Program-made: the position numbers and the translations under genes | Assembly: GCA_019240525.1 (NCBI GenBank) | Contig: JAFAYE010000001.1 | Coordinates: forward strand, 1,895,300-1,959,299 | Reading direction: 5' to 3' | Origin: Candidatus Eremiobacterota bacterium | GTDB taxonomy: Bacteria; Vulcanimicrobiota; Vulcanimicrobiia; Vulcanimicrobiales; Vulcanimicrobiaceae | DNA length: 64,000 bases | The notes under the pieces: model-generated | What the model saw: only the letters and a program-made list of their open reading frames with translations | Told to the model about the DNA's origin: nothing | The model's database searches: none | Shown here: positions 1 to 64,000 of the stretch, piece by piece | Numbering within the stretch: the first letter of the stretch is position 1 | Layout of the letters: every line of letters begins with the position of its first letter

Positions 1-857
1 GTTGGGCCCGTGATGTCCGTCGTGATCGTCGTCGACGGGGTCGTCGAGCCGTAGGCGTAGATGTTCACGTTCGTGGTCGAGAAATTCGATACGTAGATCG
101 TGTCTTTCTGACCGAACGAGACGCCGATCGGTCCGGCGAGGTCCGTTAGGCCGGAATTGTTCACGGTCGTCGTGCCTGCCGGAATCTCGAAAACGGCGTT
201 GGTCGTGTCGCATGCGACCCAGACGTTGTTCTTGCCGTCGGTGCCGACGCCGACCGGCTGACCGTAGGGACTGAAATTGATGGTTGCATAGGGCGAAGTG
301 GCACCGGCCTTATATGCGGTGAGCGTGTTGTTATCGAGGTTACTGACGAAAACGTTCCCCTTGGAATCAACGCCGACCCCATACGGCCCGGAAATGCCGC
401 TGCTGATTGTCAGGCTCGGCGAGCTCTGTCCTTTCGGGTAGACCGCGATCGTGTTGTTTCCATCGTTGGCGACGTATAGCGTTCCGGTCTTGTCGACTGC
501 GAGCCCAGCGGGAACGTCAACGCCCGTCGTGATCGATCCGGTTGGCGCGCTATTCGGTTTGTTCGGATCGTACATCAGGACGGCACTCGTGGATTCATCG
601 GAGGCGAAGAGAATCGAAGCCTGTTTCTTCTTCGCCGGCCATCCGGCGGGTGCGTTCACTTTGAGCGGCGCAAGCGGCGCAAAGACCGGACCGGCGACGG
701 TTGGACCCGGCAGCGCGCGCATCGCCTGCGAACCGCGGCCCGCGCTCTGATTGGTCGACGAAGACTGGTTGGGCGTCAGCGCGTTGCCCGAGCAGCCGGC
801 CGCCAACGCGAGTGCCGTGGCGGCAACCAACGCACGGTGAGAGAAAGTCTGCAGCAT
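1..857 (-). CDS. NHL/YVTN-type beta-propeller lipoprotein, 3' end beyond left edge
   Basis: The frame reads from ATG 857 to the window edge without a stop, so about 285 codons are visible and the C-terminus is missing. AAGGAG lies 7 nt upstream of the ATG. The N-terminus is a lipoprotein signal with lipobox LAAGC at about residue 22. The rest repeats the pattern of NHL/YVTN propellers (G-V-D-V-P-A-G-L-A-V-D, N-T-I-A-V-Y, G-V-G-V-D-S-K-G-N). These proteins are exported, membrane-anchored blades usually involved in binding; no enzymatic residue is recognisable. It faces away from the gene at 970, leaving a 112-bp shared upstream region. It belongs to the same broad class as the propeller lipoproteins at 3857, 13128, 39167, 43411, 53171, 54186 and 55347. 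Confidence 0.8.
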   Translation of the reverse strand, partial: MLQTFSHRALVAATALALAAGCSGNALTPNQSSSTNQSAGRGSQAMRALPGPTVAGPVFAPLAPLKVNAPAGWPAKKKQASILFASDESTSAVLMYDPNKPNSAPTGSITTGVDVPAGLAVDKTGTLYVANDGNNTIAVYPKGQSSPSLTISSGISGPYGVGVDSKGNVFVSNLDNNTLTAYKAGATSPYATINFSPYGQPVGVGTDGKNNVWVACDTTNAVFEIPAGTTTVNNSGLTDLAGPIGVSFGQKDTIYVSNFSTTNVNIYAYGSTTPSTTITTDITGP

Positions 858-969
858 TGGTGAACTCCTTAAGAGAGGGGGGCGCTACATGTTTGTGGTT
901 CGGATGCCGGCGCCTGCCGCGTGCCGTGCCGTTCGCAACCTTTAGCATTGAAAACGCCTTGTTGCGGGC

Positions 970-1611
970 ATGCAAACGAGCCAAGAACTAACGCGCCGGC
1001 CCTCACCGGCGCCGCGCCCCCACCCACTCGCGTACGTGCGCGATCTCCTTTGGATCGGATCTTGGGAGACCGATCGTCTCTACGCGCTCGATCCGGAGAG
1101 CTGGAACGTGCGCCAAGAAATCGAGGCGCCCGGTCGCCCGTACGGTATTACCGCGATGGGCGACGAGCTGCGCGTCGTCATCGCGCACGAGGAAGACAAT
1201 CGCTACCTCTATCGCGTCAATCCAACGCGCGGCTTCGATCTCGCCAGCAAGACGCCATGTCCGGATTTCACCGGTTCGTTCCTCGCTGCCGACGGTTCGG
1301 CGCTGTACCTCGGGCAGATGTCGTACCAGCGTCTGCTCGTTCTCAATGGCGCTATGAGCGTGGAGCGTGAAATTGCGCTGCCGACGCGTTGTGCCGGCTT
1401 TGCCTTCGCATCGGACGATCGTCTCTATATGATCTCCGGCGACGACGAGCTCGAGAACTTGCAGTTCGGTCGGCTCGACCTTTCGGGCGAGGAGCCGCGC
1501 TTCGACGCTATTCGCGCGCTGCCCGACGAGGCGCGGTCGCTCGCGTACGATGGCGCTCGCTGGTGGACGTGCTTGCGGGACGCGAATGAAATCGCGTCGT
1601 TTACGGAATAG
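970..1611 (+). CDS. propeller-like protein of unknown function, cytoplasmic
   Basis: A 213-residue protein without a signal peptide. Short repeats such as L-W-I-G-S-W-E-T-D-R-L-Y-A-L-D and Y-G-I-T-A-M-G-D-E-L look like blades of a SMP-30/NHL-type beta-propeller, but the chain is short for a complete propeller (about three or four blades). No catalytic motif is recognised. The ATG at 970 has only a weak upstream purine stretch, so the start is uncertain. Its stop overlaps the stop of rpiA on the other strand by 11 bp (1601-1611). Codon use matches its neighbours and the reading frame is the only sensible one here. Confidence 0.6.
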   Translation: MQTSQELTRRPSPAPRPHPLAYVRDLLWIGSWETDRLYALDPESWNVRQEIEAPGRPYGITAMGDELRVVIAHEEDNRYLYRVNPTRGFDLASKTPCPDFTGSFLAADGSALYLGQMSYQRLLVLNGAMSVEREIALPTRCAGFAFASDDRLYMISGDDELENLQFGRLDLSGEEPRFDAIRALPDEARSLAYDGARWWTCLRDANEIASFTE

Positions 1612-2287
1612 AGCGCACTTCTCCGTTAGCTTCGCCGACGAGCACTTCGCTGACCATCCCGTAAAAGAGTCCCGTCGCGACGACGCCATGGATGGCGCGA
1701 AGTGCTTCGTCGAGTCCGGCCGGGTGATGAATCTCGCCGAATCTGCAATCGAATATCCAGTTGCCGTTATCGGTGACGAAGGGCTCTCCCGGCGTACCAC
1801 GGCGAGCGATTTCGGCTCCGGGAAAGCGCGCGCTGAGTTCCCGGCGCACGTACGGTGCCGCGAACGGCACGATCTCTACGGGCGTCGGAAATCGACCAAG
1901 CAGCGGAACGAGTTTCGCCTCGGTCACGACCACGACGTACTTTTCGGCGGCCAATGCAACCGCTTTCTCTCGAAAAAGCGCCCCACCGCCGCCTTTCGTG
2001 AGCGACCAATCCGGTGCAACTTCATCAGCTCCGTCAATTGCGACGGCCATTGGCCGCGCTAAGAACGTAACGAGCGGGATGCTCAGCCTTCGGCAGAGGC
2101 GCTCGCTGTCAGCCGACGTCGCCACTGCTTCGATGCGCTCGCCTGCGGCAATCCGCGCGCCCACGCGCTCGATCGCCCAATACGCCGTGCTGCCGGTTCC
2201 CAGTCCAACGCACATCCCCTCGCGCACGTGCCGGTCGACCGCAGCATAGCCTGCCGCGCGCTTCGCCGGATCATCGTTTTCGAACAC
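1601..2287 (-). CDS. rpiA: ribose-5-phosphate isomerase A
   Basis: Interconverts ribose 5-phosphate and ribulose 5-phosphate in the cytosolic non-oxidative pentose phosphate pathway. The 228-residue length from GTG 2287 fits RpiA (about 220-235). Visible family signatures are the phosphate loop GLGTGST (residues 28-34), DGADEV (85-90) with the catalytic Asp pair, and KGGGGALFREK (about 98-108) with the conserved Lys and Glu. The open frame extends upstream to 2632, but that part runs into the 3' end of the kelch gene and has no homologous character, so the GTG just before the conserved N-terminus is preferred. No strong ribosome binding site is visible. Its stop overlaps the stop of the convergent gene at 970-1611. 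Confidence 0.9.
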   Translation of the reverse strand: MFENDDPAKRAAGYAAVDRHVREGMCVGLGTGSTAYWAIERVGARIAAGERIEAVATSADSERLCRRLSIPLVTFLARPMAVAIDGADEVAPDWSLTKGGGGALFREKAVALAAEKYVVVVTEAKLVPLLGRFPTPVEIVPFAAPYVRRELSARFPGAEIARRGTPGEPFVTDNGNWIFDCRFGEIHHPAGLDEALRAIHGVVATGLFYGMVSEVLVGEANGEVRSIP

Positions 2288-2333
2288 CGCTGAGTTTTTC
2301 GTCGCTGACGGCGCGAGTCCGGTGCGGCGGTTC

Positions 2334-3851
2334 TTATAAAATCGTAACGGTGACCGCCTTTGAAGCGATGCCGTTCGCGACGACCTCGAGGCTGGCGGAG
2401 CCCGATGCAATTGCCTTTGGAACGTCAAAGTACGTCCACACCACCTTCGATCCCGTAGCAACTCCCATCGTGCTGTGGTCGTGGGTTCTCGCATAATACA
2501 CCTGCCCAGACTTCGTCGTAATGCGCACCAACGGATAGTTCGTCGCATTTTGGTCCTCGTCGCCGAACGACATCGCTTGCGATAGCCCGTTGAACTGGGT
2601 TCCGGTGATCTTATAGGTTTTGCCCGCGGCAATTGTCTTATGATAGGTTGTGATCGTCGGCGCCCAACTTGAATTCGCCTTACCCCTCGGGGTATAGAGC
2701 ACGACTTCGCGAGCGCCTAACATCATCACTTGGCCGGTCGGAAGCAGAATGGGCGGTCCAATACCTCGTGCACCCTTCACTTGCGCGAACGTTTTCGAGT
2801 TCCATTCGTAAAGAGCGCCACTGGCGCCGAAGACCAGCACGTTGCCATTCGGCTCGAGGACCGCGAATGAATCGCCCGCGTTATCGCCGTTCGGAAAATC
2901 GGGACCCGCGGCCCACGTCCCGGCTTTGCTACCGGTTGAATAATAAATGGCGGTGTGACCCGCTCCATTACCTTGCGGGCCCGTATACGAACCCGTGCAA
3001 AACACGGTACCATCCGGGCGCAGGATCGCCGGACCGATCTCGCCGGGGGGAAAATAGCAATCCTTCGGTTTTGGGCCGTACGTGTCACATTGATGATTCG
3101 GCGTGGGTGAATTCAAACTCGCGATCGTCGAGCCGGCACTCTTCCAGCGCCCCGCCACCGGGTCGTAAATTTCGGAGTTCGGCGCCTTGCGCACGTCCGC
3201 GGTCAGAACCGTGCCGTCCGATAGCAGCGTCCAGCCCTCCTCGGCATTGAAATCCGCTTTGCCTGTATCACTGACGCTCGTCCATTGCAACGTTCTTGGA
3301 TTAAGGTAAGCGTCCCAGCCGTGCAGTTTGTCGCCGACGAGAAGACGTCCATCGGGCAATACGCTCGACGGTGAATCTCCAATCCAGCGCCAGCCCTTCG
3401 GGTGCCCGATCGCCGTCCACGCCGAGGTGACGGGATCGTACACCGCGCCGAGGTTCACGAGTTGCAGTTGGTACAAGCCGCCCACATTGTATTCGCCGCC
3501 AATGATCACGAGACGTCCATCGGCGAGAACGTCGGATGCGAATGCACTGGGGGCGTAGCCGGCGGGGAGCGAGCCCGCTTGCCGCCACGTTCCATGGGCG
3601 TAGTCACCGTTCGCGTCGGGCGCGTAGCGGTACCAACTCTGCGGCGCATCGCCGCTTTGAGCTAGCACGGAGCCGTCGGTCATTAACCATGCCATCTGCA
3701 TGCTCGCCGGAGGCTGATTCAACAGTGGCTGGGTCGCACCGGGCATTTCGCCCGCGGCGGGCGAAACCGAAGTCGGCAGAATCGACCGATCGGAACATCC
3801 CTCAATCAAGACGGCGAACATCGCCGAAAACCACACACTCCGTGAAGCCAT
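2334..3851 (-). CDS. kelch / galactose-oxidase-like lipoprotein (copy 1)
   Basis: A 505-residue exported protein. ATG 3851 is chosen because GGAG lies about 9 nt upstream and it begins a lipoprotein signal (lipobox LIEGC). Kelch-like blades (for example D-G-R-L-V-I-I-G-G-E-Y-N and L-P-D-G-R-L-L-V-G-D) fill residues 60-370, followed by the beta-sandwich (DUF1929-type) domain of glyoxal/galactose oxidases with F-G-D-E, T-N-Y-P-L-V-R and R-T-H-D-H-S. The Tyr-His pair that binds copper in true copper-radical oxidases could not be found, so oxidase activity is doubtful. It lies 5 bp downstream of the propeller gene at 3857 and is probably co-transcribed with it. A close paralog is at 29897-31465. 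Confidence 0.8.
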   Translation of the reverse strand: MASRSVWFSAMFAVLIEGCSDRSILPTSVSPAAGEMPGATQPLLNQPPASMQMAWLMTDGSVLAQSGDAPQSWYRYAPDANGDYAHGTWRQAGSLPAGYAPSAFASDVLADGRLVIIGGEYNVGGLYQLQLVNLGAVYDPVTSAWTAIGHPKGWRWIGDSPSSVLPDGRLLVGDKLHGWDAYLNPRTLQWTSVSDTGKADFNAEEGWTLLSDGTVLTADVRKAPNSEIYDPVAGRWKSAGSTIASLNSPTPNHQCDTYGPKPKDCYFPPGEIGPAILRPDGTVFCTGSYTGPQGNGAGHTAIYYSTGSKAGTWAAGPDFPNGDNAGDSFAVLEPNGNVLVFGASGALYEWNSKTFAQVKGARGIGPPILLPTGQVMMLGAREVVLYTPRGKANSSWAPTITTYHKTIAAGKTYKITGTQFNGLSQAMSFGDEDQNATNYPLVRITTKSGQVYYARTHDHSTMGVATGSKVVWTYFDVPKAIASGSASLEVVANGIASKAVTVTIL

Positions 3852-3856
3852 CTTCA

Positions 3857-4879
3857 CTATCTCCTGCTTATCGCAACACCGTAGGGTTCGACAAAGACAT
3901 TCCCGATCGATTTCGCCGGCAGCCCTCCAGCCGGATATAACCATCGATTCGCTGCGCTGCTAGCTTCGTAACCGCAACTATACTCCTCGTCGACGCCGAT
4001 AATGGACGTTCGCCTTGCGTTCGTCGCTAATGCAGCCTGAGGCAAATAACAGAGCGCGCCGCCGCTCGCGCTCATGTAGGTCGTCGGCGTTCCGACCGCA
4101 CCGGACTCTGAGACCGGATAGCTGCACGTACTCGGGGTGTCGTGGCAATAGAGATCAAAAATAATCCAGTTGTTGTGGACGGAGTCCCACAACATCGAAC
4201 CCGCGGAGAAAATGCTCCCGCCGGTCAGATTCACGGTTGTGCAACGCGATGCGCCGCATCGTGACACCAGAGCGTGGCCGAGATTGTCGAAGCCGTCAAT
4301 CCAGAGGTCGCCGTTGGAATCGTAGGCGGCAGCGGTATAGCCGAATCCCACGGGGTTGCGCAAAATCGCCGGGGCAGCCGATGGATTCGAATAACGCAAG
4401 ATTCGGCCGGGTCGGTCATTGGGACTCACGACGACGGCAATCGCGCCGTTGACGGGACTAACCGCACAAGAAAGCGGCCTGCCGCGAGGCACCACGATCG
4501 TATTCAGAACCTTTCCGCCATGCGAGTATTCAATCACGCTGCCAAGGTATTGAGCCACCCAAATATTGCCATTGCGGTCCGCGCATTCGCCCAACGGGCC
4601 TTCATAGTTCGACAACTTTCTTTTCAACGAGAAATCCGGGAGCGAAAATATATCGACGCTGGCAGTTCCCGGATCGGAAACAAATAGCAGTTGCGACGAA
4701 GGTGCGGCGTCGGGCGCGATCCATGATTGGCGCCGGTCGGGGTGGACGATCGCCGGCACACGTGACGAAATCAGCGGAGGAATCGCGTCGGACGGACGCT
4801 GGGGCGCCAAGCTTCCGCCACATCCGTTGAGCCATACAGATGCGAATAGTGTGACGGCCGAAATCGCTAGCAACTTCAT
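3857..4879 (-). CDS. beta-propeller lipoprotein, YPAGG family
   Basis: A 340-residue lipoprotein starting at ATG 4879, with AGAGG about 6 nt upstream and signal MKLLAISAVTLF ending in lipobox LNGC. Early sequence S-Q-L-L-F-V-S-D-P-G-T and late sequence L-Y-P-A-G-G-L-P match the two propeller lipoproteins at 53171 and 54186 in order and spacing, so the three form one family. It contains several Cys residues in the second half. Function unknown; a cell-envelope binding role is the usual guess for such propellers. It is the first gene of a two-gene unit with the kelch lipoprotein (5-bp gap). Confidence 0.78.
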   Translation of the reverse strand: MKLLAISAVTLFASVWLNGCGGSLAPQRPSDAIPPLISSRVPAIVHPDRRQSWIAPDAAPSSQLLFVSDPGTASVDIFSLPDFSLKRKLSNYEGPLGECADRNGNIWVAQYLGSVIEYSHGGKVLNTIVVPRGRPLSCAVSPVNGAIAVVVSPNDRPGRILRYSNPSAAPAILRNPVGFGYTAAAYDSNGDLWIDGFDNLGHALVSRCGASRCTTVNLTGGSIFSAGSMLWDSVHNNWIIFDLYCHDTPSTCSYPVSESGAVGTPTTYMSASGGALCYLPQAALATNARRTSIIGVDEEYSCGYEASSAANRWLYPAGGLPAKSIGNVFVEPYGVAISRR

Positions 4880-5060
4880 TCTAACCTCTGACACCTACCG
4901 GCGGCGTTCCATTCACTCCGGTTGTTCGTCAACGGGTTCTCGACCACGAAAGCAGAACGCGCCGGCATGAAGAATGGTGACGGTGTCTGCCCAAGGAACG
5001 CTCGCCTGCAAGGCTGAACTCGCATGAGCCCGCTCTATCCGCAATACGAAGGAGGGTATC

Positions 5061-5252
5061 ATGGCTCGTAAATCGATCGACTGCCGCGAGTATCCGAGCG
5101 AGAGCAACTGTACCGTCTCAATTTCCGCCGATGGCGACGACGAGCTCGTCGAAGCCGCCGCGCAACACGCGAGCAGTGTGCACAAGCACACCGATTCGCC
5201 CGAGCTGCGAAACTGGTTGCGTTCTGCAATGAAAGAGAGTTCGCCGACATAG
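5061..5252 (+). CDS. DUF1059 family small protein
   Basis: A 63-residue cytosolic protein matching the DUF1059 layout: start M-A-R-K-S-I-D-C-R-E, a central acidic D-D-E-L-V-E, then A-A-Q-H-A-S-S-V-H-K-H and a C-terminal helix. Family members are small, widespread and of unknown function. An excellent ribosome binding site (AAGGAGGG, 5-6 nt before ATG 5061) supports it despite its short length. The EamA transporter gene begins 10 bp later, so the two are probably one transcript. Confidence 0.85.
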   Translation: MARKSIDCREYPSESNCTVSISADGDDELVEAAAQHASSVHKHTDSPELRNWLRSAMKESSPT

Positions 5253-5262
5253 ACCGCAACGG

Positions 5263-6174
5263 GTGACGCGACGCGCCGAGGCTTTGCCGTGGATCTCGCT
5301 GATCGCGGTCTATTTCTTATGGGGCTCGACGTATCTCGGCATTCGTGTTGCGGTCGCGACGATTCCGCCGTACTTAATGACGGGGTGCCGATACCTGATC
5401 GCGGGCGGCTTGCTCTTGGCGATTCAATGGATCTTCTCAAAAGAAAAGCCGGCGATGCCGACGCGAACGCAACTAACGCAGATTGCGATAATTGCGCTGC
5501 TCTTGCTGCCGATCGGCAATGGATTGCTCTGCTTGGCCGAGACCCGCGTCGAGTCGGGCACCGCGGCGCTGCTGATCGCCAGTTCGCCCATCTTCATGGT
5601 CCTGCTCGATGCGATTCTGGCGCGCCGGCCGCCGAGCGGCTTGGCGATTGCCGGGGTGGTGCTTGGCAGTATTGGCATTGCGGCGTTGGTTGGAAAAAGC
5701 CCCTCGCACACCGATGCGGTGATGGCGGCACTCATTCTCTTCTCCTCATTTGCCTGGTCGCTGGGCTCGGTGTACGCTCGCCGGAGCGGCGAACATCATC
5801 CGTTGACCGCGTCGCTCGAAATGCTCGTCGGCGGAGCAGTCTCGACGATCGTCGGTCTGTGCATCGGCGAAGCGTCGCATCTGCATTTTGAGGCGATCAC
5901 CAGCGCGTCGTTGTGGGGAATGCTCTGGCTCGTCGTCGGAGGAGCGATGTTGGGCTACAGCGCGTTCGCCTATGCCGTACGCACCTTGCCGACAACCACG
6001 GTAGCAACGTACGGCTACGTTAATCCGGTCGTGGCGGTGATTCTCGGAGCGTTCATTCTCCGCGAGCCGGTGACGTGGCGGCTGCTCGCCGGCGGCGCCG
6101 CCGTCGTCGTATCGGTCATTCTGATTTTGATGGGCAACCGTGCGCAAGCGAAGGAAGCCTTCGCAAACGGGTAG
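5263..6174 (+). CDS. EamA-family (DMT superfamily) transporter
   Basis: A 303-residue inner-membrane protein with about ten hydrophobic segments in two EamA repeats (roughly residues 10-140 and 150-290). The start region Y-F-L-W-G-S-T-Y-L-G-I-R and the Arg-containing R-Y-L-I-A-G-G are typical of YedA/RhaT-like drug/metabolite exporters. The substrate cannot be told from sequence; family members export amino acids or other metabolites. Start is GTG 5263. It follows the DUF1059 gene by 10 bp and precedes an aldo/keto reductase by 12 bp, suggesting a three-gene operon. Confidence 0.88.
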   Translation: MTRRAEALPWISLIAVYFLWGSTYLGIRVAVATIPPYLMTGCRYLIAGGLLLAIQWIFSKEKPAMPTRTQLTQIAIIALLLLPIGNGLLCLAETRVESGTAALLIASSPIFMVLLDAILARRPPSGLAIAGVVLGSIGIAALVGKSPSHTDAVMAALILFSSFAWSLGSVYARRSGEHHPLTASLEMLVGGAVSTIVGLCIGEASHLHFEAITSASLWGMLWLVVGGAMLGYSAFAYAVRTLPTTTVATYGYVNPVVAVILGAFILREPVTWRLLAGGAAVVVSVILILMGNRAQAKEAFANG

Positions 6175-6186
6175 AGTCTGGGAGCT

Positions 6187-7164
6187 ATGATGGAACGGCG
6201 AAAACTCGGAACGCAGGGCCTGAGCGTTTCCGCGCTCGGTCTGGGCTGCATGGGAATGACCTTCGCGTACGGCACCGCCGACGACGCCGAAGCGATCGCA
6301 ACAATTCACCGTGCGCTGGAGCTCGGCATCAATTTTTTTGATACCGCGGAAGTCTATGGGGCGTACACCAACGAGCAATTGCTCGGTCGCGCCTTGCGCG
6401 GCCGTCGCGAGGGCGTCGTTGTCGCAACGAAGTTCGGTTTTCGCATCGTTGATGGCGCCAATCGAGGCGTCGACGGAACGCCCGCCAATGCAAAACGCGT
6501 CGCCGACGAATCGCTGGCGCGACTGGGCATCGACGTGATCGATCTGTACTATCAGCATCGGCGCGATCCGTCGGTTCCGATCGAAGAGACCGTCGGCGCG
6601 ATGAAGGAGCTCGTCGAGGCCGGCAAGGTGCGTTACCTTGGCCTCTCCGAGGTCGGGCCCGAGACGCTCCGGCGCGCCAATGCCGTTCATCCGATTAGCG
6701 CGCTGCAGAGCGAGTATTCGCTCTGGGAGCGCCGGGTCGAGAGTTACGTCTTACCGACGCTACGCGAGCTGCATATCGGCTTTGTGCCCTACAGTCCGCT
6801 CGGCCGCGGTTTTCTTACCGGTGCATTGAATGTTAACGCGCTCGAGCCGAATGACTTTCGCCGGTCTAACCCGCGCTTTACCGGCGAAAACGGTCGCCGA
6901 AACGAACGGCTCGTCGAGGTCGTGCGCGATGTAGCGCGAGAGCTCGATGGCACGCCCGCACAGGTTGCCCTTGCATGGGTACTTTCCCGCGGCAACGACG
7001 TCGTGCCCATTCCAGGGACCAAACGCGTGCGCTATCTCGAAGAGAACTGCGGCGCGCTCGCTCTGCGGCTAAGCGAAGAACAATTGACGCGGCTCGACGC
7101 CCTGGCGGCGCAGACGTCGGGCGAGCGGTACACGCCGGAGATGATGAAGCTCGTCGAACAATAG
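6187..7164 (+). CDS. aldo/keto reductase
   Basis: A 325-residue (beta/alpha)8 NADPH-dependent oxidoreductase. N-terminus [20 protein letters not shown] is typical, and the tetrad is intact: Asp52 (FFDTAEVYG), Tyr57, Lys82 (TKFG) and His124 (YYQHR). The C-terminal coenzyme site P-I-P-G-T-K-R is present. It probably reduces aldehydes or ketones in the cytosol; the substrate is unknown. Two ATGs stand in tandem; GGAG at 6181-6184 is better spaced for the second (6190). It follows the EamA gene by 12 bp and is followed directly by the large repeat array. Confidence 0.9.
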
Positions 7165-7180
7165 GATTATGTCAATAGTG

Positions 7181-7841
7181 TGTCATCCTGAGCTTGTCGA
7201 AGGACGCCGGCGAGCGTGCTTCGACAGGCTCAGCATGACAATGCTTCGACAGGCTCAGCATGACAATGCTTCGACAGGCTCAGCATGACAATGCTTCGAC
7301 AGGCTCAGCATGACAATGCTTCGACAGGCTCAGTATGACAATGCTTCGACAGGCTCAGCATGACAGTGCTTCGACAGGCTCAGCATGACAAAGGCGCTCA
7401 TGCTTCGACAGGCTCAGCATGACAGGGCGTGCTTCGACAGGCTCAGCATGACAATGCTTCGACAGGCTGAGCATGACAGTGCTTCGACAGGCTCAGCATG
7501 ACAAAGGCGCTCATGCTTCGACAGGCTCAGCATGACAGGGCGTGCTTCGACAGGCTCAGCATGACAATGCTTCGACAGGCTCAGCATGACAAAGGCGCTC
7601 ATGCTTCGACAGGCTCAGCATGACAGTGCTTCGACAGGCTCAGCATGACAGTGCTTCGACAGGCTCAGCATGACAATGCTTCGACAGGCTCAGCATGACA
7701 ATGCTTCGACAGGCTCAGCATGACAATGCTTCGACAGGCTCAGCATGACAATGCTTCGACAGGCTCAGCATGACAATGCTTCGACGGGCTCAGCATGACA
7801 ATGCTTCGACAGGCTCACCCTTCGACAAGCTCAGGGTGACA
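7181..7841. repeat. tandem array of about 24 short hairpin repeats
   Basis: This 661-bp intergenic stretch between two convergent genes holds one inverted unit (7181-7204) and then 23-24 same-orientation units, mostly at a 25-bp period, sometimes 29 or 34 bp (for example unit starts near 7218, 7243, 7268, 7293, 7402, 7431, 7515, 7603, 7803). The core of each is five-base arms AGCAT/ATGCT around an 11-base loop (GAGCCTGTCGA on the minus strand). The final unit (about 7817-7841) has arms ACCCT/AGGGT instead. The same element is found at 20694-20920 and 27897-28180. No gene lies within; the apparent minus-strand frame at 7414-7602 is repeat translated as protein. Confidence 0.95.
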
Positions 7842-8874
7842 AGGCGTGAGGAATAGGTCCCGTGGAGGCGCAGCTCGCGCGGCTGCCGCCGAAGATGACC
7901 GCGAGGCCGCAGGCCGACGCGAACATGCGCCGGTTGTCGTGTGGCACGCCGCGAACGAAGGCGTAGTCCTGATTGGTACCGACCGGGTGGCGGCTGCCGA
8001 TGTACGCGATGAAATACTTTGCGCGTGCGAAGCGATACGGTCCCTGCGCTTCGCCGCCGCAGCTGCGGTCGAGATCCGACTCCTTCGGATTCGTATCGGC
8101 GGTGCCCATCAGATAGGTGACGTGGCGCGCGACATAGCGCGTTTCAAGTTCGGCGGGGGTTCCGGCGACGTAGCGCGGTGCGCCGAGTATTCCGTACCGC
8201 CACTGGTTGAAGTCGGCGCAGTTCTTCGGTGGAAACGGTCGCCAATCGCTAAAGTAGAAGTACGACGACGGGTTCGAGACGATCAAGTGGACGGGCACCC
8301 GCGCGTTCGCATCGAGCTCGGGCGCTTTGCCGACGACCGCATAGCGCTGCACGATTTGTCCGCCGGCCGAATGGCCGGCGATCACGATTTCGCGCAGTTT
8401 CGGAAACAGGGTCTTATCCGAGAGCCGGGCGAGCATCGCGTCGAACACGTCGTACGTGCTGACCGGTGCGGGCGAGACTGCATCGGCGCCGCCGGGCCAT
8501 TGGCCGTTCCAGTAGAGTGTCTGCGGCGAAACGTTCTGGCCGGCCAGTTCGCTGCGCTCGACAAACTGCGGTGCGATAACGAAGGTTTGAGCGAGCGCGT
8601 GCGCGTCGTTGGCGGCAATGACCCCGGTGTCGTAGTAATAGTCGGCGTCCCGCAGTACGCCGTGTACGATGATCAGCGCCCGCGTCACGGTTGCGTCGCC
8701 ATCGAGCGAGGAGGTTCCGAAGTACCGCGCGTAGCCGCTGCCGGCAGCCGTCTGCACGAGAAACTGGCGATCCGCAAGCCGTCCTGCATTGTCGGGCTGC
8801 GGCGTGGTCGTGACGGGAACGACGACGCCGAGCATCGGCATGACGAGCAGCAAAACAAACAGGCGCGACGGCAC
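7831..8874 (-). CDS. exported alpha/beta hydrolase
   Basis: A 347-residue protein from GTG 8874 with a signal peptide (M-P-S-R-L-F-V-L-L-L-V-M-P-M). The alpha/beta-hydrolase fold is shown by the strand L-I-I-V-H-G-V (about 67-73), nucleophile elbow G-H-S-A-G-G (Ser169), a likely acid in G-T-A-D-T-N, and His in V-P-H-D near the C-terminus. It probably acts outside the cytoplasm on an ester; the substrate is unknown. The last three codons (Leu-Ser-Pro) and the stop are supplied by the final unit of the adjoining repeat array, so the natural C-terminus may have been replaced. Possible alternative: non-catalytic, but the triad looks complete. Confidence 0.8.
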   Translation of the reverse strand: MPSRLFVLLLVMPMLGVVVPVTTTPQPDNAGRLADRQFLVQTAAGSGYARYFGTSSLDGDATVTRALIIVHGVLRDADYYYDTGVIAANDAHALAQTFVIAPQFVERSELAGQNVSPQTLYWNGQWPGGADAVSPAPVSTYDVFDAMLARLSDKTLFPKLREIVIAGHSAGGQIVQRYAVVGKAPELDANARVPVHLIVSNPSSYFYFSDWRPFPPKNCADFNQWRYGILGAPRYVAGTPAELETRYVARHVTYLMGTADTNPKESDLDRSCGGEAQGPYRFARAKYFIAYIGSRHPVGTNQDYAFVRGVPHDNRRMFASACGLAVIFGGSRASCASTGPIPHALSP

Positions 8875-8971
8875 GAATCAAGCGTTCGTTTCGTCGCGAT
8901 TAGCAGCCTCTCCGCGAGCCGACGCGAGTTTATTTCAGCGGGATTTAAGCGGCCCGTGCGAATATGGGCGC

Positions 8972-9355
8972 ATGGCAAATCCCGTCGTTCATTTTGAGAT
9001 CATGACGAAAGACCCCGAGGCGTTAATCGCCTTCTATCGCGAAGCTTTCGATTGGGACATCGATACGCAGGACCACAGCGGTGGCCCGGGGGTGCCGAAG
9101 TATTTTATGGCGCGTCCCAACGGCGAAGAGCGGCCGAGCGACGGCATCAACGGCGGCATCGGCGGCGCGCCCGATGGCTACGACGGACATTGCACGTTCT
9201 ATATCGCCGTGGACGACGTCGGCGCCGCGCTCGAGAAGGTCGAGAGGCTGGGCGCGACGCGAATGATGGGTCCGGATCAGGTTCCCAACGGCCCGATCAT
9301 CGGGCTCTTCATCGATCCGCAAGGCCACACGATCGGACTCGTCAACGCTGATTAG
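8972..9355 (+). CDS. VOC-family (glyoxalase/bleomycin-resistance-like) protein
   Basis: A 127-residue single-module VOC protein: N-P-V-V-H-F-E-I-M-T-K-D at the start, A-F-Y-R-E-A-F-D-W, then the second half with H-C-T-F-Y-I-A-V-D-D-V and the end F-I-D-P-Q-G-H-T-I-G-L. Metal-binding candidates are the early His/Glu and late residues of the two beta-alpha-beta units. Members include glyoxalases and dioxygenase-like or binding proteins; nothing here fixes the substrate. ATG 8972 is chosen because the family begins there, although the open frame extends to 8789 in the hydrolase gene. Its stop overlaps the convergent patatin gene by 14 bp. Confidence 0.85.
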   Translation: MANPVVHFEIMTKDPEALIAFYREAFDWDIDTQDHSGGPGVPKYFMARPNGEERPSDGINGGIGGAPDGYDGHCTFYIAVDDVGAALEKVERLGATRMMGPDQVPNGPIIGLFIDPQGHTIGLVNAD

Positions 9356-11594
9356 TCCCATCGCTCTCCGCGAGAGCGGCGCGGAGCCGCGCAACCGGAT
9401 GGTCGGGCATGGCGCGATCGATGTTTTGGGCCGCATCGTCCATTCGGCACGTTGAAGAATCTGAGAGAATCCAGCCGAGTGCCGGTTTGACGAAGTCGGT
9501 AGCGGTCGCCGCCGACGTTCCCCCCAGGGTTTCCGCAATGACGGGATACGAGATCTCCCAATATCCGCCGCAATCGTTTGGCAACTGCAAGCGATGCGCT
9601 CTCGCTCGGTTTTGAGCCGCCAGCGTGTTCGTCGCAATCGAGCTGAACGCGGTCGAAACGAAACCGCCGCAGGCGGAGGCCGTCGCCGCGGCCGCGAGCT
9701 GGTAGCGATCGCCAAATCCGCGAGCTCCCTGCGTAGCGAAGAGCGTTTCGATCGGCGCCATATAGTCGCTATATGGTGTCGTTTTTTGCTCAACGGCTCG
9801 GCCGTGAGCGTAGGGCGTCCCTCGTGGACGCGGCGGCGGCGAGGGAATGCCGCCCTGCTCGGTATTCGGCACGCCGGGGTCGGGATTGTTGAGAACGAGC
9901 AAGACGTAAATGCGTGCGTCTGCTCCCCTCGGCGCGCCGTGTAATGCCTTCTGCACGGAACTAATGACGTCGACGAGTGTGGCGGCTCCCGTGTTCTCAA
10001 AATAGCCGCCGTCGACCAGCCGGCCCCACGGCAAACCATTCGACGCTGAGCCTGCGCCCATCGGCACGACGCCGGCAGGGCTCACGTACGTGAATCTCGC
10101 GGTAAGGTGCATCGCGGTGCTGACGGGCAGCTTGGTGATGTGGTAGAGAGCCGTTGGGTCGTACGCGTAATATGCGTCGCTGCGGAAATCCGGCAAACGG
10201 TTGCTGACGATGAACCGTTTGCCGAGCTCGACATTGGTCGAGTTGAGGAAGAGCGAGGGCATGTGCGGTCCACCCGCGCCCGCGTAAAGATTGAGGAAAT
10301 CCTGCGAAAGCGCATCGTTCTTGAATTGGTGACGCCACGTCTCTTCGAGCGATAGCTCGAATGGCTTTGCGCGATCGAACGCGGGAATCGGCACCGGCCA
10401 AAAGCGTTGCAGCACCTCGGGAAAGACGAACGCTGCGATAATCGGCGACAAGTAGTCTTGGTGAACGAATTCGTGCAGCGCGTCCGACTGAGAGCGATAC
10501 GAATAGCCGGTAACACTGCTGTTAAGGGCGACGAAGGCGGTCGCTCCGATCGAACTGCCCGAGACGGTGCTGATTGCAAAAAGATGACGATAGAAGCTTC
10601 CTTTGGTTATATCGTTGAGCGCCGACAGAACGCTCGCCGTCCAGTACGCGGCCCGCAATCCGCCGCCTTCACCCGCCACAAAAATCATCGGACAGGGTCC
10701 CGGCCGCGGGCACGCGTTGCGCATCCACTCCTCAACTGCGTCCCGATCGAGCGGCCACGCCGTATGGACCGCCGCAGGATCGGGCGGCTCGACGCCCGGC
10801 GTGCACGAAGCTGAAGTTGTACCTTCGCAAACGCGAATGAATCGATCGTCGTTCCAATGTTCGAAGAGCAAGACGACGGCGACGGCAAAGAGAGTGAACG
10901 TCGGCAACCGATAGTGGCGGGGTATTATGACGAGAACAAAAGTCGCGAGAAGCGTCCAAAAACCGATCGCGACCGCGACAATCGCAATCGTGCCGAGCAT
11001 GCGAGGGACTGCGACGGGAGCGAGGATGACGGCGATCATCACCGCCGCGCCAAGCGCCAAAAACGCAGCAAACGTGATAACCAAGTTGTTTCCGGGCAGA
11101 ATGGCGGCTCGCGCTTGGACGATATGATTCTTCCAACGAGTGGCCGCAAGCGGCAACAAGAAAAAGAGAACGCCGTAGGCCGCCAAGAGCGGCCCGAGAT
11201 GGGACGCAGTCGCGAGGGAAGGTCGCTGGTAGCTAACGACGATTGGTGCGAGCGCTAAAGCGATGACCAGCAAAACCCACAACGAAATGAGGTCGCCTAC
11301 GCCGGGTTGCTTCCCTTGGGTGCGTACCGCAAGCGATGCCGCGAGTGCTACCGCGCCGAAGCAGTAGGCCGCCGCCGCGACCGTGGTTACGAAATGCCCC
11401 CAGCTCGCTCCCGATTGATAAATGGCAAGAAGTTCGGAGCCTTCGGAAACGCCCCCGTTGAGCACGATCGCCAGCAGCAAACTTCCGCCGATTGGAAAGA
11501 TGCAGAGCCAAACGAACGAGGTAAGGTGCGCGAGCTGATCGAGGTAGGCGGTAACGAAGTCGAAGATTCGCGAGCGCTCGTTATTGCTGTCCAA
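9342..11594 (-). CDS. membrane patatin-like phospholipase
   Basis: About 750 residues. The first 240 contain several transmembrane helices (for example S-G-A-S-W-G-H-F-V-T-T-V-A-A-A-A and V-I-T-F-A-A-F-L-A-L-G-A); the rest is a patatin domain. Catalytic features are an oxyanion loop G-E-G-G-G-L-R, the nucleophile motif G-S-S-I-G (Ser about 347) and D-G-G (Asp about 528), the Ser-Asp dyad of patatins. It is therefore a likely membrane-bound lipid acyl hydrolase. The start is uncertain: the open frame runs to 11771 inside the upstream glycosyltransferase gene; TTG 11594, overlapping that gene's stop by 14 bp, is the nearest start to the conserved region, and no ribosome binding site is visible. 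Confidence 0.8.
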   Translation of the reverse strand: MDSNNERSRIFDFVTAYLDQLAHLTSFVWLCIFPIGGSLLLAIVLNGGVSEGSELLAIYQSGASWGHFVTTVAAAAYCFGAVALAASLAVRTQGKQPGVGDLISLWVLLVIALALAPIVVSYQRPSLATASHLGPLLAAYGVLFFLLPLAATRWKNHIVQARAAILPGNNLVITFAAFLALGAAVMIAVILAPVAVPRMLGTIAIVAVAIGFWTLLATFVLVIIPRHYRLPTFTLFAVAVVLLFEHWNDDRFIRVCEGTTSASCTPGVEPPDPAAVHTAWPLDRDAVEEWMRNACPRPGPCPMIFVAGEGGGLRAAYWTASVLSALNDITKGSFYRHLFAISTVSGSSIGATAFVALNSSVTGYSYRSQSDALHEFVHQDYLSPIIAAFVFPEVLQRFWPVPIPAFDRAKPFELSLEETWRHQFKNDALSQDFLNLYAGAGGPHMPSLFLNSTNVELGKRFIVSNRLPDFRSDAYYAYDPTALYHITKLPVSTAMHLTARFTYVSPAGVVPMGAGSASNGLPWGRLVDGGYFENTGAATLVDVISSVQKALHGAPRGADARIYVLLVLNNPDPGVPNTEQGGIPSPPPRPRGTPYAHGRAVEQKTTPYSDYMAPIETLFATQGARGFGDRYQLAAAATASACGGFVSTAFSSIATNTLAAQNRARAHRLQLPNDCGGYWEISYPVIAETLGGTSAATATDFVKPALGWILSDSSTCRMDDAAQNIDRAMPDHPVARLRAALAESDGTNQR

Positions 11595-13182
11595 GGTTTT
11601 CGATACCGTAATGCTTGAACGCCGGCCAAAGCTGTGCCAGCGGCGGATGCATGCCGCGGCAGAGGACGATCGGCCGATCCCGTTCGTACGGCATCGCGTA
11701 GGGAGAGGTGCCATACGTTGCAACGATGCGCGCCGAATCGCAAATTCTCGACCATTGTGCGAGATCGACATTGATTGCCAGCACCACGGAGCCGTCGTAG
11801 CCGTGCGTACCCCAAAGATAATATTGGTTATTGCCGCTCAGCGCGGGAGGCAAATTCGTGCCGTAGACGTCGATCGCCGCCGCATCGCCGTAGTTCGAGG
11901 CATAGAGCGCGGCCTTCGCACGATCGGCCGGAGGCAACGCCGCATATGCCGCTTCGACGTCGCGCGCGAGCTGCGGCCAGCCGAATTCATCGGAGAGCAT
12001 CTGCATCAGCGGCGCGCCAATCCCCGCCCTCTCGAGGGGACGCGGCCGCGGATGCATGTTGTCCATCATCGCTTCGAGTCGCGCCGGCGGCAGAACGGGG
12101 AGCACGAGCGGTAGCGAGAGGGCTCCATTTGCTGCGATTAAGACCGCCCAACACGCGACGAGAAGCCGAGGGAGGCGAGTGCATGCCGCGGCGCCCAACG
12201 CGAACATCGGCGGATAGGCTCCGGCAAGGTAGTAGCTCTTACCGTGCGTGACCAGAATGAAGATGGCCATCGCGACGAACGCGATCGCGACGAAGCGAAA
12301 CGGGGCCAGGCGCTTGGAGACGAAGGGGGCGACGATCGCGGTCACCCACAGCGGCGCGAGTACCATGTTCACCGACAAGATTTGGTCGATCGTAAAGGTT
12401 AGCGGCGTGCCCGTGAAGTTGCCCGAGTTGTCATTACGGACCAGTTCGAGGAATGGAAAGCCATGCGCCGCTTGCCACAAGACGTTCGGTAGAGCGAGGG
12501 CGGCGGCAATGAACGCGCCAATCCACAGGTCGCGCGAGCGAAACGCCGAACGCGGCCCCGCGAGCACGAGTCCGAGCGCCAATCCCAGCGTCCAAAATAA
12601 CGCGCTGTACTTGGCTTCAAACGCGACGCCGGTAACTGCGCCGGCCCACCAAAACGAACGCGACTCTGCATGCAGCACTGCGCGTACGATGAAGTATGCA
12701 ATCGCGGTAAAAGCGATGGGCTCAAACGTGGAAGTCGAGAGCGTCGCCGTCATTGCCGTGACCAGTGTGGCGCTGGCAGCGGCAATCGCAGCTAGCCACG
12801 CGCCGCGCGTGGTTGCGCCGAGCAGCTGCGCAAAGGCGACGGTCATAGGAATGAGAAGCGCAGCCGCCGCGATTGCCGGCAAGCGCAACAGCAGTAAGTG
12901 CACGCCCGCCGACTGCGTGAGCGCCGCGAGGAGCGGCACGAGCGGTGGCTGATCCACATAACCAAATGCCGGCTGGCGGCCGCAGACGATGAAGTAAAGC
13001 TCGTTGCGAAAGGCGCCGTATTGCGTAGCTACCGCAAGATGCACCACGGTGACGACCGCGGCGACGCTCCAGGCCGCCCACAACGCTCCGCGCGTGCGGT
13101 GCGGTTGCGAAAGCGAAGGTGAGTAGGTTACGGTGGGGGCGGCCAAAACGCGACGCCGGTGGGATAGTTCGATTTGCTCCAA
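11581..13182 (-). CDS. GT39/ArnT-type membrane glycosyltransferase
   Basis: A 533-residue polytopic protein resembling dolichyl-phosphate-mannose/ArnT glycosyltransferases (PMT_2). The first periplasmic loop has the family-type acidic signature F-R-N-E-L-Y-F and Y-V-D-Q-P-P-L-V-P; about ten hydrophobic helices follow to residue 370, then a soluble C-terminal domain. It would transfer a sugar from a polyprenyl-phosphate donor to an envelope acceptor. The start is poorly defined: TTG 13182 overlaps the upstream propeller gene (stop 13128), and a later start close to the first helix is possible. It probably shares a transcript with the propeller gene and the patatin-like gene. Confidence 0.8.
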   Translation of the reverse strand: MEQIELSHRRRVLAAPTVTYSPSLSQPHRTRGALWAAWSVAAVVTVVHLAVATQYGAFRNELYFIVCGRQPAFGYVDQPPLVPLLAALTQSAGVHLLLLRLPAIAAAALLIPMTVAFAQLLGATTRGAWLAAIAAASATLVTAMTATLSTSTFEPIAFTAIAYFIVRAVLHAESRSFWWAGAVTGVAFEAKYSALFWTLGLALGLVLAGPRSAFRSRDLWIGAFIAAALALPNVLWQAAHGFPFLELVRNDNSGNFTGTPLTFTIDQILSVNMVLAPLWVTAIVAPFVSKRLAPFRFVAIAFVAMAIFILVTHGKSYYLAGAYPPMFALGAAACTRLPRLLVACWAVLIAANGALSLPLVLPVLPPARLEAMMDNMHPRPRPLERAGIGAPLMQMLSDEFGWPQLARDVEAAYAALPPADRAKAALYASNYGDAAAIDVYGTNLPPALSGNNQYYLWGTHGYDGSVVLAINVDLAQWSRICDSARIVATYGTSPYAMPYERDRPIVLCRGMHPPLAQLWPAFKHYGIENLGQQ

Positions 13183-14129
13183 CCGTCGTTGACGGTTCCG
13201 ACGACCGAACCGGAGGGGTAGCTGAGAACTTCGACTTGTTCGAAGTTCGAAACGAAAAGGCGGGATCGCGCTTCGTTGAAGGCGCCAAACATGGCGGCGT
13301 TCGGAATCGGGATCTGTTTGACGAGCCCACGAGTCGCCTCAGAGTAAACGTTGATGAAACCGTTTCCGCCGAACGCGAGCAAGTTGTCGGAACCGTCCTC
13401 GAGGATGCCCCACGGGAATGCATAGCTGACGCCGAGATCGATCGCTTTACCCCGCGCGTTCTTGAACTCGGCAATCCGTCCTTGGCTCGACGATGTTTTT
13501 GCGGAGTACGAGACGTATACGGTGGCCGTCGCGGCGTGGCGGGTAATTCCTAACACCTGCGAGTTCGGAAATTTTAAGGTACGCGAAGGCTGGATCGCCA
13601 GCGGCGGAAAGACCGAGACCGATCCCGGATAGAAAGACGCAACCGGGGCAATGTTCGCAACGTACATCGTCCCGTCGTTTTTGACGGCGACGTCGAAGGG
13701 GACCCACTTGCCGGGAACGATCAGGCGCGAATAGCTTGTCGAACCCTTTGGATAGATCTTGATATCGCCCGCGGCTGGTCCCTCGGTGGCGACGCCGATG
13801 TCGCAGACGTAGAGATTTCCTTCGCGATCGGTCGTCATACCCTGCGGGGAGTTATCATCTTCGATCTGCCCGACCAGTGCGTATTTCGAGCCGTGCAGCG
13901 AGAAGATGTCGATGTGGCCGCTGAACGACGGCTCCGATGTTGGGTCGGCCACGTACAACAGCTCTTTCGACTTCGTCGCTTCAGACGAAACCCAACTGTG
14001 GGCAGCGTGCCTCGCTAGCGATGTCTGCGGAAGCGCGGCAGTTGGCGAATTATTCTGGCTTGCGCAACCGGCGATCGCGGCTGCGGCGCATATGCACAAT
14101 GCGGGGTGTCGTAGGATCGTTGCGTCCAT
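13128..14129 (-). CDS. NHL-type propeller lipoprotein
   Basis: A 333-residue lipoprotein from ATG 14129 (signal ending in lipobox IAGC). Repeated blades such as Q-G-M-T-T-D-R-E-G-N-L-Y-V-C-D and F-D-V-A-V-K-N-D-G-T-M-Y-V-A-N show an NHL-like propeller. It ends in a proline run (WPPPP). The open frame extends to 14198 but the first 23 codons overlap the intergenic stretch after the aminotransferase and do not look like a signal peptide. Function unknown. It precedes and overlaps the glycosyltransferase gene on the same strand. Confidence 0.75.
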   Translation of the reverse strand: MDATILRHPALCICAAAAIAGCASQNNSPTAALPQTSLARHAAHSWVSSEATKSKELLYVADPTSEPSFSGHIDIFSLHGSKYALVGQIEDDNSPQGMTTDREGNLYVCDIGVATEGPAAGDIKIYPKGSTSYSRLIVPGKWVPFDVAVKNDGTMYVANIAPVASFYPGSVSVFPPLAIQPSRTLKFPNSQVLGITRHAATATVYVSYSAKTSSSQGRIAEFKNARGKAIDLGVSYAFPWGILEDGSDNLLAFGGNGFINVYSEATRGLVKQIPIPNAAMFGAFNEARSRLFVSNFEQVEVLSYPSGSVVGTVNDGWSKSNYPTGVAFWPPPP

Positions 14130-14170
14130 GCGCGCCAATACGCCGCCAATAGGACCGTTCCCCTGCCTGC

Positions 14171-15307
14171 TTACGCGGGGTGCGCCGTTGCGATCCATGC
14201 GTCGAACGCGGCGAGCGCGTCGGCGAGGTCGGCGCGGCCGTAGCCGATACGAAAACGCTCGTCACCCGCGTCGAAGATCGTGCTCGGAACGAGCAGCACG
14301 CCGGCCTGTTCGACCAAACGCGCGCAGAAGTCAGTGCTGTTGCCGCCGAGATAGCGCGGGAATGCGGTCGTCCCGGCACGGGGGCGCGCCCACTCGAAGA
14401 GCGAGCTGCGACGGGCGAAGAATTCGTCGAGGCGATTCAAATTGCGAGTGGAAATCGCGCGGCTGCGCTCCGTCAGCGCGTCGGTGTGGCGGAGCGCCAC
14501 TTCGGCGAGAAACTCGCTCGGTGCGCTGTTGCAGATCGTGAGATAGTCTTTAAACGCTGCCATGCCTCCCCGCAGCGATCGATCGCGCGTCGAGATCCAC
14601 CCGACGCGCAGTCCGGGAAGGCCGTGCACTTTCGATAGTCCGCCGAGCGAGATCCCGCGTTCGTAGAGATCGCAGATCGCTGGAATCCGTTCGGCCTCGC
14701 GCTCGCTGCCGCGATAGACCTCATCTCCGAAAATCCAGAGGCCGTGCCGGCGGGCGATCTCCACTACGGCGTCGATTTGGGCTCGGTCGAATGGGTAACC
14801 GGTTGGATTATTCGGCGTGGTGAGCACGATCGCACGCGTTCGCGGGCGAACGAGCCGCTCGAGCTCGCCGACGTCGGGCGAGCCCTCGCGCGAGAGATCG
14901 GAATGCCATCGCGAGACCTCGATTCCAAGCGCCTCGGCGATCGAAAACTGCGATTGATAGGCTGGAGACTGAACGACGACGCCATCGCCTCGCTGCAGGG
15001 CCACATTCATAAAGATGAAGATCGGCTCTTGCGAGCCGCCGTGCACGAGAATCGTCTCGGCATCGCGGTGCTCGTACAGTGCGGCGATTTGGTGCCGGAG
15101 CGCGGGGCTGCCCTGCGATTCCGTATAGTTCAGCCGCAAATTTGCCAAGCGTTCGCCGGCGCCCGGCTCGAGCGCCAGCAGATCGCCAAGCGGCATCGTC
15201 TCCGAATCGCTGGACGAGAGCAAATAGCGCGTGCTGAATTCGTAGCGCGCGAAGTATCGCTCTAACGCAAACGGACGGAGTTCTTGCGCAAACGTTCGTC
15301 GTATCAT
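14171..15307 (-). CDS. class I/II PLP-dependent aminotransferase
   Basis: A 378-residue cytosolic fold-type I enzyme. Seen: Y-T-E-S-Q-G-S-P-A-L-R (60-71), the N-P-T-G motif in T-T-P-N-N-P-T-G (163-170), G-D-E-V-Y-R (194-199) and the PLP lysine Lys226 in L-G-G-L-S-K-V-H-G-L. The N-terminal pattern (F-A-L-E-R-Y-F-A-R-Y-E-F, S-S-S-D-S-E) resembles the group that includes capreomycidine-synthase-like aminotransferases, but the substrate cannot be assigned. ATG 15307 is preferred to the longer open frame to 15502, which overlaps the divergent DUF488 gene. The two divergent starts are only 44 bp apart. Confidence 0.88.
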   Translation of the reverse strand: MIRRTFAQELRPFALERYFARYEFSTRYLLSSSDSETMPLGDLLALEPGAGERLANLRLNYTESQGSPALRHQIAALYEHRDAETILVHGGSQEPIFIFMNVALQRGDGVVVQSPAYQSQFSIAEALGIEVSRWHSDLSREGSPDVGELERLVRPRTRAIVLTTPNNPTGYPFDRAQIDAVVEIARRHGLWIFGDEVYRGSEREAERIPAICDLYERGISLGGLSKVHGLPGLRVGWISTRDRSLRGGMAAFKDYLTICNSAPSEFLAEVALRHTDALTERSRAISTRNLNRLDEFFARRSSLFEWARPRAGTTAFPRYLGGNSTDFCARLVEQAGVLLVPSTIFDAGDERFRIGYGRADLADALAAFDAWIATAHPA

Positions 15308-15351
15308 GCCATGTTTCAATCTGCCATGCGGGTGCAAAATATTGGCGAACG

Positions 15352-15882
15352 ATGCGCATTCATACCTTCGGCCATGGAACCGCCGGTGAGGAGCAGCTTG
15401 CCTCACTCGTACACGATGCGGGCGTCCGAAGCGTGATCGACGTGCGCAGCGTGCCGAAGAGCCGGGCGCACCCGCACGTTTGGGCAGAGCGCTTGGCCGC
15501 ATGGTTGCCTACACTCTCCGGCGCAACGTACCGCTGGTGCCCCGAGCTGGGCGGATTTCGCAAGCCGCGGCCGGACAGCCCCAACCAGGCGCTGCGCCAT
15601 GCCGCCTTCCGCGGCTACGCCGACTACATGCAGACGCCGGCTTTCGCTGCGGCGCTCGATGCTCTATTAAAGGAAAGCGCCGAGGCGTCGACCGCGATCA
15701 TGTGTTCCGAAACGCTCTGGTGGCGCTGTCATCGCCGGCTCATCGCCGACGCGCTGGTGCTGCTGCATGGCGTCGAGGTGTGGCACATCATGCACGCAGG
15801 GGCCCTTGCGCCCCACCGGCCGACCCCCGAGGCGCGAGTGATTGAAAATGGCATGTTACAGTACGACCGCTTCGCGGAATGA
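15352..15882 (+). CDS. DUF488 family protein
   Basis: A 176-residue cytosolic protein with the whole DUF488 pattern: T-F-G-H-G-T (5-10), I-D-V-R-S-V-P (29-35), P-E-L-G-G-F-R, and the late M-C-S-E-T-L-W-W-R-C-H-R-R motif with conserved Cys, Arg and His residues. The biochemical role of the family is unknown. It sits 7 bp upstream of the formate dehydrogenase catalytic gene, so co-transcription is likely, but nothing shows a functional link. Confidence 0.88.
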   Translation: MRIHTFGHGTAGEEQLASLVHDAGVRSVIDVRSVPKSRAHPHVWAERLAAWLPTLSGATYRWCPELGGFRKPRPDSPNQALRHAAFRGYADYMQTPAFAAALDALLKESAEASTAIMCSETLWWRCHRRLIADALVLLHGVEVWHIMHAGALAPHRPTPEARVIENGMLQYDRFAE

Positions 15883-15889
15883 TGCGAAC

Positions 15890-18800
15890 ATGAAGCAGGA
15901 CGCGTGGACGCCGCGCATTGCGGGCGCGAAGATCGTCAAGAGCGTTTGCCCGTATTGCGCGGTCGGCTGCGGACAGAACGTTTTCGTCAAGGACGATGAG
16001 ATCGTGCAGATCGAGGGCGATCCCGACAGCCCGATCTCGCGCGGTCGCCTCTGCCCAAAGGGTTCGGCGACGCGTTCGTTGGTGCAGAGTCCCCTGCGCG
16101 AATATAAGGTGAAGTATCGGCGCCCCTATGGGAGCGCCTGGGAAGATCTCTCGCTCGATCGAGCGATGGATATGATCGCCGATCGCGTGTTGCGCACTCG
16201 ACGCGAGACGTGGGAAGCGAGCGACGAGGAAGGTAAGACGATCAATCGCTGTTACGGCATCGCCAGCTTAGGCGGGGCCACCCTCGACAACGAAGAGAAC
16301 TATTTGATGAAGAAGCTCTACAGCGCGCTGGGGGTCGTGCAAGTAGAGAATCAGGCGCGAATTTGACATAGCTCGACGGTCCCCAGTTTGGGGGCCTCGC
16401 TCGGGCGCGGCGGCGCCACGACGTTTCAGCAAGATCTACAGAACTCCGACTGTATCCTGATCATGGGATCGAATATGGCCGAAAACCACCCAGTCGGATT
16501 TCAATGGGTGATGGAGGCTCGCGAGCGCGGCGCTGCGATCGTTCACGTCGATCCGCGTTTCACCCGAACCAGCGCGGTCGCAACGATGCACGTTCCGATC
16601 CGCGCGGGAACCGACATTGCGTTGCTCGGCGGCGTCATCAACTATATCATGCAGCACGACCGCGCGTTCAAAGAGTACGTCGTCAACTACACCAACGCGC
16701 CGGTAATTTTGCGGAAAGAGTTCCTCGACACGGAGGACTTGGACGGCTTCTTCTCGGGCTGGCAGGCGGAGAAGAATGGCTACGTTTTTCATAGCTGGAT
16801 GTACGAGGGGATGGATCTGCATGGTGCATCCGGTCAACGCGAGAGCGAGGAAGGTCTCGAAAAACAAGAGAGCCGCAAGAGCGACACGATGGATAAGCTG
16901 CGGGGCGGCAAGCCGCCGGCGATGGACGAAACCCTGCAGGATCCGCGCTGCATCTATCAGGTGATCAAGCGGCACTACTCACGCTATACGCCGGAGACGG
17001 TCGGCCGAATCTGCGGCATCGCGCCCGAACAAGTCGTCGGCGTGGCCGAAGCGCTCTGCAAGAACAGCGGTCGCGAGCGCACGTCGGCGATTGCCTATTC
17101 CGTTGCTTGGACGCAGCACACTTACGGCGTGCAAATAATTCGCGCTGCCGCAATCGTGCAGCTGCTGCTCGGCAACATCGGTCGTCCCGGCGGCGGGATC
17201 CTTGCGCTTCGCGGCCACGCGTCGATTCAAGGTTCGACCGACATCCCCACTCTGTTCGATCTGCTTCCCGGCTACATTCCGATGCCGCACGCGAAGGCGC
17301 ACAGCTCCTTGGCCCACTTCGTCGAATCGGAAGGCGCGAAGACCGGATTCTGGGGCAATCTCGACAAGTATATGATCAGCTTACTCAAGGCCTGGTTCGG
17401 TGAAAGCGCAACCGCCGCCAACGAGTATCTCTTCGATTTGTTGCCCCGCATCAGCGGCGACCATTCAACGTACCGCACGACGATGGCGATGATCGACGGA
17501 AAAGTCAAAGGTTTTTTTATCTGCGGCGAAAATCCGGCGGTCGGCTCCGCAAACTCGGGGTTGCACCGGCGTGCGCTGGCGAATCTCGAGTGGCTCGTCG
17601 TGCGTGACTTTACCGAAAATGAGAGCGCCGCATTTTGGTATGACTCGCCCGAGGTGGAAAGCGGCGAGCTCAAACCCGAGCTGATCGGCACCGAGATTTT
17701 CTGGATGCCGGCAGCGACGCACACCGAAAAAGATGGTTCGTACACCAACACGCAGCGGTTACTTCAATGGCATCACAAGGCCGTCGAACCCGCGGGCGAC
17801 GCGCGTTCCGAGCTATGGTTCTATTACCATCTCGGGAGACGCATCAAGGAAAAACTCGCCGAGCGCGAGGAGCCTAACGCCGAGCTCATTGCGGCGTTGA
17901 CGTGGAGTTATCCGGAGAAGGGGGCGCAGCGGGAACCCGACGCGCATGCGGTACTGCGCGAGATCAACGGCTGGGACGCGCAGGGCCGGGCGCTCTCCGC
18001 GTACACGCAACTTCAAGCCGATGGTTCCACGGCGTGCGGATGCTGGATCTATTGCGGCTGTTTTAGCGAAGAGAAGAATCAGACCGCGCGGCGCACGTCG
18101 GGCCACCACCAGAGTTGGGTAGCGCCGGAATGGGGCTGGGCATGGCCCGCAAATCGGCGCCTACTCTACAATCGCGCCTCGGCTGACCCCGACGGCAAAC
18201 CGTGGAGCGAGCGCAAACAATACGTCTGGTGGGACGACGAGCAGCAGAGTTGGACCGGCCACGATACGCCCGACTTTGAAAAGACGAAACGACCCGATTA
18301 CACGCCGCCCGACGGGTCACTGCGCGAAGCGGCGCTGGCGGGGTGGCATCCGTTCATCATGCAGGAGGATGGGTTGGGCTGGCTCTTCACGCCCAACGGC
18401 ATCGTCGACGGTCCGCTTCCGACTTATTATGAGCCGCAAGAATCGCCGGTTCGGAATATACTCTACGGACAGCAAGCCAATCCGTGCCGGCAACAATTCC
18501 CTCGCGCGTTCAATGAATACAACCCGTCGCCCAGCGACGAGCACGGCGATCGCTTTCCCTTCGTGCTCTACACGTATCGCTTGACCGAACACCATACCGC
18601 CGGTGGCATGTCGCGGACCGTTGCCCGCCTCGCCGAGCTGCAACCGGAATTCTTCTGCGAAGTAACGCCGGAGCTGGCCGAGCTGCGAGGACTCAAACAT
18701 GGCGATTGGGCGACGATCTTCACGGTGCGCGCGGTTGTGGAAGCGCGCGTCATGGTGACCAAACGTGCTCCCTCGTTGAACGTCGAGGGTCGCGCCGTGC

Positions 18801-19009
18801 ACTCCGTCGGTCTGCCCTATCATTGGGGAAGCAGAGGCATCGTCACCGGCGACAGTGCCAACGATCTGCTCCACATTGCCCTCGATCCCAACGTGCACAT
18901 TCAAGAGACTAAGGGTCTGACGTGCGACATTCGCGCCGGCCGCCGTCCGCGCGGCGAGCAGCTGCATCGTTTCCTGCGCGACCTGCGAGCAGGAGCGCAA
19001 TCAACGTGA
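15890..19009 (+). CDS. formate dehydrogenase catalytic subunit, selenoprotein (TGA read as Sec159)
   Basis: Oxidises formate to CO2 at a molybdenum/tungsten bis-pterin centre. Read through the TGA at 16364-16366, the chain is 1039 residues, the size of FdnG/FdoG. An N-terminal [4Fe-4S] motif is formed by Cys20, Cys23, Cys27 and Cys55; A-R-I then Sec then H-S is the expected active-site context, and conserved pterin-domain sequence (G-S-N-M-A-E-N-H-P-V-G-F) follows directly. The TGA is not an inactivating mutation: conservation resumes in frame on the next codon and a SECIS-like hairpin follows. Unlike FdnG there is no twin-arginine leader; the protein starts immediately before the FeS motif, implying a cytoplasmic location. 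ATG 15890 is preferred to 15842, which lies inside the DUF488 gene. fdhB overlaps its stop. Confidence 0.93.
16364..16366 (+). other. selenocysteine UGA codon
   Basis: In-frame TGA at codon 159 of the formate dehydrogenase gene, at the position of the active-site selenocysteine in FdnG-type enzymes (A-R-I before, H-S after). The upstream and downstream reading frames are the same and both encode conserved formate dehydrogenase sequence. Decoding requires SelB and tRNA-Sec genes, which are not in this window. Confidence 0.92.
16374..16399 (+). promoter_or_regulatory. bacterial SECIS hairpin
   Basis: A stem of seven pairs, GGTCCCC (16378-16384) with GGGGGCC (16390-16396), closes a five-base loop AGTTT. 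Three more pairs (16374-16376 with 16397-16399) extend it past a bulged C at 16377. The loop begins 18 nt after the TGA, within the spacing known for bacterial SECIS elements, and has a G near the start of the loop as those do. It lies inside the coding sequence, as expected for bacteria. Confidence 0.85.
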
Positions 19010-19797
19010 TCGAGCCGATGGCGCCCGACCGGCGCGGCTTTTTCACGGATACGACACTCTGCATCGGCTGTAAGGCCTGCGAGGTTGCGTGCAAAGAGTG
19101 GAATCAGCTTCCGCAGGACGGCTATACGTTTACGGGGATGTCATACGATAACACAGGCGAGCTGAGCGGCTCGACCTGGCGTCATGTCGCCTTCGTCGAA
19201 CAATTCGACAATTCTCAAAGCCGCTGGCTCATGGAGTCGGACGTTTGCAAGCATTGCACGCATGCGGGCTGCCTCGACGTTTGCCCGACGGGGGCGATCG
19301 TGCGGACCGAGTTCGGCACGGTCGTCATACAAGACGACGTCTGCAACGGTTGCGGCTATTGCGTTGTCGCCTGTCCCTTCGGCGTGATCAGCGAACGCGT
19401 CGAAGCAAAGCCGCAAGAGCATCGTACTCACCCCCGCGGCACGATGGGCAAATGCACCCTCTGTTACGATCGCCTCCAGATCGGCGAGCAGCCCGCCTGC
19501 GCGAAAGCATGTCCGACTGAATCCATTCAATACGGCCATGTCGACGAGCTCCGCGAACGCGCGCAGCGGCGTCTGGAGAAGGTGCGCGAGACGTACGACG
19601 GGGCGCGTCTCTACCTCGAGAACGAGCACGACGGTATCGGCGGCGGCGGATCGCTCTTTCTGCTGCTCGACCGGCCCGAGATTTACGGACTTCCGCCGAA
19701 TCCGGTGGTACCGACGAAATCTCTGCCGCAGCTATGGCGCGCCGCCGCATTTGCCGCGGGATTTCTCGCGGCCGCGGCGGCACTCGCGAGCCTGTGA
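19006..19797 (+). CDS. formate dehydrogenase iron-sulfur subunit
   Basis: A 263-residue electron-transfer subunit carrying four [4Fe-4S] clusters. The Cys clusters seen are C-I-G-C-K-A-C-E-V-A-C (19-29), C-K-H-C-T-H-A-G-C-L-D-V-C, C-N-G-C-G-Y-C-V-V-A-C and C-T-L-C with a distal C-A-K-A-C. A single hydrophobic segment at the C-terminus (A-A-A-F-A-A-G-F-L-A-A-A-A-A-L) anchors it as in FdnH. GTG 19006 overlaps the catalytic-subunit stop (GTGA) and has AGGAG 10 nt upstream; the ATG at 19018 is too far from that site. No Tat signal. It passes electrons from the catalytic subunit to the NrfD-like membrane subunit encoded next. Confidence 0.92.
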   Translation: MIEPMAPDRRGFFTDTTLCIGCKACEVACKEWNQLPQDGYTFTGMSYDNTGELSGSTWRHVAFVEQFDNSQSRWLMESDVCKHCTHAGCLDVCPTGAIVRTEFGTVVIQDDVCNGCGYCVVACPFGVISERVEAKPQEHRTHPRGTMGKCTLCYDRLQIGEQPACAKACPTESIQYGHVDELRERAQRRLEKVRETYDGARLYLENEHDGIGGGGSLFLLLDRPEIYGLPPNPVVPTKSLPQLWRAAAFAAGFLAAAAALASL

Positions 19798-19799
19798 CG

Positions 19800-20669
19800 A
19801 TGGATGAAAACCGCCCCGGTTATTACGGGCGCCCAATCGTCAAGCCGCCGGTTTGGACGCCGCTGATTCCGGTCTATTTCTGGGCCGGCGGTTGGTCGGG
19901 CGCCTCGGCAACGCTCGCATTGAGCGCGCGTTGTTTGAAACGCGATCGCGCGGCGCGAAGCTTGACGCTTGCGGCCGCTGTGGGTACGGCGATCAGTGGG
20001 TTTTGTCTGATTGCCGACCTCAAGAAGCCGGAGCGCTTCCTGCACATGTTTCGCGTTTTGAAGCCATCATCACCGATGAGCATTGGCGTCTATCTCTTCA
20101 CTATTTTCGGCGCTGCGTCGACGGCGGCGGCCGCTTCGGAGATCACCGGCATCGCCCGTCCGTTCGGCCGTTTTGCCGAAACGATTGCCGGCGTCACCGG
20201 GCCGATGATGTCGGTGTACACGTCGGTGCTCATCGGCGATACCGTGATGCCGGCCTGGCACCGTGCCGGCACGGCGCTTCCCGTTCTCTTCGCGGCGACC
20301 TCGGCGTCGACCGCGGGAGGCCTGGGCATGTGCACCATTCCCGCAGCCGACGCCAAACCGGCGCGCCGGCTCGCCTTCTTGGGCGCTCTCGGCGTGCCAA
20401 TTGCGCTCGAACGGCTGCGTCATCAGCTTGGACCCGTTCAGTTCGAAGCGTACGAACGCGGCAAAGCGGGACAGCTCTCGCACCTGGCGCGCTTATGCAA
20501 CCTCACCGGTTTGCTCTGCACGCTCTTCGCGAAACGCAACGAACGAATTGCGCGATTCGCCGGCGTGATGTTGCTCGCGGCCGGACTGGCCGAACGATTC
20601 GCGGTCTATCATGCCGGCAAAATCTCCGCCGAAGACCCCGCGTTCACGATCGCCGCGGAATCGCCCTAA
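19800..20669 (+). CDS. NrfD-like membrane subunit of formate dehydrogenase
   Basis: A 289-residue polytopic protein with about eight hydrophobic helices. N-terminal Y-Y-G-R-P-I-V-K-P-P-V-W and F-L-I-A-D-L-type sequence (C-L-I-A-D-L-K-K-P-E-R-F) are hallmarks of NrfD/PsrC quinone-linked subunits, and no haem-ligating His pattern of the FdnI cytochrome b type is seen. It probably hands electrons from formate to the menaquinone/ubiquinone pool. ATG 19800 lies 3 bp after the fdhB stop; GTG 19794 is the alternative. It closes the three-gene operon and is followed by a repeat cluster. Confidence 0.85.
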   Translation: MDENRPGYYGRPIVKPPVWTPLIPVYFWAGGWSGASATLALSARCLKRDRAARSLTLAAAVGTAISGFCLIADLKKPERFLHMFRVLKPSSPMSIGVYLFTIFGAASTAAAASEITGIARPFGRFAETIAGVTGPMMSVYTSVLIGDTVMPAWHRAGTALPVLFAATSASTAGGLGMCTIPAADAKPARRLAFLGALGVPIALERLRHQLGPVQFEAYERGKAGQLSHLARLCNLTGLLCTLFAKRNERIARFAGVMLLAAGLAERFAVYHAGKISAEDPAFTIAAESP

Positions 20670-20693
20670 GCGCAGTGAGCGCGCATTGCCGCC

Positions 20694-20920
20694 TGTCATG
20701 CTGAGCCTGTCGAAGCACGCCTTGTCATGCTGAGCCTGTCGAAGCATGATCGCCCTTGTCATGCTGAGCCTGTCGAAGCATGAGCGTCCGCATCCTTCGA
20801 CAAGCTCAGGATGACAATGGCTTTGGTTTGCGCGCAATTTGTCATGCTGAGCCTGTCGAAGCATGGCCCGCCGCATCCTTCGACAAGCTCAGGATGACAA
20901 TAGCTTTGGTTTGCGCGCAA
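20694..20920. repeat. repeat cluster with an 82-bp hairpin block in two copies
   Basis: Two single units (from 20694 and about 20732) precede two direct copies of an 82-bp block, 20756-20837 and 20839-20920, which differ at 5 positions. Each block contains one repeat unit followed, after about 8 nt, by an inverted unit, so each can fold into a hairpin with arms of about 26 bp (three mismatches). The block ends with the non-repeat tail C-T-T-T-G-G-T-T-T-G-C-G-C-G-C-A-A. It lies after the formate dehydrogenase operon and before the aspartic-protease gene. The remaining bases of the 290-bp gap show nothing else. Confidence 0.93.
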
Positions 20921-20959
20921 CAAGAGCGGAACGTTTGACTGAGTGCCGAAGACGAGTGA

Positions 20960-22459
20960 ATGTTGGCCGCCCGAACGACGGCATTCTTCGTTGCAGGCGC
21001 AATCGCCACGTTCGCCGGCGCGCGCGCCCAAGCACCGAGCCAGGACGCTCAATCCGCGGCGCTGCTCGCCAAACATCGCGCTTACGTCGGCTGGCAATTC
21101 GGCGACGGCACTTTTCGTACGATGCGGGTCAGCGCAAGCGTCACCGATGAGAAAGGCGTAAAGATCGAACGAATCGTTCGGCTTTACGCCGGGTTGCTCT
21201 ACCACGCAACCTACACACCGCTCAAGCGCGATGAAGCCACCGAGCATAGCGGATTCACCGGAAACGTTTTCTGGCACTCGAGTATCAACGGATTTACCAC
21301 GCCCGTCTACGGCAACGAAGCGAAGTATCTCGCATCGTTTACGGTGCTGCAACAGGAAGGGACGACCGAGCTGCCGGCGACGTTCATGGGGAACAAGACC
21401 GTCGACGGAAAATCTGTCGGCGTCGTGCGGGTTACGCTCGCCAACGGCGATGCTATCGAGTGCGACGTGGACCCACAAACCGGCGCATACGTCGCTGCGA
21501 AGATCGATCCCGGCGGATCCTATGAAAGCACGCTCCATATTCTCTCATATCGCGACATCGTGCCGGGAAAAAAGTTCATCGGCTCCTTCCGTTTCGACGA
21601 GGAAGAAACCGTGCACAGCAACGACGCGGTCGAGCCGAACGTCGCCGTCACCGCCGATGATTTCCATCCGCCCGCCGCAACGGCGTTTTGGAGCTTCGGG
21701 AACGGCGATCCATCCGCGATCAAGCTGACCGCAAACCGCATTCTGCTCGACGCCACCGTGAACGGCGTCAAGGGGCGGTTCATTCTCGACACCGGAGCCG
21801 ACGGGATTGTGCTCGACGACCGGTTCGCCGATCGGGCGAAGACGCAGGCGCTGCGCGGTTCCGGTGAAGCCGAAACGTTGTACGGCAGCGTCCCGACGCG
21901 CGTCAGACGCGTGGATACCATCGCCGTAGGGAGCGCGACGCTCCACAATGCGCTGGTTTATTCCGAAGATTTTCGCAGCCGCGATTACCGGGGGCTCGAT
22001 TGGGCCGGATACGACGGTCTCATCGGTTACGATCTCTTTGCCGCCGCGATCGTCAAGCTCGACGTCTACGGCTCAAAACTCGCGGTGCTGGAGCCTTCCA
22101 GCGACGTCTCGAGTACGAACGGCATTCCGCTGCTCGTCGATCTCTCCGACGGCGTACCGGCGATTCCGATGACGTACGACAAGACCTTGGCGGTGAATGC
22201 AATTCTCGACACCGGCAACCCCGGCGTCGCCTTCATCGTTCGCGACGCGCTTACGAGGTACCACTTGAGCACGTCCCTGTGTGGAAGCGTCCAAGGCCTG
22301 ACGATCGGGCCAATCACGTATCTGGAGCCGGCCGCGTGCACGCGGGGTATGCCGTTTTCGACCAAGGACGTCTTGTTGGGATACGATTTCCTCAAGCACT
22401 TCGACTACGTTTTCGATTATCCGCATGGCCGCATGTTCATGACGCCGAACAAAAATTGA
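20960..22459 (+). CDS. exported protein with two retropepsin-like DTG domains
   Basis: A 499-residue protein with an N-terminal signal peptide (cleavage after about A-R-A-Q-A, residue 25). Residues 50-210 are a beta-rich domain of unknown type. Two retropepsin-like modules follow: the first with F-I-L-D-T-G-A-D-G (Asp277) and D-G-L-I-G-Y-D-L-F, the second with A-I-L-D-T-G-N-P-G (Asp417) and V-L-L-G-Y-D-F-L. Each has the catalytic D-T-G and the later hydrophobic-Gly flap-core motif, so one chain could form a complete two-Asp active site, as in pepsin. Likely a periplasmic or surface aspartic peptidase; the substrate is unknown. The carbonic anhydrase gene follows with a 1-bp gap. Confidence 0.8.
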   Translation: MLAARTTAFFVAGAIATFAGARAQAPSQDAQSAALLAKHRAYVGWQFGDGTFRTMRVSASVTDEKGVKIERIVRLYAGLLYHATYTPLKRDEATEHSGFTGNVFWHSSINGFTTPVYGNEAKYLASFTVLQQEGTTELPATFMGNKTVDGKSVGVVRVTLANGDAIECDVDPQTGAYVAAKIDPGGSYESTLHILSYRDIVPGKKFIGSFRFDEEETVHSNDAVEPNVAVTADDFHPPAATAFWSFGNGDPSAIKLTANRILLDATVNGVKGRFILDTGADGIVLDDRFADRAKTQALRGSGEAETLYGSVPTRVRRVDTIAVGSATLHNALVYSEDFRSRDYRGLDWAGYDGLIGYDLFAAAIVKLDVYGSKLAVLEPSSDVSSTNGIPLLVDLSDGVPAIPMTYDKTLAVNAILDTGNPGVAFIVRDALTRYHLSTSLCGSVQGLTIGPITYLEPAACTRGMPFSTKDVLLGYDFLKHFDYVFDYPHGRMFMTPNKN

Positions 22460-22460
22460 C

Positions 22461-23159
22461 ATGGCGAACAAGGGCATCGAATTCAATCGCGCCGCCTTTC
22501 TGGCGGGCTCCGTGGCGGCGTTGAGCGTCGCCGTTCCCCAAGCCGCCGAGAGCGCGGCTCCCGCCGGTCCAGGCATCGCGCCCGACGACGGCCTCAAGCT
22601 GCTGGTGGCCGGCAACCAGCGTTTTGTCGCGAACGACTTTCCGCAAACCAACGCGCTTGCGGAGAAGCGCGAACTGCTCAAAGAGAGTCAAGCCCCCTTC
22701 GCCGCGCTTTTGAGCTGCGCGGATTCGCGGGTCATTCCCGAGTTTATCTTCATTCAAGGCATCGGCCAGCTCTTCGTGACGCGCGTCGCCGGTAACTATC
22801 CCGACAATCTCGTGATCGGTTCGCTCGAGTACGCAATCGAGAATCTGGGCACGCGGCTGATTGTCGTGCTCGGCCACGAAAACTGCGGCGCGGTCAAAGC
22901 AGTCTACTCGGCGATCGAGAGTAAGACGCCACTACCGACTCATTTGAACGCGATCGAAGAGTTGATCGCGCCGGGAATCGAGAGCGTCGTGCACGCGCGC
23001 GGAAGCATGCGCGAGGCCGTCGAGGCCAACGTGCGCGCCGCCGCAGCACGACTGCGGGCGACCCCGCCGTTCCTCGCAACAGCGGTGGAGTCGGGGCACG
23101 TGCGCGTCGTGGGGGCCGTCTATATGCTCGGCAGCGGCGCGGTGCACTTCATGGACTAG
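22461..23159 (+). CDS. exported beta-class carbonic anhydrase
   Basis: Hydrates CO2 to bicarbonate. All beta-class zinc and catalytic residues are visible: Cys86, Asp88 and Arg90 in C-A-D-S-R, then His139 and Cys142 in G-H-E-N-C-G-A. Residues 10-33 form a hydrophobic export signal (A-A-F-L-A-G-S-V-A-A-L-S-V-A-V) ahead of the enzyme domain, so it probably works in the periplasm; only one Arg precedes the hydrophobic core, so Tat export is not indicated. Length 232 fits. The start has no clear ribosome binding site and is probably translationally coupled to the preceding gene. Its stop overlaps the convergent DUF5916 gene by 4 bp. Confidence 0.9.
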   Translation: MANKGIEFNRAAFLAGSVAALSVAVPQAAESAAPAGPGIAPDDGLKLLVAGNQRFVANDFPQTNALAEKRELLKESQAPFAALLSCADSRVIPEFIFIQGIGQLFVTRVAGNYPDNLVIGSLEYAIENLGTRLIVVLGHENCGAVKAVYSAIESKTPLPTHLNAIEELIAPGIESVVHARGSMREAVEANVRAAAARLRATPPFLATAVESGHVRVVGAVYMLGSGAVHFMD

Positions 23160-25441
23160 GTTCCCGTATCGGCGCCCGCGTGAAAGACGTATTTCACGAT
23201 GAGACGATTGAGCGTGGCGCCGGCAGCCGGGCTTCCGAAGTTGACGTAAAGCTCGTTGCCGGATAGGAATCGCTGGTGGTACCCCACGGCGAGATTGTTG
23301 CCGATCTGCGTGGCAAACCCGCCGTAACCATTGATGTCGCGCAATTCGAAGCTCACCGTGCTCTCGCTGCCGATGTTGTATCCCAGCGATATGCGGCGCA
23401 ACCACTGCGAATCGAGCGTGCCGTTGGAGAATGCGCGTTCGTACGTGCCGTCATACTCCAGTCCTAAGGTAAGATTGCGGATCAACGGACGGCTGGTGAC
23501 GATCGAGAAGAGATGCACGAAGTTGTCTCCGAACGGACCCCAGGAATAGTTTACGTCAATCGGCGTCGGCGTGCCGTCGCGATAGCCGATCGGAACCTGG
23601 TAGAGATTGTAGGGTTGGGTGACACCGTCCAAGTAACACGGGTAGCCCGTGAAACTCGATTGATAGAGGATCGGACCCGTGCAGCCGGGTCCCGCCGGAA
23701 TCGAGTACGAACGCAGCTCGCCGACCGCTTCACCGACGCCGTCAAACGAGAACTGGTTCTTGAAGAGTGCATTGATGAAATATTGAAAGTCGGCTTGATG
23801 CACCGCGCCCGAATCGTCGAGGAAGCGATCGGCGGTAAAGAAGAGCGAGTAGTTCTTGATCGCGGGCGATGCGCCGCTGAAGTTGGTGAAAAACTGCGGC
23901 CCACGGATGTCGGAGTTGGCGGTGTAGCCATCGATCGGGTTGTAGTTGGGCGAGATGTCGAGATAGCCGAAGTTAAATTCGGTGTTCCCCTTATGACGGT
24001 CAACGAAGAACTCGCCCAGGTCGGCGTGCCCTTGCGGGACCCAGCTCCCGTCTTCGAACGAATAGTCGCCGAAGACGATCATCCCGTTATCGAGGTTACG
24101 GAGCTCGAAGCCGTTTTCGATCGTGTCGTCCGTGCCGGCGATGCTGTGATTGGCGAAGACGCCGTCGCTCCAATAGGTAAAAGCGCCGCCCGGAACGGCG
24201 TGTTGAAACCCGTAGGCTTGATCGCTGAACGTGTTACCCGTGGTCTCGTCGTAACCATGGAACGTCAGTGCGCCGAACGCGTTTTCGCCGAAGGTCCCCT
24301 CGACTTTTCCGCCGCTATCAAACGGCCCGACGGAGGGCGAGTAGAAGACGAGGTACGGTGCCTGCGTATTCGTTCCAACCGGTGCCCGTACGCTCGAGTC
24401 GGCGTTGATGTAGGCCGCGCCTTGCGAAAAAAACGGGCGGTATTCAACGAGCTGCCGCTGGAACTCTTGGGGTACGATCGTCTGCTGGTCGATTTCGACG
24501 TTCGAAAAATCCGGATTGAGCGTTCCCACAAAACGAATCGTCGGCGTGAGCGGATAACTCACGTCGCCACCGATCCACCGAACCTGCATCGGCAAGAACG
24601 TCCCATTGGCTTGCTGGAAAAGATTGCGGTCTTGGCCGAAGCTTTCCAGTCCGTAGATGTCGGCGCGGGGCTTGGGACGCGCCGCCGCCGACGCCGATAG
24701 ATCCAGTTCGCCGGCGGGCCAGAAACGCGGATCGGGTGAAAAGACCGGCCAATTTCCGCTCGGGGCATCCTGCATAATCGGATCCCAGACCCACGAAACG
24801 TGCTCGCCGCGGGCCGCGACCTCGCGCACGAACTGAAAGCGCCAGGTCTGCTTTCCGCCGCGCGGCACGCGCAGGATGTTGAGGGGAACGATCATCACGG
24901 CGTTCCAACTGCCGTCGATCACTTTGGCCGCGGCGCTCCAGCGCGGACGAAAGCGAGTGTTTTCGTTGGAAGCCTCGTACGTGACGCCGCGCGGCGTCGT
25001 CTCGAAATAGTAGACCTGACTGCCCGAGTTGCTCGTGTCGACCCCGATGCCGACGAAATCGTCGACGCCGAAGCCGACGTCGTTAGCGGTCTGCGACGCG
25101 GAGATCGCCGCACCGGTTTGCTCGGACGTGAACGCGACGTAGAGATTCTTGTCGTCGTAGAGCAGATACGCCGTCGTCGGAAAGCGCGACGGCGAGCGCG
25201 TGGTCACGTTCTGCCAAGGGCCGCTTCCCAGCGGAATCTTCCCCGCCGCCCACGCCGGATCGGCGAGGGTTGGATCGAGCGTCAGCGGATGCGGCGCACG
25301 CGCCACGGTGAAGGTAAAGCTCTCGCTGACCGCCGCGCGCGCGGGAAGGCGCATCAGCGCGAACGCCGCCGCGATGAGGAAGAGTAAACAAAGCGAGCGC
25401 ATAGTCGGCACGTCAGGCAGCTTTCCCGAAGAGTCTATCAT
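23156..25441 (-). CDS. DUF5916-type outer-membrane protein with CBM9-like N-terminal domain
   Basis: A 761-residue exported protein. After a signal peptide (hydrophobic core L-C-L-L-F-L-I-A-A-A-F-A-L) comes a CBM9-like domain (L-D-P-T-L-A-D-P-A-W, F-G-V-D-D-F-V-G-I, F-E-T-T-P-R-G-V) to about residue 240. The rest has alternating beta-strand character (N-P-D-F-S-N-V-E-I-D, E-Y-R-P-F-F) of the DUF5916 barrel, ending in amphipathic strands. Such proteins are outer-membrane barrels thought to handle glycans or other ligands; the role is unproven. GGGAG 8 nt before ATG 25441 supports that start, though ATG 25402 would give a more conventional signal peptide. Confidence 0.8.
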   Translation of the reverse strand: MIDSSGKLPDVPTMRSLCLLFLIAAAFALMRLPARAAVSESFTFTVARAPHPLTLDPTLADPAWAAGKIPLGSGPWQNVTTRSPSRFPTTAYLLYDDKNLYVAFTSEQTGAAISASQTANDVGFGVDDFVGIGVDTSNSGSQVYYFETTPRGVTYEASNENTRFRPRWSAAAKVIDGSWNAVMIVPLNILRVPRGGKQTWRFQFVREVAARGEHVSWVWDPIMQDAPSGNWPVFSPDPRFWPAGELDLSASAAARPKPRADIYGLESFGQDRNLFQQANGTFLPMQVRWIGGDVSYPLTPTIRFVGTLNPDFSNVEIDQQTIVPQEFQRQLVEYRPFFSQGAAYINADSSVRAPVGTNTQAPYLVFYSPSVGPFDSGGKVEGTFGENAFGALTFHGYDETTGNTFSDQAYGFQHAVPGGAFTYWSDGVFANHSIAGTDDTIENGFELRNLDNGMIVFGDYSFEDGSWVPQGHADLGEFFVDRHKGNTEFNFGYLDISPNYNPIDGYTANSDIRGPQFFTNFSGASPAIKNYSLFFTADRFLDDSGAVHQADFQYFINALFKNQFSFDGVGEAVGELRSYSIPAGPGCTGPILYQSSFTGYPCYLDGVTQPYNLYQVPIGYRDGTPTPIDVNYSWGPFGDNFVHLFSIVTSRPLIRNLTLGLEYDGTYERAFSNGTLDSQWLRRISLGYNIGSESTVSFELRDINGYGGFATQIGNNLAVGYHQRFLSGNELYVNFGSPAAGATLNRLIVKYVFHAGADTGT

Positions 25442-25471
25442 TGAAGAACTCCCGCCGCGGTCAATCTTTTG

Positions 25472-27067
25472 TCAAATTGACCACTGCCAGACGTTCCAGA
25501 ACGGCGTCACGGCGTGCGCGGGCCGATACTCGCGCAAATCGGTGTTGATGGCGTCGAGTTGCATCTGGTACCAGAGCACGATAAAGGGAAGCTGCTCTGA
25601 AACGATTCGCTGAATTCGCCGATACGCGGCGGCCCGCAGGGCCCGATCGTAAGTGCTCAGCGCGGTGCGTTCGGCGGCATCGAGCTCGGCGCTGCAAAAG
25701 TGATAGATATTCCAACCGTTCGGGGGCGCCATCGAGCACATGATCAGAATCGAATCGTCGGGATCCGTGCCGTTCTCCCAGTTCTCGAGCGCGGCGTCGA
25801 ACTTTCCGGATTGCTCGATTCCTCCCGCGCCGGCGGTTGCGTAGAGTTTGCCCGAGGGAAAATTCTTGATCGTCACGACCACGCCCGCGCGCCCCCACTC
25901 TTCCTGGATCAGCGCTTCGGCTGCGGTCATCGTGTTCGAGCCCGTAAAACTGACGAGCGTGAGGTGAAGTTTCCCGGGCGGCCATCCGGCTCGCGCGAGC
26001 AACGCCGCCGCGCGCGCCGGATCGTACGGATAGCGCGCCACGTCGGGATTGTACGCCCACGAGAAGGGGGGATGCAGCGAATCGCCCGTCACGGCGACCC
26101 CGTGCATCACCTTATTGACGAGCGTGGGTTTATCGATGGCGTACGCCAGCGCGCGGCGCACGCGCACGTCGTTGAGGCCGGGAATCGATGCGTTGAGGCC
26201 GACGTCGGTAAACCGATCGATCGGCGTGGTCACGATCCGTGCGCCCGGAATTCCATGAAGCTCGGGCGCGAGTGACTCGGGGGCGCGGTAAAAGAAATCG
26301 ATGTCGTGCGACTGCAGTTGCGTCAGTATGGTTTCGTCGCTGCCGACGATACGAAAGTCGATTCGGCGCAGGCGCGGTGGCCCGCGCCAATAGGCGTCGT
26401 TGGCCACCATTTCGACACGCGCGTTGCGATCGTACGCGACGATGCGAAAGGGTCCGGTGCCGATTGGCAAACCGTTGTAAGCGAGGCGATTGATATCGGG
26501 ATAGCGGGCCAGCAAGTGCTTTGGAAGAATCACGTCGGGGTGGTTCGCCGGCGCGAAGAACGTGTTGACGAACGGCGCGAAGCGGCGTTTGAGATGAACG
26601 ACGATCGTGTGCGCGTCGAGGCGGTCGATCCGCGAGATCACGTCGTAACCGACGCGGCTCACGATGAGGTTGCGTGGGTTGAGCATCTGCTGCCACGTGT
26701 AGATAACGTCGTCGGCATCGAACGGCGCACCGTCCTGCCACCTGACGTTGCGCCGCAGATGATAGGTGACGCGCAAGCCGTCGCGGCTGATGCCGCCGTT
26801 TTCATGCGTTGGCTCGACGACCGCGAGTTCCGGCACCAGCTCGCTGCGGTCGCTCCAGCGAAAAAGATATGCACCCCAGAAGGCCGAGATGTCGATATCG
26901 ACGGTCTCGGTTCCGAGCAGAAGATTGAGATTATCGGGGTCTTCGCGCTGGGCGATCCGCAGGACGCCGGGAATCGTCCACGGATTGTGACCGGCGCCGC
27001 GCTGTTGCACCCGAGTGCAGCCGGCGAGCGCCGCAAGCAATGCGAGTGCGAAGAGCGCTCGCATCAA
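25472..27067 (-). CDS. peptide-type ABC solute-binding lipoprotein (SBP_bac_5)
   Basis: A 531-residue lipoprotein (signal A-L-F-A-L-A-L-L-A-A-L-A-G-C) of the DppA/OppA cluster. Family motifs include L-R-I-A-Q-R-E-D-P-D, the D-G-A-P-F-D-A-D-D-V block, G-T-G-P-F-R-I, and V-R-R-A-L-A-Y-A-I-D. It would capture oligopeptides or similar ligands in the periplasm for an inner-membrane permease. No permease or ATPase genes are nearby. The start (ATGATG at 27067) overlaps the stop of the upstream creatininase-family gene, so the two are translationally coupled. Confidence 0.88.
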   Translation of the reverse strand: MMRALFALALLAALAGCTRVQQRGAGHNPWTIPGVLRIAQREDPDNLNLLLGTETVDIDISAFWGAYLFRWSDRSELVPELAVVEPTHENGGISRDGLRVTYHLRRNVRWQDGAPFDADDVIYTWQQMLNPRNLIVSRVGYDVISRIDRLDAHTIVVHLKRRFAPFVNTFFAPANHPDVILPKHLLARYPDINRLAYNGLPIGTGPFRIVAYDRNARVEMVANDAYWRGPPRLRRIDFRIVGSDETILTQLQSHDIDFFYRAPESLAPELHGIPGARIVTTPIDRFTDVGLNASIPGLNDVRVRRALAYAIDKPTLVNKVMHGVAVTGDSLHPPFSWAYNPDVARYPYDPARAAALLARAGWPPGKLHLTLVSFTGSNTMTAAEALIQEEWGRAGVVVTIKNFPSGKLYATAGAGGIEQSGKFDAALENWENGTDPDDSILIMCSMAPPNGWNIYHFCSAELDAAERTALSTYDRALRAAAYRRIQRIVSEQLPFIVLWYQMQLDAINTDLREYRPAHAVTPFWNVWQWSI

Positions 27068-27870
27068 TGATGGTCGGTACGGGGCCGGATCTCGCGCGCT
27101 AAGAGCTCGTCGACGAGTTCTACAATGCCGTTAGCGGCCGCATCGAGCAGCGCGCGGCCCTTTTGAGCGGTCGCTTTGGTCGGATCGCCCATCACCCCGC
27201 TCTCGCTCAACTGGCTCCAGTGTTCCATCATGATCAGCGGGCCTTCGCCGGCTACTAGATCGGTCCAATAATTCTTGGAGGGGCGATGCGAAAGCTCCGC
27301 AACGGCCTGATTCATGTCGACCAAATCGGGACGGAGCGCGAGGTAGAGGGAGGTCTCGAATTCGCAGGCGTGATTCATCCCGCCAATAGGCTCTGATTCA
27401 CGTAACGAATCGGCCACCGCGCGCACGCCAGGCGCGGCCCAGTAACTAACGGCGGCCGCGAGCGCGTCGGTCTGCACGACGCAAAGCCGCGCGATAATGT
27501 CGATGAAGGGCGCATTGCTGCCATGGCCGTTGACCACAAGAATGCGTCGGAAGCCGTGATGCACCAAACTCTTGCAGACGTCGAGGCCGTAGTCGATGAG
27601 GGTGTGCGCGTCGATCGTGATGGCGCCGGGAAAATCCATGTGGTGCGGACTATAGCCGTGATTGATCGGCGGGACCAACACCGTTCGATCCGCGGCGCGC
27701 GACGCCGCGAGCTCGCAGACGCTCGAGCACAGCAGCAGGTCGGTGTCGATTGGAAGATGCAGTCCGTGATCCTCGAGCGTTGCGATCGGCACGATTGCTA
27801 CGCACGGCGTCGCCGCGACCGCTTTCACTTCCGGCCACGTCATTTCGCCGTAGCGGTATTTTCTCGCCAT
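27064..27870 (-). CDS. creatininase-family metal hydrolase
   Basis: A 268-residue cytosolic enzyme of the creatinine amidohydrolase family. Metal-site motifs are L-E-D-H-G-L-H-L-P (Glu and His) with I-D-T-D, N-G-H-G-S-N, and a later Glu in H-A-C-E-F-E-T-S. Family members cleave cyclic or linear amides (creatinine, mycofactocin precursor, formamidopyrimidines), so the exact substrate is open. The open frame extends to ATG 27897, whose upstream region is repeat DNA; ATG 27870 matches the usual family N-terminus (R-Y-G-E-M-T-W-P-E-V) and has GGAG nearby. The coupled downstream gene encodes a solute-binding lipoprotein, suggesting uptake and hydrolysis of the same compound. Confidence 0.82.
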   Translation of the reverse strand: MARKYRYGEMTWPEVKAVAATPCVAIVPIATLEDHGLHLPIDTDLLLCSSVCELAASRAADRTVLVPPINHGYSPHHMDFPGAITIDAHTLIDYGLDVCKSLVHHGFRRILVVNGHGSNAPFIDIIARLCVVQTDALAAAVSYWAAPGVRAVADSLRESEPIGGMNHACEFETSLYLALRPDLVDMNQAVAELSHRPSKNYWTDLVAGEGPLIMMEHWSQLSESGVMGDPTKATAQKGRALLDAAANGIVELVDELLAREIRPRTDHH

Positions 27871-27896
27871 CGCTCCGCTATTCTCGCTGAAGCCCA

Positions 27897-28180
27897 TGTC
27901 ATCCTGAGCTTGTCGAAGGACGACCCTTCGACTCGCGCTGCGCGCTCGCTCAGGACTGCGCTTCGCGCAGGCAAAATTGTGTCATCCTGAGTCGAAGGAC
28001 GCTGTCATCCTGACCCTTCGACTTGCGCTGCGCGCTCGCTCAGGACTGCGCTTCGCGCAGGCAAAATTGTGTCATCCTGAGCCTGTCGAAGGATGCGGCC
28101 GGGCATGCTTCGACAGGCTCAGCATGACACTGCGCTCATGCTTCGACAGGCTCAGCATGACAAGGCGGCTCAGCATGACA
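27897..28180. repeat. repeat cluster with a 68-bp direct duplication
   Basis: The 330-bp gap between divergent genes holds units in both orientations. A 68-bp composite block occurs twice, 27924-27991 and 28014-28081, differing at one base; it joins a partial unit, a GC-rich stretch able to form small hairpins (TGCGC/GCGCA) and the start of another unit. Further units at 28092-28180 are in the opposite orientation, and one near 28168 is truncated to its last third. The arms ATCCT/AGGAT near 28071-28095 form a complete hairpin stem. Nothing else is seen in the gap. Confidence 0.92.
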
Positions 28181-28202
28181 CGGGCGAGGGCAGGCGGAAC
28201 GC

Positions 28203-29405
28203 GTGGGAACGGTGGGTCAAGCAACACAACCTCGCGCGTTAGCCGCGCTGCGCTTCGTCGCGATTCTCGGCGTCGTCAATCTCTTCGCCGATTTCACTTA
28301 CGAAGGCGGCCGCGGCATCGCCGGTGCGTTTCTCGGTCATCTCGGAGCGAGCGGCGCGGCCGTCGGAGCGGTGGCGGGCGGCGGCGAGCTTGCAGGCTAC
28401 GCGATCCGTTCGGTAGCGGGTTTAATCGCCGACCGCACGGGATTGTATTGGCTCGACGTCTGGATCGGATATGCGATCAACGTGCTCTGCGTGCCGGCGC
28501 TGGCACTCGCCGGAAGCTGGCCGGCTGCGGCGGGACTGCTCATCGGCGAACGGGTCGGACGAGGAATACGTAAGCCCGTGACGGGAGCAATGCTTTCGCA
28601 GGCGGGTCAATCGCTCGGCAGCGGGCGCGTCTTCGGAATCAATCAGCTTCTCGACCAAATCGGAGCAACCGCCGGTCCCCTACTGGTCGCATTTGCGCTC
28701 GCGCGCGGCGGATTCCATTCCGGGTTCGGCATTCTGATCGTTCCGGCGGTTGCGACACTTGCGTTTCTTGCGATCGCCACGGTCGCCGGACGGAACTTCG
28801 TGCCGCAGCACGAGAGTGATAGCGGCCCCACGATTCGCGATCCGCGCGCGTTTCGACGCTATGCCATCGGTGGCGCGCTCATCGCCGCCGGATACGTCGA
28901 CTTTGCCCTCATCGCATTTCGCTTTCAGCGCGATCATATTGTTACGACCGCGGCGATCTCGATATGGTTTGCCGTCGCTATGGCGGTCGGCGCAACTGCG
29001 GCACCACTTTTGGGGCGGCTCTTCGATCGAATCGGCAACCGCGTCGTCGTTATTGCGATCGCGATCGCATCGGCGGCAGCACCGCTGGCGTTTCTTGGAC
29101 GCGGCGCGGCGGCGCAAGCGGGGGTCGCCCTTTGGGGCGTCGGTAACGCGGTGCAAGATGCATTGCTGCTGGCGCTCGTCGCCGGCGTGCTCGCGCGGCG
29201 GCGCCGGGCGACGAGTTTCGGGCTCTACGATCTGGTTTTCGGCGCGGCCTGGTTTGCCGGCAGCGTCGTCGCGGGCGTTTTACTCGATCGTTCGGTTCTC
29301 GGGCTTGTCGTGTTTTCGACCTTGCTTCAACTGGTCGCGATACCGTTTTTTGTATCCGGGCAACGGCCCGGCAGCTTGAGCCCAGGCGGAGAGCTCGGCC
29401 GCTGA
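28203..29405 (+). CDS. major facilitator superfamily transporter
   Basis: A 400-residue inner-membrane protein with about twelve hydrophobic helices. MFS features are the basic cytoplasmic loop after helix 2 (S-V-A-G-L-I-A-D-R-T-G), G-E-R-V-G-R-G-I-R-K-P after helix 4 and the second-half loop L-L-G-R-L-F-D-R-I-G-N-R. The substrate is unknown. Start GTG 28203. It is followed by a small exported protein gene 33 bp downstream, and its upstream region is the repeat cluster rather than a recognisable promoter. Confidence 0.88.
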   Translation: MGTVGQATQPRALAALRFVAILGVVNLFADFTYEGGRGIAGAFLGHLGASGAAVGAVAGGGELAGYAIRSVAGLIADRTGLYWLDVWIGYAINVLCVPALALAGSWPAAAGLLIGERVGRGIRKPVTGAMLSQAGQSLGSGRVFGINQLLDQIGATAGPLLVAFALARGGFHSGFGILIVPAVATLAFLAIATVAGRNFVPQHESDSGPTIRDPRAFRRYAIGGALIAAGYVDFALIAFRFQRDHIVTTAAISIWFAVAMAVGATAAPLLGRLFDRIGNRVVVIAIAIASAAAPLAFLGRGAAAQAGVALWGVGNAVQDALLLALVAGVLARRRRATSFGLYDLVFGAAWFAGSVVAGVLLDRSVLGLVVFSTLLQLVAIPFFVSGQRPGSLSPGGELGR

Positions 29406-29438
29406 TTAACGGAAGCGCCTTTGGGAAATCAGCAACCT

Positions 29439-29879
29439 ATGAAAGCTCTCTTGATAACGTTAACGACAACCGTCGGGATGCTTGCGGCCGGTTCGATGGC
29501 GATGGCGCAAGGGGCGCCCCCGCCCGGAGCGCCACCTCCCGATGCCGGTGCTGCCCCAGCGGCCGCGCCCGCCGATACAACGCCCTACACCGACACCGCG
29601 TGCGGCACGTGGAACGGCGATGTTTGGACCGCAAACGGAAACTGTCCGACCACCATGTACCGCCATTCGGTCGTTGCCGGAACGATCACGATCGTCAAAG
29701 GACATCTCGTGACCCTTCAGCAATCGACCGGCGCCATCGTCATCGACGACTCGGCGGCGCTAAACGATCAAACCACGGGCCGCGTTGCCGTCGGCCGGCA
29801 AATTGTTGCGCACGGGTACTGGCGTGGCAACAATTTTTACGCGACGGCAATCACTGGAGGTCAGCCTCCGCCTCAGTAA
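29439..29879 (+). CDS. small exported protein, DUF5666-like
   Basis: A 146-residue protein from ATG 29439 with a signal peptide (L-I-T-L-T-T-T-V-G-M-L-A-A-G-S-M-A-M-A), then a Pro/Ala-rich linker (residues 24-45) and a compact beta domain (G-T-I-T-I-V-K-G-H-L-V-T-L, A-I-V-I-D-D, G-R-Q-I-V-A-H-G-Y-W). The domain resembles OB-like DUF5666 proteins with their short beta-strands, but this is a weak match. Two Cys may form a disulfide (T-A-C-G-T-W, N-G-N-C-P-T). Function unknown. Confidence 0.65.
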   Translation: MKALLITLTTTVGMLAAGSMAMAQGAPPPGAPPPDAGAAPAAAPADTTPYTDTACGTWNGDVWTANGNCPTTMYRHSVVAGTITIVKGHLVTLQQSTGAIVIDDSAALNDQTTGRVAVGRQIVAHGYWRGNNFYATAITGGQPPPQ

Positions 29880-29896
29880 CGCGCAGCCGTTTCGAA

Positions 29897-31465
29897 CTAC
29901 CGGCGCCGGCGAGTTCCGGAAACCGTGACGCTCACGGGTTTCGAAGCGATGCCATTCGCGACGACGACGAGCGTGCTGGCGCCGGCTGGGGCGTTGCTGG
30001 GAACGTCGAAGTTGGTGGAAACCGACTGCGAACCCGTTGCGACGCCCATGGTGCTGTGATCGTGCGTACGAGCGTAATAGACGGTACCGCTTCCGTTATT
30101 GGTGATACGAACTAGCGGATAGTTGGTCGCGTTTTGGTACTCGTCGCCGAACGCCATGGCTTGGCTCAAACCATTGAACTGCGTGCCCGTGATCTTATAC
30201 GTTTGGCCCGCCGTGATGTTCGAGGGAGCGTTGGTGATCGTCGGTGCCCAGCTCGCTTTCGGCGTTCCCTTCGGCGTGTAGATAACGAGGTTGTATCCCG
30301 CCATCATGATCTGACCGGTGGGAAGCAAAATCGGCGAGCCGTCTTCTTGCAATCCACTGAGTTCGGTAAAGGTCGAGCCGTTCCACTCGTACGCGTTCCC
30401 GCTGTTGCCGAAGATGATCACGTTCCCGCTCGGCTCGAGAACTCCGAAGTTGTCCCCCGCGTTATCGCTGTTGGGAAAATCGGGGCCTGCGGTCCAGGTT
30501 CCGGTATTTGAATTGTAGATCGCCGTGTGTCCCGTGCCCGAACCGCTGCCGTTCTGTCCCGATCCGGCGTAGAAGACGGTTCCGTCGGGGCGCAAGATCG
30601 ACGGGCCGATTTCGCCCGGAGGCATATAACAGTCTTGGGGTTTGGGCCCGTACTGCAAACAGCTATGGAAGGGCGACTTCGACGCGAGGGTGACAATTGT
30701 CGAGCCCGCGCTCGTCCACTTACCGGCCGTTGGATTGTAGAGTTCGGAGTTGGGCGCGTCTTTTACGTCGGCCGTGAGGATGTCGCCGTTGGGAAGCAGC
30801 GTCCAGCCTTCCTCGGCATTGAAATCGGCCTTGCCTTTGTCGCCGGCGTTCGTCCACTTGAGCGTTTTCGGATCGAGCGTAGCATCCCAGGTGTGCAGCT
30901 TGTCGCCGACCGCGACCAGCCCGTTGGGAAGCACGGTTGAAGGCGAATCGCCGATCCATTTCCAGCGATTCGGATGGCCCAACGGCGTCCACGTCATCTT
31001 GACGGGATCGTAGACCGCCGCTTTATTGGTGAGCTGCAGCGGATAGTTGCTGCCGCCGCCACCGACGTTGTACTCGCCGCCGATTAAGGCGAATCGCCCG
31101 TCGATCATGACGTCCGCCGCGCTGGCGTCGGGCGCGTAGCCCGCTTGAAGCGAGCCAACCTGGGTCCATTTTCCGTTCGCATAGTTGCCGGTCGAATCAG
31201 GCACGTAGCGGTAGAACTGGTTCCAAGTCGAACCCGAACCGCTCTGCCCGAGAACCGAACCATCGGTCATCAGCCAAAGCATTTGCATTTGCGTGGGCGG
31301 GTTACTCGTAGCCCGCACGATGCTGCCCGGCTGCTGGCCGCGAGCTTCGCTCGACGCCGATGTGCCCGCGCTGGGCAACATCGAATGGCCTCCCGAGCAG
31401 CCGGCTGCAGCAATGACGGTGGCGGCCGCAGACATAATCAGGGCCGACTGAATGTACGAACGCAA
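29897..31465 (-). CDS. kelch / galactose-oxidase-like lipoprotein (copy 2)
   Basis: A 522-residue paralog of the protein at 2334-3851, sharing its kelch blades (G-G-E-Y-N-V-G-G, G-D-S-P-S, F-N-A-E-E-G-W-T-L-L), the Cys-containing region ending C-Y-x-P-P-G-E-I-G-P, and the C-terminal beta-sandwich (N-G-L-S-Q-A-M, Y-A-R-T-H-D-H-S-T-M-G-V). The start is TTG 31465, decided by AGGAGG 8 nt upstream and the lipobox AAAGC. As in copy 1, the copper-radical oxidase Tyr-His pair is not seen. It is 81 bp downstream of the pyrophosphatase gene on the same strand. Confidence 0.82.
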   Translation of the reverse strand: MRSYIQSALIMSAAATVIAAAGCSGGHSMLPSAGTSASSEARGQQPGSIVRATSNPPTQMQMLWLMTDGSVLGQSGSGSTWNQFYRYVPDSTGNYANGKWTQVGSLQAGYAPDASAADVMIDGRFALIGGEYNVGGGGSNYPLQLTNKAAVYDPVKMTWTPLGHPNRWKWIGDSPSTVLPNGLVAVGDKLHTWDATLDPKTLKWTNAGDKGKADFNAEEGWTLLPNGDILTADVKDAPNSELYNPTAGKWTSAGSTIVTLASKSPFHSCLQYGPKPQDCYMPPGEIGPSILRPDGTVFYAGSGQNGSGSGTGHTAIYNSNTGTWTAGPDFPNSDNAGDNFGVLEPSGNVIIFGNSGNAYEWNGSTFTELSGLQEDGSPILLPTGQIMMAGYNLVIYTPKGTPKASWAPTITNAPSNITAGQTYKITGTQFNGLSQAMAFGDEYQNATNYPLVRITNNGSGTVYYARTHDHSTMGVATGSQSVSTNFDVPSNAPAGASTLVVVANGIASKPVSVTVSGTRRRR

Positions 31466-31539
31466 GACGCGAACCTCCTAAGGCTTAAGCGAGTCTGGGA
31501 AAGGCGGACATTTGAGGTCGCAGCCGCTTTTCCCCCTGC

Positions 31540-31561
31540 GGCTCGCTTACGAGCCTTTTTT
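31540..31561 (+). terminator. terminator-shaped hairpin around the ppa stop codon
   Basis: On the plus strand GGCTCG (31540-31545), loop CTTA and CGAGCC (31550-31555) form a perfect 6-bp stem followed by six T. This polarity would stop transcription running antisense into ppa. On the minus strand the ppa stop codon TAA (31547-31549) lies in the loop. No plus-strand gene upstream is served, so its role is uncertain. Confidence 0.5.
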
Positions 31562-32113
31562 CTTGCGCCGCTTGCGATCTTCTTCGATCATTGCGAACGC
31601 CTCTTTTCGCGAGCACGTACCCCCGTACTCGATCTTGTTGCCTTCGACGGCTGAATACTCGACGAGAAATCGCTCGATGCCGTCCATCAGATCTTTCGGT
31701 ACGTCGCTCAATTTTTCATAATCGTCGGTCTTCAAGGTCACGCCGGATTGCTTCTTGGGGCAGGCGACGAGGCGATTGTTGACGACACCGTTCTTCTTGA
31801 TCAACACTGCGCCGAGAATTCGCACTTCGAGTAGGCAGCCGGGAAACGTGGGCGTGTCGTTGATCACGATGATGTCCGTCGGATCGCCGTCATCGGCCAG
31901 CGTTTGCGGAACAAAACCATAATCGTACGGCCACGTCAGTCCTTCGGCTAGGGTCTGTTTGAGCATCATGATGCCGTACTTCGGAACGAAGGCATACTTG
32001 TGGCGAATCCTTCCGGGCGTTTCGATAATCGCGTTGACCAGCCGCTCTTTGCCGTTTTCCGCATAGGACGGAATCGCATCGTAGTCGGTGGGATTGATTT
32101 TCTGATTGGACAC
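31547..32113 (-). CDS. ppa: inorganic pyrophosphatase (family I)
   Basis: Hydrolyses pyrophosphate to orthophosphate in the cytosol. A 188-residue chain with the family I signature D-D-G-D-P-T-D-I (three metal-binding Asp), preceded by Y-D-Y-G-F-V-P and followed by a conserved K-T-D-D-Y. GTG 32113 is chosen because upstream codons of the open frame (to 32194) run into the divergent stalk-protein gene and lack homology. It ends in a basic tail (R-K-R-R-K-K-K). Its product supplies phosphate from biosynthetic pyrophosphate. Confidence 0.9.
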   Translation of the reverse strand: MSNQKINPTDYDAIPSYAENGKERLVNAIIETPGRIRHKYAFVPKYGIMMLKQTLAEGLTWPYDYGFVPQTLADDGDPTDIIVINDTPTFPGCLLEVRILGAVLIKKNGVVNNRLVACPKKQSGVTLKTDDYEKLSDVPKDLMDGIERFLVEYSAVEGNKIEYGGTCSRKEAFAMIEEDRKRRKKKGS

Positions 32114-32186
32114 GCAGCCTACGTACCCAATTGAGGGAGGGGCCGCACGCCGGGATGCCAACTTCCAAGGCACGGAGGGATGTCTC

Positions 32187-33263
32187 GTGCTCACTATGCC
32201 CTATCGATCCGTGGTCGCCGGCCTGGTGGCCGTGCTTGCCCTAGGAGTGCCGGCGCCGACGGTCGCGCAGCAAGTAACGGTAACCGTGAACGGACAAGCA
32301 CTCTATCTCAGTCCGGGTCCAATCGAGCGCGCGGGCCGCGTCTTCGTTCCGCTTCGCGGAATTTTCGAACGACTCGGCGCGGGTGTCGTCTATTCTGCGG
32401 GCACGATTAACGCGACGAAAGACAGCACGACGGTCTCGCTGCACATCGGTTTGACCCAGGCGACGGTCAACGGACAAGCTCAGATTCTCGACGTCGCACC
32501 GTTCATCATCGGAGCCACGACGTACGTGCCCTTGCGTTTCATCGCGCAATCGCTCGGTGCAAATGTCGGCTATGATGCCTCGACGCGCGTCGTGGCGATT
32601 CAAATGGAGGGTGGCGCGCCCCCGCCGATGCCCGCGCCGCGTCCGCCGCGGCCACCGGCACCCCCGCCAATGCCGCCGCCCGGGGTGCGCCTGCGCGCGC
32701 AGCAGCCGCAGCCCGACAGCGAGATCCGCAATCGCTTTCCCGTCATCTCGGCGGAGTTCGCGCCACGTGCCGTCGCCGATAGCGTGCGCATATGGCTCGA
32801 CGGCGCAACGATTACATTGCAGAGCGGTGTCTCGTCGTCGGCCTTTTCCTACAAGCCGCCCGCGCCGCTCAGTTTTGGTTCGCATACGGTTCGGGTCGCC
32901 GGACGCGGGCAGGACGGCGTGCCATTCGACCGCGCGTGGTCGTTCCGCGTGCTCCGTTCCGCGGCGCCTTCAATTCCGCTGACCATCTACCAGCCATCGC
33001 CGAATGCGGTCGTGGGCGGTGTTTTCGTCGTGCAAGGTAATACCGTCGCGAACGGCCGCGTACGAATTAGTGCGGGCGCCGGTCCAGACGGAACCGGGCA
33101 GTTCGCAGGCACGACCACCGCCGGCCCACGCGGCAACTTCAAACTCTCCGTGACGCTTACGATGCTCATGGGTCAGCAGACGGTTACCGTTCGGATCGTC
33201 GTCACCGATCCTGCGACATCGGCAACGACCGAGACGACGATGAGGCTACGGCTTAACCGCTAA
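32187..33263 (+). CDS. exported stalk-domain (copper amine oxidase N-terminal-like) protein with Ig-like domains
   Basis: A 358-residue exported protein. GTG 32187 is favoured over ATG 32196 because GGAGGG ends 7 nt before it. After the signal peptide (V-V-A-G-L-V-A-V-L-A-L-G-V) residues 30-140 show two repeats of the stalk domain (R-V-F-V-P-L-R-G-I-F, T-Y-V-P-L-R-F-I-A), which is found in bacterial wall and surface proteins and is not itself an oxidase. A proline-rich linker (about 150-170) precedes two Ig-like or bacterial beta-sandwich modules. Probably an envelope structural or anchoring protein. Divergent from ppa with a 73-bp shared upstream region. Confidence 0.8.
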   Translation: MLTMPYRSVVAGLVAVLALGVPAPTVAQQVTVTVNGQALYLSPGPIERAGRVFVPLRGIFERLGAGVVYSAGTINATKDSTTVSLHIGLTQATVNGQAQILDVAPFIIGATTYVPLRFIAQSLGANVGYDASTRVVAIQMEGGAPPPMPAPRPPRPPAPPPMPPPGVRLRAQQPQPDSEIRNRFPVISAEFAPRAVADSVRIWLDGATITLQSGVSSSAFSYKPPAPLSFGSHTVRVAGRGQDGVPFDRAWSFRVLRSAAPSIPLTIYQPSPNAVVGGVFVVQGNTVANGRVRISAGAGPDGTGQFAGTTTAGPRGNFKLSVTLTMLMGQQTVTVRIVVTDPATSATTETTMRLRLNR

Positions 33264-33274
33264 ACGTCGACGTA

Positions 33275-33298
33275 GCACGGTGTCGCCCGACACCGTGC
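33275..33298 (+). terminator. perfect 10-bp hairpin after the stalk-protein gene
   Basis: GCACGGTGTC (33275-33284) pairs fully with GACACCGTGC (33289-33298) around a GCCC loop, 12 bp after the stop at 33263. There is no T run downstream, so it may be a weak or factor-assisted terminator or an operator for the regulator gene that starts at 33343. Confidence 0.55.
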
Positions 33299-33342
33299 CG
33301 TGCCATAATAGCCACTTAAGAAACGCTTGCTAGCATTAGGCC

Positions 33343-34641
33343 TTGATGATCTTCGAAGAGGAGAAGGTCGAAGGCTTGATCGTGCAATGCCGGCTGCGCG
33401 AGGCAAGTGCGGCGTTGATGCTCGACGGTGCGCCCCGGCGCGCACGCGCCATGGTTTACGCGATGGCCGGAGACGATCGCGGCCTGGCGCGAGTGGTTGA
33501 TTCGGCGTTGCTCGGTTGTCGCGGCGCTGCTGAAGTCGCCAACTATTACCTCCGGACGGAACTCGAGCCGACCGCCGGCGATCGCTTCGTCACGGCGGTG
33601 GTCTTAGCGTGGGCCTCCGACGCGCCCGGCTGTTATGCGGCCCTCGGAGTTGCGCGCGATACGGCCATATCCGAGCGGCGCTTCCATCTTGCCGTTGCGG
33701 CGGGCGAACGGCTCGCGCACCACGCGCTGCTCTTCGGCAATCTCGATCTAGCACGCCGTGCGATCGACGAGGCCGTGGGATGTGCGGCCATGTATCGCTT
33801 GAACGCATGGTTCCCGCGTTGTTTGGCGATCGCGGCACGGCTCGCGCTCGATGCCGGGGAAAACGAGCAGGCCGGCGAGCTGCTCGAACGTGCCCGCGCC
33901 GCTGCAAACTCGCCCGAGGAGATGACGCTCCTTGCGGCCATCGGCGCGCAGTTGGCCATCGAGCTTGGCGACGACGATCTCCTGCGGCGATGGAGCACGC
34001 CGGAGATCGTGGAGATGGCGCAGCGGAGCGAGCGTCCCGAGGTTTCGATCTCGGGCACCATCGCTGCATTGCTGGCCGCCGGTGCGCCGGAGCCAAATTC
34101 GTCCACTGCCGCGGCGCTACGCCGCGCCCTGTTTCAAGAGGATAGTGCGGCGAATGCGCCGGAGCTTTTCACGATCGTCGCGCACTACGGCGAGCTCGAA
34201 GATGCAACGATCGCGGTCAACGCGCTCGGCGCCGCGGTCGCGCCCAATCGTCCCTATCTGCACGCGCATCATCTACTCGCGCGCGCGCACGCGCTCTTGC
34301 GAGCCGGCGAACGCCTCGGTTGCGTGGATGCGGCCGGTGACGCCGCCCGCGCCTTCGCGACGATGGGCCTGCGCCGTTGGACGAACGAAGCGATGCGACT
34401 ACTGGTTTCCCAAGAGCAAGGTTCGCAGCGTCTGCGTGGCCGTCCCAGCGGCGCGGCACTGACCGAGCGAGAGCAGCAGGTCGCGCAGCTGATTCGGCGC
34501 GGTGCGCGAAACCGCGAGGTCGCGACCGCGCTGCAGATCAGCGAGCACACTGTCGAGCGTCACGTAAGCTCGATTCTCGGGCGGCTCGGGTTGCGTTCGC
34601 GCTGGCAGATCGCCGATCCGCGCAAGGATGCCGAACATTAA
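33343..34641 (+). CDS. LuxR-type transcription regulator
   Basis: A 432-residue cytosolic protein. The last 65 residues form a LuxR/FixJ helix-turn-helix: L-T-E-R-E-Q-Q-V-A-Q-L-I-R-R-G, R-E-V-A-T-A-L, and I-S-E-H-T-V-E-R-H-V-S-S-I-L. The first 360 residues are helical, alanine-rich repeats resembling TPR/SEL-type helices, without a recognisable receiver or ATPase domain. ATG 33343 opens the frame. It is followed after 159 bp by the TonB/PstS-like operon on the same strand, so it is a candidate regulator of it; that link is position only. Confidence 0.82.
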   Translation: MMIFEEEKVEGLIVQCRLREASAALMLDGAPRRARAMVYAMAGDDRGLARVVDSALLGCRGAAEVANYYLRTELEPTAGDRFVTAVVLAWASDAPGCYAALGVARDTAISERRFHLAVAAGERLAHHALLFGNLDLARRAIDEAVGCAAMYRLNAWFPRCLAIAARLALDAGENEQAGELLERARAAANSPEEMTLLAAIGAQLAIELGDDDLLRRWSTPEIVEMAQRSERPEVSISGTIAALLAAGAPEPNSSTAAALRRALFQEDSAANAPELFTIVAHYGELEDATIAVNALGAAVAPNRPYLHAHHLLARAHALLRAGERLGCVDAAGDAARAFATMGLRRWTNEAMRLLVSQEQGSQRLRGRPSGAALTEREQQVAQLIRRGARNREVATALQISEHTVERHVSSILGRLGLRSRWQIADPRKDAEH

Positions 34642-34800
34642 GGTTTCGTCATTTTTATAAAGAAGAGATAAACGAGGGTTGCCGACGCCTTAACGATTCG
34701 CGCTTTCCCGGGATGCAGCGGCGCAAGCGTTCCCCTTAGCATCGACATTGACGAAGCTTGCTGTGTCGTCCGTCTCTTTGTTGCTGCTGGGGGTCGAGGT

Positions 34801-37800
34801 TTGCTCAAGGGCTTGCTCCGGTTGAAGAAGCGCGCTATTTTCATAGGGCTCTGTTACGTCGCGGCGTCGCACGGCCGCGTGCTCGCTGAGACGGGCGGCC
34901 TGATCTCGGGGACGGTCTCCGACGATCGCACGCACGCTGGGGTGGCAGGGGCTCAAGTCGTTGCCAAATCGCCGAGCGGAACCTATACGACGGTTACCGA
35001 CAGCAAGGGACACTTTCGTTTTCTGAGCGTGCTGCCCGATAACTACGCGCTATCGGTCACCGACAAGAACTACCTGCCATACTCGGTTACGGTCGTCGTC
35101 CTCAACGCGTCGCAGCAGACCATCAACGTTGCGCTCTCCAAGACCCTCAAGATCATCGCCAGCACGCACGCTCGCTCGTCGGGAAGTGCCTTTCAGCGCG
35201 GAATGACGATCGACACCTACACCGTTACCGGATCGCAAATCCAAACCGTCATGGGCAAGTCGTTCAACTCGCGCGAGGAAGACTTGCTGCGCAGCATTCC
35301 CAGCGTCACCATCGATAAGAGCGGCACGATCTCGATTCGTGGCGGTTTCGCCTTCGAGGCCGCCTACGAGTTCGAAGGCATCGACTACACGACGCCGACG
35401 GCAAATTTACAGAATACGCTGCAGAACATCGCCAACTTCAATTTACTCAACGGCGTCGGCGGCGTGCAGCTTATCCCCGGCGCGGGCGACGCGACGCACG
35501 GCGACACCGGAACGGGCTTGGTGCTGTTCACGGCCAAGAACGGAACGTATCCCACCTACTTCCACGCCGATGTCGAGTCGCTGCTCTTCCCGTACTTGCA
35601 TCAGCTCGGGCTGGAGTGGGGCTGGGCCGATCCTTCACAGCGGCTATCAAACTATGCCGGTTTTATCGGCATCCGCCGCGCTTACCAATACGGTATCAAC
35701 GGAACCGCGGCCAATACGCTGGGCACGCTCGGGACCAACGCCGCCACCTTGGGCAGTACCATCGATCCGAATCTGGTCTACTATTCGCCGCAGTTTCTGA
35801 AGTCGAACGACTTCGTCGACAATCTGATCTACCGGTTCGGTCATAACAACAATCAGCGCTTGCAGTTTTTCGTTCAGGATCAGTCCATCAAACAGACCCT
35901 CGATTACGGCGGCTTTCAATACCTGCCGTACATCTCGGGCGGTACGACTGCGGGCAAATGCTCGCCCTATCCGATCGTTGGCCCGGGCGGCCCGGTAAAC
36001 TCGGCGCAGCAGGAGTACGCCTGCAACTCCCTCATCCCGCTTTTTCCCGGTCAGCCCAGCGCCTCGGCGTTCGTTTCCGAGCCCGACACCTTGCAGAGCC
36101 CGTTTGAAGCGTACAAGCTCGAGTACGATCTGAACCTGGGAAGCTCGACGCTCCTGACGACGCGCTTTTTCCGCACGTTTAGCCAGCAGTCGGAGACGTT
36201 GCCGGCGCAAGGCATCTTCGCCCAGCCCTATGGCGGCAATCGCACGGCGGGGCAGATTGACGGCACGACCCAGCTGGGCACCAAGAACCTGCTCAAATAC
36301 GGCACGATCTACGAGTACGTTGTGCCCTACGGCAATCGCTACGACTTCACGTCGTACACCGCGTTCACGACGCCGGCTTACATTATCACCTACCCGATCA
36401 CCCATCCGCTGCAGCCGCTGCCGTTGCCATATACGTACACCGGCTTGTTGCCGAACAATAACCCGGCAGCGCAACAAGGCCTCGAGGAAGATTTCTTCTC
36501 GCCGGCCTTCTGCGCGCAGCTGAACCTGCATACGGGCTGCGGATACTTGAGCTCGTACTTTCCCGCCGGAGTGCACTTTCCGTTCGAGGAAGACGTCGAG
36601 ACCGTCGCTCAGCAGCAGTACGGAACCTATCTGCAAGATACCATCGAGATGTCGGAACGCTGGAAGGCCGAAGCGGGAGTGCGGCTCGACGGTTACAACT
36701 TCCAGATTCCTACACTGGCCGGCGCTCCCGCTTCGATTCCCGCCGCCGAGCACCAGCGGCTCTACGAGCCGCACCTCGACGCGTCGTATCTGCCCGACAA
36801 CCGCGATACGTTTCGATTCGGATTCGGCCACACGCTCTCGATGCCGCTCCCCAGCCTGCTCGGCGCGGACGTGAGCCAAGTACCGTACGCGCCGTTCGAT
36901 AACATCCCGTCGTACGACAACTCGACGGGTAAGGCCGCGGATTACTGCGGTCCGCACGCCAACGCGCTCTGCTCGAGCTACGGCCAGCAGCTCTATTGGC
37001 TCACCCGCGATTACCGTTATGGCAGTTCGACGTTGGAGACGCCGCTGGTCGGCGCCACCTTCACCAACATCGATTTCTCGTGGGCGCACGCGTTTCGCGA
37101 CGGCGCGGCGTTCAAGCTCACGCCCTTCTACCGTCGCGGCTATAACGTCATCGAGCAGACCGCGCAGATCGTCGGCTTCAACTACCAGACCGGTTCGCCC
37201 GTTTACGGTGACGTCCAATATTCCAACCTCGGCATTCAAAAAGCCACCGGAATCGAAGCGCTGTACACCAAGGAAATTCCGCTCGGAATTTCGATGCAGA
37301 TCGGCGCGACGTACATCAGTCAGTTCGGCAACGAGCCGCCCGGCGCGTTCCTGCAACCGGCAGCGCTTGCGCTCGGCGTGGTCTACCGGTCGCCGGATCT
37401 CTCGCCGTTTCAGCTCAACGCGGCCTTTAACTACAAGAGCGCGCATGGCTGGCGTATCAATCCGGTTATCTACGCGAACTCCGGTTTTCCGTACGGCGCC
37501 GGATACTACACTGCCGTGTATTGCAACGGCATTCCGGTGATCGTTCCCAACACGAGCCTTTCGGTGATCTACTCGCAGACGCCGGGATACATCGATCCGC
37601 TCGATCCAGGAACGTGCACGAAACCGAACATTGCCGCCACCCGTGGTATTTCGGAGCGCGGACTTCCCGGCGGCTTTCTCACGACGCCGCGCGTGGATGC
37701 CGACTTGACCGTCGAGTATCGCCCCGAAGTCCGCGGGCTCGCGCAATCGGTCCTCGGCTTGCAGGTCGTTAACTTATTCAACGAGCTTTATAACGTTCCG

Positions 37801-37983
37801 ATCATCAACGGCTGCTACGGTAATCCGGTGGCGATCGGATTGCAGAGCGGCAACGCCCCCTGCACGTACTCGACGGCACCATACGCGCCGCCCGACGTCA
37901 CGGCCCACTCGAGCGCGCCCTATCTCACGTATCCGAACCTGCCGCCGATTTCGTTTCGCTTCTACTATCAGGTGACCTTATGA
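34801..37983 (+). CDS. TonB-dependent outer-membrane receptor
   Basis: A 1060-residue outer-membrane transporter. After a short signal (A-I-F-I-G-L-C-Y-V-A-A-S) residues 34-112 are a carboxypeptidase-regulatory-like beta-sandwich (G-T-V-S-D-D, F-R-F-L-S-V-L-P). A plug follows at about 140-245 (L-L-R-S-I-P-S-V-T-I, I-S-I-R-G-G), then a long beta-barrel to the C-terminus (F-R-F-Y-Y-Q-V-T-L). It would import a scarce ligand using TonB energy; tonB/exbBD are not in the window. The TTG start has only a G-rich upstream stretch and in-frame TTGs follow, so the exact start is open. It overlaps the next gene by 4 bp and heads an operon with a PstS-like protein, making a phosphorus compound a plausible ligand. 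Confidence 0.87.
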   Translation: MLKGLLRLKKRAIFIGLCYVAASHGRVLAETGGLISGTVSDDRTHAGVAGAQVVAKSPSGTYTTVTDSKGHFRFLSVLPDNYALSVTDKNYLPYSVTVVVLNASQQTINVALSKTLKIIASTHARSSGSAFQRGMTIDTYTVTGSQIQTVMGKSFNSREEDLLRSIPSVTIDKSGTISIRGGFAFEAAYEFEGIDYTTPTANLQNTLQNIANFNLLNGVGGVQLIPGAGDATHGDTGTGLVLFTAKNGTYPTYFHADVESLLFPYLHQLGLEWGWADPSQRLSNYAGFIGIRRAYQYGINGTAANTLGTLGTNAATLGSTIDPNLVYYSPQFLKSNDFVDNLIYRFGHNNNQRLQFFVQDQSIKQTLDYGGFQYLPYISGGTTAGKCSPYPIVGPGGPVNSAQQEYACNSLIPLFPGQPSASAFVSEPDTLQSPFEAYKLEYDLNLGSSTLLTTRFFRTFSQQSETLPAQGIFAQPYGGNRTAGQIDGTTQLGTKNLLKYGTIYEYVVPYGNRYDFTSYTAFTTPAYIITYPITHPLQPLPLPYTYTGLLPNNNPAAQQGLEEDFFSPAFCAQLNLHTGCGYLSSYFPAGVHFPFEEDVETVAQQQYGTYLQDTIEMSERWKAEAGVRLDGYNFQIPTLAGAPASIPAAEHQRLYEPHLDASYLPDNRDTFRFGFGHTLSMPLPSLLGADVSQVPYAPFDNIPSYDNSTGKAADYCGPHANALCSSYGQQLYWLTRDYRYGSSTLETPLVGATFTNIDFSWAHAFRDGAAFKLTPFYRRGYNVIEQTAQIVGFNYQTGSPVYGDVQYSNLGIQKATGIEALYTKEIPLGISMQIGATYISQFGNEPPGAFLQPAALALGVVYRSPDLSPFQLNAAFNYKSAHGWRINPVIYANSGFPYGAGYYTAVYCNGIPVIVPNTSLSVIYSQTPGYIDPLDPGTCTKPNIAATRGISERGLPGGFLTTPRVDADLTVEYRPEVRGLAQSVLGLQVVNLFNELYNVPIINGCYGNPVAIGLQSGNAPCTYSTAPYAPPDVTAHSSAPYLTYPNLPPISFRFYYQVTL

Positions 37984-39170
37984 ACGCTCCACGTTGGTTT
38001 TTGCTCTCCGTCTCCGCCGCGCTGCTCGCAGCCTGCGGCAATAGCGGCGCTTCGGAACCCCCGGTGACGTCGTACGATCCCGCGGCCACGAGCAAACTGC
38101 AGTTTGCCGTCGGCGTCGCGACCATGTCGTTCAACGGCGGCAAGAGCGTAGCGTATGGTTTGAACACCGTCGACACATTGCGTCAGCAAGACGGACTCTC
38201 GGGAGTGCTCTACAGCATCCCGATGATTATCGGACCGACGAGCTTCAACGTCTTGACCTCGACGGAGACGGGCACCGACGTTCAGGACGCCGGGTCGGAC
38301 CTGGGCACGAATCACATCACGTGGGGCACGCTCAATCAATCGCACTGGACGACGGCGCCGCGCGGACCGAAGGCGTCGACCACCGGTGCTTTCGGTTACG
38401 GTCTATGTCCATGTAACTCCGATTCGGGTCCCGGTAACGGCTTCACGCCGCTCTTCCAATCGTTTTATCTGCCGATTTACGGCGAAACCGGCTATATCCA
38501 GCTGTGGTACGGTGGGCCGCCGGCCTTTCCGCAGGCAGGCCCGCCGGAGATCGCGTTAGGTTGGGAAGGGTACTCGCTGGGCTTTGCCGATTTTGCGGTG
38601 ACCCCGGTGGTCGGAACCTATCATTTGTACGCAGCCGTACCGCCGTCGTACGACACACCGCCGAATCCGACGCCGAGTCCCGGACCTAATGGAACGCCCA
38701 CGCCGCCGCCCGGCATTCTCGCGTCCGCGTCCCAACTGACAAACTTGACGCCCTTACCGCAGCTCGGCACACCGACGTTTACTCCCGACCACAACGGCGG
38801 CGGTAAGGTCAACATCACGGCGCCGTCGGGCGTGAGTGAAGTGTTGGTCGAGGTCTTGGCCGTCGGTAACAGCGGCGTCGGCATCTGCGTGCAATCCCAT
38901 CAAACCGACAGTTTCTATACGATCGTTACGAAAAAACCGGGCGCGCAATCGGTTGTTTTGCCCGACGATATCGGGCCGCTCACGCAATCGGGAAAGAAAA
39001 CGCCGACGATTTGTCCTAAAGGGACCTACGAAATCTATGCGGCCGGCGTTGACTATCCGGCTTACGAAGCGTCGTATCCGAATAATCTGAATCAGCTTCC
39101 GCTGATCAAAGGCCCGAACGGCCAGGCCGACGTCACCACCTCCGACGTGCTCACGGGCTCCTATCGGTGA
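37980..39170 (+). CDS. lipoprotein of unknown function
   Basis: A 396-residue lipoprotein (lipobox L-A-A-C at about residue 19), beginning in the ATGA overlap with the TonB receptor stop. The sequence is beta-rich with a Pro-rich linker near residues 223-245 (T-P-S-P-G-P-N-G-T-P-T-P-P-P) splitting two domains. A C-C pair (G-L-C-P-C-N) and isolated Cys may form disulfides. I recognise no family. Tight coupling to the receptor suggests it is a surface or periplasmic partner, as SusD-like or other lipoproteins are for their receptors, but it does not resemble SusD. Confidence 0.7.
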   Translation: MNAPRWFLLSVSAALLAACGNSGASEPPVTSYDPAATSKLQFAVGVATMSFNGGKSVAYGLNTVDTLRQQDGLSGVLYSIPMIIGPTSFNVLTSTETGTDVQDAGSDLGTNHITWGTLNQSHWTTAPRGPKASTTGAFGYGLCPCNSDSGPGNGFTPLFQSFYLPIYGETGYIQLWYGGPPAFPQAGPPEIALGWEGYSLGFADFAVTPVVGTYHLYAAVPPSYDTPPNPTPSPGPNGTPTPPPGILASASQLTNLTPLPQLGTPTFTPDHNGGGKVNITAPSGVSEVLVEVLAVGNSGVGICVQSHQTDSFYTIVTKKPGAQSVVLPDDIGPLTQSGKKTPTICPKGTYEIYAAGVDYPAYEASYPNNLNQLPLIKGPNGQADVTTSDVLTGSYR

Positions 39171-41131
39171 GAGGGCGCTTTTCGATCGCCAAAGCAGTTG
39201 CCGCGGCGATGATGGCGGCGACGGCGGCTTGCGGGGGCGGCGGCATGACGTTCGACTCGGTGGTGAACTCGCCGGGTGGCGGTTCGCACGATCCGCACAC
39301 GAAACTCGTCAACGTCAAAGTTACCGTGACGATTCCGGCGCAGAAGAAGCGCACGCGAATCGATCCGGATTATATTTCCGTCAACACCGGATCGCTGGTT
39401 ATTGGCTTAGCGTCAGTGAACGGCGTCGGCGTGACCGGCGTCAATCCAACGGTCATCAACACGCTCGCGCACTCGCACGGATGCAAAGCGAACGCCGGAG
39501 CGACGGTTTGCTCGGCAACCGCTCTGGGATCGCCGGGCAACGACGTCTTTGCGGTAACGACGTATGCGGCAACGAACGCCGACGGCGCGGTCCTTTCAGT
39601 CGGCACGGTCCAAGCGCAAATCGGCCAAAGCGGCGGCTCGACGCAGATCAGCAATACGCTGCCGCTGACCTTAGGCGGCGTGATCGCCGGTCTCAAGCTC
39701 TCCCTTTTTCCGGCCGGCGCCAAACGCGGAAAAGCAGCACGTGCTACCGTCACCTTGCTCGCCTTCGACGCCAGCGGTGCGCAGATCGTCGGACCGAGCG
39801 ATTACGAGAATCCTATCGCGCTGCAAATCCAGGGCGACACCGATAACGCCTTTTCGCTGCACGCGAATGGAAAAACGGGCGCGTCTCTAACGATCGCCAA
39901 GCCGACCTCGAACATAATCCTGACCTACGACGGCAACTCGCAAGCCTCGCCGATAACCCTTGCGGCGACCACGAGCGGCTCGGTCGGTAAGAGCGCCAAC
40001 TTCGCGCTGCACGGAAAAACGCCGCCGCCGCCGGTCGGCACGATCTACGCGCTGAATTTCGGAACCAACAGCGGCCAAACCGCGACCGTAACCGAGTACG
40101 ACGGTACGGCGAAAGGCAACGCGACGCCGGAGCGGACGTTGCAACTGAGCTCAAAGCTTTACGCGCGGAGCATTGCGGTGGACGCCAGCGGAAATCTGTA
40201 CGTCGGCTACTTCGATACGCCCGTCGGTTCTCAACCGTCGGGCACTCCCGATAAGGGAAATGAGATTGCGGTCTATGCGCCGGGCGCGAGCGGCAGCGCG
40301 TCGCCAACCTTCACCATTACGTCGGACCAGAATTCGCAGACGGCGATTTTCCCGGCCTACATGACGTTCGACCCCTCGGGAGATTTGGTGACGTACGGTT
40401 CGACGGGTGTCGACGGGAACGGCGGAAACGATGCCGTGCTGACGTATTCGCCGGGAAGTATGGGCGCGGTTGCGCCGGCGTACGGCTGGGCGTTCGTTGC
40501 GCCGTTACTGACCTATCCCGGCCCAACCGGCTTGGCCATCGACGCTTCAGGCAACTTTTACGTCAACGGCGCGCTGCACACGTCGCTCGGACCGAGTTAC
40601 GGCACCTTCGTGGCACCCGCTGCCGACATTGGCAATCCCGCGGTGAACCCGTCGCGCACGATTCCGTGGAATTACAGCAACACGCAGCTCCCGCCACTCT
40701 TCACGACCGACGTCGCGATTGACGCCAGCGGCGAACCGTTCATCGCGAACAGCGTAACGCAGGGGAGCGGCAGTTCAACGTCGTGCCAGGGCAACGCCAA
40801 CGTTTATTCGGCGAGCCCGAGTGGCGGCGTCACGAACGTACCGCCGCTGCGGGTCTTGACCTTGGGCGGCGTGTTGACCAAGAACTCACAATGCGGCAAC
40901 CCCACCTATCCGCTGGTGCCGTACTTCCCCTCGATCACGCTCTTCGGCACAATCCTCTTCGTCGCCGACGACTTCAACAACGCGATCGATGCCTACAAGG
41001 CCTCCGCGCACGGCAACGTACAGCCGAGCCTGCAAATCACCGGCTCGGCCACCGGGCTGAATGCGCCGATCGCGGTGGTGATCACATCAGCTTCCGGGCA
41101 GGCCAAGGCCCGTCCGGCTCAGTCCCTTTGA
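39167..41131 (+). CDS. two-part propeller lipoprotein
   Basis: A 654-residue protein from GTG 39167, overlapping the preceding stop by 4 bp. The signal (A-K-A-V-A-A-A-M-M-A-A-T-A-A-C) suggests a lipoprotein. Residues 50-290 look like a beta-sandwich/Ig-type region, then from about 300 NHL-like blades appear (S-I-A-V-D-A-S-G-N-L-Y-V-G-Y, G-L-A-I-D-A-S-G-N-F-Y-V-N, V-A-I-D-A-S-G-E-P-F). It is the third gene of the TonB operon. Function unknown; an accessory binding protein at the outer membrane is a reasonable guess. Confidence 0.75.
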   Translation: MRGRFSIAKAVAAAMMAATAACGGGGMTFDSVVNSPGGGSHDPHTKLVNVKVTVTIPAQKKRTRIDPDYISVNTGSLVIGLASVNGVGVTGVNPTVINTLAHSHGCKANAGATVCSATALGSPGNDVFAVTTYAATNADGAVLSVGTVQAQIGQSGGSTQISNTLPLTLGGVIAGLKLSLFPAGAKRGKAARATVTLLAFDASGAQIVGPSDYENPIALQIQGDTDNAFSLHANGKTGASLTIAKPTSNIILTYDGNSQASPITLAATTSGSVGKSANFALHGKTPPPPVGTIYALNFGTNSGQTATVTEYDGTAKGNATPERTLQLSSKLYARSIAVDASGNLYVGYFDTPVGSQPSGTPDKGNEIAVYAPGASGSASPTFTITSDQNSQTAIFPAYMTFDPSGDLVTYGSTGVDGNGGNDAVLTYSPGSMGAVAPAYGWAFVAPLLTYPGPTGLAIDASGNFYVNGALHTSLGPSYGTFVAPAADIGNPAVNPSRTIPWNYSNTQLPPLFTTDVAIDASGEPFIANSVTQGSGSSTSCQGNANVYSASPSGGVTNVPPLRVLTLGGVLTKNSQCGNPTYPLVPYFPSITLFGTILFVADDFNNAIDAYKASAHGNVQPSLQITGSATGLNAPIAVVITSASGQAKARPAQSL

Positions 41132-41165
41132 CGCACTCACTCGTCCGAAAAAGGAAAGCCTACAC

Positions 41166-42632
41166 ATGAGAAAGACCCTCGCTACTCTGGCCTTGGCAGC
41201 CGCGCCGGTGCTCGTTTTGAGCGCCTGCAACGGAAATGCCGGCGGAGGTTCCGGAGTGGCTGCGCTTCCGAACTCCGGCGCGCCGGCATCGCAGCACAGC
41301 CGCTTCCATCACAACGACAATGGCCCGCAGGATTTGCACGCGGGCGGCGCTACGTTCCCGGCGCAAGCCTATAACGGCGCAAGTCAGCCTGTCGGCACTT
41401 ACAATCATCCGCAAGCGCCTCCCGCATCGGGTTCGCTCTTCGCGCACTACGGCGGCGTGGGAACGATCTATTACTGTCTCACCGGCAGCGGCTTCGGTCG
41501 CAAGGAGTTCACCGGCCAATCGATCACCGCAACCCAGGCGTGCGCCGGCCTCGGCGACTCGCCCGTGGGTTTCGGCGCTCGTCAGGATCCGCTCGATTTC
41601 GTCGGCAGCGACGTCGCGATGACCGAAGGCTCACAGACGACGCCGGGCGATTGCTGCGCTAGCTACAGCTACTACGCGATTAACCGCGCGGCGACGTACG
41701 GTCAGCCGTTCGAGTTTCCGACCTTGGGCGGCCCAATCGTCTTCGGTTATCGTCCGCAAGACTTCCCGAAGGTCTCGATCAAGCTCTCGACCTGGACGTA
41801 TTGCGCGATCGTCAACGGCACGGTCAACAACTGGAACGATCCGGCGATCTCGGCCGATAACGGCCAGTCGGTAACCGGCGGCGTTTCGCAAACGATCACG
41901 TTCTACTACCGTTCCGACGGTAGCGGCACGACCTACAATCTCACCAGCCACCTGTATGCGGCGTGCAACCCGGGCTCGTGGCCCGCGCCGTACAACACCT
42001 ATCCGTACCAAGGCTCCGGTCGGGACGCTTCATTCCCGTATCAGGCGACCCAGAACTGGCCGATCACGACGCCGTCGAACTTCGTTGGCGCGAGCGGCAA
42101 CCCGGGCGTTCTCGCCGGTATCCAATCGACGCCGTACGGCACGGGATACGTTGAAGGCGCGTACGCCAAAGTCGCCAACCCGAAAGTCTCTCAGGCGCTC
42201 CTCCAAAGCGGCTACAATAACCAAGCCAACGAGCCGTACTGGGTCAGCGCGACCAACAAGAGCGCGGTGTCCGCCGCACTCAAACACGTTACGGCGAGTG
42301 CAATCTCGTACGGAACCGCCAGCGACTACCCAACGACTCCCGGCTCGCTCAATTCGAGCACCCCGTGGTGCCAGCTCTTCGTTCCGTATTCGGTCTTCGC
42401 GTTACCGCCGGCTAAGACGTATCCAATCGTCGGCGTTACCTACATGCTGTTCTACGGAAATAATCAGGGCGTTCACCTCAGCGATAAGACGACGTTGGTG
42501 AACTACATCATCTCCAAGCCGGCACAAAACATCATCAAGAGTCTGGAGTACGCTCCGCTCTCGAGTTCCATTCACGGCGCTGTCAAGGCCGCTCTGACCG
42601 GCACCGCCAGCCAGCCCTCCTGTCTCCAGTAA
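41166..42632 (+). CDS. PstS-like phosphate-binding lipoprotein
   Basis: A 488-residue lipoprotein (lipobox L-S-A-C). The fold signature is that of PstS-type periplasmic binding proteins: G-G-A-T-F-P-A-Q-A-Y near residue 58, D-F-V-G-S-D-V-A-M-T, and the phosphate-loop motif R-S-D-G-S-G-T-T-Y-N, equivalent to the Ser-Gly-Thr phosphate contacts of PstS. It is longer than PstS (about 320-370) with extra loops and several Cys. No pstC, pstA or pstB is adjacent; instead it sits in an operon with a TonB receptor, so it may present phosphate (or a phosphate-like ligand) to that system. Confidence 0.85.
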   Translation: MRKTLATLALAAAPVLVLSACNGNAGGGSGVAALPNSGAPASQHSRFHHNDNGPQDLHAGGATFPAQAYNGASQPVGTYNHPQAPPASGSLFAHYGGVGTIYYCLTGSGFGRKEFTGQSITATQACAGLGDSPVGFGARQDPLDFVGSDVAMTEGSQTTPGDCCASYSYYAINRAATYGQPFEFPTLGGPIVFGYRPQDFPKVSIKLSTWTYCAIVNGTVNNWNDPAISADNGQSVTGGVSQTITFYYRSDGSGTTYNLTSHLYAACNPGSWPAPYNTYPYQGSGRDASFPYQATQNWPITTPSNFVGASGNPGVLAGIQSTPYGTGYVEGAYAKVANPKVSQALLQSGYNNQANEPYWVSATNKSAVSAALKHVTASAISYGTASDYPTTPGSLNSSTPWCQLFVPYSVFALPPAKTYPIVGVTYMLFYGNNQGVHLSDKTTLVNYIISKPAQNIIKSLEYAPLSSSIHGAVKAALTGTASQPSCLQ

Positions 42633-42634
42633 GG

Positions 42635-43414
42635 ATGCGAACGTTTAACGCGCGCCGCGGTAGCGCGGCGCGCGTTAATCCTCGCGCCGTTCTTGCGAGC
42701 GCCGCAATTCTGGCGGCAGGATGCGGCGGCTCGAGTTCTTCCTCCACGATGCCGGCGCAAGGAGCGCAGGCCGTCCACGTGCGCCTCGTCGACGGCGCGC
42801 CGGCGCTTGAGACCTACATCGGCGGATTCTTGGAAAAGATCACTCCGGCGTACGCCACCCTCAACGGCGTCACGGTAACGTCGGCATTGTCGTACGGGAC
42901 GATCACGCCGTTTACAACCTGCGCCGCCGGAGCGGCATCGATCATCGCGCGTAACGACCAAGGCTACGCGGTCGGTCCGCTCAAAACGCCGAACCTCACC
43001 GCGGGCGGTCACTATACGCTGATCATCGTTGGTGCGTATCCGCACTACAGCGTGCTCGCAATTTCCGAACCGGCAACCAGCGGAAGCGCTCAGCTCTCGT
43101 TGTATGAGGCGTCGCCGTCAACCGCGCAAGCCAGTTTTGGAAGCTTTCGCGCGTCGAACAAGTCCGAGTTCAAGTCACTCGGCAGCGCGAGCTACGGGAG
43201 TGAGGTGACCGTCTCGCTGGGCAAGAGCGTCACCGATTTCGGCGGATACGCTGGTCCGGCCGGCGCACCGCTCGGCACGGTGACTCCATCGCAAATCGAC
43301 TCGTTCGATTCTAAGAACGCGCTTCCGTTCAATGCGGTCGCTCGGCTTTCGCTCTTTCTCTTCGATTCGACGACGAGCAGCAGTCAACGAGTCTTCGGGA
43401 GCCTCGACCAATGA
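42635..43414 (+). CDS. DUF4397-domain lipoprotein
   Basis: A 259-residue lipoprotein with lipobox A-A-G-C at about residue 29. The DUF4397 beta-sandwich is shown by V-H-V-R-L-V-D-G-A-P-A, G-V-T-V-T-S-A-L-S-Y-G, and H-Y-T-L-I-I-V-G. Family members are envelope proteins of unknown role. The start ATG 42635 is only 2 bp after the previous stop and lacks a spaced ribosome binding site. The first 15 codons overlap a perfect 15-bp hairpin (42645-42678). The stop overlaps the next gene's start by 4 bp. Confidence 0.78.
   Translation: MRTFNARRGSAARVNPRAVLASAAILAAGCGGSSSSSTMPAQGAQAVHVRLVDGAPALETYIGGFLEKITPAYATLNGVTVTSALSYGTITPFTTCAAGAASIIARNDQGYAVGPLKTPNLTAGGHYTLIIVGAYPHYSVLAISEPATSGSAQLSLYEASPSTAQASFGSFRASNKSEFKSLGSASYGSEVTVSLGKSVTDFGGYAGPAGAPLGTVTPSQIDSFDSKNALPFNAVARLSLFLFDSTTSSSQRVFGSLDQ
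42645..42678 (+). terminator. 15-bp GC hairpin inside the DUF4397 5' coding region
   Basis: Bases 42645-42659 pair perfectly with 42664-42678 around a four-base loop (GTAG). The stem is nearly all GC apart from four A/T pairs at its base (TTAA). No T tract follows. It begins 12 bp after the PstS-like stop, where a terminator would be expected, yet it also encodes codons 4-15 of the next gene. Confidence 0.6.
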
Positions 43415-44490
43415 AAGCTTCGGCACTCTTTCTCACATTGATGTCCGCTGCGGCCATCGGCTCGGCGATCGCCGGCTGCGGCGCGGTCGGCCCGGCGCCC
43501 TCGGGCATTGGCACTTCGGCGCCCGAGCCGACGGCGACACCCGCGGCCAGACTTCTCTACGTCGATCACAACGGGACGTTCTACGAATACCGGCTGCCGT
43601 TGACGCCGAGCTCAACGCCCGAGCGAACGCTCGTTGAATGGCCGAAGCTTCCGCTTCCGCCGGTGATCGCAGCCGATCAATACGGAAATGTTGCGGTCGC
43701 CAGTTCGGAGTCGATTCGTTTCTTTCGCGCGCCGATCACGAGTTTTGCCCAAGCGCGCGCATACAGCACGCTCAAACTGACTCCGGCGATTACACAGATC
43801 GGCGATTCAGGCGCCGACCTCGTGGACATTGAGTACGATCCCAACGAAAATCTCTGGCTGCTCAACAATCTGGGCGCGCTCGTCTCGGAACTGCGTGCGC
43901 CGATCCGCAAATCGAGCGTTGCGGCCGTTGAAATCGGCTTCGGCGCGCCGGGTTCGAAGACCGCCGGCTACACCACGCTCGTGCAGGCGCGTTTCGACGT
44001 CAACGCGGCGCTCTACGTCTACGCCAGCTCTGCGACGCGATCGCGTCTGTTCAAGACCAGTTTTCCCTACGCCAAGCAGCCCGGCTCGATTGGAGTGAAC
44101 CTCGCCCAAGCAGATTTTGTCGATTCGAGCCAGTGGCCACCGACGTCGCCGATTGCGCCATCGCTGCTGCTGGGACAGTATTTCGGCCCGCTGCGCTCAC
44201 CCACACCCGGCTCGCCCCCATCGCCTCCCGCCGACGTGACCGCGCAGTTTCCGCAGCCTTTTAACGAAGAGCAAGGTCGTTTTCCGGAGTCGCACGTCAA
44301 CTCGGTCTCCGGCGCACTCATCGCCGATACGTATCGTAACAGCCTCTACACACTCGATGCGACCGACGGAAGTCTGCTCGTCTACGGTCTGCCGCTCGAC
44401 AACAACGCGAAGACCAAGGTATCGTTGCCGTGTTTGGGCGGCGCCGCCGAGTGCGACCTCAAGCCCGAGCATCTCTTTCTCGCACCGTAG
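43411..44490 (+). CDS. propeller-like lipoprotein, last gene of the TonB operon
   Basis: A 359-residue lipoprotein (lipobox I-A-G-C at about residue 23), started within the ATGA overlap with the DUF4397 gene. Blade-like segments include R-L-L-Y-V-D-H-N-G-T-F-Y-E-Y, V-I-A-A-D-Q-Y-G-N-V-A-V-A, V-D-I-E-Y-D-P-N-E-N-L-W-L-L and the C-terminal N-S-L-Y-T-L-D-A-T-D-G-S. A Pro/Ser-rich loop lies at about 255-275. No catalytic motif. Likely another binding component of the envelope complex encoded by the operon. Confidence 0.72.
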   Translation: MKASALFLTLMSAAAIGSAIAGCGAVGPAPSGIGTSAPEPTATPAARLLYVDHNGTFYEYRLPLTPSSTPERTLVEWPKLPLPPVIAADQYGNVAVASSESIRFFRAPITSFAQARAYSTLKLTPAITQIGDSGADLVDIEYDPNENLWLLNNLGALVSELRAPIRKSSVAAVEIGFGAPGSKTAGYTTLVQARFDVNAALYVYASSATRSRLFKTSFPYAKQPGSIGVNLAQADFVDSSQWPPTSPIAPSLLLGQYFGPLRSPTPGSPPSPPADVTAQFPQPFNEEQGRFPESHVNSVSGALIADTYRNSLYTLDATDGSLLVYGLPLDNNAKTKVSLPCLGGAAECDLKPEHLFLAP

Positions 44491-44567
44491 GTTGCGCCAG
44501 GAGGCAGGCTGGAGTATCATAACCAGACATTTGCTACGTCATCGTAGATGACACAAGGAGGTACACC

Positions 44568-46601
44568 ATGGACGGTGCGACTCTTCGCTCCCGCTCCGTA
44601 TTAGCGGGGCTCTCTTTCGTATTGTTGAGCGTCCCGATCGTCGCGGGGTGCAGCTCGCGCGGGAGCGCGAGCGATCTTCCAGCGGTTCCCGGCAGTTCGC
44701 AAAGTTCAGACTCCGCTCGAAGCGGCACTGAGTCCGGCTCGACGATTCTAGTGACGACGATGAAAGACTCCGGCGCGGGATCGCTGCGCGCGGCGATCGC
44801 GACGGTGAACGCCGCCTATGCGAAGTCCTCGATTATCAGCTTTACGACGAAGGGCATCGTACGGCTGCGCAGCGATCTTCCGGCGATTTCGGCGCGCGTC
44901 ACGATCGATGGTACGACGGCGCCGGGATACTCGTCGCGACCGGTCGTGGAGATCGATGCGAACGGCCACGCCGGGCTGGTCTTCGCCGATCGCTCCAACG
45001 GCTCGAAGCTCTACGCTCTGGCGGTGGTCAACTCGAACGGAAACGGCGTAACGCTCGAGGCGCGATCGATCGCGCTGAACTTCAATTATATCGGAATCAA
45101 CCTTGCGGGGGCCGCGGCCGGCAATGCCGGCGACGGGGTGTACGTTGCAGCGTCGTCCTCGAACGATATGATTGGCTTGAACCCGTCGGGCGCCTCGGGC
45201 GCCATCGGCAACGTCATCTCCGCAAACGGCGGCAATGGCGTGAGCCTCCACGGATCCTCAAACAATCGCATCCGCGCGAATCGCATCGGCACCAACGTCA
45301 GCGGCAAGTTCGCGATTCCCAATGGCGCTAACGGCATTTGGCTCACCGCGGCGTCAAACGGAAACCAGATCGGCGGACGGCTCTTCGTCGACAGCGCGAC
45401 CGGCCAAGCAAATAATCCGACGGGCAATAAAGGCACGACGACGCCGGTCTTCGTCGTTCCGCCCGACGGCAATCTGGTCTCCGGCAACGCCGGCGACGGC
45501 ATTTTGATCGATAGCGGTTCGCAGCAGAACGAGCTGTTTGGTAACTTCATCGGCACGACGGCCAATGGCGACGGCGCAATTGCGAATGGCGGTGACGGCG
45601 TACGAATTTCGCAAGCCGACAATAACTCGCTGATAGGCTGCAAGTTTCGCAACAATCCGTTCGTCTATTACAACGTGATGAGCGGAAACCGCGGCAATGG
45701 GCTACGGATTACCGACTCCGACAATGCCGTCGTTCAGGGCAACTTCTTTGGAATCGGCGCAAATAATACGACGATCGTTGCCAACGGCGCCGATGGGATT
45801 CTGATCGACGGTACGTCCCGCAACACGCAGGTCGGAGGCGTCATTCCGCTGGGTAACGTATCGGCCGGGAACATCGTGAACGGCATCGAGGTCGCCGGAC
45901 GCGCCTCGGGCTTCATCACCTTCAACACCTTCGGCGGCTTGCTCGCCTTCAAAGGCGCCGCGCCCAACGGCAACGACGGTTTGCTGATCACCTCGACCGG
46001 CGGCAATCAAACGGTGCGAACGAACGTCTTCTCGGGAAATATCAACAATGGCCTGGAGATCGGCGGCGGTGCGTGGGGCGTTACGGTCGGCCCCAACATC
46101 ATCGGTCTGAGCACCAAAGGCAATAGTCTGTTGCCCAATGGCGGCGACGGCGTGCTTCTCGACGGGAGCGCGCACGACAACTCAGTCGGCGACTACGATC
46201 ACTCCGTGATTCCGCAGAACACGTTTTCGGGCAATCTCGGGTATGGTCTAGCGATAGTGCAGGGCGCTCACGACAACGCCGTCTTCAACAGTTACGTCGG
46301 AGTCGACGTTCTTGGCCGAGTCGCGCTCGCCAACCAGAAGGGCGGAATTTACGTCGGGGCCTATGCGGTCCACAATCACATCGGCGGCGTGAGCTCCGAT
46401 CCGAAGCAGCCGAAGACGAACATCGTCAGCGGCAACGTCGGCAACGGCGTGACCCTCGATGCCGGAAGCAGCTACACATCGGTCATCGACAATTGGATCG
46501 GCCTCAACCGGGCGGGCAAGAAGACGTTGCCTAACTCGGGAGAGCCAATCGCCGTGAGTCGGGGGAGCACGCACAACACGATCTCGGGCAACGCTATGTA
46601 A
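44568..46601 (+). CDS. parallel beta-helix lipoprotein
   Basis: A 677-residue lipoprotein (lipobox V-A-G-C). AAGGAGGT 6 nt before ATG 44568 is one of the best ribosome binding sites in the window. From residue 60 the chain is a right-handed parallel beta-helix with repeats of the form G-N-x-G-D-G-V or S-G-N-x-G-N-G and frequent Asn ladders (for example I-S-A-N-G-G-N-G-V, V-S-G-N-A-G-D-G-I-L-I). The start, T-T-M-K-D-S-G-A-G-S-L-R-A-A-I, is typical of CSLREA-like beta-helix surface proteins. Such helices act as adhesins, carbohydrate enzymes or copper-binding proteins; no catalytic residues were identified. Confidence 0.83.
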   Translation: MDGATLRSRSVLAGLSFVLLSVPIVAGCSSRGSASDLPAVPGSSQSSDSARSGTESGSTILVTTMKDSGAGSLRAAIATVNAAYAKSSIISFTTKGIVRLRSDLPAISARVTIDGTTAPGYSSRPVVEIDANGHAGLVFADRSNGSKLYALAVVNSNGNGVTLEARSIALNFNYIGINLAGAAAGNAGDGVYVAASSSNDMIGLNPSGASGAIGNVISANGGNGVSLHGSSNNRIRANRIGTNVSGKFAIPNGANGIWLTAASNGNQIGGRLFVDSATGQANNPTGNKGTTTPVFVVPPDGNLVSGNAGDGILIDSGSQQNELFGNFIGTTANGDGAIANGGDGVRISQADNNSLIGCKFRNNPFVYYNVMSGNRGNGLRITDSDNAVVQGNFFGIGANNTTIVANGADGILIDGTSRNTQVGGVIPLGNVSAGNIVNGIEVAGRASGFITFNTFGGLLAFKGAAPNGNDGLLITSTGGNQTVRTNVFSGNINNGLEIGGGAWGVTVGPNIIGLSTKGNSLLPNGGDGVLLDGSAHDNSVGDYDHSVIPQNTFSGNLGYGLAIVQGAHDNAVFNSYVGVDVLGRVALANQKGGIYVGAYAVHNHIGGVSSDPKQPKTNIVSGNVGNGVTLDAGSSYTSVIDNWIGLNRAGKKTLPNSGEPIAVSRGSTHNTISGNAM

Positions 46602-46663
46602 GGCTCCCGCTCACCCGCTGCGGAGAAGGGAAGGCTTCGCAGCGGCGCGCAGAAGCTCGGCCT

Positions 46664-47386
46664 ATGCCCGCCCATTGCGATGCCAGTCGGGTTGCTGTTG
46701 TCCTCGCGATAACGCTCGGATTATTCGGCTGTAACGGCGCCTTCGGCGAACGCGTGCATGAAACGGTTGCGCAGTCGGTGGCCACTGGCGCGGCCCCGCG
46801 CGTACGCGTCGAGAACGTGGCCGGCACCGTTCGCATCGTCGGATGGGGGAAGCCCGAGGCCGAGGTTATCGCAACGAAGTACGGCTACGACGCGCAAGAA
46901 CTGCGCAATATTTCGGTCGCAGTTCGCTCGGAACCCGCCGGCGTCGCCGTCGTAACAAGTTATGCGGCGGGTTCGCAGGGGGGCGGAGGGCACCAAGGCG
47001 GCGTGAACTATCGCATCTCGGTTCCCACGGCCGCCTCGCTGAACGTGCAGAATACCGCCGGAGCGGTCGATGTGGACGGGATCGCCGGCGACGTCGCAGT
47101 CACGACAGAGGCCGGTGAGATTACCGCGAGCGTTGGACGCGTTGCCGGAAGCCGAGCGATCGATTTGAACGCGACGACCGGCGCGATAACCTTGACGATT
47201 GCCGGCGGCAGCAGCGCGCGCGTCGAGGCCGGCAGCACCGTCGGCAACTTTAGCAGCGACGTTCCCGGAGTATCTGCGGTGCGCGAGAATGTTGTCGGGT
47301 CGCGCGGTTCGGGAACGATCGGTACGGGAAGCGGACGAATTCGACTGACCACAACCACCGGCGCGATCGCGCTGCGCGAACGATAA
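46664..47386 (+). CDS. DUF4097-like lipoprotein
   Basis: A 240-residue lipoprotein (lipobox L-F-G-C). The body is a beta-solenoid of the DUF4097 type: V-R-V-E-N-V-A-G-T-V-R-I-V-G-W, then successive short turns L-N-V-Q-N-T-A-G-A-V-D-V-D-G and I-D-L-N-A-T-T-G-A-I-T-L. Members are often encoded beside envelope stress genes, with no known activity. ATG 46664 has a weak ribosome binding site. Its stop overlaps the first phosphoesterase gene by one base (TAATG), so the two are coupled. Confidence 0.78.
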   Translation: MPAHCDASRVAVVLAITLGLFGCNGAFGERVHETVAQSVATGAAPRVRVENVAGTVRIVGWGKPEAEVIATKYGYDAQELRNISVAVRSEPAGVAVVTSYAAGSQGGGGHQGGVNYRISVPTAASLNVQNTAGAVDVDGIAGDVAVTTEAGEITASVGRVAGSRAIDLNATTGAITLTIAGGSSARVEAGSTVGNFSSDVPGVSAVRENVVGSRGSGTIGTGSGRIRLTTTTGAIALRER

Positions 47387-48789
47387 TGCGCGCGAGGTTG
47401 CTTCGCGCCGCGGGCATTGCGTCGCTGGTGTTTGCGACCGCCGCGTGCGGCGGAACGGCTACGAACGCGACGCCAAACGGCGCCGCCACCTTGCCATACT
47501 CGCGACGCGCTTCGAGCTCGAGCGCCATCCAGCACGTGGTGATCGTTATTCAAGAGAATCGCACCTTCGATAATCTCTTCGCTACTTTTCCGAATGCCGA
47601 CGGAACGACGCAGGGGCGAATGAAGTTGCCAAGCGGCGGCTACAGCTACATCCCATTGCAGAAGAGCAACTTAGTCGAACCCTGCGATTTCGGGCACTCG
47701 TATCGCGGCTATCGGAAAGATTACGACAACGGCGCAATGGACGGCTTCAATCTCGAGGGCGGCGGAAAGCCGTGCCCCGGGCCGACCGGCACCAAGACGT
47801 ATCAATATGTCAATCGCGCTCAGATCGCGCCATACTGGGCAATCGCCAAGAGTTGGGTGCTCGCCGATCACATGTTTCAGACGCAAGGCAGCGGCAGCTT
47901 TACCGCGCACCAAGATTTGATTCGCGGCGGCACCTTGATCGAGGCCGGGCGCAAGAGCAAGACGCTCGTTGACTTTCCGTCGGCCATGCCCTGGGGATGC
48001 GATGCGCCGAAGTATACGAAGACGTCAATCTTGGTCTCGAAGGGCGTCGACGAGCTTTCGCACTACCGTCGGCACGACGGCCCATTCCCGTGTCTCACCT
48101 ACCCGACACTGCGCGATCTGCTCGATTCCAAGGGGGTCACGTGGAAATATTACTCGCCGCCCGAACCGCGTGGAACCGGAAAACTCTGGAGCGCTTTCGA
48201 CGCCATTCAGGCCGTGCGCGAGGGACCCGAGTGGGCGACGAACGTCGTGCCGACCACGCAGTTCTTTAGCGACGTGCAATACGGACAGCTTGCCGGCCTC
48301 TCGTGGATCGTGCCCGATCTGTTTAATTCGGATCATCCAGCCACAGCGTACGATTACGGACCGTCGTGGGTTGCCAGCATCGTGAATGCCATCGGCGAGA
48401 GCGCGTATTGGAACTCGACGGCGGTCATCGTCGTTTGGGACGACTGGGGCGGATTCTACGACCACGTCGCGCCGCCGCTGCAGGATCAATCGGGCGGATT
48501 GGGCTTCCGCGTTCCAATGCTGCTCGTCTCCCCATACGCCCGCAAAGCCTCGCCCAAACATCCCGGATACGTATCGCACACGCAATATGAGTTCGGCAGC
48601 ATCATCAAGTTCGTCGAAGACACCTGGAATCTCGGCAGCTTGGGCACCACTGACGTTCGCGCGACGAGCATCGTCGACTCGCTCGATTTTTCCCAATCGC
48701 CGCGTCCGTTCCACCCGATTCCGTCGGAGCGCTCGCGCGTATTTTTCGAGCATCAAAGGCCCTCGTATCAGCCGGTAGATACGGAGTAA
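47386..48789 (+). CDS. phospholipase C/acid phosphatase-type phosphoesterase A
   Basis: A 467-residue lipoprotein of the phosphoesterase family (PF04185; PlcC/PlcH, AcpA). Catalytic markers of AcpA-like enzymes are all present: Q-E-N-R-T-F-D near residue 55 (metal Glu/Asn), the nucleophile Ser in G-S-G-S-F-T-A-H-Q (about 166) and metal Asp-Asp in W-D-D-W-G-G (about 350). Lipobox T-A-A-C. It would release phosphate from phosphomonoesters or head groups from phospholipids outside the cytoplasm. Subfamily markers: P-C-D-F-G-H-S-Y-R-G and W-G-C-D-A-P-K. Followed by copy B with a 20-bp gap. Confidence 0.9.
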   Translation: MRARLLRAAGIASLVFATAACGGTATNATPNGAATLPYSRRASSSSAIQHVVIVIQENRTFDNLFATFPNADGTTQGRMKLPSGGYSYIPLQKSNLVEPCDFGHSYRGYRKDYDNGAMDGFNLEGGGKPCPGPTGTKTYQYVNRAQIAPYWAIAKSWVLADHMFQTQGSGSFTAHQDLIRGGTLIEAGRKSKTLVDFPSAMPWGCDAPKYTKTSILVSKGVDELSHYRRHDGPFPCLTYPTLRDLLDSKGVTWKYYSPPEPRGTGKLWSAFDAIQAVREGPEWATNVVPTTQFFSDVQYGQLAGLSWIVPDLFNSDHPATAYDYGPSWVASIVNAIGESAYWNSTAVIVVWDDWGGFYDHVAPPLQDQSGGLGFRVPMLLVSPYARKASPKHPGYVSHTQYEFGSIIKFVEDTWNLGSLGTTDVRATSIVDSLDFSQSPRPFHPIPSERSRVFFEHQRPSYQPVDTE

Positions 48790-48809
48790 GCTCGGAGGGA
48801 GGTAACGCC

Positions 48810-50228
48810 ATGGTTTTAGGAAAAAAACGTGGCGTGCTTCGTTATCTTTGCGCAGCGCTTATCGGCGCCTTCGTTCTGAATGCGTGCTCCGGCGGCGCGT
48901 CCGCAGGCAACTCGGCCGGCGTCTCGCTTCCGCAGTCGGGGAGCGGCAGCGGCGGAAGCTCGACGTATATCCAGCACGTCGTGATCGCGATTCAAGAAAA
49001 CCGCAGCTTCGACGATTTCTTCGCGACCTTCCCGGGCGCCGACGGAACGACGTACGGCGAGATGAAGAACCCGTCGGGCTCCGGCGACGTCGAGGTTCCG
49101 TTGACCGAAGTCAACTTAATCGATCCGTGCGATTGGGGCCACTCGTACAAAGGGTTTGTTTCCGATTACGACGGTGGAAAGATGGACGGCTTCGGCAACG
49201 AGGGCGGCGGTCCGAAGTGTCCGGGAAAAGCGGCGACTCAAGTTTACCAGTACGTCAATCCGCAGCAGTTGGCGCCCGATTGGGACATCGCGCAGCAATA
49301 CGTGCTCGCCGATCACATGTTTCAGACGCAAGGCAGCGGCAGTTTCACCGCGCACCAAGATCTGATCGCCGGCGCGACGATTATCAACGCGCCGACCGAC
49401 ACCAAGAGCCTGGTCGATTTTCCCTCGACGATCCCATGGGGTTGCGACGCCCCGAAAGGCACTAAGACGTCGCTGCTGGTGAACCTGGGTACGAAACTCA
49501 GGGACGAATACCATAAAGGGCCGTTTCCGTGCCTGACCTACGACACGATGCAAACCTTGCTCGACGCCAAGGGTGTTAGTTGGAAGTATTACTCACCGCC
49601 CGAACCTCACGGCACCGGCGAATACTGGAACGCGTTCGACGCGATTCAGGCCGTGCGTGAGGGTCCCGAGTGGAAAACCAATATCGCCTCGACCAATCAA
49701 TTCTTCACCGACATCAGCGCCGGGAATCTGCCGTCGGTTTCATGGATCGTTCCTGATAACGCCGATTCCGACCACCCGGCAACTCCCTCCGATACCGGAC
49801 CGTCATGGATTGCCTCGATCGTGAACGCCGTCGGCCAAAGCTCGTATTGGGACTCGACCGCGATCATCGTCGTCTGGGACGATTGGGGCGGTTTCTACGA
49901 TCACGTTCCGCCGCCGCTGCGTGACAACTGGGGAGGCCTGGGTTTTCGCGTGCCGATGATGGTCATCTCACCGTACGCACGTGAAGCGTATCCGAGTCAG
50001 CCGGGTTACATCTCCCACACGCAGTACGAGTTTGGCAGCATCCTGAAGTTCATCGAAAACATCTGGGGTCTCGGCAGCTTGGGCACGACCGACGTGCGCG
50101 CGACGAGCATTGTTGACTGCTTCGACTTCACCCAGTCGCCGCGGCCCTTTACCACGATTCCGTCGACCTACTCGAAGAGTTACTTTCTGCACCGCGCGCC
50201 GTCGTATAAACCGGTCGACACGGAATAA
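48810..50228 (+). CDS. phosphoesterase B (PLC/AcpA family)
   Basis: A 472-residue lipoprotein, close paralog of copy A over its whole length (I-Q-H-V-V-I-A-I-Q-E-N-R-S-F-D-D, C-D-W-G-H-S-Y-K-G, G-S-G-S-F-T-A-H-Q-D, W-D-D-W-G-G-F-Y-D-H). The catalytic Glu/Asn, Ser and Asp-Asp residues are kept. Lipobox L-N-A-C. A GGAGGGAGG stretch stands about 8 nt before ATG 48810, a stronger translation signal than copy A has. Probably the same extracytoplasmic activity with a different substrate range. The MBL-fold gene begins 26 bp downstream. Confidence 0.9.
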   Translation: MVLGKKRGVLRYLCAALIGAFVLNACSGGASAGNSAGVSLPQSGSGSGGSSTYIQHVVIAIQENRSFDDFFATFPGADGTTYGEMKNPSGSGDVEVPLTEVNLIDPCDWGHSYKGFVSDYDGGKMDGFGNEGGGPKCPGKAATQVYQYVNPQQLAPDWDIAQQYVLADHMFQTQGSGSFTAHQDLIAGATIINAPTDTKSLVDFPSTIPWGCDAPKGTKTSLLVNLGTKLRDEYHKGPFPCLTYDTMQTLLDAKGVSWKYYSPPEPHGTGEYWNAFDAIQAVREGPEWKTNIASTNQFFTDISAGNLPSVSWIVPDNADSDHPATPSDTGPSWIASIVNAVGQSSYWDSTAIIVVWDDWGGFYDHVPPPLRDNWGGLGFRVPMMVISPYAREAYPSQPGYISHTQYEFGSILKFIENIWGLGSLGTTDVRATSIVDCFDFTQSPRPFTTIPSTYSKSYFLHRAPSYKPVDTE

Positions 50229-50254
50229 CGCGCCCCGCATCCGAAGAGAGTTCT

Positions 50255-51658
50255 ATGGATTTTCGCATCGTTAGCCACGCTTGTCTCGACGTTCGGGCGA
50301 GCGGCAAGCGGCTGGTTATCGATCCGTGGCTGAACGAACCAACCTACTGGTCGTCGTGGTGGCACTGCCCGCCGCCGCTCTTCGGCGACGACATCTTTAC
50401 TGCCGACTACATCTACATCACGCACTGGCACTTCGATCATTTCGATCCGCGGACGCTGCGCAAGTTCGCAAAAACGACCACCGCCATCGTGCCGAAGTTT
50501 CCCATCTCCGGTCTACGTCAGCAGCTCGAGCAGATCGGCTTCGAACGCATCGTCGAACTGCGTCACGGCGAACGAATGAAGCTCGGCGACGACTTTTGGC
50601 TGACGAGCTATCAAATTAGTTTTCAAGACGACAGCGTCGCGGTGATGGAGGCAGATGGCACGGTGCTCATCGACCTCAACGACGCCAAGCCGCTTCCCTC
50701 GACGTGGCGTACGTTCCGCGCGAAGTATCCGAAGGTAGACTTTATGCTGCGCAGTCACTCGCCGGCATGGTCGTATCCCACGCGCTACACGTTCGAGGAT
50801 CCGGCCGACCGTCTACCGGTTGACGCGCGAACCTACATGGAGGCGTTCGTCGCCGCCGCGCAACAGCTTCGACCGCGTTACGCGGTGCCGTTCGCGAGCG
50901 GGATCTGCCATCTGCATCGCGAGGTGCTCGACGAAAACCGGTTTCTCGTCTCCGCGAACGATATGCGCGCCTACGCCGCAGCGAACGCCGCACGTTTGCC
51001 GGAAACAGCGCTGACGATTATGCCGGTGGGGAGCCGCTGGTCGTCAGAATCGGGATTCGAACTGACCGATAATTCGGTCGACGACATGGTCGCCTACGCC
51101 GAGCAGCGCGCGCAGACCGAGAGCGAGCGTTTGGAGAAGACGTACCGCTCGGAAGCGGCCAAGGAAATCGCCTTCCCCGATTTTTCTGGGTACTTCGAGA
51201 AATTTTTCCGCGCGATCGGCTTGGTGCGTCCGCTCTTGCGCAGAGCGCGCTGGGTCTTTCCCATCGAGGGGCGCGAATACTGGTGCGTCGATTTTGCAAA
51301 GGCGAAGATCGAGCGCAGCGAAGCGATGCCGGCCGAGTACGACAGTATCGTTACCGTTAGTCCGGCGGTCCTTTCCGCATCGTTGCGCAACGACGTCTTC
51401 ACTAACGTCGACATCTCCAAGCGCTGGCGCGTGCATATCAAACGCGGCAGCGCGATGCGCCACTTCATCGTCACCAACCTGCTCTTGCTGTACGAAGCGG
51501 AGTATCTCTCGCCCAAACGACTCTTTTCGTGGCGGTTCGTCAGCGGCTACGCGCGGCGACTGCCCGAAGTGATCGATTACGTCCGGATGGCATTCGTCAC
51601 CGCGACGCGGGGTAAAGATTCGCTGGTGACGGCCGTGACCAGCATTGCGGAGGGTTAG
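50255..51658 (+). CDS. MBL-fold metallohydrolase, CMAH/UlaG-like
   Basis: A 467-residue protein without signal peptide, so cytosolic. The metallo-beta-lactamase metal motif is T-H-W-H-F-D-H-F-D (His, His, Asp, His at about residue 55), after V-I-D-P-W-L and W-W-H-C-P-P-P-L, a layout like CMP-N-acetylneuraminate hydroxylase and related UlaG/NAPE-PLD-like enzymes. Residues 330-430 (V-S-P-A-V-L-S-A-S-L, F-T-N-V-D-I-S-K-R-W) resemble an SCP2-like lipid-binding tail, a tentative call. It lies between phosphoesterase genes B and C with short gaps. A lipid or phosphodiester substrate is possible but unproven. Confidence 0.8.
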   Translation: MDFRIVSHACLDVRASGKRLVIDPWLNEPTYWSSWWHCPPPLFGDDIFTADYIYITHWHFDHFDPRTLRKFAKTTTAIVPKFPISGLRQQLEQIGFERIVELRHGERMKLGDDFWLTSYQISFQDDSVAVMEADGTVLIDLNDAKPLPSTWRTFRAKYPKVDFMLRSHSPAWSYPTRYTFEDPADRLPVDARTYMEAFVAAAQQLRPRYAVPFASGICHLHREVLDENRFLVSANDMRAYAAANAARLPETALTIMPVGSRWSSESGFELTDNSVDDMVAYAEQRAQTESERLEKTYRSEAAKEIAFPDFSGYFEKFFRAIGLVRPLLRRARWVFPIEGREYWCVDFAKAKIERSEAMPAEYDSIVTVSPAVLSASLRNDVFTNVDISKRWRVHIKRGSAMRHFIVTNLLLLYEAEYLSPKRLFSWRFVSGYARRLPEVIDYVRMAFVTATRGKDSLVTAVTSIAEG

Positions 51659-51659
51659 C

Positions 51660-53024
51660 ATGATTCGAACGTTGAGCGCGCTCCTGCTCGCTGCGTCGCT
51701 GACCGCCTGTGGCGGCGGCGCCGCATTTGCGCCGTCCTCCCGCGCCACCGAAGCAAACGATGCCGTTCGTTCGCCGATCAAGCACGTGGTGCTGATCGTT
51801 CAGGAGAATCGAACCTTCAACGACTTTTTTGCGACCTTTCCCGGCGCCGACGGAACGACCACCGGAAAAGTGGAGCCCGATGCGCAGTGCCACATCCGCA
51901 AAGCGAAGACGATCGCGCTCACCGAAAACAATCTCGTGTTGCCGAGCGATCTCGATCACAGCTATCAAGGGTTCGTCGTCGCGCGCGACGGCGGTAAGAT
52001 GGACGGTTTCGACAAGGTCCTGACCGGCAGCGGGCTACCGGAGTGCACGTATCCGTATCAATATACCGATCCGAGTCAAATCACGCCCTACTGGCAGATG
52101 GCCCAGCAATACACGTTGGCCGAGCACATGTTTACGACGCAAGGCAGCAGCAGCTTCACCGCGCATCAAGACCTCATCGCGGGCGGGACGGTCGTTAGCC
52201 CGAACGAAGCGATGGTCAACTTGCCCTCGTGTTCGGGCGGCAACTGCATTTGGGGATGCGACGCGCCGTCGGGCACGCACACCTCGCTCATCTCACGACA
52301 CGACGTATTCCAGCAGGGCAAAGGTCCGTTTCCCTGCGTCACCTACGCGACGTTGCGCGATTTGCTCGACGCCAAGAAGGTCTCCTGGCGCTACTACGTT
52401 CCGCCGATGTGCTGCGCCGCGTACGGCAAGCTGCTCAGCGCCTTTGACGCAATCAAAGCGGTTCGCTACGGCTCGGAATGGACCGACGGTCATATTTCCA
52501 GCCCGCAGACGAACATCTTTAACGATCTTACGAGTCAACAGCTTCAGGCCGTGTCGTGGGTGATTCCCGACGAGAACGAATCCGATCATCCCGGCACGTC
52601 ATCCGACACTGGCCCCTCGTGGGTAGCGAGTGTCGTCAATGCGATCGGCGAAAGCGCGTATTGGAAATCCACCGCAATCGTCGTCGTTTGGGACGATTGG
52701 GGAGGCCTCTACGACAACATCAACCCTCGACAGTTCGGATACGGCGGCTTAGGCCTGCGCGTGCCCGCCATAATTATCTCGCCGTATGCGAAGCCCGCGT
52801 ACATTTCGACCACGCACTACGAGTTCGGCAGCATTCTGAAGTATATCGAAGAGAACTGGAATTTGGGTTCGCTGAACTCGAGCGACGCGCGATCGACGAG
52901 CATCGGCGATTCCTTCGATTACGGGCAGAATCCGATTGTGTTTACGCCGATCGGCTCCAAATATTCGAAGGCGTATTTCCTGCACGCCAAACCATCGTTT
53001 GTACCCCCCGATACCGATTTTTAA
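51660..53024 (+). CDS. phosphoesterase C (PLC/AcpA family)
   Basis: A 454-residue lipoprotein. ATG 51660, with GGAGG about 6 nt upstream, is preferred over the longer frame from 51645 inside the MBL gene. Lipobox L-T-A-C. Markers are Q-E-N-R-T-F-N-D, G-S-S-S-F-T-A-H-Q-D and W-D-D-W-G-G-L-Y-D-N, so the catalytic set is intact. It carries extra Cys pairs absent from A and B (C-S-G-G-N-C-I-W-G-C and M-C-C-A-A-Y) and is the most divergent of the plus-strand trio. Expected role is the same extracytoplasmic ester hydrolysis. Confidence 0.9.
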   Translation: MIRTLSALLLAASLTACGGGAAFAPSSRATEANDAVRSPIKHVVLIVQENRTFNDFFATFPGADGTTTGKVEPDAQCHIRKAKTIALTENNLVLPSDLDHSYQGFVVARDGGKMDGFDKVLTGSGLPECTYPYQYTDPSQITPYWQMAQQYTLAEHMFTTQGSSSFTAHQDLIAGGTVVSPNEAMVNLPSCSGGNCIWGCDAPSGTHTSLISRHDVFQQGKGPFPCVTYATLRDLLDAKKVSWRYYVPPMCCAAYGKLLSAFDAIKAVRYGSEWTDGHISSPQTNIFNDLTSQQLQAVSWVIPDENESDHPGTSSDTGPSWVASVVNAIGESAYWKSTAIVVVWDDWGGLYDNINPRQFGYGGLGLRVPAIIISPYAKPAYISTTHYEFGSILKYIEENWNLGSLNSSDARSTSIGDSFDYGQNPIVFTPIGSKYSKAYFLHAKPSFVPPDTDF

Positions 53025-53170
53025 CACACTTTCATTTTCGCTGAATTGCGCGTCCAGCCGTTGCAGGGGAACCCCAGCGTGGGGTCGCATGAGATAGCCC
53101 CCGGCGCCCGCCGGATCCCCGTGGATAGCCTGTTCAAGGCACTTTCATGAAAGAAGAAGGAGCATCCCGA
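53025..53170 (+). promoter_or_regulatory. GC-rich structured leader of the propeller lipoprotein gene (unassigned)
   Basis: This 146-bp gap contains a perfect hairpin ACCCCA-GCG-TGGGGT (53071-53085), flanked by GGGG and CCCC runs that could pair over it, a second GC hairpin (CCGGC/GCCGG, about 53099-53112) and the word GATAGCC twice. AAGGAG about 9 nt before ATG 53171 is the ribosome binding site. No known riboswitch core was recognised; it could be a terminator of the phosphoesterase operon plus a 5' leader. Confidence 0.4.
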
Positions 53171-54265
53171 ATGAGAATCTCAAAGTCGGCCATGTACGCC
53201 ATCAGCGCACTGGCCGCGGCCGGATTACTCGCTGCTTGCAGCGGTACCGGATCCCAGTCTTCTATGACCCCCACCACGCAGCAGAACGCTGCCATGGGCG
53301 GCGGCCATAGCGCGAACCCAGCACACCAGCAGATCAACAACACGCTCACCGCGGTCGTGTCGCACGCTCAGCACGCCGACCATCACAAGTCGTGGGTCTC
53401 ACCCGATGCGATGGGCGCGCCGCGTCTGCTCTTCATCTCCGACGCCACCTACGGCGACGTGTACATCTTCACGATGCCGCACCTCGCACTCAAGGGAACC
53501 ATTACCGGCTTCGTTGAGCCGCAGGGTATGTGCTCCGACGCGAGCGGCAACATCTGGCTCGCAAACACCGAGGGCAACGGCTCCGCCGGCGGCACGCTCG
53601 TGCAAATGTCCCGCACCGGTACCGTGCTCAAGACGATCGACGACAACGGCTACTATCCGGTCGGCTGCGCCGTCAATAAGGCCAACGGCGACCTCGCCGT
53701 GACCAACATCATCTCCACGAGCGACAACGCAGGCAACGTTCAAGTCTATGCCAACGGCTCGGGGACGCCCACCACGTACACCGCCCCGAACACGTTCGAG
53801 TACTTCTTCGCCGGATATGATCCCAGCGGCAACCTCCTCGTCGACGGCGAAGCAAACATCAGCCGTACGCAGACCACCCTCGCCGAACTGCCGGCAGGGA
53901 GCAGCTCGATGAAGGCCATCACCCTGAGCGGCTCCATCTCGTTCCCGGGCCTGGTGCAGTGGTATAACGACGGCAACTACTGGGCAGTCGGCGACCAAAA
54001 CGCCAACGTCGTTGATTGGGTAACACTCTCCGGCTCGACCGCCAGCATCACGGGCTCGACGCCAATCGGTGTCTCGGGCGACATGGTCCAGGGGACCATC
54101 GCTGCCAACGGTGAGAAATATCTTGCCGGCGGCACGATCAACCTGAGCTCGGGCTCATCGGTTAACCGCTATCCGTGGCCTGCGGGTGGAACGCCCACCA
54201 ACAGCTACCAGTTCGCACAAAGCGCCTACAACGAGCCAATCGGCGCCGCCGTCAGCACGAAGTAA
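53171..54265 (+). CDS. beta-propeller lipoprotein, YPAGG family (copy 2)
   Basis: A 364-residue lipoprotein with signal A-M-Y-A-I-S-A-L-A-A-A-G-L-L-A-A-C. A His-rich stretch after the lipobox (G-G-G-H-S-A-N, A-H-H-Q-type and H-A-D-H-H-K near residues 40-75) could bind metal. Blades include R-L-L-F-I-S-D-A-T, G-M-C-S-D-A-S-G-N-I-W-L-A-N and V-G-C-A-V-N-K-A-N-G-D-L-A-V-T-N; the end W-P-A-G-G-T-P is the family C-terminal mark. It matches the next gene blade by blade. A good ribosome binding site and the downstream UUCG hairpin mark it as a well-bounded transcription unit. Confidence 0.82.
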   Translation: MRISKSAMYAISALAAAGLLAACSGTGSQSSMTPTTQQNAAMGGGHSANPAHQQINNTLTAVVSHAQHADHHKSWVSPDAMGAPRLLFISDATYGDVYIFTMPHLALKGTITGFVEPQGMCSDASGNIWLANTEGNGSAGGTLVQMSRTGTVLKTIDDNGYYPVGCAVNKANGDLAVTNIISTSDNAGNVQVYANGSGTPTTYTAPNTFEYFFAGYDPSGNLLVDGEANISRTQTTLAELPAGSSSMKAITLSGSISFPGLVQWYNDGNYWAVGDQNANVVDWVTLSGSTASITGSTPIGVSGDMVQGTIAANGEKYLAGGTINLSSGSSVNRYPWPAGGTPTNSYQFAQSAYNEPIGAAVSTK

Positions 54266-55265
54266 GCTGACCCCCGCCGCCATCGCGGCAGAACGACTGA
54301 CGGGCTCGCTTCGGCGGGCCCGTCTTCTCCTTGCCGCGCTGCTCGCAAGCGGCTGCGCCGGCGCACCGGTGCCCAACCTGCAGAACGCCGTCCCGGCTGC
54401 CCCGTCGTCATGGATGGCGGCGCCGGCGACGAGCACGCCACAGCTGCTCTACGTTTCCGATCTCGGGCACTTTGACGTCGCCGTCTTTACTTATCCGGCG
54501 CTCAAGCTCGTCGGAAGGCTCACCGGCTTCGATCGGCCGCAAGGCGCGTGCTCCGACGCACTGGGTAACGTGTGGATCGCCAATGCCGGCACCGAGCAAA
54601 TGCTCGAGTTCGCGCACGGCGGCACGTCGCCGATTGCGACCTTGAACGATCCCAACGGAGTTCCCGTTGGATGCGCGCTCGACGCGAACGGCGATCTCGC
54701 GGTGACGAACCTTTTCGACGGCGGCCGCTCGGGCTCGGTACTCGTTTACCGCCAGGCGCACGGTACGCCGCGGGTCTACTCGGCACCGAATCTCTACGAT
54801 TATTACTTTGACGGCTACGACGCGGCGGGGAATCTCTACGCCAGCGGCACGTCGAGCAGCAAGACCTTCGGCCTCGCCGTTCTCCCCGTCGGTGCGCGCG
54901 CGATGACGCCGGTCGCGGTGCATGGCGCGACGATTCATTTTCCCGGCACCGTCGCCTGGCGAGGTCCGACCTTGGTGCTGGGCGATCAGCAATGCAAGGG
55001 CGCCGCGGCCTCATGCTTCTACGAACTAAGCCTGAGCGGCAGGACGGCAACCGTCAAACATGTCACGGCGCTGACCGGCTCCTGCGACGTGGTTCAGGCC
55101 TGGGTTGGGCCGACGCGCATCGCCGGCGGCGACGACGGCGAGAACTGCGGTAGACCGAGCAACGCCGACACTTGGCCCTATCCGGCCGGCGGCAAGCCGA
55201 CCGTCACCGCCACGGGCGTGAGGGCCCCGGTTGGGGCCACCGTCAGCACGATCCCGAAAAGCTGA
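54186..55265 (+). CDS. beta-propeller lipoprotein, YPAGG family (copy 3), start unclear
   Basis: Up to 359 residues. The propeller part (P-Q-L-L-Y-V-S-D-L-G-H, G-A-C-S-D-A-L-G-N-V-W-I-A-N, V-G-C-A-L-D-A-N-G-D-L-A-V-T-N, W-P-Y-P-A-G-G-K-P) is colinear with the preceding gene. The lipobox L-A-S-G-C and basic n-region are intact, but no ATG, GTG or TTG lies between the previous gene's stop and the lipobox. Translation must start inside the upstream gene (ATG 54186, 80-bp overlap) or at a rare codon such as CTG 54267. The terminator at 54299-54324 lies in its signal-peptide codons. It may be expressed only by readthrough, or may have lost its own start by fusion after duplication. Confidence 0.65.
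   Translation: MERPPTATSSHKAPTTSQSAPPSARSKLTPAAIAAERLTGSLRRARLLLAALLASGCAGAPVPNLQNAVPAAPSSWMAAPATSTPQLLYVSDLGHFDVAVFTYPALKLVGRLTGFDRPQGACSDALGNVWIANAGTEQMLEFAHGGTSPIATLNDPNGVPVGCALDANGDLAVTNLFDGGRSGSVLVYRQAHGTPRVYSAPNLYDYYFDGYDAAGNLYASGTSSSKTFGLAVLPVGARAMTPVAVHGATIHFPGTVAWRGPTLVLGDQQCKGAAASCFYELSLSGRTATVKHVTALTGSCDVVQAWVGPTRIAGGDDGENCGRPSNADTWPYPAGGKPTVTATGVRAPVGATVSTIPKS
54299..54324 (+). terminator. terminator hairpin with UUCG tetraloop
   Basis: An 11-bp stem (54299-54309 with 54314-54324, one T-G wobble) closed by the extra-stable cTTCGg tetraloop, followed by TTCTCCTT. It begins 34 bp after the stop of the propeller gene at 54265, the normal place for an intrinsic terminator, but it also lies within the 5' coding part of the next gene. 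Confidence 0.7.
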
Positions 55266-55346
55266 AGGAATTCGCTTCAAGCCGCCGCATTGAGCAGGCA
55301 AGTCCTCTCTCTTAAGAACGACAACTATGCATAGGAGACTTACGTC

Positions 55347-56369
55347 ATGCGGCCCATCGGCTCGGCGCTTTCCATAGCGCTTCTTTTCGCATTTCTCACC
55401 GCCTGTGGCGCGGCGAACCTTTCACCCGCCTCGGCGCCAATCCAACCCGACAGCGTGATCCCGCAATCGCTGCAGAGCTTCGAGATGCGCGCGGCCCCGC
55501 CGCATCGCTTCGTCTACCTCGCCAAACCGAAGGCGGGGGTCTACGCCGCGCAGTTCTACGGCACGACCATCTTGGGCTACCGCAACGGCAATAAGAGCGA
55601 TGCCAAGCCAGCCTGCAAGATCGGCGCGACCTACGTCAACGGCTTCGGCGTGGATAGCACCGGCAATCTCGTGGTTCCCAACGGCTATCCCTACGTGGTC
55701 GGCGTCTATTCGGGGCCAACGCTCTGCGGCAAGGCTTTGGGATCGTTCAGCGATCCGTATGGCGAGCCGAGCGACGCGGCCAGCCGCGACGCCAAGACCG
55801 GCACGATCGTCGTCGGCAACATCGAGGTCGGGCGCTCGCAACAGGTCGGAAATATCGCCGTCTGCACGCTCGCCGCGGGTTGCACGCGAGAGCTCAAGAG
55901 CCCGACGATCAAATACGAAGGCGGCGGCGTGGCCTTGGCCGCCAACGGCGACTGCTGGATGTCGTCCGAAGACAATCCCTCGCTCACCTCGGCGACCTTG
56001 ACCTATTTCAAGGGCTGCAAGAGCCCTGGACAAGCCGCGAAGGGCTGGAAGAACGCCTTCTACGGCGGCTTGAACATCGACAAAGCCGGTAATCTAATCG
56101 CCGTTGACTTCAACGCGCCGTCGGTCTGGGTCTACAAGGGCTGCAACCCGCAATGCACGGTCGTCGGCGGGCCCTTCCCGCTGGAAGGCGTCTCGTTCTA
56201 CGGCAATCTGAACGCCAAGGGCGACCAGCTGGCACTGGGTGATTCGAGCTATGGACAGGTTGACGTCTACGCCTATTCGCCGGCGAAGATCACCTACGAG
56301 TACAGCTTCAACAAGGGGCTGGTCCAAGGTAACGACGTCGAAGCGGCCGGGTTCGCGCCCGGTCTGTAA
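55347..56369 (+). CDS. propeller-like lipoprotein
   Basis: A 340-residue lipoprotein; AGGAG about 9 nt before ATG 55347 and lipobox L-T-A-C define the start. Blades are seen in F-V-Y-L-A-K-P-K-A-G-V-Y, G-F-G-V-D-S-T-G-N-L-V-V-P-N and L-N-I-D-K-A-G-N-L-I-A-V-D-F. Six to seven Cys spaced along the blades (for example L-C-G-K, V-C-T-L, G-C-T-R, C-N-P-Q-C) suggest disulfide stabilisation outside the cytoplasm. It differs from the YPAGG family. Function unknown. Confidence 0.78.
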   Translation: MRPIGSALSIALLFAFLTACGAANLSPASAPIQPDSVIPQSLQSFEMRAAPPHRFVYLAKPKAGVYAAQFYGTTILGYRNGNKSDAKPACKIGATYVNGFGVDSTGNLVVPNGYPYVVGVYSGPTLCGKALGSFSDPYGEPSDAASRDAKTGTIVVGNIEVGRSQQVGNIAVCTLAAGCTRELKSPTIKYEGGGVALAANGDCWMSSEDNPSLTSATLTYFKGCKSPGQAAKGWKNAFYGGLNIDKAGNLIAVDFNAPSVWVYKGCNPQCTVVGGPFPLEGVSFYGNLNAKGDQLALGDSSYGQVDVYAYSPAKITYEYSFNKGLVQGNDVEAAGFAPGL

Positions 56370-56494
56370 AAAAGTCAAAAATAGTTATTTTCCGGGCAGG
56401 AAACCGGGCGCTTTGCTCGCATTCAAGGCGGGCGGCGCCCCGCACGGCCGGTGCGTCAAACCTCAAAACACCTAGCTATTGAAGGAGTTCAAAC

Positions 56495-56998
56495 GTGCGT
56501 TTTCCCCTTCTAATCGCGAGTAGTGCCATTGCGGCGAGCTTGGTCCTCGGGGCCTGCTCGGGCGGCACCGGCTCGTCGAGCCTGCCGTCGTCAGGCGCCC
56601 AGCAGATCGCTCAGGGTCATACGAGCCTGATCCCGGTTGGGTTACATATCGACGCCAAGAACCCGTGCCCCAGCTCGAAGTACATCTTCTGCATCGACGT
56701 CAGCGCCAGCAGCTCGGGCCCGTATGTCTGCTTCTCGAGCGACAGCTGCGGCTCGCCGACGAGCCCGGTGTTCTACGCGTACGGTTACATCGATACCACC
56801 AAAGGCAAATCGGCCGCCAAGAAGATCAGCGAATTCTGGGAGCCGTTCCCCGGCAACCCGACCGAGCAGTATCTCGTCCTGAAGAAAGCCCCGAAGAAGG
56901 CCAGCACCAAGGTCAAGTATGTTGACTACGTGTACGCTTGCACCGCGCCGAGCAGCGGCTGCGGCAGCACGTATGCCATCGGGATCATCCCGCAGTAA
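56495..56998 (+). CDS. small Cys-rich lipoprotein of unknown function
   Basis: A 167-residue lipoprotein (lipobox L-G-A-C). GTG 56495 is decided by AAGGAG 8 nt upstream. The mature part has seven further Cys (N-P-C-P, F-C-I-D, V-C-F-S, S-C-G-S, A-C-T-A, G-C-G-S), which can form three disulfides, and a Lys-rich stretch (L-K-K-A-P-K-K-A-S-T-K). No family was recognised. It is followed by the strong terminator at 57037, so it is the last gene of the plus-strand block. Confidence 0.75.
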   Translation: MRFPLLIASSAIAASLVLGACSGGTGSSSLPSSGAQQIAQGHTSLIPVGLHIDAKNPCPSSKYIFCIDVSASSSGPYVCFSSDSCGSPTSPVFYAYGYIDTTKGKSAAKKISEFWEPFPGNPTEQYLVLKKAPKKASTKVKYVDYVYACTAPSSGCGSTYAIGIIPQ

Positions 56999-57036
56999 CA
57001 TCGACTCGCGGCTAGCGATAGCCTGAAGTTGAAGAA

Positions 57037-57069
57037 GGGGCCCGGCGAACGCCGGGCCCCTTTGTTTTT
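57037..57069 (+). terminator. strong intrinsic terminator between convergent blocks
   Basis: A perfect 10-bp GC stem (57037-57046 with 57051-57060), loop GAAC, followed by TTTGTTTTT. It ends the plus-strand block 39 bp after the lipoprotein stop at 56998. On the minus strand the hairpin is followed by TTCTTCAACTT, so it may also stop the phosphoesterase operon arriving from the right. Confidence 0.92.
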
Positions 57070-57086
57070 ATGGCGGCCTTCGCAGT

Positions 57087-58436
57087 TTAGTCGCCGCCGC
57101 GTTCGGCGAACGGAAATTGAATCGCGCTCGCATCGTGTTGCCGTTCGTGCCAAAACGCGGCCGGCCGGCTGCCGGAAATCTTTTCGAATGTTCGCGGCGC
57201 TTGACGATAATCGAACGCCGCCGGATCGGCGGCGGGATCCGCCGCGCGCGCATCGCTGGCTGCAAGCGGCGCTAATCCGAAGTTGTCTTCGATGAAGCGC
57301 AGCACGCTCGCCGTCTCGTATTGCACGTGAGTCACCGATCGTCGCTTCGCGTACGGCGAGATCATCAGCAGCGGCACGCGAAAACCTAAGCCGTCGTAAT
57401 CTTCGTGGACGGGCGGCACCGGATCGAAGAAGCCGCCCCAATCGTCCCACATCACGAAGATCGCCGTCGAGTTCCAAAAGCGGCTCGCGCCGACCGCGTT
57501 CACGACGCTTGCCACCCAGGCCGGTCCTTGAGTCGTGGTGGCTAAACCCGGGTGGTCGGAGTCGTCTAACGTCGGCGTGATCCAAGTGATCGCTGCGAGC
57601 CGGCCTTTGGCGACGTCCTCCAAAAAGCGGGTTTCGGGATTGATCACGTTCGTCTGCCAATCCGGGCTGCGATAGATTTCGCGATCGGCCTGATAGGCCG
57701 ACCAGGGACCGCCGTACGTGTTCAGTGCGTCGGCATAGAAGCGCCAGCTCACGCCGGCCGTATCGGCCTCGGAGGCGATCGTCGGATTGTCAAAACAGGC
57801 GGGGATGGGCGGCCCGAGGGCGCGGCGGCTCGTCAAGGTCGGGAGCGTGTCGGTTCTGCCGCCCGGGCATCCCCATTGTAAGAGCGGAAAATCGACGGCG
57901 TGGCTGGCATACGCCGCGACGGCGTACTGATGCGAAACGAAGCTGCCGTCTAAGTTCGAGCTGAAGGTGCGATCGGCGAGCACGTAATCACGAGCCATCT
58001 GCCAATAGGGCTCGATCTGCTTGCGCCGCACGTACGAATAGGCGGCGTTCTTGGGAACTCGACCGTAGAACTCCTCACGGTTCCACCCGTCCATCCTGCA
58101 ATCCGTACCCGGCAGTTTGCCGCGGCCGTCGCATTCGGTAAAAAATGCGGTTGACGAGTGGTTGATGTCCCACGACGTTCCAAGATTGCGCGGCGCGAGC
58201 GGAACGCGGTGGCCCCCGGTGTCGAGGCCGTAGTTTTGCGTCGTTGCGTCCGGATAACCCACGAACAAATTGTTGAACGAGCGGTTCTCCTGAATGACGA
58301 AGACGACGTGCTTGATCGGCGACTCCGCCGGCGTCGAGGTCGGCTGTGCGCTGGGCGGCGCGCTCGACAAGGCGCCGCTCGCGCATCCGGCGAGCGCCAG
58401 GGCGGCGCTCAGCGCGCCGCTTTGCTTAATCGTCAC
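57087..58436 (-). CDS. phosphoesterase D (PLC/AcpA family)
   Basis: A 449-residue lipoprotein (lipobox L-A-G-C directly after V-T-I-K-Q-S-G-A-L). GTG 58436 has GGAG 8 nt upstream and overlaps the preceding stop by 11 nt. Catalytic markers: Q-E-N-R-S-F-N-N, Ser in L-D-G-S-F-V-S-H-Q-Y and W-D-D-W-G-G-F-F-D. Subfamily marks shared with E-G are E-C-D-G-x-G-K-L-P-G-T, P-A-C-F-D-N-P-T and I-A-S-E-A-D. It is the last gene of the minus-strand operon and has a longer C-terminal tail than its neighbours. Confidence 0.9.
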   Translation of the reverse strand: MTIKQSGALSAALALAGCASGALSSAPPSAQPTSTPAESPIKHVVFVIQENRSFNNLFVGYPDATTQNYGLDTGGHRVPLAPRNLGTSWDINHSSTAFFTECDGRGKLPGTDCRMDGWNREEFYGRVPKNAAYSYVRRKQIEPYWQMARDYVLADRTFSSNLDGSFVSHQYAVAAYASHAVDFPLLQWGCPGGRTDTLPTLTSRRALGPPIPACFDNPTIASEADTAGVSWRFYADALNTYGGPWSAYQADREIYRSPDWQTNVINPETRFLEDVAKGRLAAITWITPTLDDSDHPGLATTTQGPAWVASVVNAVGASRFWNSTAIFVMWDDWGGFFDPVPPVHEDYDGLGFRVPLLMISPYAKRRSVTHVQYETASVLRFIEDNFGLAPLAASDARAADPAADPAAFDYRQAPRTFEKISGSRPAAFWHERQHDASAIQFPFAERGGD

Positions 58437-59778
58437 CGAGGGTGCTCCAGTGCGGGTGAATTTCCGGCAAAGTTCCATCGAGGTGCTTCCAATCGTTCAG
58501 AGCTTTATCGTCGGCAAGTTTTTTGAACGGACGCGGCGCTTGCGCGTAATCGAAGACCGCCGGATCGTCGGCCGGATCGGCGGCGCGCAGATCGCTCGCC
58601 GCGAGCGGCGCTAATCCGAAGTTGTCTTCGATGAAGCGCAGCACGCTCGCGGTTTCGTACTGCACGTGCGTCACCGATCCGTGCTTGGCGTACGGCGAGA
58701 TGACGATCAGCGGAACGCGAAATCCCAGGCCGTCGTAATCTTCATAGACCGGTGGAACCGGATCGAAGAATCCGCCCCAGTCGTCCCACATAATAAAGAC
58801 CGCCGTTGACTTCCAAAAGCGGCTCGCGCCGACCGCATTCACGACGCTCGTCACCCACGCCGGACCCTCGCTCGAATACAAGCCGGGATGATCCGAGGTC
58901 GAGCTGGTCGGCGCGATCCAGGTGACCGCGGCGAGTTTGCCGTGGGCGACGTCACGCAGAAAGTTGGTTTGAGGGCTGATGACGTCGGCCGTCCAAGCGG
59001 CGCTGCGAAAGATCGTTCGGACCGCCTGGTACGACGACCACGATCCGCCGTCTTGGCCGATGGCGCTGGCATAGAAGCGCCAGCTCACGCCTGCCTTATC
59101 GGCTTCGCTCGCAATGGTCGGATTATCGAAACACGCGGGGATGCGCGGGCCCGTGCCACGCCGCATCGTCAACGTGAGCACCGTGTCGCTCTTTCCACCT
59201 TCGCAGCCCCACTGCGTGAGCGGGTAATCCACCGCGTGACTGGCATACGCGGCCACGGTATATTGGTGGGCGACAAAGCTGCCGTCGAGGTTCGAGGCAA
59301 AGGTGCGATCCGAAAGCACGTACTGACGCGCCATCGTCCAATACGGCTCGATCTGATTGCGCGGGACGTAAGCAAAAGGGGCGTTCTTCGGCGCTTCTCC
59401 GATGAGCTGCTCGGCGTTCCAGCCGTCCATCCGGCAATGCGTTCCGGGCAGCTTTCCGTCTCCGTGGCAGGCGTCGAAGAAATCGCTGGCCGAGTGCCCG
59501 ATATCGTACATCGTCGCAAGGTTGGCGGCGTGCAACCGGATCTTGCGCCCGTTTGCATCGTATCCGTAAGCTTGCGTCGTCGCACCGGGAAAGCCCAAGA
59601 ACAAATTGTTGAACGAGCGGTTCTCTTGAATCACAAAGACCACGTGCTTGATCGGCGTCGTCACCGGCGCCGACGTCGGCGAAGTGGTTGCCGGCACCGC
59701 GGGACTCGAAACTGCGGCGGCGCCGCAGCCGGCGAGCGCGAGCGCGGCGCCCAACGCGCCGCTTCGTTTAATCGTCAC
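58426..59778 (-). CDS. phosphoesterase E (PLC/AcpA family)
   Basis: A 450-residue lipoprotein very similar to D (lipobox L-A-G-C after V-T-I-K-R-S-G-A-L). The catalytic set Q-E-N-R-S-F-N-N, G-S-F-V-A-H-Q-Y and W-D-D-W-G-G-F-F-D is intact. GTG 59778 overlaps the stop of F by the same 11 nt seen at the D/E junction, and no separate ribosome binding site is visible, which points to coupled translation. It ends T-L-G-D-D, as F and G end in G-D-D. Confidence 0.9.
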   Translation of the reverse strand: MTIKRSGALGAALALAGCGAAAVSSPAVPATTSPTSAPVTTPIKHVVFVIQENRSFNNLFLGFPGATTQAYGYDANGRKIRLHAANLATMYDIGHSASDFFDACHGDGKLPGTHCRMDGWNAEQLIGEAPKNAPFAYVPRNQIEPYWTMARQYVLSDRTFASNLDGSFVAHQYTVAAYASHAVDYPLTQWGCEGGKSDTVLTLTMRRGTGPRIPACFDNPTIASEADKAGVSWRFYASAIGQDGGSWSSYQAVRTIFRSAAWTADVISPQTNFLRDVAHGKLAAVTWIAPTSSTSDHPGLYSSEGPAWVTSVVNAVGASRFWKSTAVFIMWDDWGGFFDPVPPVYEDYDGLGFRVPLIVISPYAKHGSVTHVQYETASVLRFIEDNFGLAPLAASDLRAADPADDPAVFDYAQAPRPFKKLADDKALNDWKHLDGTLPEIHPHWSTLGDD

Positions 59779-61108
59779 CGACGATCGTTTCGCGGTCGCG
59801 TTGCGAGCTTTGTTCCAGACGCCGCCAATACGACACGGGCTTCGCACCCGGGATCTTCTTGAAGCCGCGCGGCGTTTGCCGGTAATCGAAGACCGCCGGA
59901 TCGTTCGCCGGATCGTTCGCCCGCGTGTCGCTCGCCGCCAGTTGCGCGAGGCCGAAGTTGTCTTCGATAAAGCGCAGGACGCTCGCCGTTTCGTATTGCA
60001 CGTGCGTTACCGAAGCTTGCTTCGCGTAGGGCGAGATGATGATGAGCGGCACGCGAAAACCGAGGCCGTCGTAATCTTCGAAGACGGGCGGCACGGGATC
60101 GAAGAAACCGCCCCAATCGTCCCACATGATAAAGATCGCCGTCGTGTTCCAAAAGCGGCTCGCGCCGACCGCGTTAACGACGCTCGCAACCCACGCCGGC
60201 CCCTCGTTCGAGTTGGTTCCCGGATGGTCGGAGGTTGCGGCGAGCGGTGTGATCCAGGTTATCGCCGCCAGTTTGCCGTGGCCGACATCGGTAAGAAACT
60301 GCGAGGGCGGATTGATGACGTCCGCGGTCCAGTCGGGGCCGTTATAGATCTTCTTGTCGGCTTGATACGACGACCAAAGCGCTCCGTCGCTGTTCAGAGC
60401 GCCGGCATAGAACCGCCAGCTAATTCCTGCCGCATCGGCCTCGGAGGCGACTGTCGGGTTGCCGAAGCAGGCCGGGATTCGATCGCCATCCGTGCGATCT
60501 TTTAAAAGCGTCGCAACCGTATCGCTCGGGCCGCCCTCGCAACCCCATTGCGTCGTGAGCGGCGAGTCGATTGCGTGGCTCGCATAGGCGGCGACCGCGT
60601 ACTGATGCGAGACGAAGCTTCCGTCGAGATTCGAGGCGAACATTCGGTCGGCGAGCACGTATTCTTTGGCCATCGCCCAGTAGGGGGCGACTTGATTGTG
60701 CGGCACGTACGAATACGGCGCGTCCTTCGGCGCGGGTGGAACTTGGCTGACGGGCTCCTTGTTCCAACCGTCCATCTTGCAGTTCGTGCCCGCAAGTTTT
60801 CCTTGCCCGTCGCATTCGGTGAAAAACCCCAGCGAGTCATGATCCATATCCCACGACGTGTCAAGGCCCCGCGGCCGCAGCGTGATTTTGCGTCCGCGCG
60901 TGTTGTAGCCGTACGTCGCGGTCGTCGCGCCCGGGAAACCCATAAATAAATCGTTGAACGAGCGATTCTCCTGAATAACGAAAACGACGTGCTCGATCGG
61001 CGGCTGTTGCGTTTGCGGTGTATGCGTTGATATGGGTACGTTCGACAGTGCGCCGCTGCATGCCGCGAGCGCCAGCGCGGCGCCCAATCCGCTGCTGAAC
61101 TTAATCAT
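59768..61108 (-). CDS. phosphoesterase F (PLC/AcpA family)
   Basis: A 446-residue lipoprotein (signal M-I-K-F-S-S-G-L-G-A-A-L-A-L-A-A-C). ATG 61108 lies in the stop of G (8-nt overlap ATGATTAA); the open frame reaching to 61294 is inside gene G. Catalytic markers Q-E-N-R-S-F-N-D, G-S-F-V-S-H-Q-Y and W-D-D-W-G-G-F-F-D are complete. It is closer to G than to D in the middle (Y-Q-A-D-K-K-I-Y-x-G-P-D-W), suggesting successive duplications. Confidence 0.9.
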   Translation of the reverse strand: MIKFSSGLGAALALAACSGALSNVPISTHTPQTQQPPIEHVVFVIQENRSFNDLFMGFPGATTATYGYNTRGRKITLRPRGLDTSWDMDHDSLGFFTECDGQGKLAGTNCKMDGWNKEPVSQVPPAPKDAPYSYVPHNQVAPYWAMAKEYVLADRMFASNLDGSFVSHQYAVAAYASHAIDSPLTTQWGCEGGPSDTVATLLKDRTDGDRIPACFGNPTVASEADAAGISWRFYAGALNSDGALWSSYQADKKIYNGPDWTADVINPPSQFLTDVGHGKLAAITWITPLAATSDHPGTNSNEGPAWVASVVNAVGASRFWNTTAIFIMWDDWGGFFDPVPPVFEDYDGLGFRVPLIIISPYAKQASVTHVQYETASVLRFIEDNFGLAQLAASDTRANDPANDPAVFDYRQTPRGFKKIPGAKPVSYWRRLEQSSQRDRETIVGDD

Positions 61109-62492
61109 CGCCGATGATGTTGCCACCTCGGCGCGTTGCCGGCAAAGTCCGCTCGTACTCTCTCCAGTAGGCCGCGGTCTTGGCGCCGGCAATTTTTTTG
61201 AACTTGCGCGGGGCTTGCAGGTAATCGAAAACGGCAGGATCGGTCGCTGGATCGTTGGCGCGCTTGTCGCTTGCCGCCAGCTGCGACAGGCCAAAGTTGT
61301 CCTCGATGAAGCGCAAGACGCTCGCCGTTTCGTATTGCGTATGCGTCACCGAGCCTTGCTTTGCATACGGCGAAACGACGATCAGCGGTACGCGAAAACC
61401 GAGGCCGTCGTAATCTTCGTAGACGGGCGCAACCGGATCGAACATCCCACCCCAATCGTCCCACATGATGAAGATCGCAGTGGATTTCCAAAAGGGACTC
61501 GTGCCGACGGCGTTGACGACGCTGGCAACCCAGGCCGGTCCGTCGTGTGCATTGGACCCGGGGTGATCGGATGTCGCATTCAGCGGTGCAATCCATGTGA
61601 CCGCTGCGAGCTGCCCGTTGCCCACGTCCGTCAGAAACCGCGATGGTGGATTGATGACGTTTGCGGTCCAGTCAGGACCGTCGTAAATCTTCTTGTCGGC
61701 TTGATACGACGACCATAGGCCGCCGTCGCCGTCGACCGCCCCGGCGTAAAACCGCCAGCTCACTCCGGCGGCGTCGGCTTCCGAGGCGATCGTAGGATTC
61801 CCGAAGCACGCCTGGATTCTGCCACCCAGAGTGCGGTCTTTGAGGAGCGTCGTAACGGTGTCGGTTTTTCCGCCCTCACAGCCCCATGGTCCGTCGGGGA
61901 AGTCGACGGCATGACTGGCGTAGGCGGCGACGAGGTACTGATGCGCGATGAAGCTGCCGTCGAGATTTGAGGCGAACATTTCGTCGGCCAGCGCGTACTG
62001 CTCGGCCATTGTCCAGTATGGTGCGATCTGCCCGCGCGGCACGTACGAATAGGGCTGATTGGGAGGTCCCGAAGGACTCATGCCTTCTTGATCCCATCCA
62101 TCGAGCTTGCAATCGGTGCCGGGCAGCTTGCCCTGACCGTCGCAGGCGGCAAAGAAGGCTGCCGATCCGTGACCGACGTCCCACTTCGTGGCGAGATTGC
62201 GAGGCTTCAGCTCTATCTTGCGCCCGTTTTCGTCGTAGCCGTATGTCGCGGTGGTCGCGCCCGGGAAACCCATAAAAAGGTTGTTGAACGAGCGATTCTC
62301 CTGAACGACGAAAACGACGTGCGAAATCGGCGATCCTTTCGAACTGGTCGCCGGGAGCATGCTCGTTCTGGAGAAATTTGAAACGCCGCCTGGGGCGTGC
62401 TCCGCACTGGAGCAGGCACTCGCGATCAAGGCGACGCCGGCCGCACCGCAGAGCGCCAGAATACGAAATCGCTTCACTGCGTTCATCTCCAT
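61101..62492 (-). CDS. phosphoesterase G (PLC/AcpA family)
   Basis: A 463-residue lipoprotein with a different signal peptide from D-F (F-R-I-L-A-L-C-G-A-A-G-V-A-L-I-A-S-A-C). Catalytic markers are Q-E-N-R-S-F-N-N, Ser in L-D-G-S-F-I-A-H-Q-Y and W-D-D-W-G-G-M-F-D. ATG 62492 and ATG 62486 are both possible; neither has a spaced ribosome binding site, and the sedolisin gene stops 3 bp upstream, so coupling is likely. It is the first phosphoesterase of the minus-strand tandem and probably the founder of the D-G set. Confidence 0.9.
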   Translation of the reverse strand: MEMNAVKRFRILALCGAAGVALIASACSSAEHAPGGVSNFSRTSMLPATSSKGSPISHVVFVVQENRSFNNLFMGFPGATTATYGYDENGRKIELKPRNLATKWDVGHGSAAFFAACDGQGKLPGTDCKLDGWDQEGMSPSGPPNQPYSYVPRGQIAPYWTMAEQYALADEMFASNLDGSFIAHQYLVAAYASHAVDFPDGPWGCEGGKTDTVTTLLKDRTLGGRIQACFGNPTIASEADAAGVSWRFYAGAVDGDGGLWSSYQADKKIYDGPDWTANVINPPSRFLTDVGNGQLAAVTWIAPLNATSDHPGSNAHDGPAWVASVVNAVGTSPFWKSTAIFIMWDDWGGMFDPVAPVYEDYDGLGFRVPLIVVSPYAKQGSVTHTQYETASVLRFIEDNFGLSQLAASDKRANDPATDPAVFDYLQAPRKFKKIAGAKTAAYWREYERTLPATRRGGNIIGDD

Positions 62493-62495
62493 TTA

Positions 62496-63596
62496 TTAGA
62501 ACGCGCCGATGCCGTTGGGCGTTCCCCAGCCGGAAGGGCCGGAATAAGTGCCGTATTCGCCGGTTCCCGCTCGGCAAAGATAGCTGCCGACCAGCCGCTT
62601 CGGGCAGCCGCTGATTCCCCCGCGCTCGATCGCGTGCAAATATCTTTTGCGCCGCTCGTCCGTCAAGTTCCAGAGATGTTTGCCGCCGTCTTGCAACGAC
62701 GCGTTTCCTGCCAGCGCAAAGACACCACCGATCAGGGGCGCCGAGATGCTCGTGCCCGTGGCCGTCATCCATCCGCGGTAGCCATACGTATCGTATAACG
62801 CAACGTGCCGCGCGACGGCCGCGACGTCGTTGCCGGTGCGCATCGAACAGCGAGGATCGTGCTGCCATTGCGGCTTCGCGATCTTCGAGCAGCCCGCGCC
62901 TGTATCGAGCCAGACGCTCTCGCTGAACGTCCTTCCCTGTTGGGTGAGCACGGTACCGCCGACGGAGACGACGTTGATGTAGTCGGCTGGGTCCTGCATG
63001 CCGTAGCCGCTGTCGCCCGCGCTCGCAACGTACGCGACACCGGCCGTTTCGAAAGCATCGCCCGAGGCGAAGCCGCTGTCGCCACCCCAGCTATTGGTAA
63101 CGATATGTGCGCCGAGCTTGACGGCCTCGACTTCAGCCGCATAGAGGTTGACCGAAGCGTCAGTTCGCGCTTCGACAAGATAGATGGTGCACTTGGGGCA
63201 ACTCGCCGAAACCATTTCGACGTCGAGATCGATCTCGTTGCCCCAGCTGACGTCGCCCTGCGGATACTTGCCCTCTCGACCCTCTTGGTTGAACTTGCGA
63301 AAGGAGGCGGTTCCGAGGTCGTAGGTTGCGCGATACGTCGCGAGGTCATCCACCACGTGAGGATTGTCAAAAGCGTCGACGATCGCGACGATCTGTCCGC
63401 TGCCGTTGCTCGATGACGGTAAATGATAGGCAGCTTGCAATTCGGCCGGTCCCCAACCGGGCGGCATCGTCGCGGTTGCGTGCGGGCCTTGGTATCTTTG
63501 CGCAAGAGTTGGCGCACGCAAAAAACTGCCGGCGTTGCACGCAGCAACGCCGGCAGTGAGAAAGAGCGAAGCCGCAAACGTTCGCAGTGCGTTCAC
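62496..63596 (-). CDS. sedolisin-type (S53) serine peptidase, lacking a prodomain
   Basis: A 366-residue exported peptidase with a lipobox-like signal (G-V-A-A-C, residue 20). The S53 residues are Glu121 and Asp125 in N-E-I-D-L-D-V-E, the oxyanion Asp195 in A-S-A-G-D-S-G, and the nucleophile Ser283 in T-G-T-S-I-S-A-P. The C-terminus G-W-G-T-P-N-G-I-G resembles the calcium-site end of kumamolisins. Sedolisins normally carry a prodomain of about 190 residues; here the catalytic domain begins at about residue 50. S53 enzymes are acid-active, so this fits an acidic surface environment. It shares the operon with phosphoesterases G-D. Confidence 0.85.
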   Translation of the reverse strand: MNALRTFAASLFLTAGVAACNAGSFLRAPTLAQRYQGPHATATMPPGWGPAELQAAYHLPSSSNGSGQIVAIVDAFDNPHVVDDLATYRATYDLGTASFRKFNQEGREGKYPQGDVSWGNEIDLDVEMVSASCPKCTIYLVEARTDASVNLYAAEVEAVKLGAHIVTNSWGGDSGFASGDAFETAGVAYVASAGDSGYGMQDPADYINVVSVGGTVLTQQGRTFSESVWLDTGAGCSKIAKPQWQHDPRCSMRTGNDVAAVARHVALYDTYGYRGWMTATGTSISAPLIGGVFALAGNASLQDGGKHLWNLTDERRKRYLHAIERGGISGCPKRLVGSYLCRAGTGEYGTYSGPSGWGTPNGIGAF

Positions 63597-63612
63597 GGCC
63601 CGTTCGTCGTAT

Positions 63613-64000
63613 TTAGAAGGCGCCGATACCGTTGGGCGATCCCCATCCGGTCGGGCCGGAGTACGTGCCGAACTGCTTGGTTCCGGCCGTGCACACGTAC
63701 GTGCCCGAGTACTGCGTCGGACACTTGTTCAGCGTGCCGCTGGTGATGTAGTGGAGGTATTTCGCGCGGACCTTCTTTTTCGCCGTCCAGAAGTTTTTGC
63801 CGCCGTCTTGCTTGGTCGCGTTTCCGGCAAGGCCAAAGACTCCCGCCATCAACGGCGACGAGACACTCGTGCCGCCGACCGTTCCCCATGCGCCGTGCGG
63901 ATAGGAATCGTAGAGCGACACATTCCAGGCGACCGCGGTGATGTCGTTACCGATGCGCTCCGCGCATTTCGGATCTTTCTGCCACGAAGGCTTTGCAACC
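63613..64000 (-). CDS. second sedolisin-type (S53) peptidase, C-terminal part (runs off right edge)
   Basis: The frame is open to the right edge; 128 codons are visible. Residues A-K-P-S-W-Q-K-D-P-K-C and R-I-G-N-D-I-T-A-V-A-W align with the neighbouring peptidase (A-K-P-Q-W-Q-H-D-P-R-C, R-T-G-N-D-V-A-A-V-A-R). The nucleophile Ser is in G-G-T-S-V-S-S-P, and the end G-W-G-S-P-N-G-I-G-A-F is almost identical to the neighbour's. The GTG at 63921 is an internal codon, not the start. It lies 16 bp upstream of the first sedolisin gene and is a tandem duplicate of it. Confidence 0.85.
   Translation of the reverse strand, partial: VAKPSWQKDPKCAERIGNDITAVAWNVSLYDSYPHGAWGTVGGTSVSSPLMAGVFGLAGNATKQDGGKNFWTAKKKVRAKYLHYITSGTLNKCPTQYSGTYVCTAGTKQFGTYSGPTGWGSPNGIGAF

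Follow-up and report, generated by a model that had tools for sequence, protein, structure and literature searches.

What is a PstS-like lipoprotein doing in an operon that begins with a gene for a TonB-dependent receptor, and do the lipoprotein phosphoesterases encoded nearby belong to the same system? The window analyzed here, by which we mean the whole 64-kb stretch of DNA (contig 1, 1895300-1959299, of a 2.8-Mb source genome), carries both. Its source is a soil bacterium from the little-studied phylum Eremiobacterota. The original prediction was that surface hydrolysis of phosphoesters, capture by a lipoprotein, and TonB-driven import across the outer membrane form a single phosphorus-scavenging system. 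The part of that idea that gave the operon a role in phosphate acquisition gained strong support from Pho boxes and from retained phosphate contacts, but the part that placed the phosphoesterases in the same system was not supported. We conclude that the operon (34801-44490) very probably encodes a TonB uptake module under Pho control.

Organization of the receptor operon

The six genes of the operon lie on the plus strand, and neighbouring genes overlap or abut. Ahead of them is a module-specific gene for a LuxR-type (GerE) regulator (33343..34641, plus strand; PF00196, E value of 4e-14), and the syntenic genomes have an orthologue in the same position. The first gene of the operon encodes a putative Oar-like TonB-dependent receptor of 1060 aa (34801..37983) with an N-terminal CarboxypepD_reg domain (E value of 7e-14); in the profile search the match to the barrel was weak (1e-5, just under the cut-off) and the plug domain gave no match. 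No convincing relative of the receptor was found among PDB sequences; full-length homologues are present across the class.

LP2 (37980..39170), the lipoprotein encoded by the second gene, is found paired with the receptor throughout the class. Its model (mean pLDDT of 65) contains two FN3/Ig-like sandwiches that flank a poorly predicted middle, and comparison with known structures returned generic FN3/Ig matches only. LP2 was considered as a SusD protein and rejected, since no operon protein matched a SusD/RagB profile and the model, of moderate quality, appears FN3/Ig-like. The next product, LP3 (39167..41131), is a propeller-type lipoprotein with weak NHL/SBBP matches that is syntenic in three genera; beta-propeller lipoproteins are scattered over the window and the genome and are therefore not specific to this locus. 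It is followed by the PstS-like lipoprotein (41166..42632; PF12849, 5e-16; TIGR00975, 4e-29), a syntenic DUF4397 lipoprotein (42635..43414; PF14344), and LP6 (43411..44490), a syntenic lipoprotein that is the last of the module and is also encoded in its second copy. The genes, order, and coordinates that had been predicted were confirmed.

The PstS-like protein had been described as lacking PstCAB partners. This description holds at the locus, where there is no pstCAB and where the 41166 product is not the PstS of a pstSCAB transporter, but not genome-wide: a canonical pstSCAB operon with its own PstS lies away from the window (contig positions 2662018-2665648). The source genome also carries a phoB-phoR-pstB cluster (775517-778276) and encodes TonB_C proteins. 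A cultivated member of the Baltobacteraceae, the isolate Vulcanimicrobium alpinus WC8-2, is known and has a Gram-negative envelope (PMC9758169). A gene for a beta-helix lipoprotein (44568-46601) follows the module in the window and was not found in this position in relatives; low-phosphate loci of Flavobacterium encode lipoproteins with weak homology to pectate lyases and polygalacturonases (PMC8115612).

Conservation of the operon and its second copy

The order LuxR, receptor, LP2, LP3, PstS-like protein, DUF4397 protein, and LP6 is shared by the genus of the window and two others (G026 and G029), with the PstS-like gene relocated ahead of the receptor gene in G001 and G026. A second full set is present in the source genome (L040 and L084; contig positions 2159675-2169390); its proteins share 55 to 85% identity with those of the first, and its order (LP3, PstS-like protein, DUF4397 protein, LP6, receptor, LP2) is a rotation of the first. 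LP2 is encoded in 19 of 35 genera, and the receptor-LP2 pair is common in the class beyond the three syntenic genera. In most of the nearest families this pair is adjoined by a PstS-like gene; among eight genomes that are more distant, six have the gene there (G031, G032, G033, G045, G047, and G048) and two do not (G051 and G052).

Among named genomes, LP2 relatives come almost entirely from "Candidatus Eremiobacterota" metagenome-assembled genomes, several of which have sample names that refer to palsa, bog, or Antarctic soil. Module homologues also occur in records named Rhodospirillales (L145 and L149); L149 matches G032, a genome that is assigned to the window's family in the genome set, and the Rhodospirillales label of L149 is probably wrong.

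Pho boxes and control of the operon

The Pho box of this lineage was derived from true pst operons. Canonical pstS is preceded, in most of the 12 genomes of the class that were checked, by two or three CTTAAC-type repeats that recur every 11 bp. The motif resembles the cyanobacterial SphR box (CTTAACCT, with a 3-bp linker; PMC1906773) in its tandem CTTAAC-type repeats and 11-bp period, but it occurs here in Eremiobacterota and often has two repeats rather than three; we found no earlier description of a CTTAAC-type Pho box in Eremiobacterota.

In the source genome the exact form, TTAA-N7-TTAA, is present at five loci: canonical pstS, a porin-like gene beside phoBR-pstB, another receptor gene (1838472-1841303), a sulfatase-like gene, and a gene for a small secreted protein. 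It is absent from the 64-kb window. A gene for a Pho84-like transporter beside the boxed receptor gene has a close variant of the box, and together with a PF04185 gene these two constitute a second phosphate locus (L123/L072; 1835047-1841303). The boxed porin-like protein (L121; 773151-775214, next to phoBR-pstB) has a triple Pho box and an N-terminal copper-amine-oxidase-type domain of the same kind as that encoded by a window gene at 32106-33263.

In seven of eight other genera, an exact box lies approximately 105 to 215 bp upstream of the closest homologue of the window receptor gene; with 3 to 13 exact sites per genome, the chance of a box at that position is about 0.0003 to 0.001 per genome. 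The receptors of G020 and G024, which were first picked as controls, were also boxed and were counted as homologues. An additional box is located close to the PstS-like gene in G032 and G033.

Within the window's genus, as well as in G026 and G029, it is the LuxR gene and not the receptor gene that has a box in its promoter, and this box is degenerate. On the combined pattern the module very probably belongs to the Pho regulon. The window site (33304..33336, plus strand) reads CATAAT-N5-CTTAAG-N5-CTTGC-TAGCAT, that is, half sites spaced at 11 bp followed by a -10-like hexamer, and has the best position weight matrix score in the window (13.6 bits). For the window's genus the LuxR promoter boxes score about 8 to 17 bits, within the top 1 to 11% of genes, against a background that is conservative because it includes the other phosphate loci. 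Eight genomes have a 31-bp pattern, TAAT-N6-TTAA-N5-SCTTGYTAGCAT, seven of them at a single site and one at two; the promoter of this LuxR gene is always among these sites.

The receptor promoter of the window (34689..34742, plus strand) has no Pho box of consensus quality (6.8 bits), with a single half site, CTTAAC, at 34689-34694. The presence of just one half site at the receptor promoter in the window's genus, and the degeneracy of the LuxR promoter box there, count against the explanation preferred below. It does contain a dyad (GGATGC...CATCCCC) beside TAGCAT (34711-34742), and the corresponding pattern, GGATGY-N-CCCY-TAGCAT, is conserved upstream of the receptor gene in eight genomes. 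This dyad is a plausible LuxR-type operator. We postulate a relay for the window's genus, in which PhoB would activate the LuxR gene at 33343 and the product of that gene would in turn activate the operon, whereas in sister genera PhoB would act directly on the receptor gene. The proposal that the LuxR-type protein might be the regulator of the operon was strengthened to the extent that its gene is a conserved part of the locus and has a Pho box in its promoter, and its regulatory role is suggested by these promoter features.

The PstS-like protein and its ligand

An AlphaFold model of the PstS-like protein (pLDDT of 78) finds its best PDB folds among DING/PstS proteins, with TM scores (normalized to the target) of 0.72 to 0.79. 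Alignment with canonical PstS shows that the phosphate contacts T10, F11, S38, D56, R135, S139, G140, and T141 are kept in the 41166 product and in its direct orthologues, apart from a T10-to-S change in one orthologue. In both fold and contact residues, then, the 41166 product has the features expected of a phosphate-binding PstS protein. These proteins, which we call class A, have intact contacts across three genera. Class B comprises the paralogue in the second copy of the module, at 2161.7 kb, and its counterparts in seven relatives, in which T10 is replaced by D and D56 by A or S; in most of them S139 is also changed to A or G, and the second-copy paralogue has lost three contacts. From this difference, class A should bind phosphate, and class B probably does not or may bind another ligand. 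Since class B proteins are found within otherwise identical modules, phosphate binding would not be necessary for every copy. An intact and a degenerate PstS-like gene are in tandem in G033 (L056), and in G010 (L053) a degenerate one adjoins two PF04185 genes.

From the gene order, its conservation, the Pho boxes, and the binding residues, we infer the transport function, its ligand, the membrane side, and the LuxR relay as follows. Upon phosphate starvation the operon would produce TonB-dependent machinery that brings phosphate, or a compound that bears it, across the outer membrane, with LP2 as the receptor's obligate lipoprotein partner. Orthophosphate would be bound by the PstS-like lipoprotein, which might capture it on the cell surface and deliver it to the receptor; alternatively, the protein might receive orthophosphate below the outer membrane and hand it to the separate pstSCAB system. 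The neighbouring phosphoesterases are an expanded group of secreted hydrolases that may feed uptake indirectly and are probably not coregulated. Taken as a whole, we consider this explanation probable.

The alternative that survives best is that the cargo is larger than orthophosphate, for example, a phosphoester, a phytate-like compound, a metal-phosphate complex, or a nucleotide, and that the PstS-like protein acts after phosphate has been released in the periplasm. Large ligands are the usual cargo of TonB receptors, orthophosphate could be served by another, Pho-boxed porin in the source genome, and class B paralogues have an altered pocket. Flavobacterium PUS loci and PhoB-controlled receptors of Caulobacter are likewise thought to take up organic phosphorus (PMC8115612, PMC11208175). 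However, the module has no dedicated gene for a periplasmic phosphatase, and the orthophosphate site of class A is unmodified; we regard a larger cargo as somewhat improbable. A more elaborate version of surface capture is rather doubtful, and we offer it tentatively: a PstS-family lipoprotein at the surface would hand orthophosphate to the TonB receptor in a two-stage capture under the PhoB-to-LuxR relay, phosphate would thereby be actively transported through the outer membrane, and the diverged second copy would be tuned to another phosphorus ligand.

The neighbouring phosphoesterases

Two islands of PF04185 lipoprotein phosphoesterase genes lie downstream of the operon. The first (47386..53024, plus strand) has three such genes (47386-48789, 48810-50228, and 51660-53024), with a gene for an MBL-fold protein (50255-51658) between them; the latter protein lacks a signal peptide and probably resides in the cytoplasm. 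The second consists of four overlapping minus-strand genes (57087-58436, 58426-59778, 59768-61108, and 61101-62492), the starts of three of which were revised (58436, 59778, and 61108). All seven products have lipoboxes and the E-N-S-D-D catalytic residues, numbered on AcpA (2d1g) by aligning the QEN, S175, and DD residues with the QEN, GSF, and DD motifs, so that the predicted set of seven lipoprotein phosphoesterases with intact AcpA-type residues was confirmed.

The cluster extends past the window, with 15 genes in 35 kb, and the genome encodes 52 PF04185 proteins, mostly lipidated, of which 49 have the full catalytic set. In that set they resemble AcpA/PF04185 acid phosphatases and phospholipases C, but they differ in their number and lipidation and score far below the curated NCBIfam cut-offs. 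The window's genus has about 20 to 70 PF04185 candidates per genome, compared with 3 to 17 in most other genera of the class. Genes for secreted sedolisin-like serine peptidases are recurrent neighbours of PF04185 genes at several loci, including the window (62496..63596, minus strand) and L039, and this pairing suggests a general secreted-hydrolase island.

In the single-system view, the phosphoesterases would release phosphate at the surface, the PstS-like protein would capture it, and the receptor would import it, as one jointly regulated unit. Besides the intact catalytic residues of all seven enzymes, adjacency in the window speaks for such a unit, as does the recurrence of the order module, DUF4097, propeller, and PF04185/peptidase genes in three genomes of the genus (G001, G003, and G005). 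By chance, a 9.7-kb block drawn at random would lie within 3 kb of a PF04185 gene in 18% of cases but would be followed by at least seven in the next 18 kb in only 0.6%. Outside the genus no adjacency to PF04185 clusters was found: in G026 and G029 the nearest genes are 7 to 9 kb away, about what their density predicts. The second copy of the module has one PF04185 gene about 5 kb away and otherwise none adjacent. Genera with the PstS-like module do have more PF04185 genes (P = 3e-4), an association that is weak and confounded by common descent, and G032 and G045 carry the module with only 9 and 11 PF04185 genes, respectively. PF04185 genes are present in almost all genomes of the class, so TonB operons in genomes devoid of phosphoesterases could not be used to argue against a single system.

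A strong Pho box was found at 1 of the 52 PF04185 genes (661646-662968), and there was no enrichment (at 10 bits or more, 1/52 compared with 16/250 for other genes; Mann-Whitney P = 0.39); no box was found at the PF04185 promoters of the window, which score -1 to 8 bits. With co-occurrence confined to neighbouring genes within the genus and a weak association between genera, and with no Pho-box enrichment, the claim of one system that includes the phosphoesterases was not sustained, and we consider a jointly regulated unit unlikely. The window's PF04185 islands are part of a genome-wide family expansion and probably lie outside the regulon of the operon.

The weakest explanation, a generic sugar or peptide receptor operon in which the PstS fold was co-opted for another ligand, can draw on the fact that Oar-type receptors with CarboxypepD_reg domains are widespread and on the loss of phosphate contacts in class B, but it is very unlikely given the Pho-boxed receptor promoters of seven other genera and the intact class A contacts.

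Comparison with known systems

One of the two nearest counterparts of the uptake module is the phosphate utilization system (PUS; PusCD) of Flavobacterium, in which receptor-lipoprotein pairs are induced by phosphate depletion (PMC8115612). In PUS loci, and by prediction in the module, a TonB-type receptor is combined with a lipoprotein partner, and some PUS loci lie beside phosphoesterase genes (PMC8115612). Unlike the Pus lipoproteins, which are of the SusD type, the module has no SusD protein and has instead a PstS-family lipoprotein, LP2, propeller lipoproteins, and a LuxR regulator; furthermore, plant-associated PUS carriers lack PstSABC (PMC8115612), whereas the source genome has pstSCAB. 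In Caulobacter, the other near counterpart, TonB receptor genes belong to the PhoB regulon and uptake of phosphate compounds has been proposed, and the available text of that report describes no operon with a PstS-like lipoprotein (PMC11208175). The window protein is like PstS/DING proteins in its fold and in all class A phosphate contacts; it differs in its length of about 488 aa, its large insertions, its lipid anchor, and its association with a TonB receptor rather than with pstCAB.

The distinctive part of the operon is that a PstS-family lipoprotein is encoded with a TonB receptor, a combination for which no description was found in the open-access literature. Phosphate is usually considered to enter through porins, with a binding protein needed in the periplasm only. 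If the explanation preferred here, a Pho-regulated TonB import module, is true, active import of phosphorus through the outer membrane, with a protein of the PstS family as partner, would exist in some soil bacteria. In addition, Eremiobacterota gain a usable Pho-box motif with which the phosphate regulon can be mapped, and that regulon is set apart from their striking expansion of secreted phosphoesterases.

Follow-up and report, generated by a model that had tools for sequence, protein, structure and literature searches.

A TonB receptor-like operon with a PstS-like lipoprotein in Candidatus Eremiobacterota, a possible outer-membrane phosphorus uptake module

Introduction

What does a PstS-like lipoprotein do when its gene lies behind that of a TonB receptor-like protein, in an operon without an ABC permease gene? 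This question is raised by positions 34801-44490 of the 64,000-nucleotide stretch of Candidatus Eremiobacterota DNA analysed here (the window), where six close-packed genes are found on the plus strand, a TonB-receptor-like gene first and five predicted lipoprotein genes behind it. High-affinity passage of phosphate and organic phosphorus across the outer membrane is poorly understood beyond a few porins and PusCD, the latter being a TonB-dependent transporter and partner lipoprotein of Flavobacterium which are linked to phosphorus scavenging and are located with phosphatases (PMC8115612).

Results and Discussion

Layout of the operon

The operon and its surroundings contain the following features:

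33343..34641, plus strand: LuxR-type regulator with a C-terminal helix-turn-helix (NCBIfam NarL/CsgD-type HTH matches), directly 5' of the operon
34801..37983, plus strand (ORF 1): TonB-dependent receptor-like outer-membrane protein, 1060 aa (PF13620, 7e-14; PF00593, 26 bits)
37980..39170, plus strand (ORF 2): lipoprotein B396 (lipobox Cys19), partner of this receptor type (45/51 loci)
39167..41131, plus strand (ORF 3): lipoprotein C654 (lipobox Cys22), kept in the operon across relatives
41166..42632, plus strand (ORF 4): PstS-like lipoprotein, 488 aa (PF12849, 5e-16; TIGR00975, 4e-29; PDB PstS matches; lipobox Cys21)
42635..43414, plus strand (ORF 5): lipoprotein with DUF4397 (PF14344, 9e-8; lipobox Cys30)
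43411..44490, plus strand (ORF 6): lipoprotein F359 (lipobox Cys23), kept in the module across relatives
46664..47386, plus strand: DUF4097 lipoprotein (PF13349, 3e-10), a downstream neighbour also in L050, L051, L059, L060 and L062
47386..53024, plus strand: three genes for phosphoesterase lipoproteins (PF04185), interspersed with one MBL-fold gene, outside the module

These coordinates agree with the initial annotation, which had described six plus-strand genes joined by 4-bp overlaps (at 37980, 39167 and 43411) or gaps of 2-34 bp; the spacing between successive ORFs is -4, -4, +34, +2 and -4 bp, and third-position GC is 0.73-0.79 across all six. Five lipoproteins are predicted to follow the receptor, since in each of ORFs 2 to 6 the N-terminal signal sequence closes with a lipobox, as called in the window ORFs and their relatives with a simple pattern of our own devising. 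The CarboxypepD_reg domain (PF13620) of ORF 1 scores above its cut-off, whereas the TonB barrel (PF00593) falls one bit below the Pfam cut-off of 27, which counts against an uptake function for the operon, while two ExbD matches in the genome count in its favour; whether ORF 1 starts at its TTG codon is uncertain. C654 gave no Pfam match and F359 belongs to no known family. By eye, the C-terminal half of C654 looks similar to NHL/SMP-30-like propeller repeats.

The absence of an ABC permease gene from the operon, pointed out in the initial annotation, was borne out by the ORF and domain scan, and an ordinary pstS-C-A-B operon is present in the same genome (L048, 8019-11649), 0.7 Mb from the window operon. 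ORF 4 matches PBP_like_2 (PF12849) and reaches 101.7 bits with the PstS model TIGR00975 (cut-off 205), with approximately 28% identity to the PstS of the same genome. It shares with PstSCAB the PstS fold family and the phosphate-contact residues, but differs in having no permease genes in its operon and in being a lipoprotein of 488 aa with inserts. All eight contact positions are kept in the window copy (T10, F11, S38, D56, R135, S139, G140 and T141, in a numbering which we take to be that of the E. coli PstS phosphate contacts).

Conservation of the receptor, B396 and PstS-like genes

Conservation of the operon order in other genomes, proposed earlier as a check, was found: the six-gene order of the window recurs in eight further loci, and another three have all six genes in a permuted order, hence the arrangement is not due to chance. 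A PstS-like gene lies within 8 kb of 20 of the 25 receptors of at least 37% identity, the other five being on cut contigs, but within 8 kb of none of the 26 more distant receptors, where the 20 distant background receptors were picked by hand, not at random, among the matches listed. The PstS-linked receptors form one clade (SH-aLRT 100; 26 rows, 21 linked and five cut by contigs), which covers two families of the class. Of the loci named here and in the data, L052 and L123 represent one and the same gene. The coupling of receptor and PstS-like protein, as suggested by the initial annotation, is therefore real and old, although the usual adjoining partner of the receptor is B396 and not the PstS-like lipoprotein.

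Indeed, the B396 gene directly follows the receptor gene in 45/51 loci (two of the six exceptions are cut by a contig end), and in all 45 a possible B396 start lies no more than about 18 nt from the receptor stop codon, with an overlap of exactly 4 bp in 21/45. The lipobox cysteine is invariant in the 20 B396 sequences aligned. This makes B396, rather than the PstS-like protein, the near-universal partner of this receptor type. B396 has no Pfam family and no relative among solved structures (PDB), a scan of viral contigs for B396 gave no match, and no SusD match was found among nine scanned proteins or 20 B396 relatives. Folding from single sequences gave no usable model for B396 or for the PstS-like protein (mean pLDDT 30 and 32, respectively).

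Solo PstS-like copies without a nearby receptor were found at L053, L057 and L064, which counts against an uptake module. As L053 and L057 are found at the chromosomal site where the window genome has its complete second operon (L049), we tentatively read these two as remnants or an older state, and not as evidence against the coupling. Plasmid records contained PstS matches of less than 60% identity only, and no receptor match. Of 14 outside loci, the seven examined by ORF reading look like an ordinary PstS gene followed by permease genes and are therefore no extension of the module.

Phosphate context

The phosphoesterase genes located 3' of the operon argue for phosphorus uptake, but are adjacent to the operon in only a few relatives and not in most of those fetched, which weakens their case as members of the module. 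They are candidate phosphate-releasing enzymes, of a family (PF04185) which is hugely expanded in every genome of the genus. The Pho-box scan gave 18 matches, 16 of which are in a tandem array at 7217-7817, far from the operon. The operon has no nearby match to the E. coli Pho-box consensus used, a point against phosphorus uptake, but pstS was likewise without one.

A possible phosphorus uptake module

Starting from the gene order, its conservation, the lipoboxes, the phosphate-contact residues and the genomic pstSCAB operon, all of them observed directly, we infer phosphate as ligand, a membrane side, a physical complex and a hand-off. In the reading which we tentatively prefer, the six genes quite possibly encode a single module, which takes up a phosphorus-containing solute at the outer membrane and in which the PstS-like protein would be the tethered phosphate catcher. 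The receptor and B396 would form a pair for transport in the manner of SusC/SusD or BtuB/BtuG, with the PstS-like lipoprotein tethered to the outer membrane beside the receptor, where it may bind phosphate, whether free or as part of the solute, during passage through the outer membrane. The bound phosphate would then be kept ready for PstSCAB, the ordinary system with genes at another place in the genome, and the other three lipoproteins may be accessory binding parts.

This arrangement resembles PusCD in the combination of a TonB-dependent transporter with a partner lipoprotein, in the proposed tie to phosphorus scavenging and in the putative phosphatase genes nearby, and as in SusCD and PusCD the receptor and lipoprotein genes are a tight, conserved pair. 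It differs from PusCD, where the lipoprotein is of the SusD type and the plant-associated Flavobacterium strains lack PstSABC (PMC8115612), in having B396 and no SusD match, a PstS-type lipoprotein and a genomic pstSCAB operon.

The PstS-like lipoprotein could also sit on the outer face and pass ligand to the receptor from the cell exterior, in the way of SusD or BtuG. All PstS-like copies of the genus have a lipobox, and a receptor gene with five lipoprotein genes in a row would suit such a lid, but the lid-like place beside the receptor gene is taken by B396, and the receptor-linked PstS-like proteins of L100, L102, L103, L104 and L105 have no lipobox, so that the data agree no less well with a hand-off in the periplasm. 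There are precedents for surface assemblies: BtuB-BtuG of Bacteroides combines a TonB transporter with lipoproteins of adjacent genes and has a small-molecule ligand, vitamin B12 (PMC10404256), and ElpS (CC0171) of Caulobacter is a surface lipoprotein made under phosphate starvation, its gene adjoining that of a TonB-dependent receptor, a co-occurrence noted by the authors (PMC2996285). As possible analogues, both differ from the present operon: BtuB-BtuG has another ligand and a proven complex (PMC10404256), where ours is a proposal, and the elpS gene also adjoins a type II secretion cluster, with no functional domain reported for ElpS (PMC2996285). We consider the surface lid rather unlikely, and place the PstS-like protein by preference on the periplasmic face, the outer face being a close second.

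Alternatively, the PstS-like protein could be an extra binding protein for the inner-membrane PstCAB permease, sharing regulation but no complex with the receptor. Several PstS proteins per genome occur in other bacteria, and in genome G031 (L066) a long PstS-like gene directly follows pstSCAB, 0.36 kb past pstB, which ties the long type to phosphate import and thereby also suits our preferred reading. Against this stand the consistent link to one receptor clade across two families, and the Asn at position +2 of the PstS-like lipobox, which by the E. coli rule would direct sorting to the outer membrane, making this explanation improbable.

It is very improbable that the receptor and lipoproteins are not importers but sensors of phosphorus outside the cell, with an output through the LuxR-type regulator. 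In most fetched loci with the gene order of the window this regulator gene lies immediately upstream, but L049 does not have it, and the scanned proteins include neither a membrane partner for it nor a sigma/anti-sigma one. It is just as improbable that the operon moves a non-phosphate cargo through reuse of the PstS fold: the window copy retains every contact, as do the LuxR-linked copies of this type (except for Thr to Ser in L060), although eight copies (L049, L053, L055, L057, L061, L065, L119 and L121) have the paired change of Asp at 10 and Ala/Ser at 56, several with further contact losses; with several phosphate contacts lost in L049, the module is not always phosphate-specific.

Taken further, a TonB-dependent outer-membrane transporter may have taken over a periplasmic-binding-protein fold to serve as its ligand-catching subunit, with B396 as a new partner family, giving a phosphorus uptake machine used class-wide, in which the acid of the pocket would have shifted in the second paralogue (Asp at 10, not 56) to suit a different ligand; this wider proposal is possible but doubtful. 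The pairing of receptor and PstS-like protein across related bacteria suggests a phosphorus-scavenging import machine, and the conserved operon, with its TonB-type receptor, new partner lipoprotein family and phosphate-binding fold, provides concrete proteins for testing, while the natural Asp swap between the two paralogues offers a way to study how PstS-type pockets select their ligand.

A six-gene TonB receptor operon with a PstS-like lipoprotein

The initial annotation had described a plus-strand row of six genes joined by 4-bp overlaps or short gaps, and this is borne out by the coordinates and by the spacing between consecutive ORFs (-4, -4, +34, +2 and -4 bp); third-position GC is 0.73-0.79 throughout.

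Features of the operon and its surroundings (window coordinates)
33343-34641, plus strand, LuxR-type regulator gene preceding the six-ORF operon
34801-37983, plus strand, ORF 1, TonB-receptor-like
37980-39170, plus strand, ORF 2, B396, lipobox
39167-41131, plus strand, ORF 3, C654, lipobox
41166-42632, plus strand, ORF 4, PstS-like, lipobox, PBP_like_2
42635-43414, plus strand, ORF 5, DUF4397, lipobox
43411-44490, plus strand, ORF 6, F359, lipobox
47386-62492, and G000:C1:1942826-1977608 in the window's genome, PF04185 expansion

A pattern search identified a lipobox in each of ORFs 2 to 6, and therefore five predicted lipoproteins follow the receptor-like protein. ORF 1 has a CarboxypepD_reg domain (Pfam, 7e-14) and a TonB barrel score 1 bit under the Pfam cut-off. 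ORF 4 is a PBP_like_2 member (Pfam, 5e-16) which matches solved PstS chains in sequence and the PstS model TIGR00975 at 4e-29, yet under that model's cut-off, while ORF 5 is a DUF4397 protein (Pfam). No convincing Pfam match was found for ORFs 2, 3 and 6, and a profile of 20 ORF 2 relatives found neither a solved structure at E < 0.2 nor a convincing Pfam family for B396.

Elsewhere, the window contains a pair of similar lipoprotein genes (2334-3944 and 29897-31465, both minus strand), of Kelch/galactose-oxidase type by eye, and the 25-bp unit TGCTTCGACAGGCTCAGCATGACAA in about 22 tandem copies at 7217-7817, with the motif recurring in two smaller arrays (20690-20920 and 28103-28159).

Conservation of the operon and of the receptor partners

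Relatives of the window PstS-like protein are present in 49/60 related genomes, a count which includes ordinary PstS, and close relatives (>=50% identity) in the window's genus and two further genera of the family. Operon order, which the initial annotation had proposed to check, is conserved across genomes: mapping of the window proteins onto genomic stretches of relatives gave the order LuxR, receptor, B396, C654, PstS-like, DUF4397, F359 at eight further loci (L050, L051, L056, L059, L060, L063, L098 and L112) and a permuted order of the six operon genes at three (L054, L058 and L049, the second copy in the window's genome), with the remaining loci ending at contig edges.

Receptors were compared using 51 genes, a subset of all receptor matches with 20 hand-picked distant loci. 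A PstS-like gene lies within 8 kb of 20 of the 25 receptors with at least 37% identity; the other five (L081, L089, L115, L116 and L124) are all at contig ends, although in L115 the 9.8 kb downstream of the receptor contain no such gene. None was found near the 26 receptors with at most 33% identity, some of which have short flanks. On a tree of 52 receptors, all PstS-linked ones fall inside a single 26-row clade (SH-aLRT 100) with members from two families of the class. The near-universal receptor partner is B396 and not the PstS-like protein, since B396 is directly 3' of the receptor in 45/51 loci, including 22/26 distant receptors, and 21 of the 45 show an overlap of exactly 4 bp between its start and the stop of the receptor gene; in two of the six loci lacking it, the contig is cut 2 bp past the receptor. 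The window's genome has only two B396 family members, one per operon.

The phosphate pocket and its paralogues

The pocket comparison used T10, F11, S38, D56, R135, S139, G140 and T141 of E. coli PstS as the phosphate contacts. In the alignment, none of the eight is changed in the window protein, and the contacts are also kept in the LuxR-linked copies of its kind, with Ser at 10 in L060. Eight copies (L049, L053, L055, L057, L061, L065, L119 and L121) pair Asp at 10 with Ala or Ser at 56, and five of these have genes that mark the second chromosomal place. Placed on a tree, this pairing requires two events, though it may have arisen once. L120, at that same place, keeps the acid at 56, and in the solo copy L064 position 10 is Asp, 56 is kept and other contacts are lost. 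Distant receptor-linked copies mostly keep the contacts, with Leu replacing Phe at 11, and three have lost some (L102 and the second copies in L100 and L103). Because the pocket acid changes place between paralogues, a changed ligand or binding mode is suggested for the second copy.

The second-operon site is flanked by CDO/FAD-type genes and a NUDIX gene in L049, L053 and L057, and the latter two have the PstS-like gene alone where the window's genome has the complete operon.

Phosphate-related genome context

The window's genome has two ExbD matches, and pstS, pstC, pstA and pstB together at L048 8019-11649, recognised from ORF reading and a PF12849 match. PstS-like proteins of this long type might instead serve PstCAB, a reading supported by a related genome (G031) in which a gene for one is found 0.36 kb downstream of pstB.

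Genes for PF04185 phosphoesterase lipoproteins lie downstream of the window operon. This phospholipase C/acid phosphatase-like family is hugely expanded, with 58 matches in the 2.8 Mb genome, including 15 within 35 kb starting about 3 kb past the operon. Match counts range from 21 to 68 across all 18 genus members, whereas 2/14 control genomes have any. As they adjoin the operon in few relatives, the phosphoesterases were not counted as part of its module. Among them is an MBL-fold hydrolase gene (window 50255-51658), with 77-84% identity in L059, L060 and L062, where it adjoins a DUF4097 gene near the operon.

Place in the cell and comparison with known systems

The initial annotation had proposed a surface-exposed or periplasmic relay. 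A lipobox is present in the PstS-like copies of the genus and its neighbours and in L067, L099 and L101, and was not found in the receptor-linked PstS-like proteins of L100, L102, L103, L104 and L105. The product of ordinary signal peptidase cleavage is periplasmic and soluble unless further exported. Since these receptor-linked relatives would be soluble in the periplasm, the sequences lean, without being decisive, towards a catcher in the periplasm, which would be tethered in the lineage of the window, rather than a lid that must sit on the surface.

The layout is similar to the phosphate depletion-induced PusCD pairs of TonB transporter and SusD-type lipoprotein in Flavobacterium (PMC8115612), to ElpS, a Caulobacter phosphate-starvation lipoprotein with an adjacent TonB receptor gene (PMC2996285), and to the lidded BtuB-BtuG complexes of TonB transporters with surface lipoproteins (PMC10404256). 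None of the proteins of the window operon matched the SusD type of the PusCD lipoprotein. The open-licence literature searched gave no description of a PstS-type protein encoded together with a TonB receptor in an operon of these bacteria.

The receptor/PstS-like operon is real, conserved and of more interest than a chance neighbourhood, and its mechanism is what we infer. The strongest new facts are the coupling of receptor and PstS-like gene at the level of a clade, B396 as a new family of partner lipoproteins, and, in the second paralogue, the paired change that moves the pocket acid.
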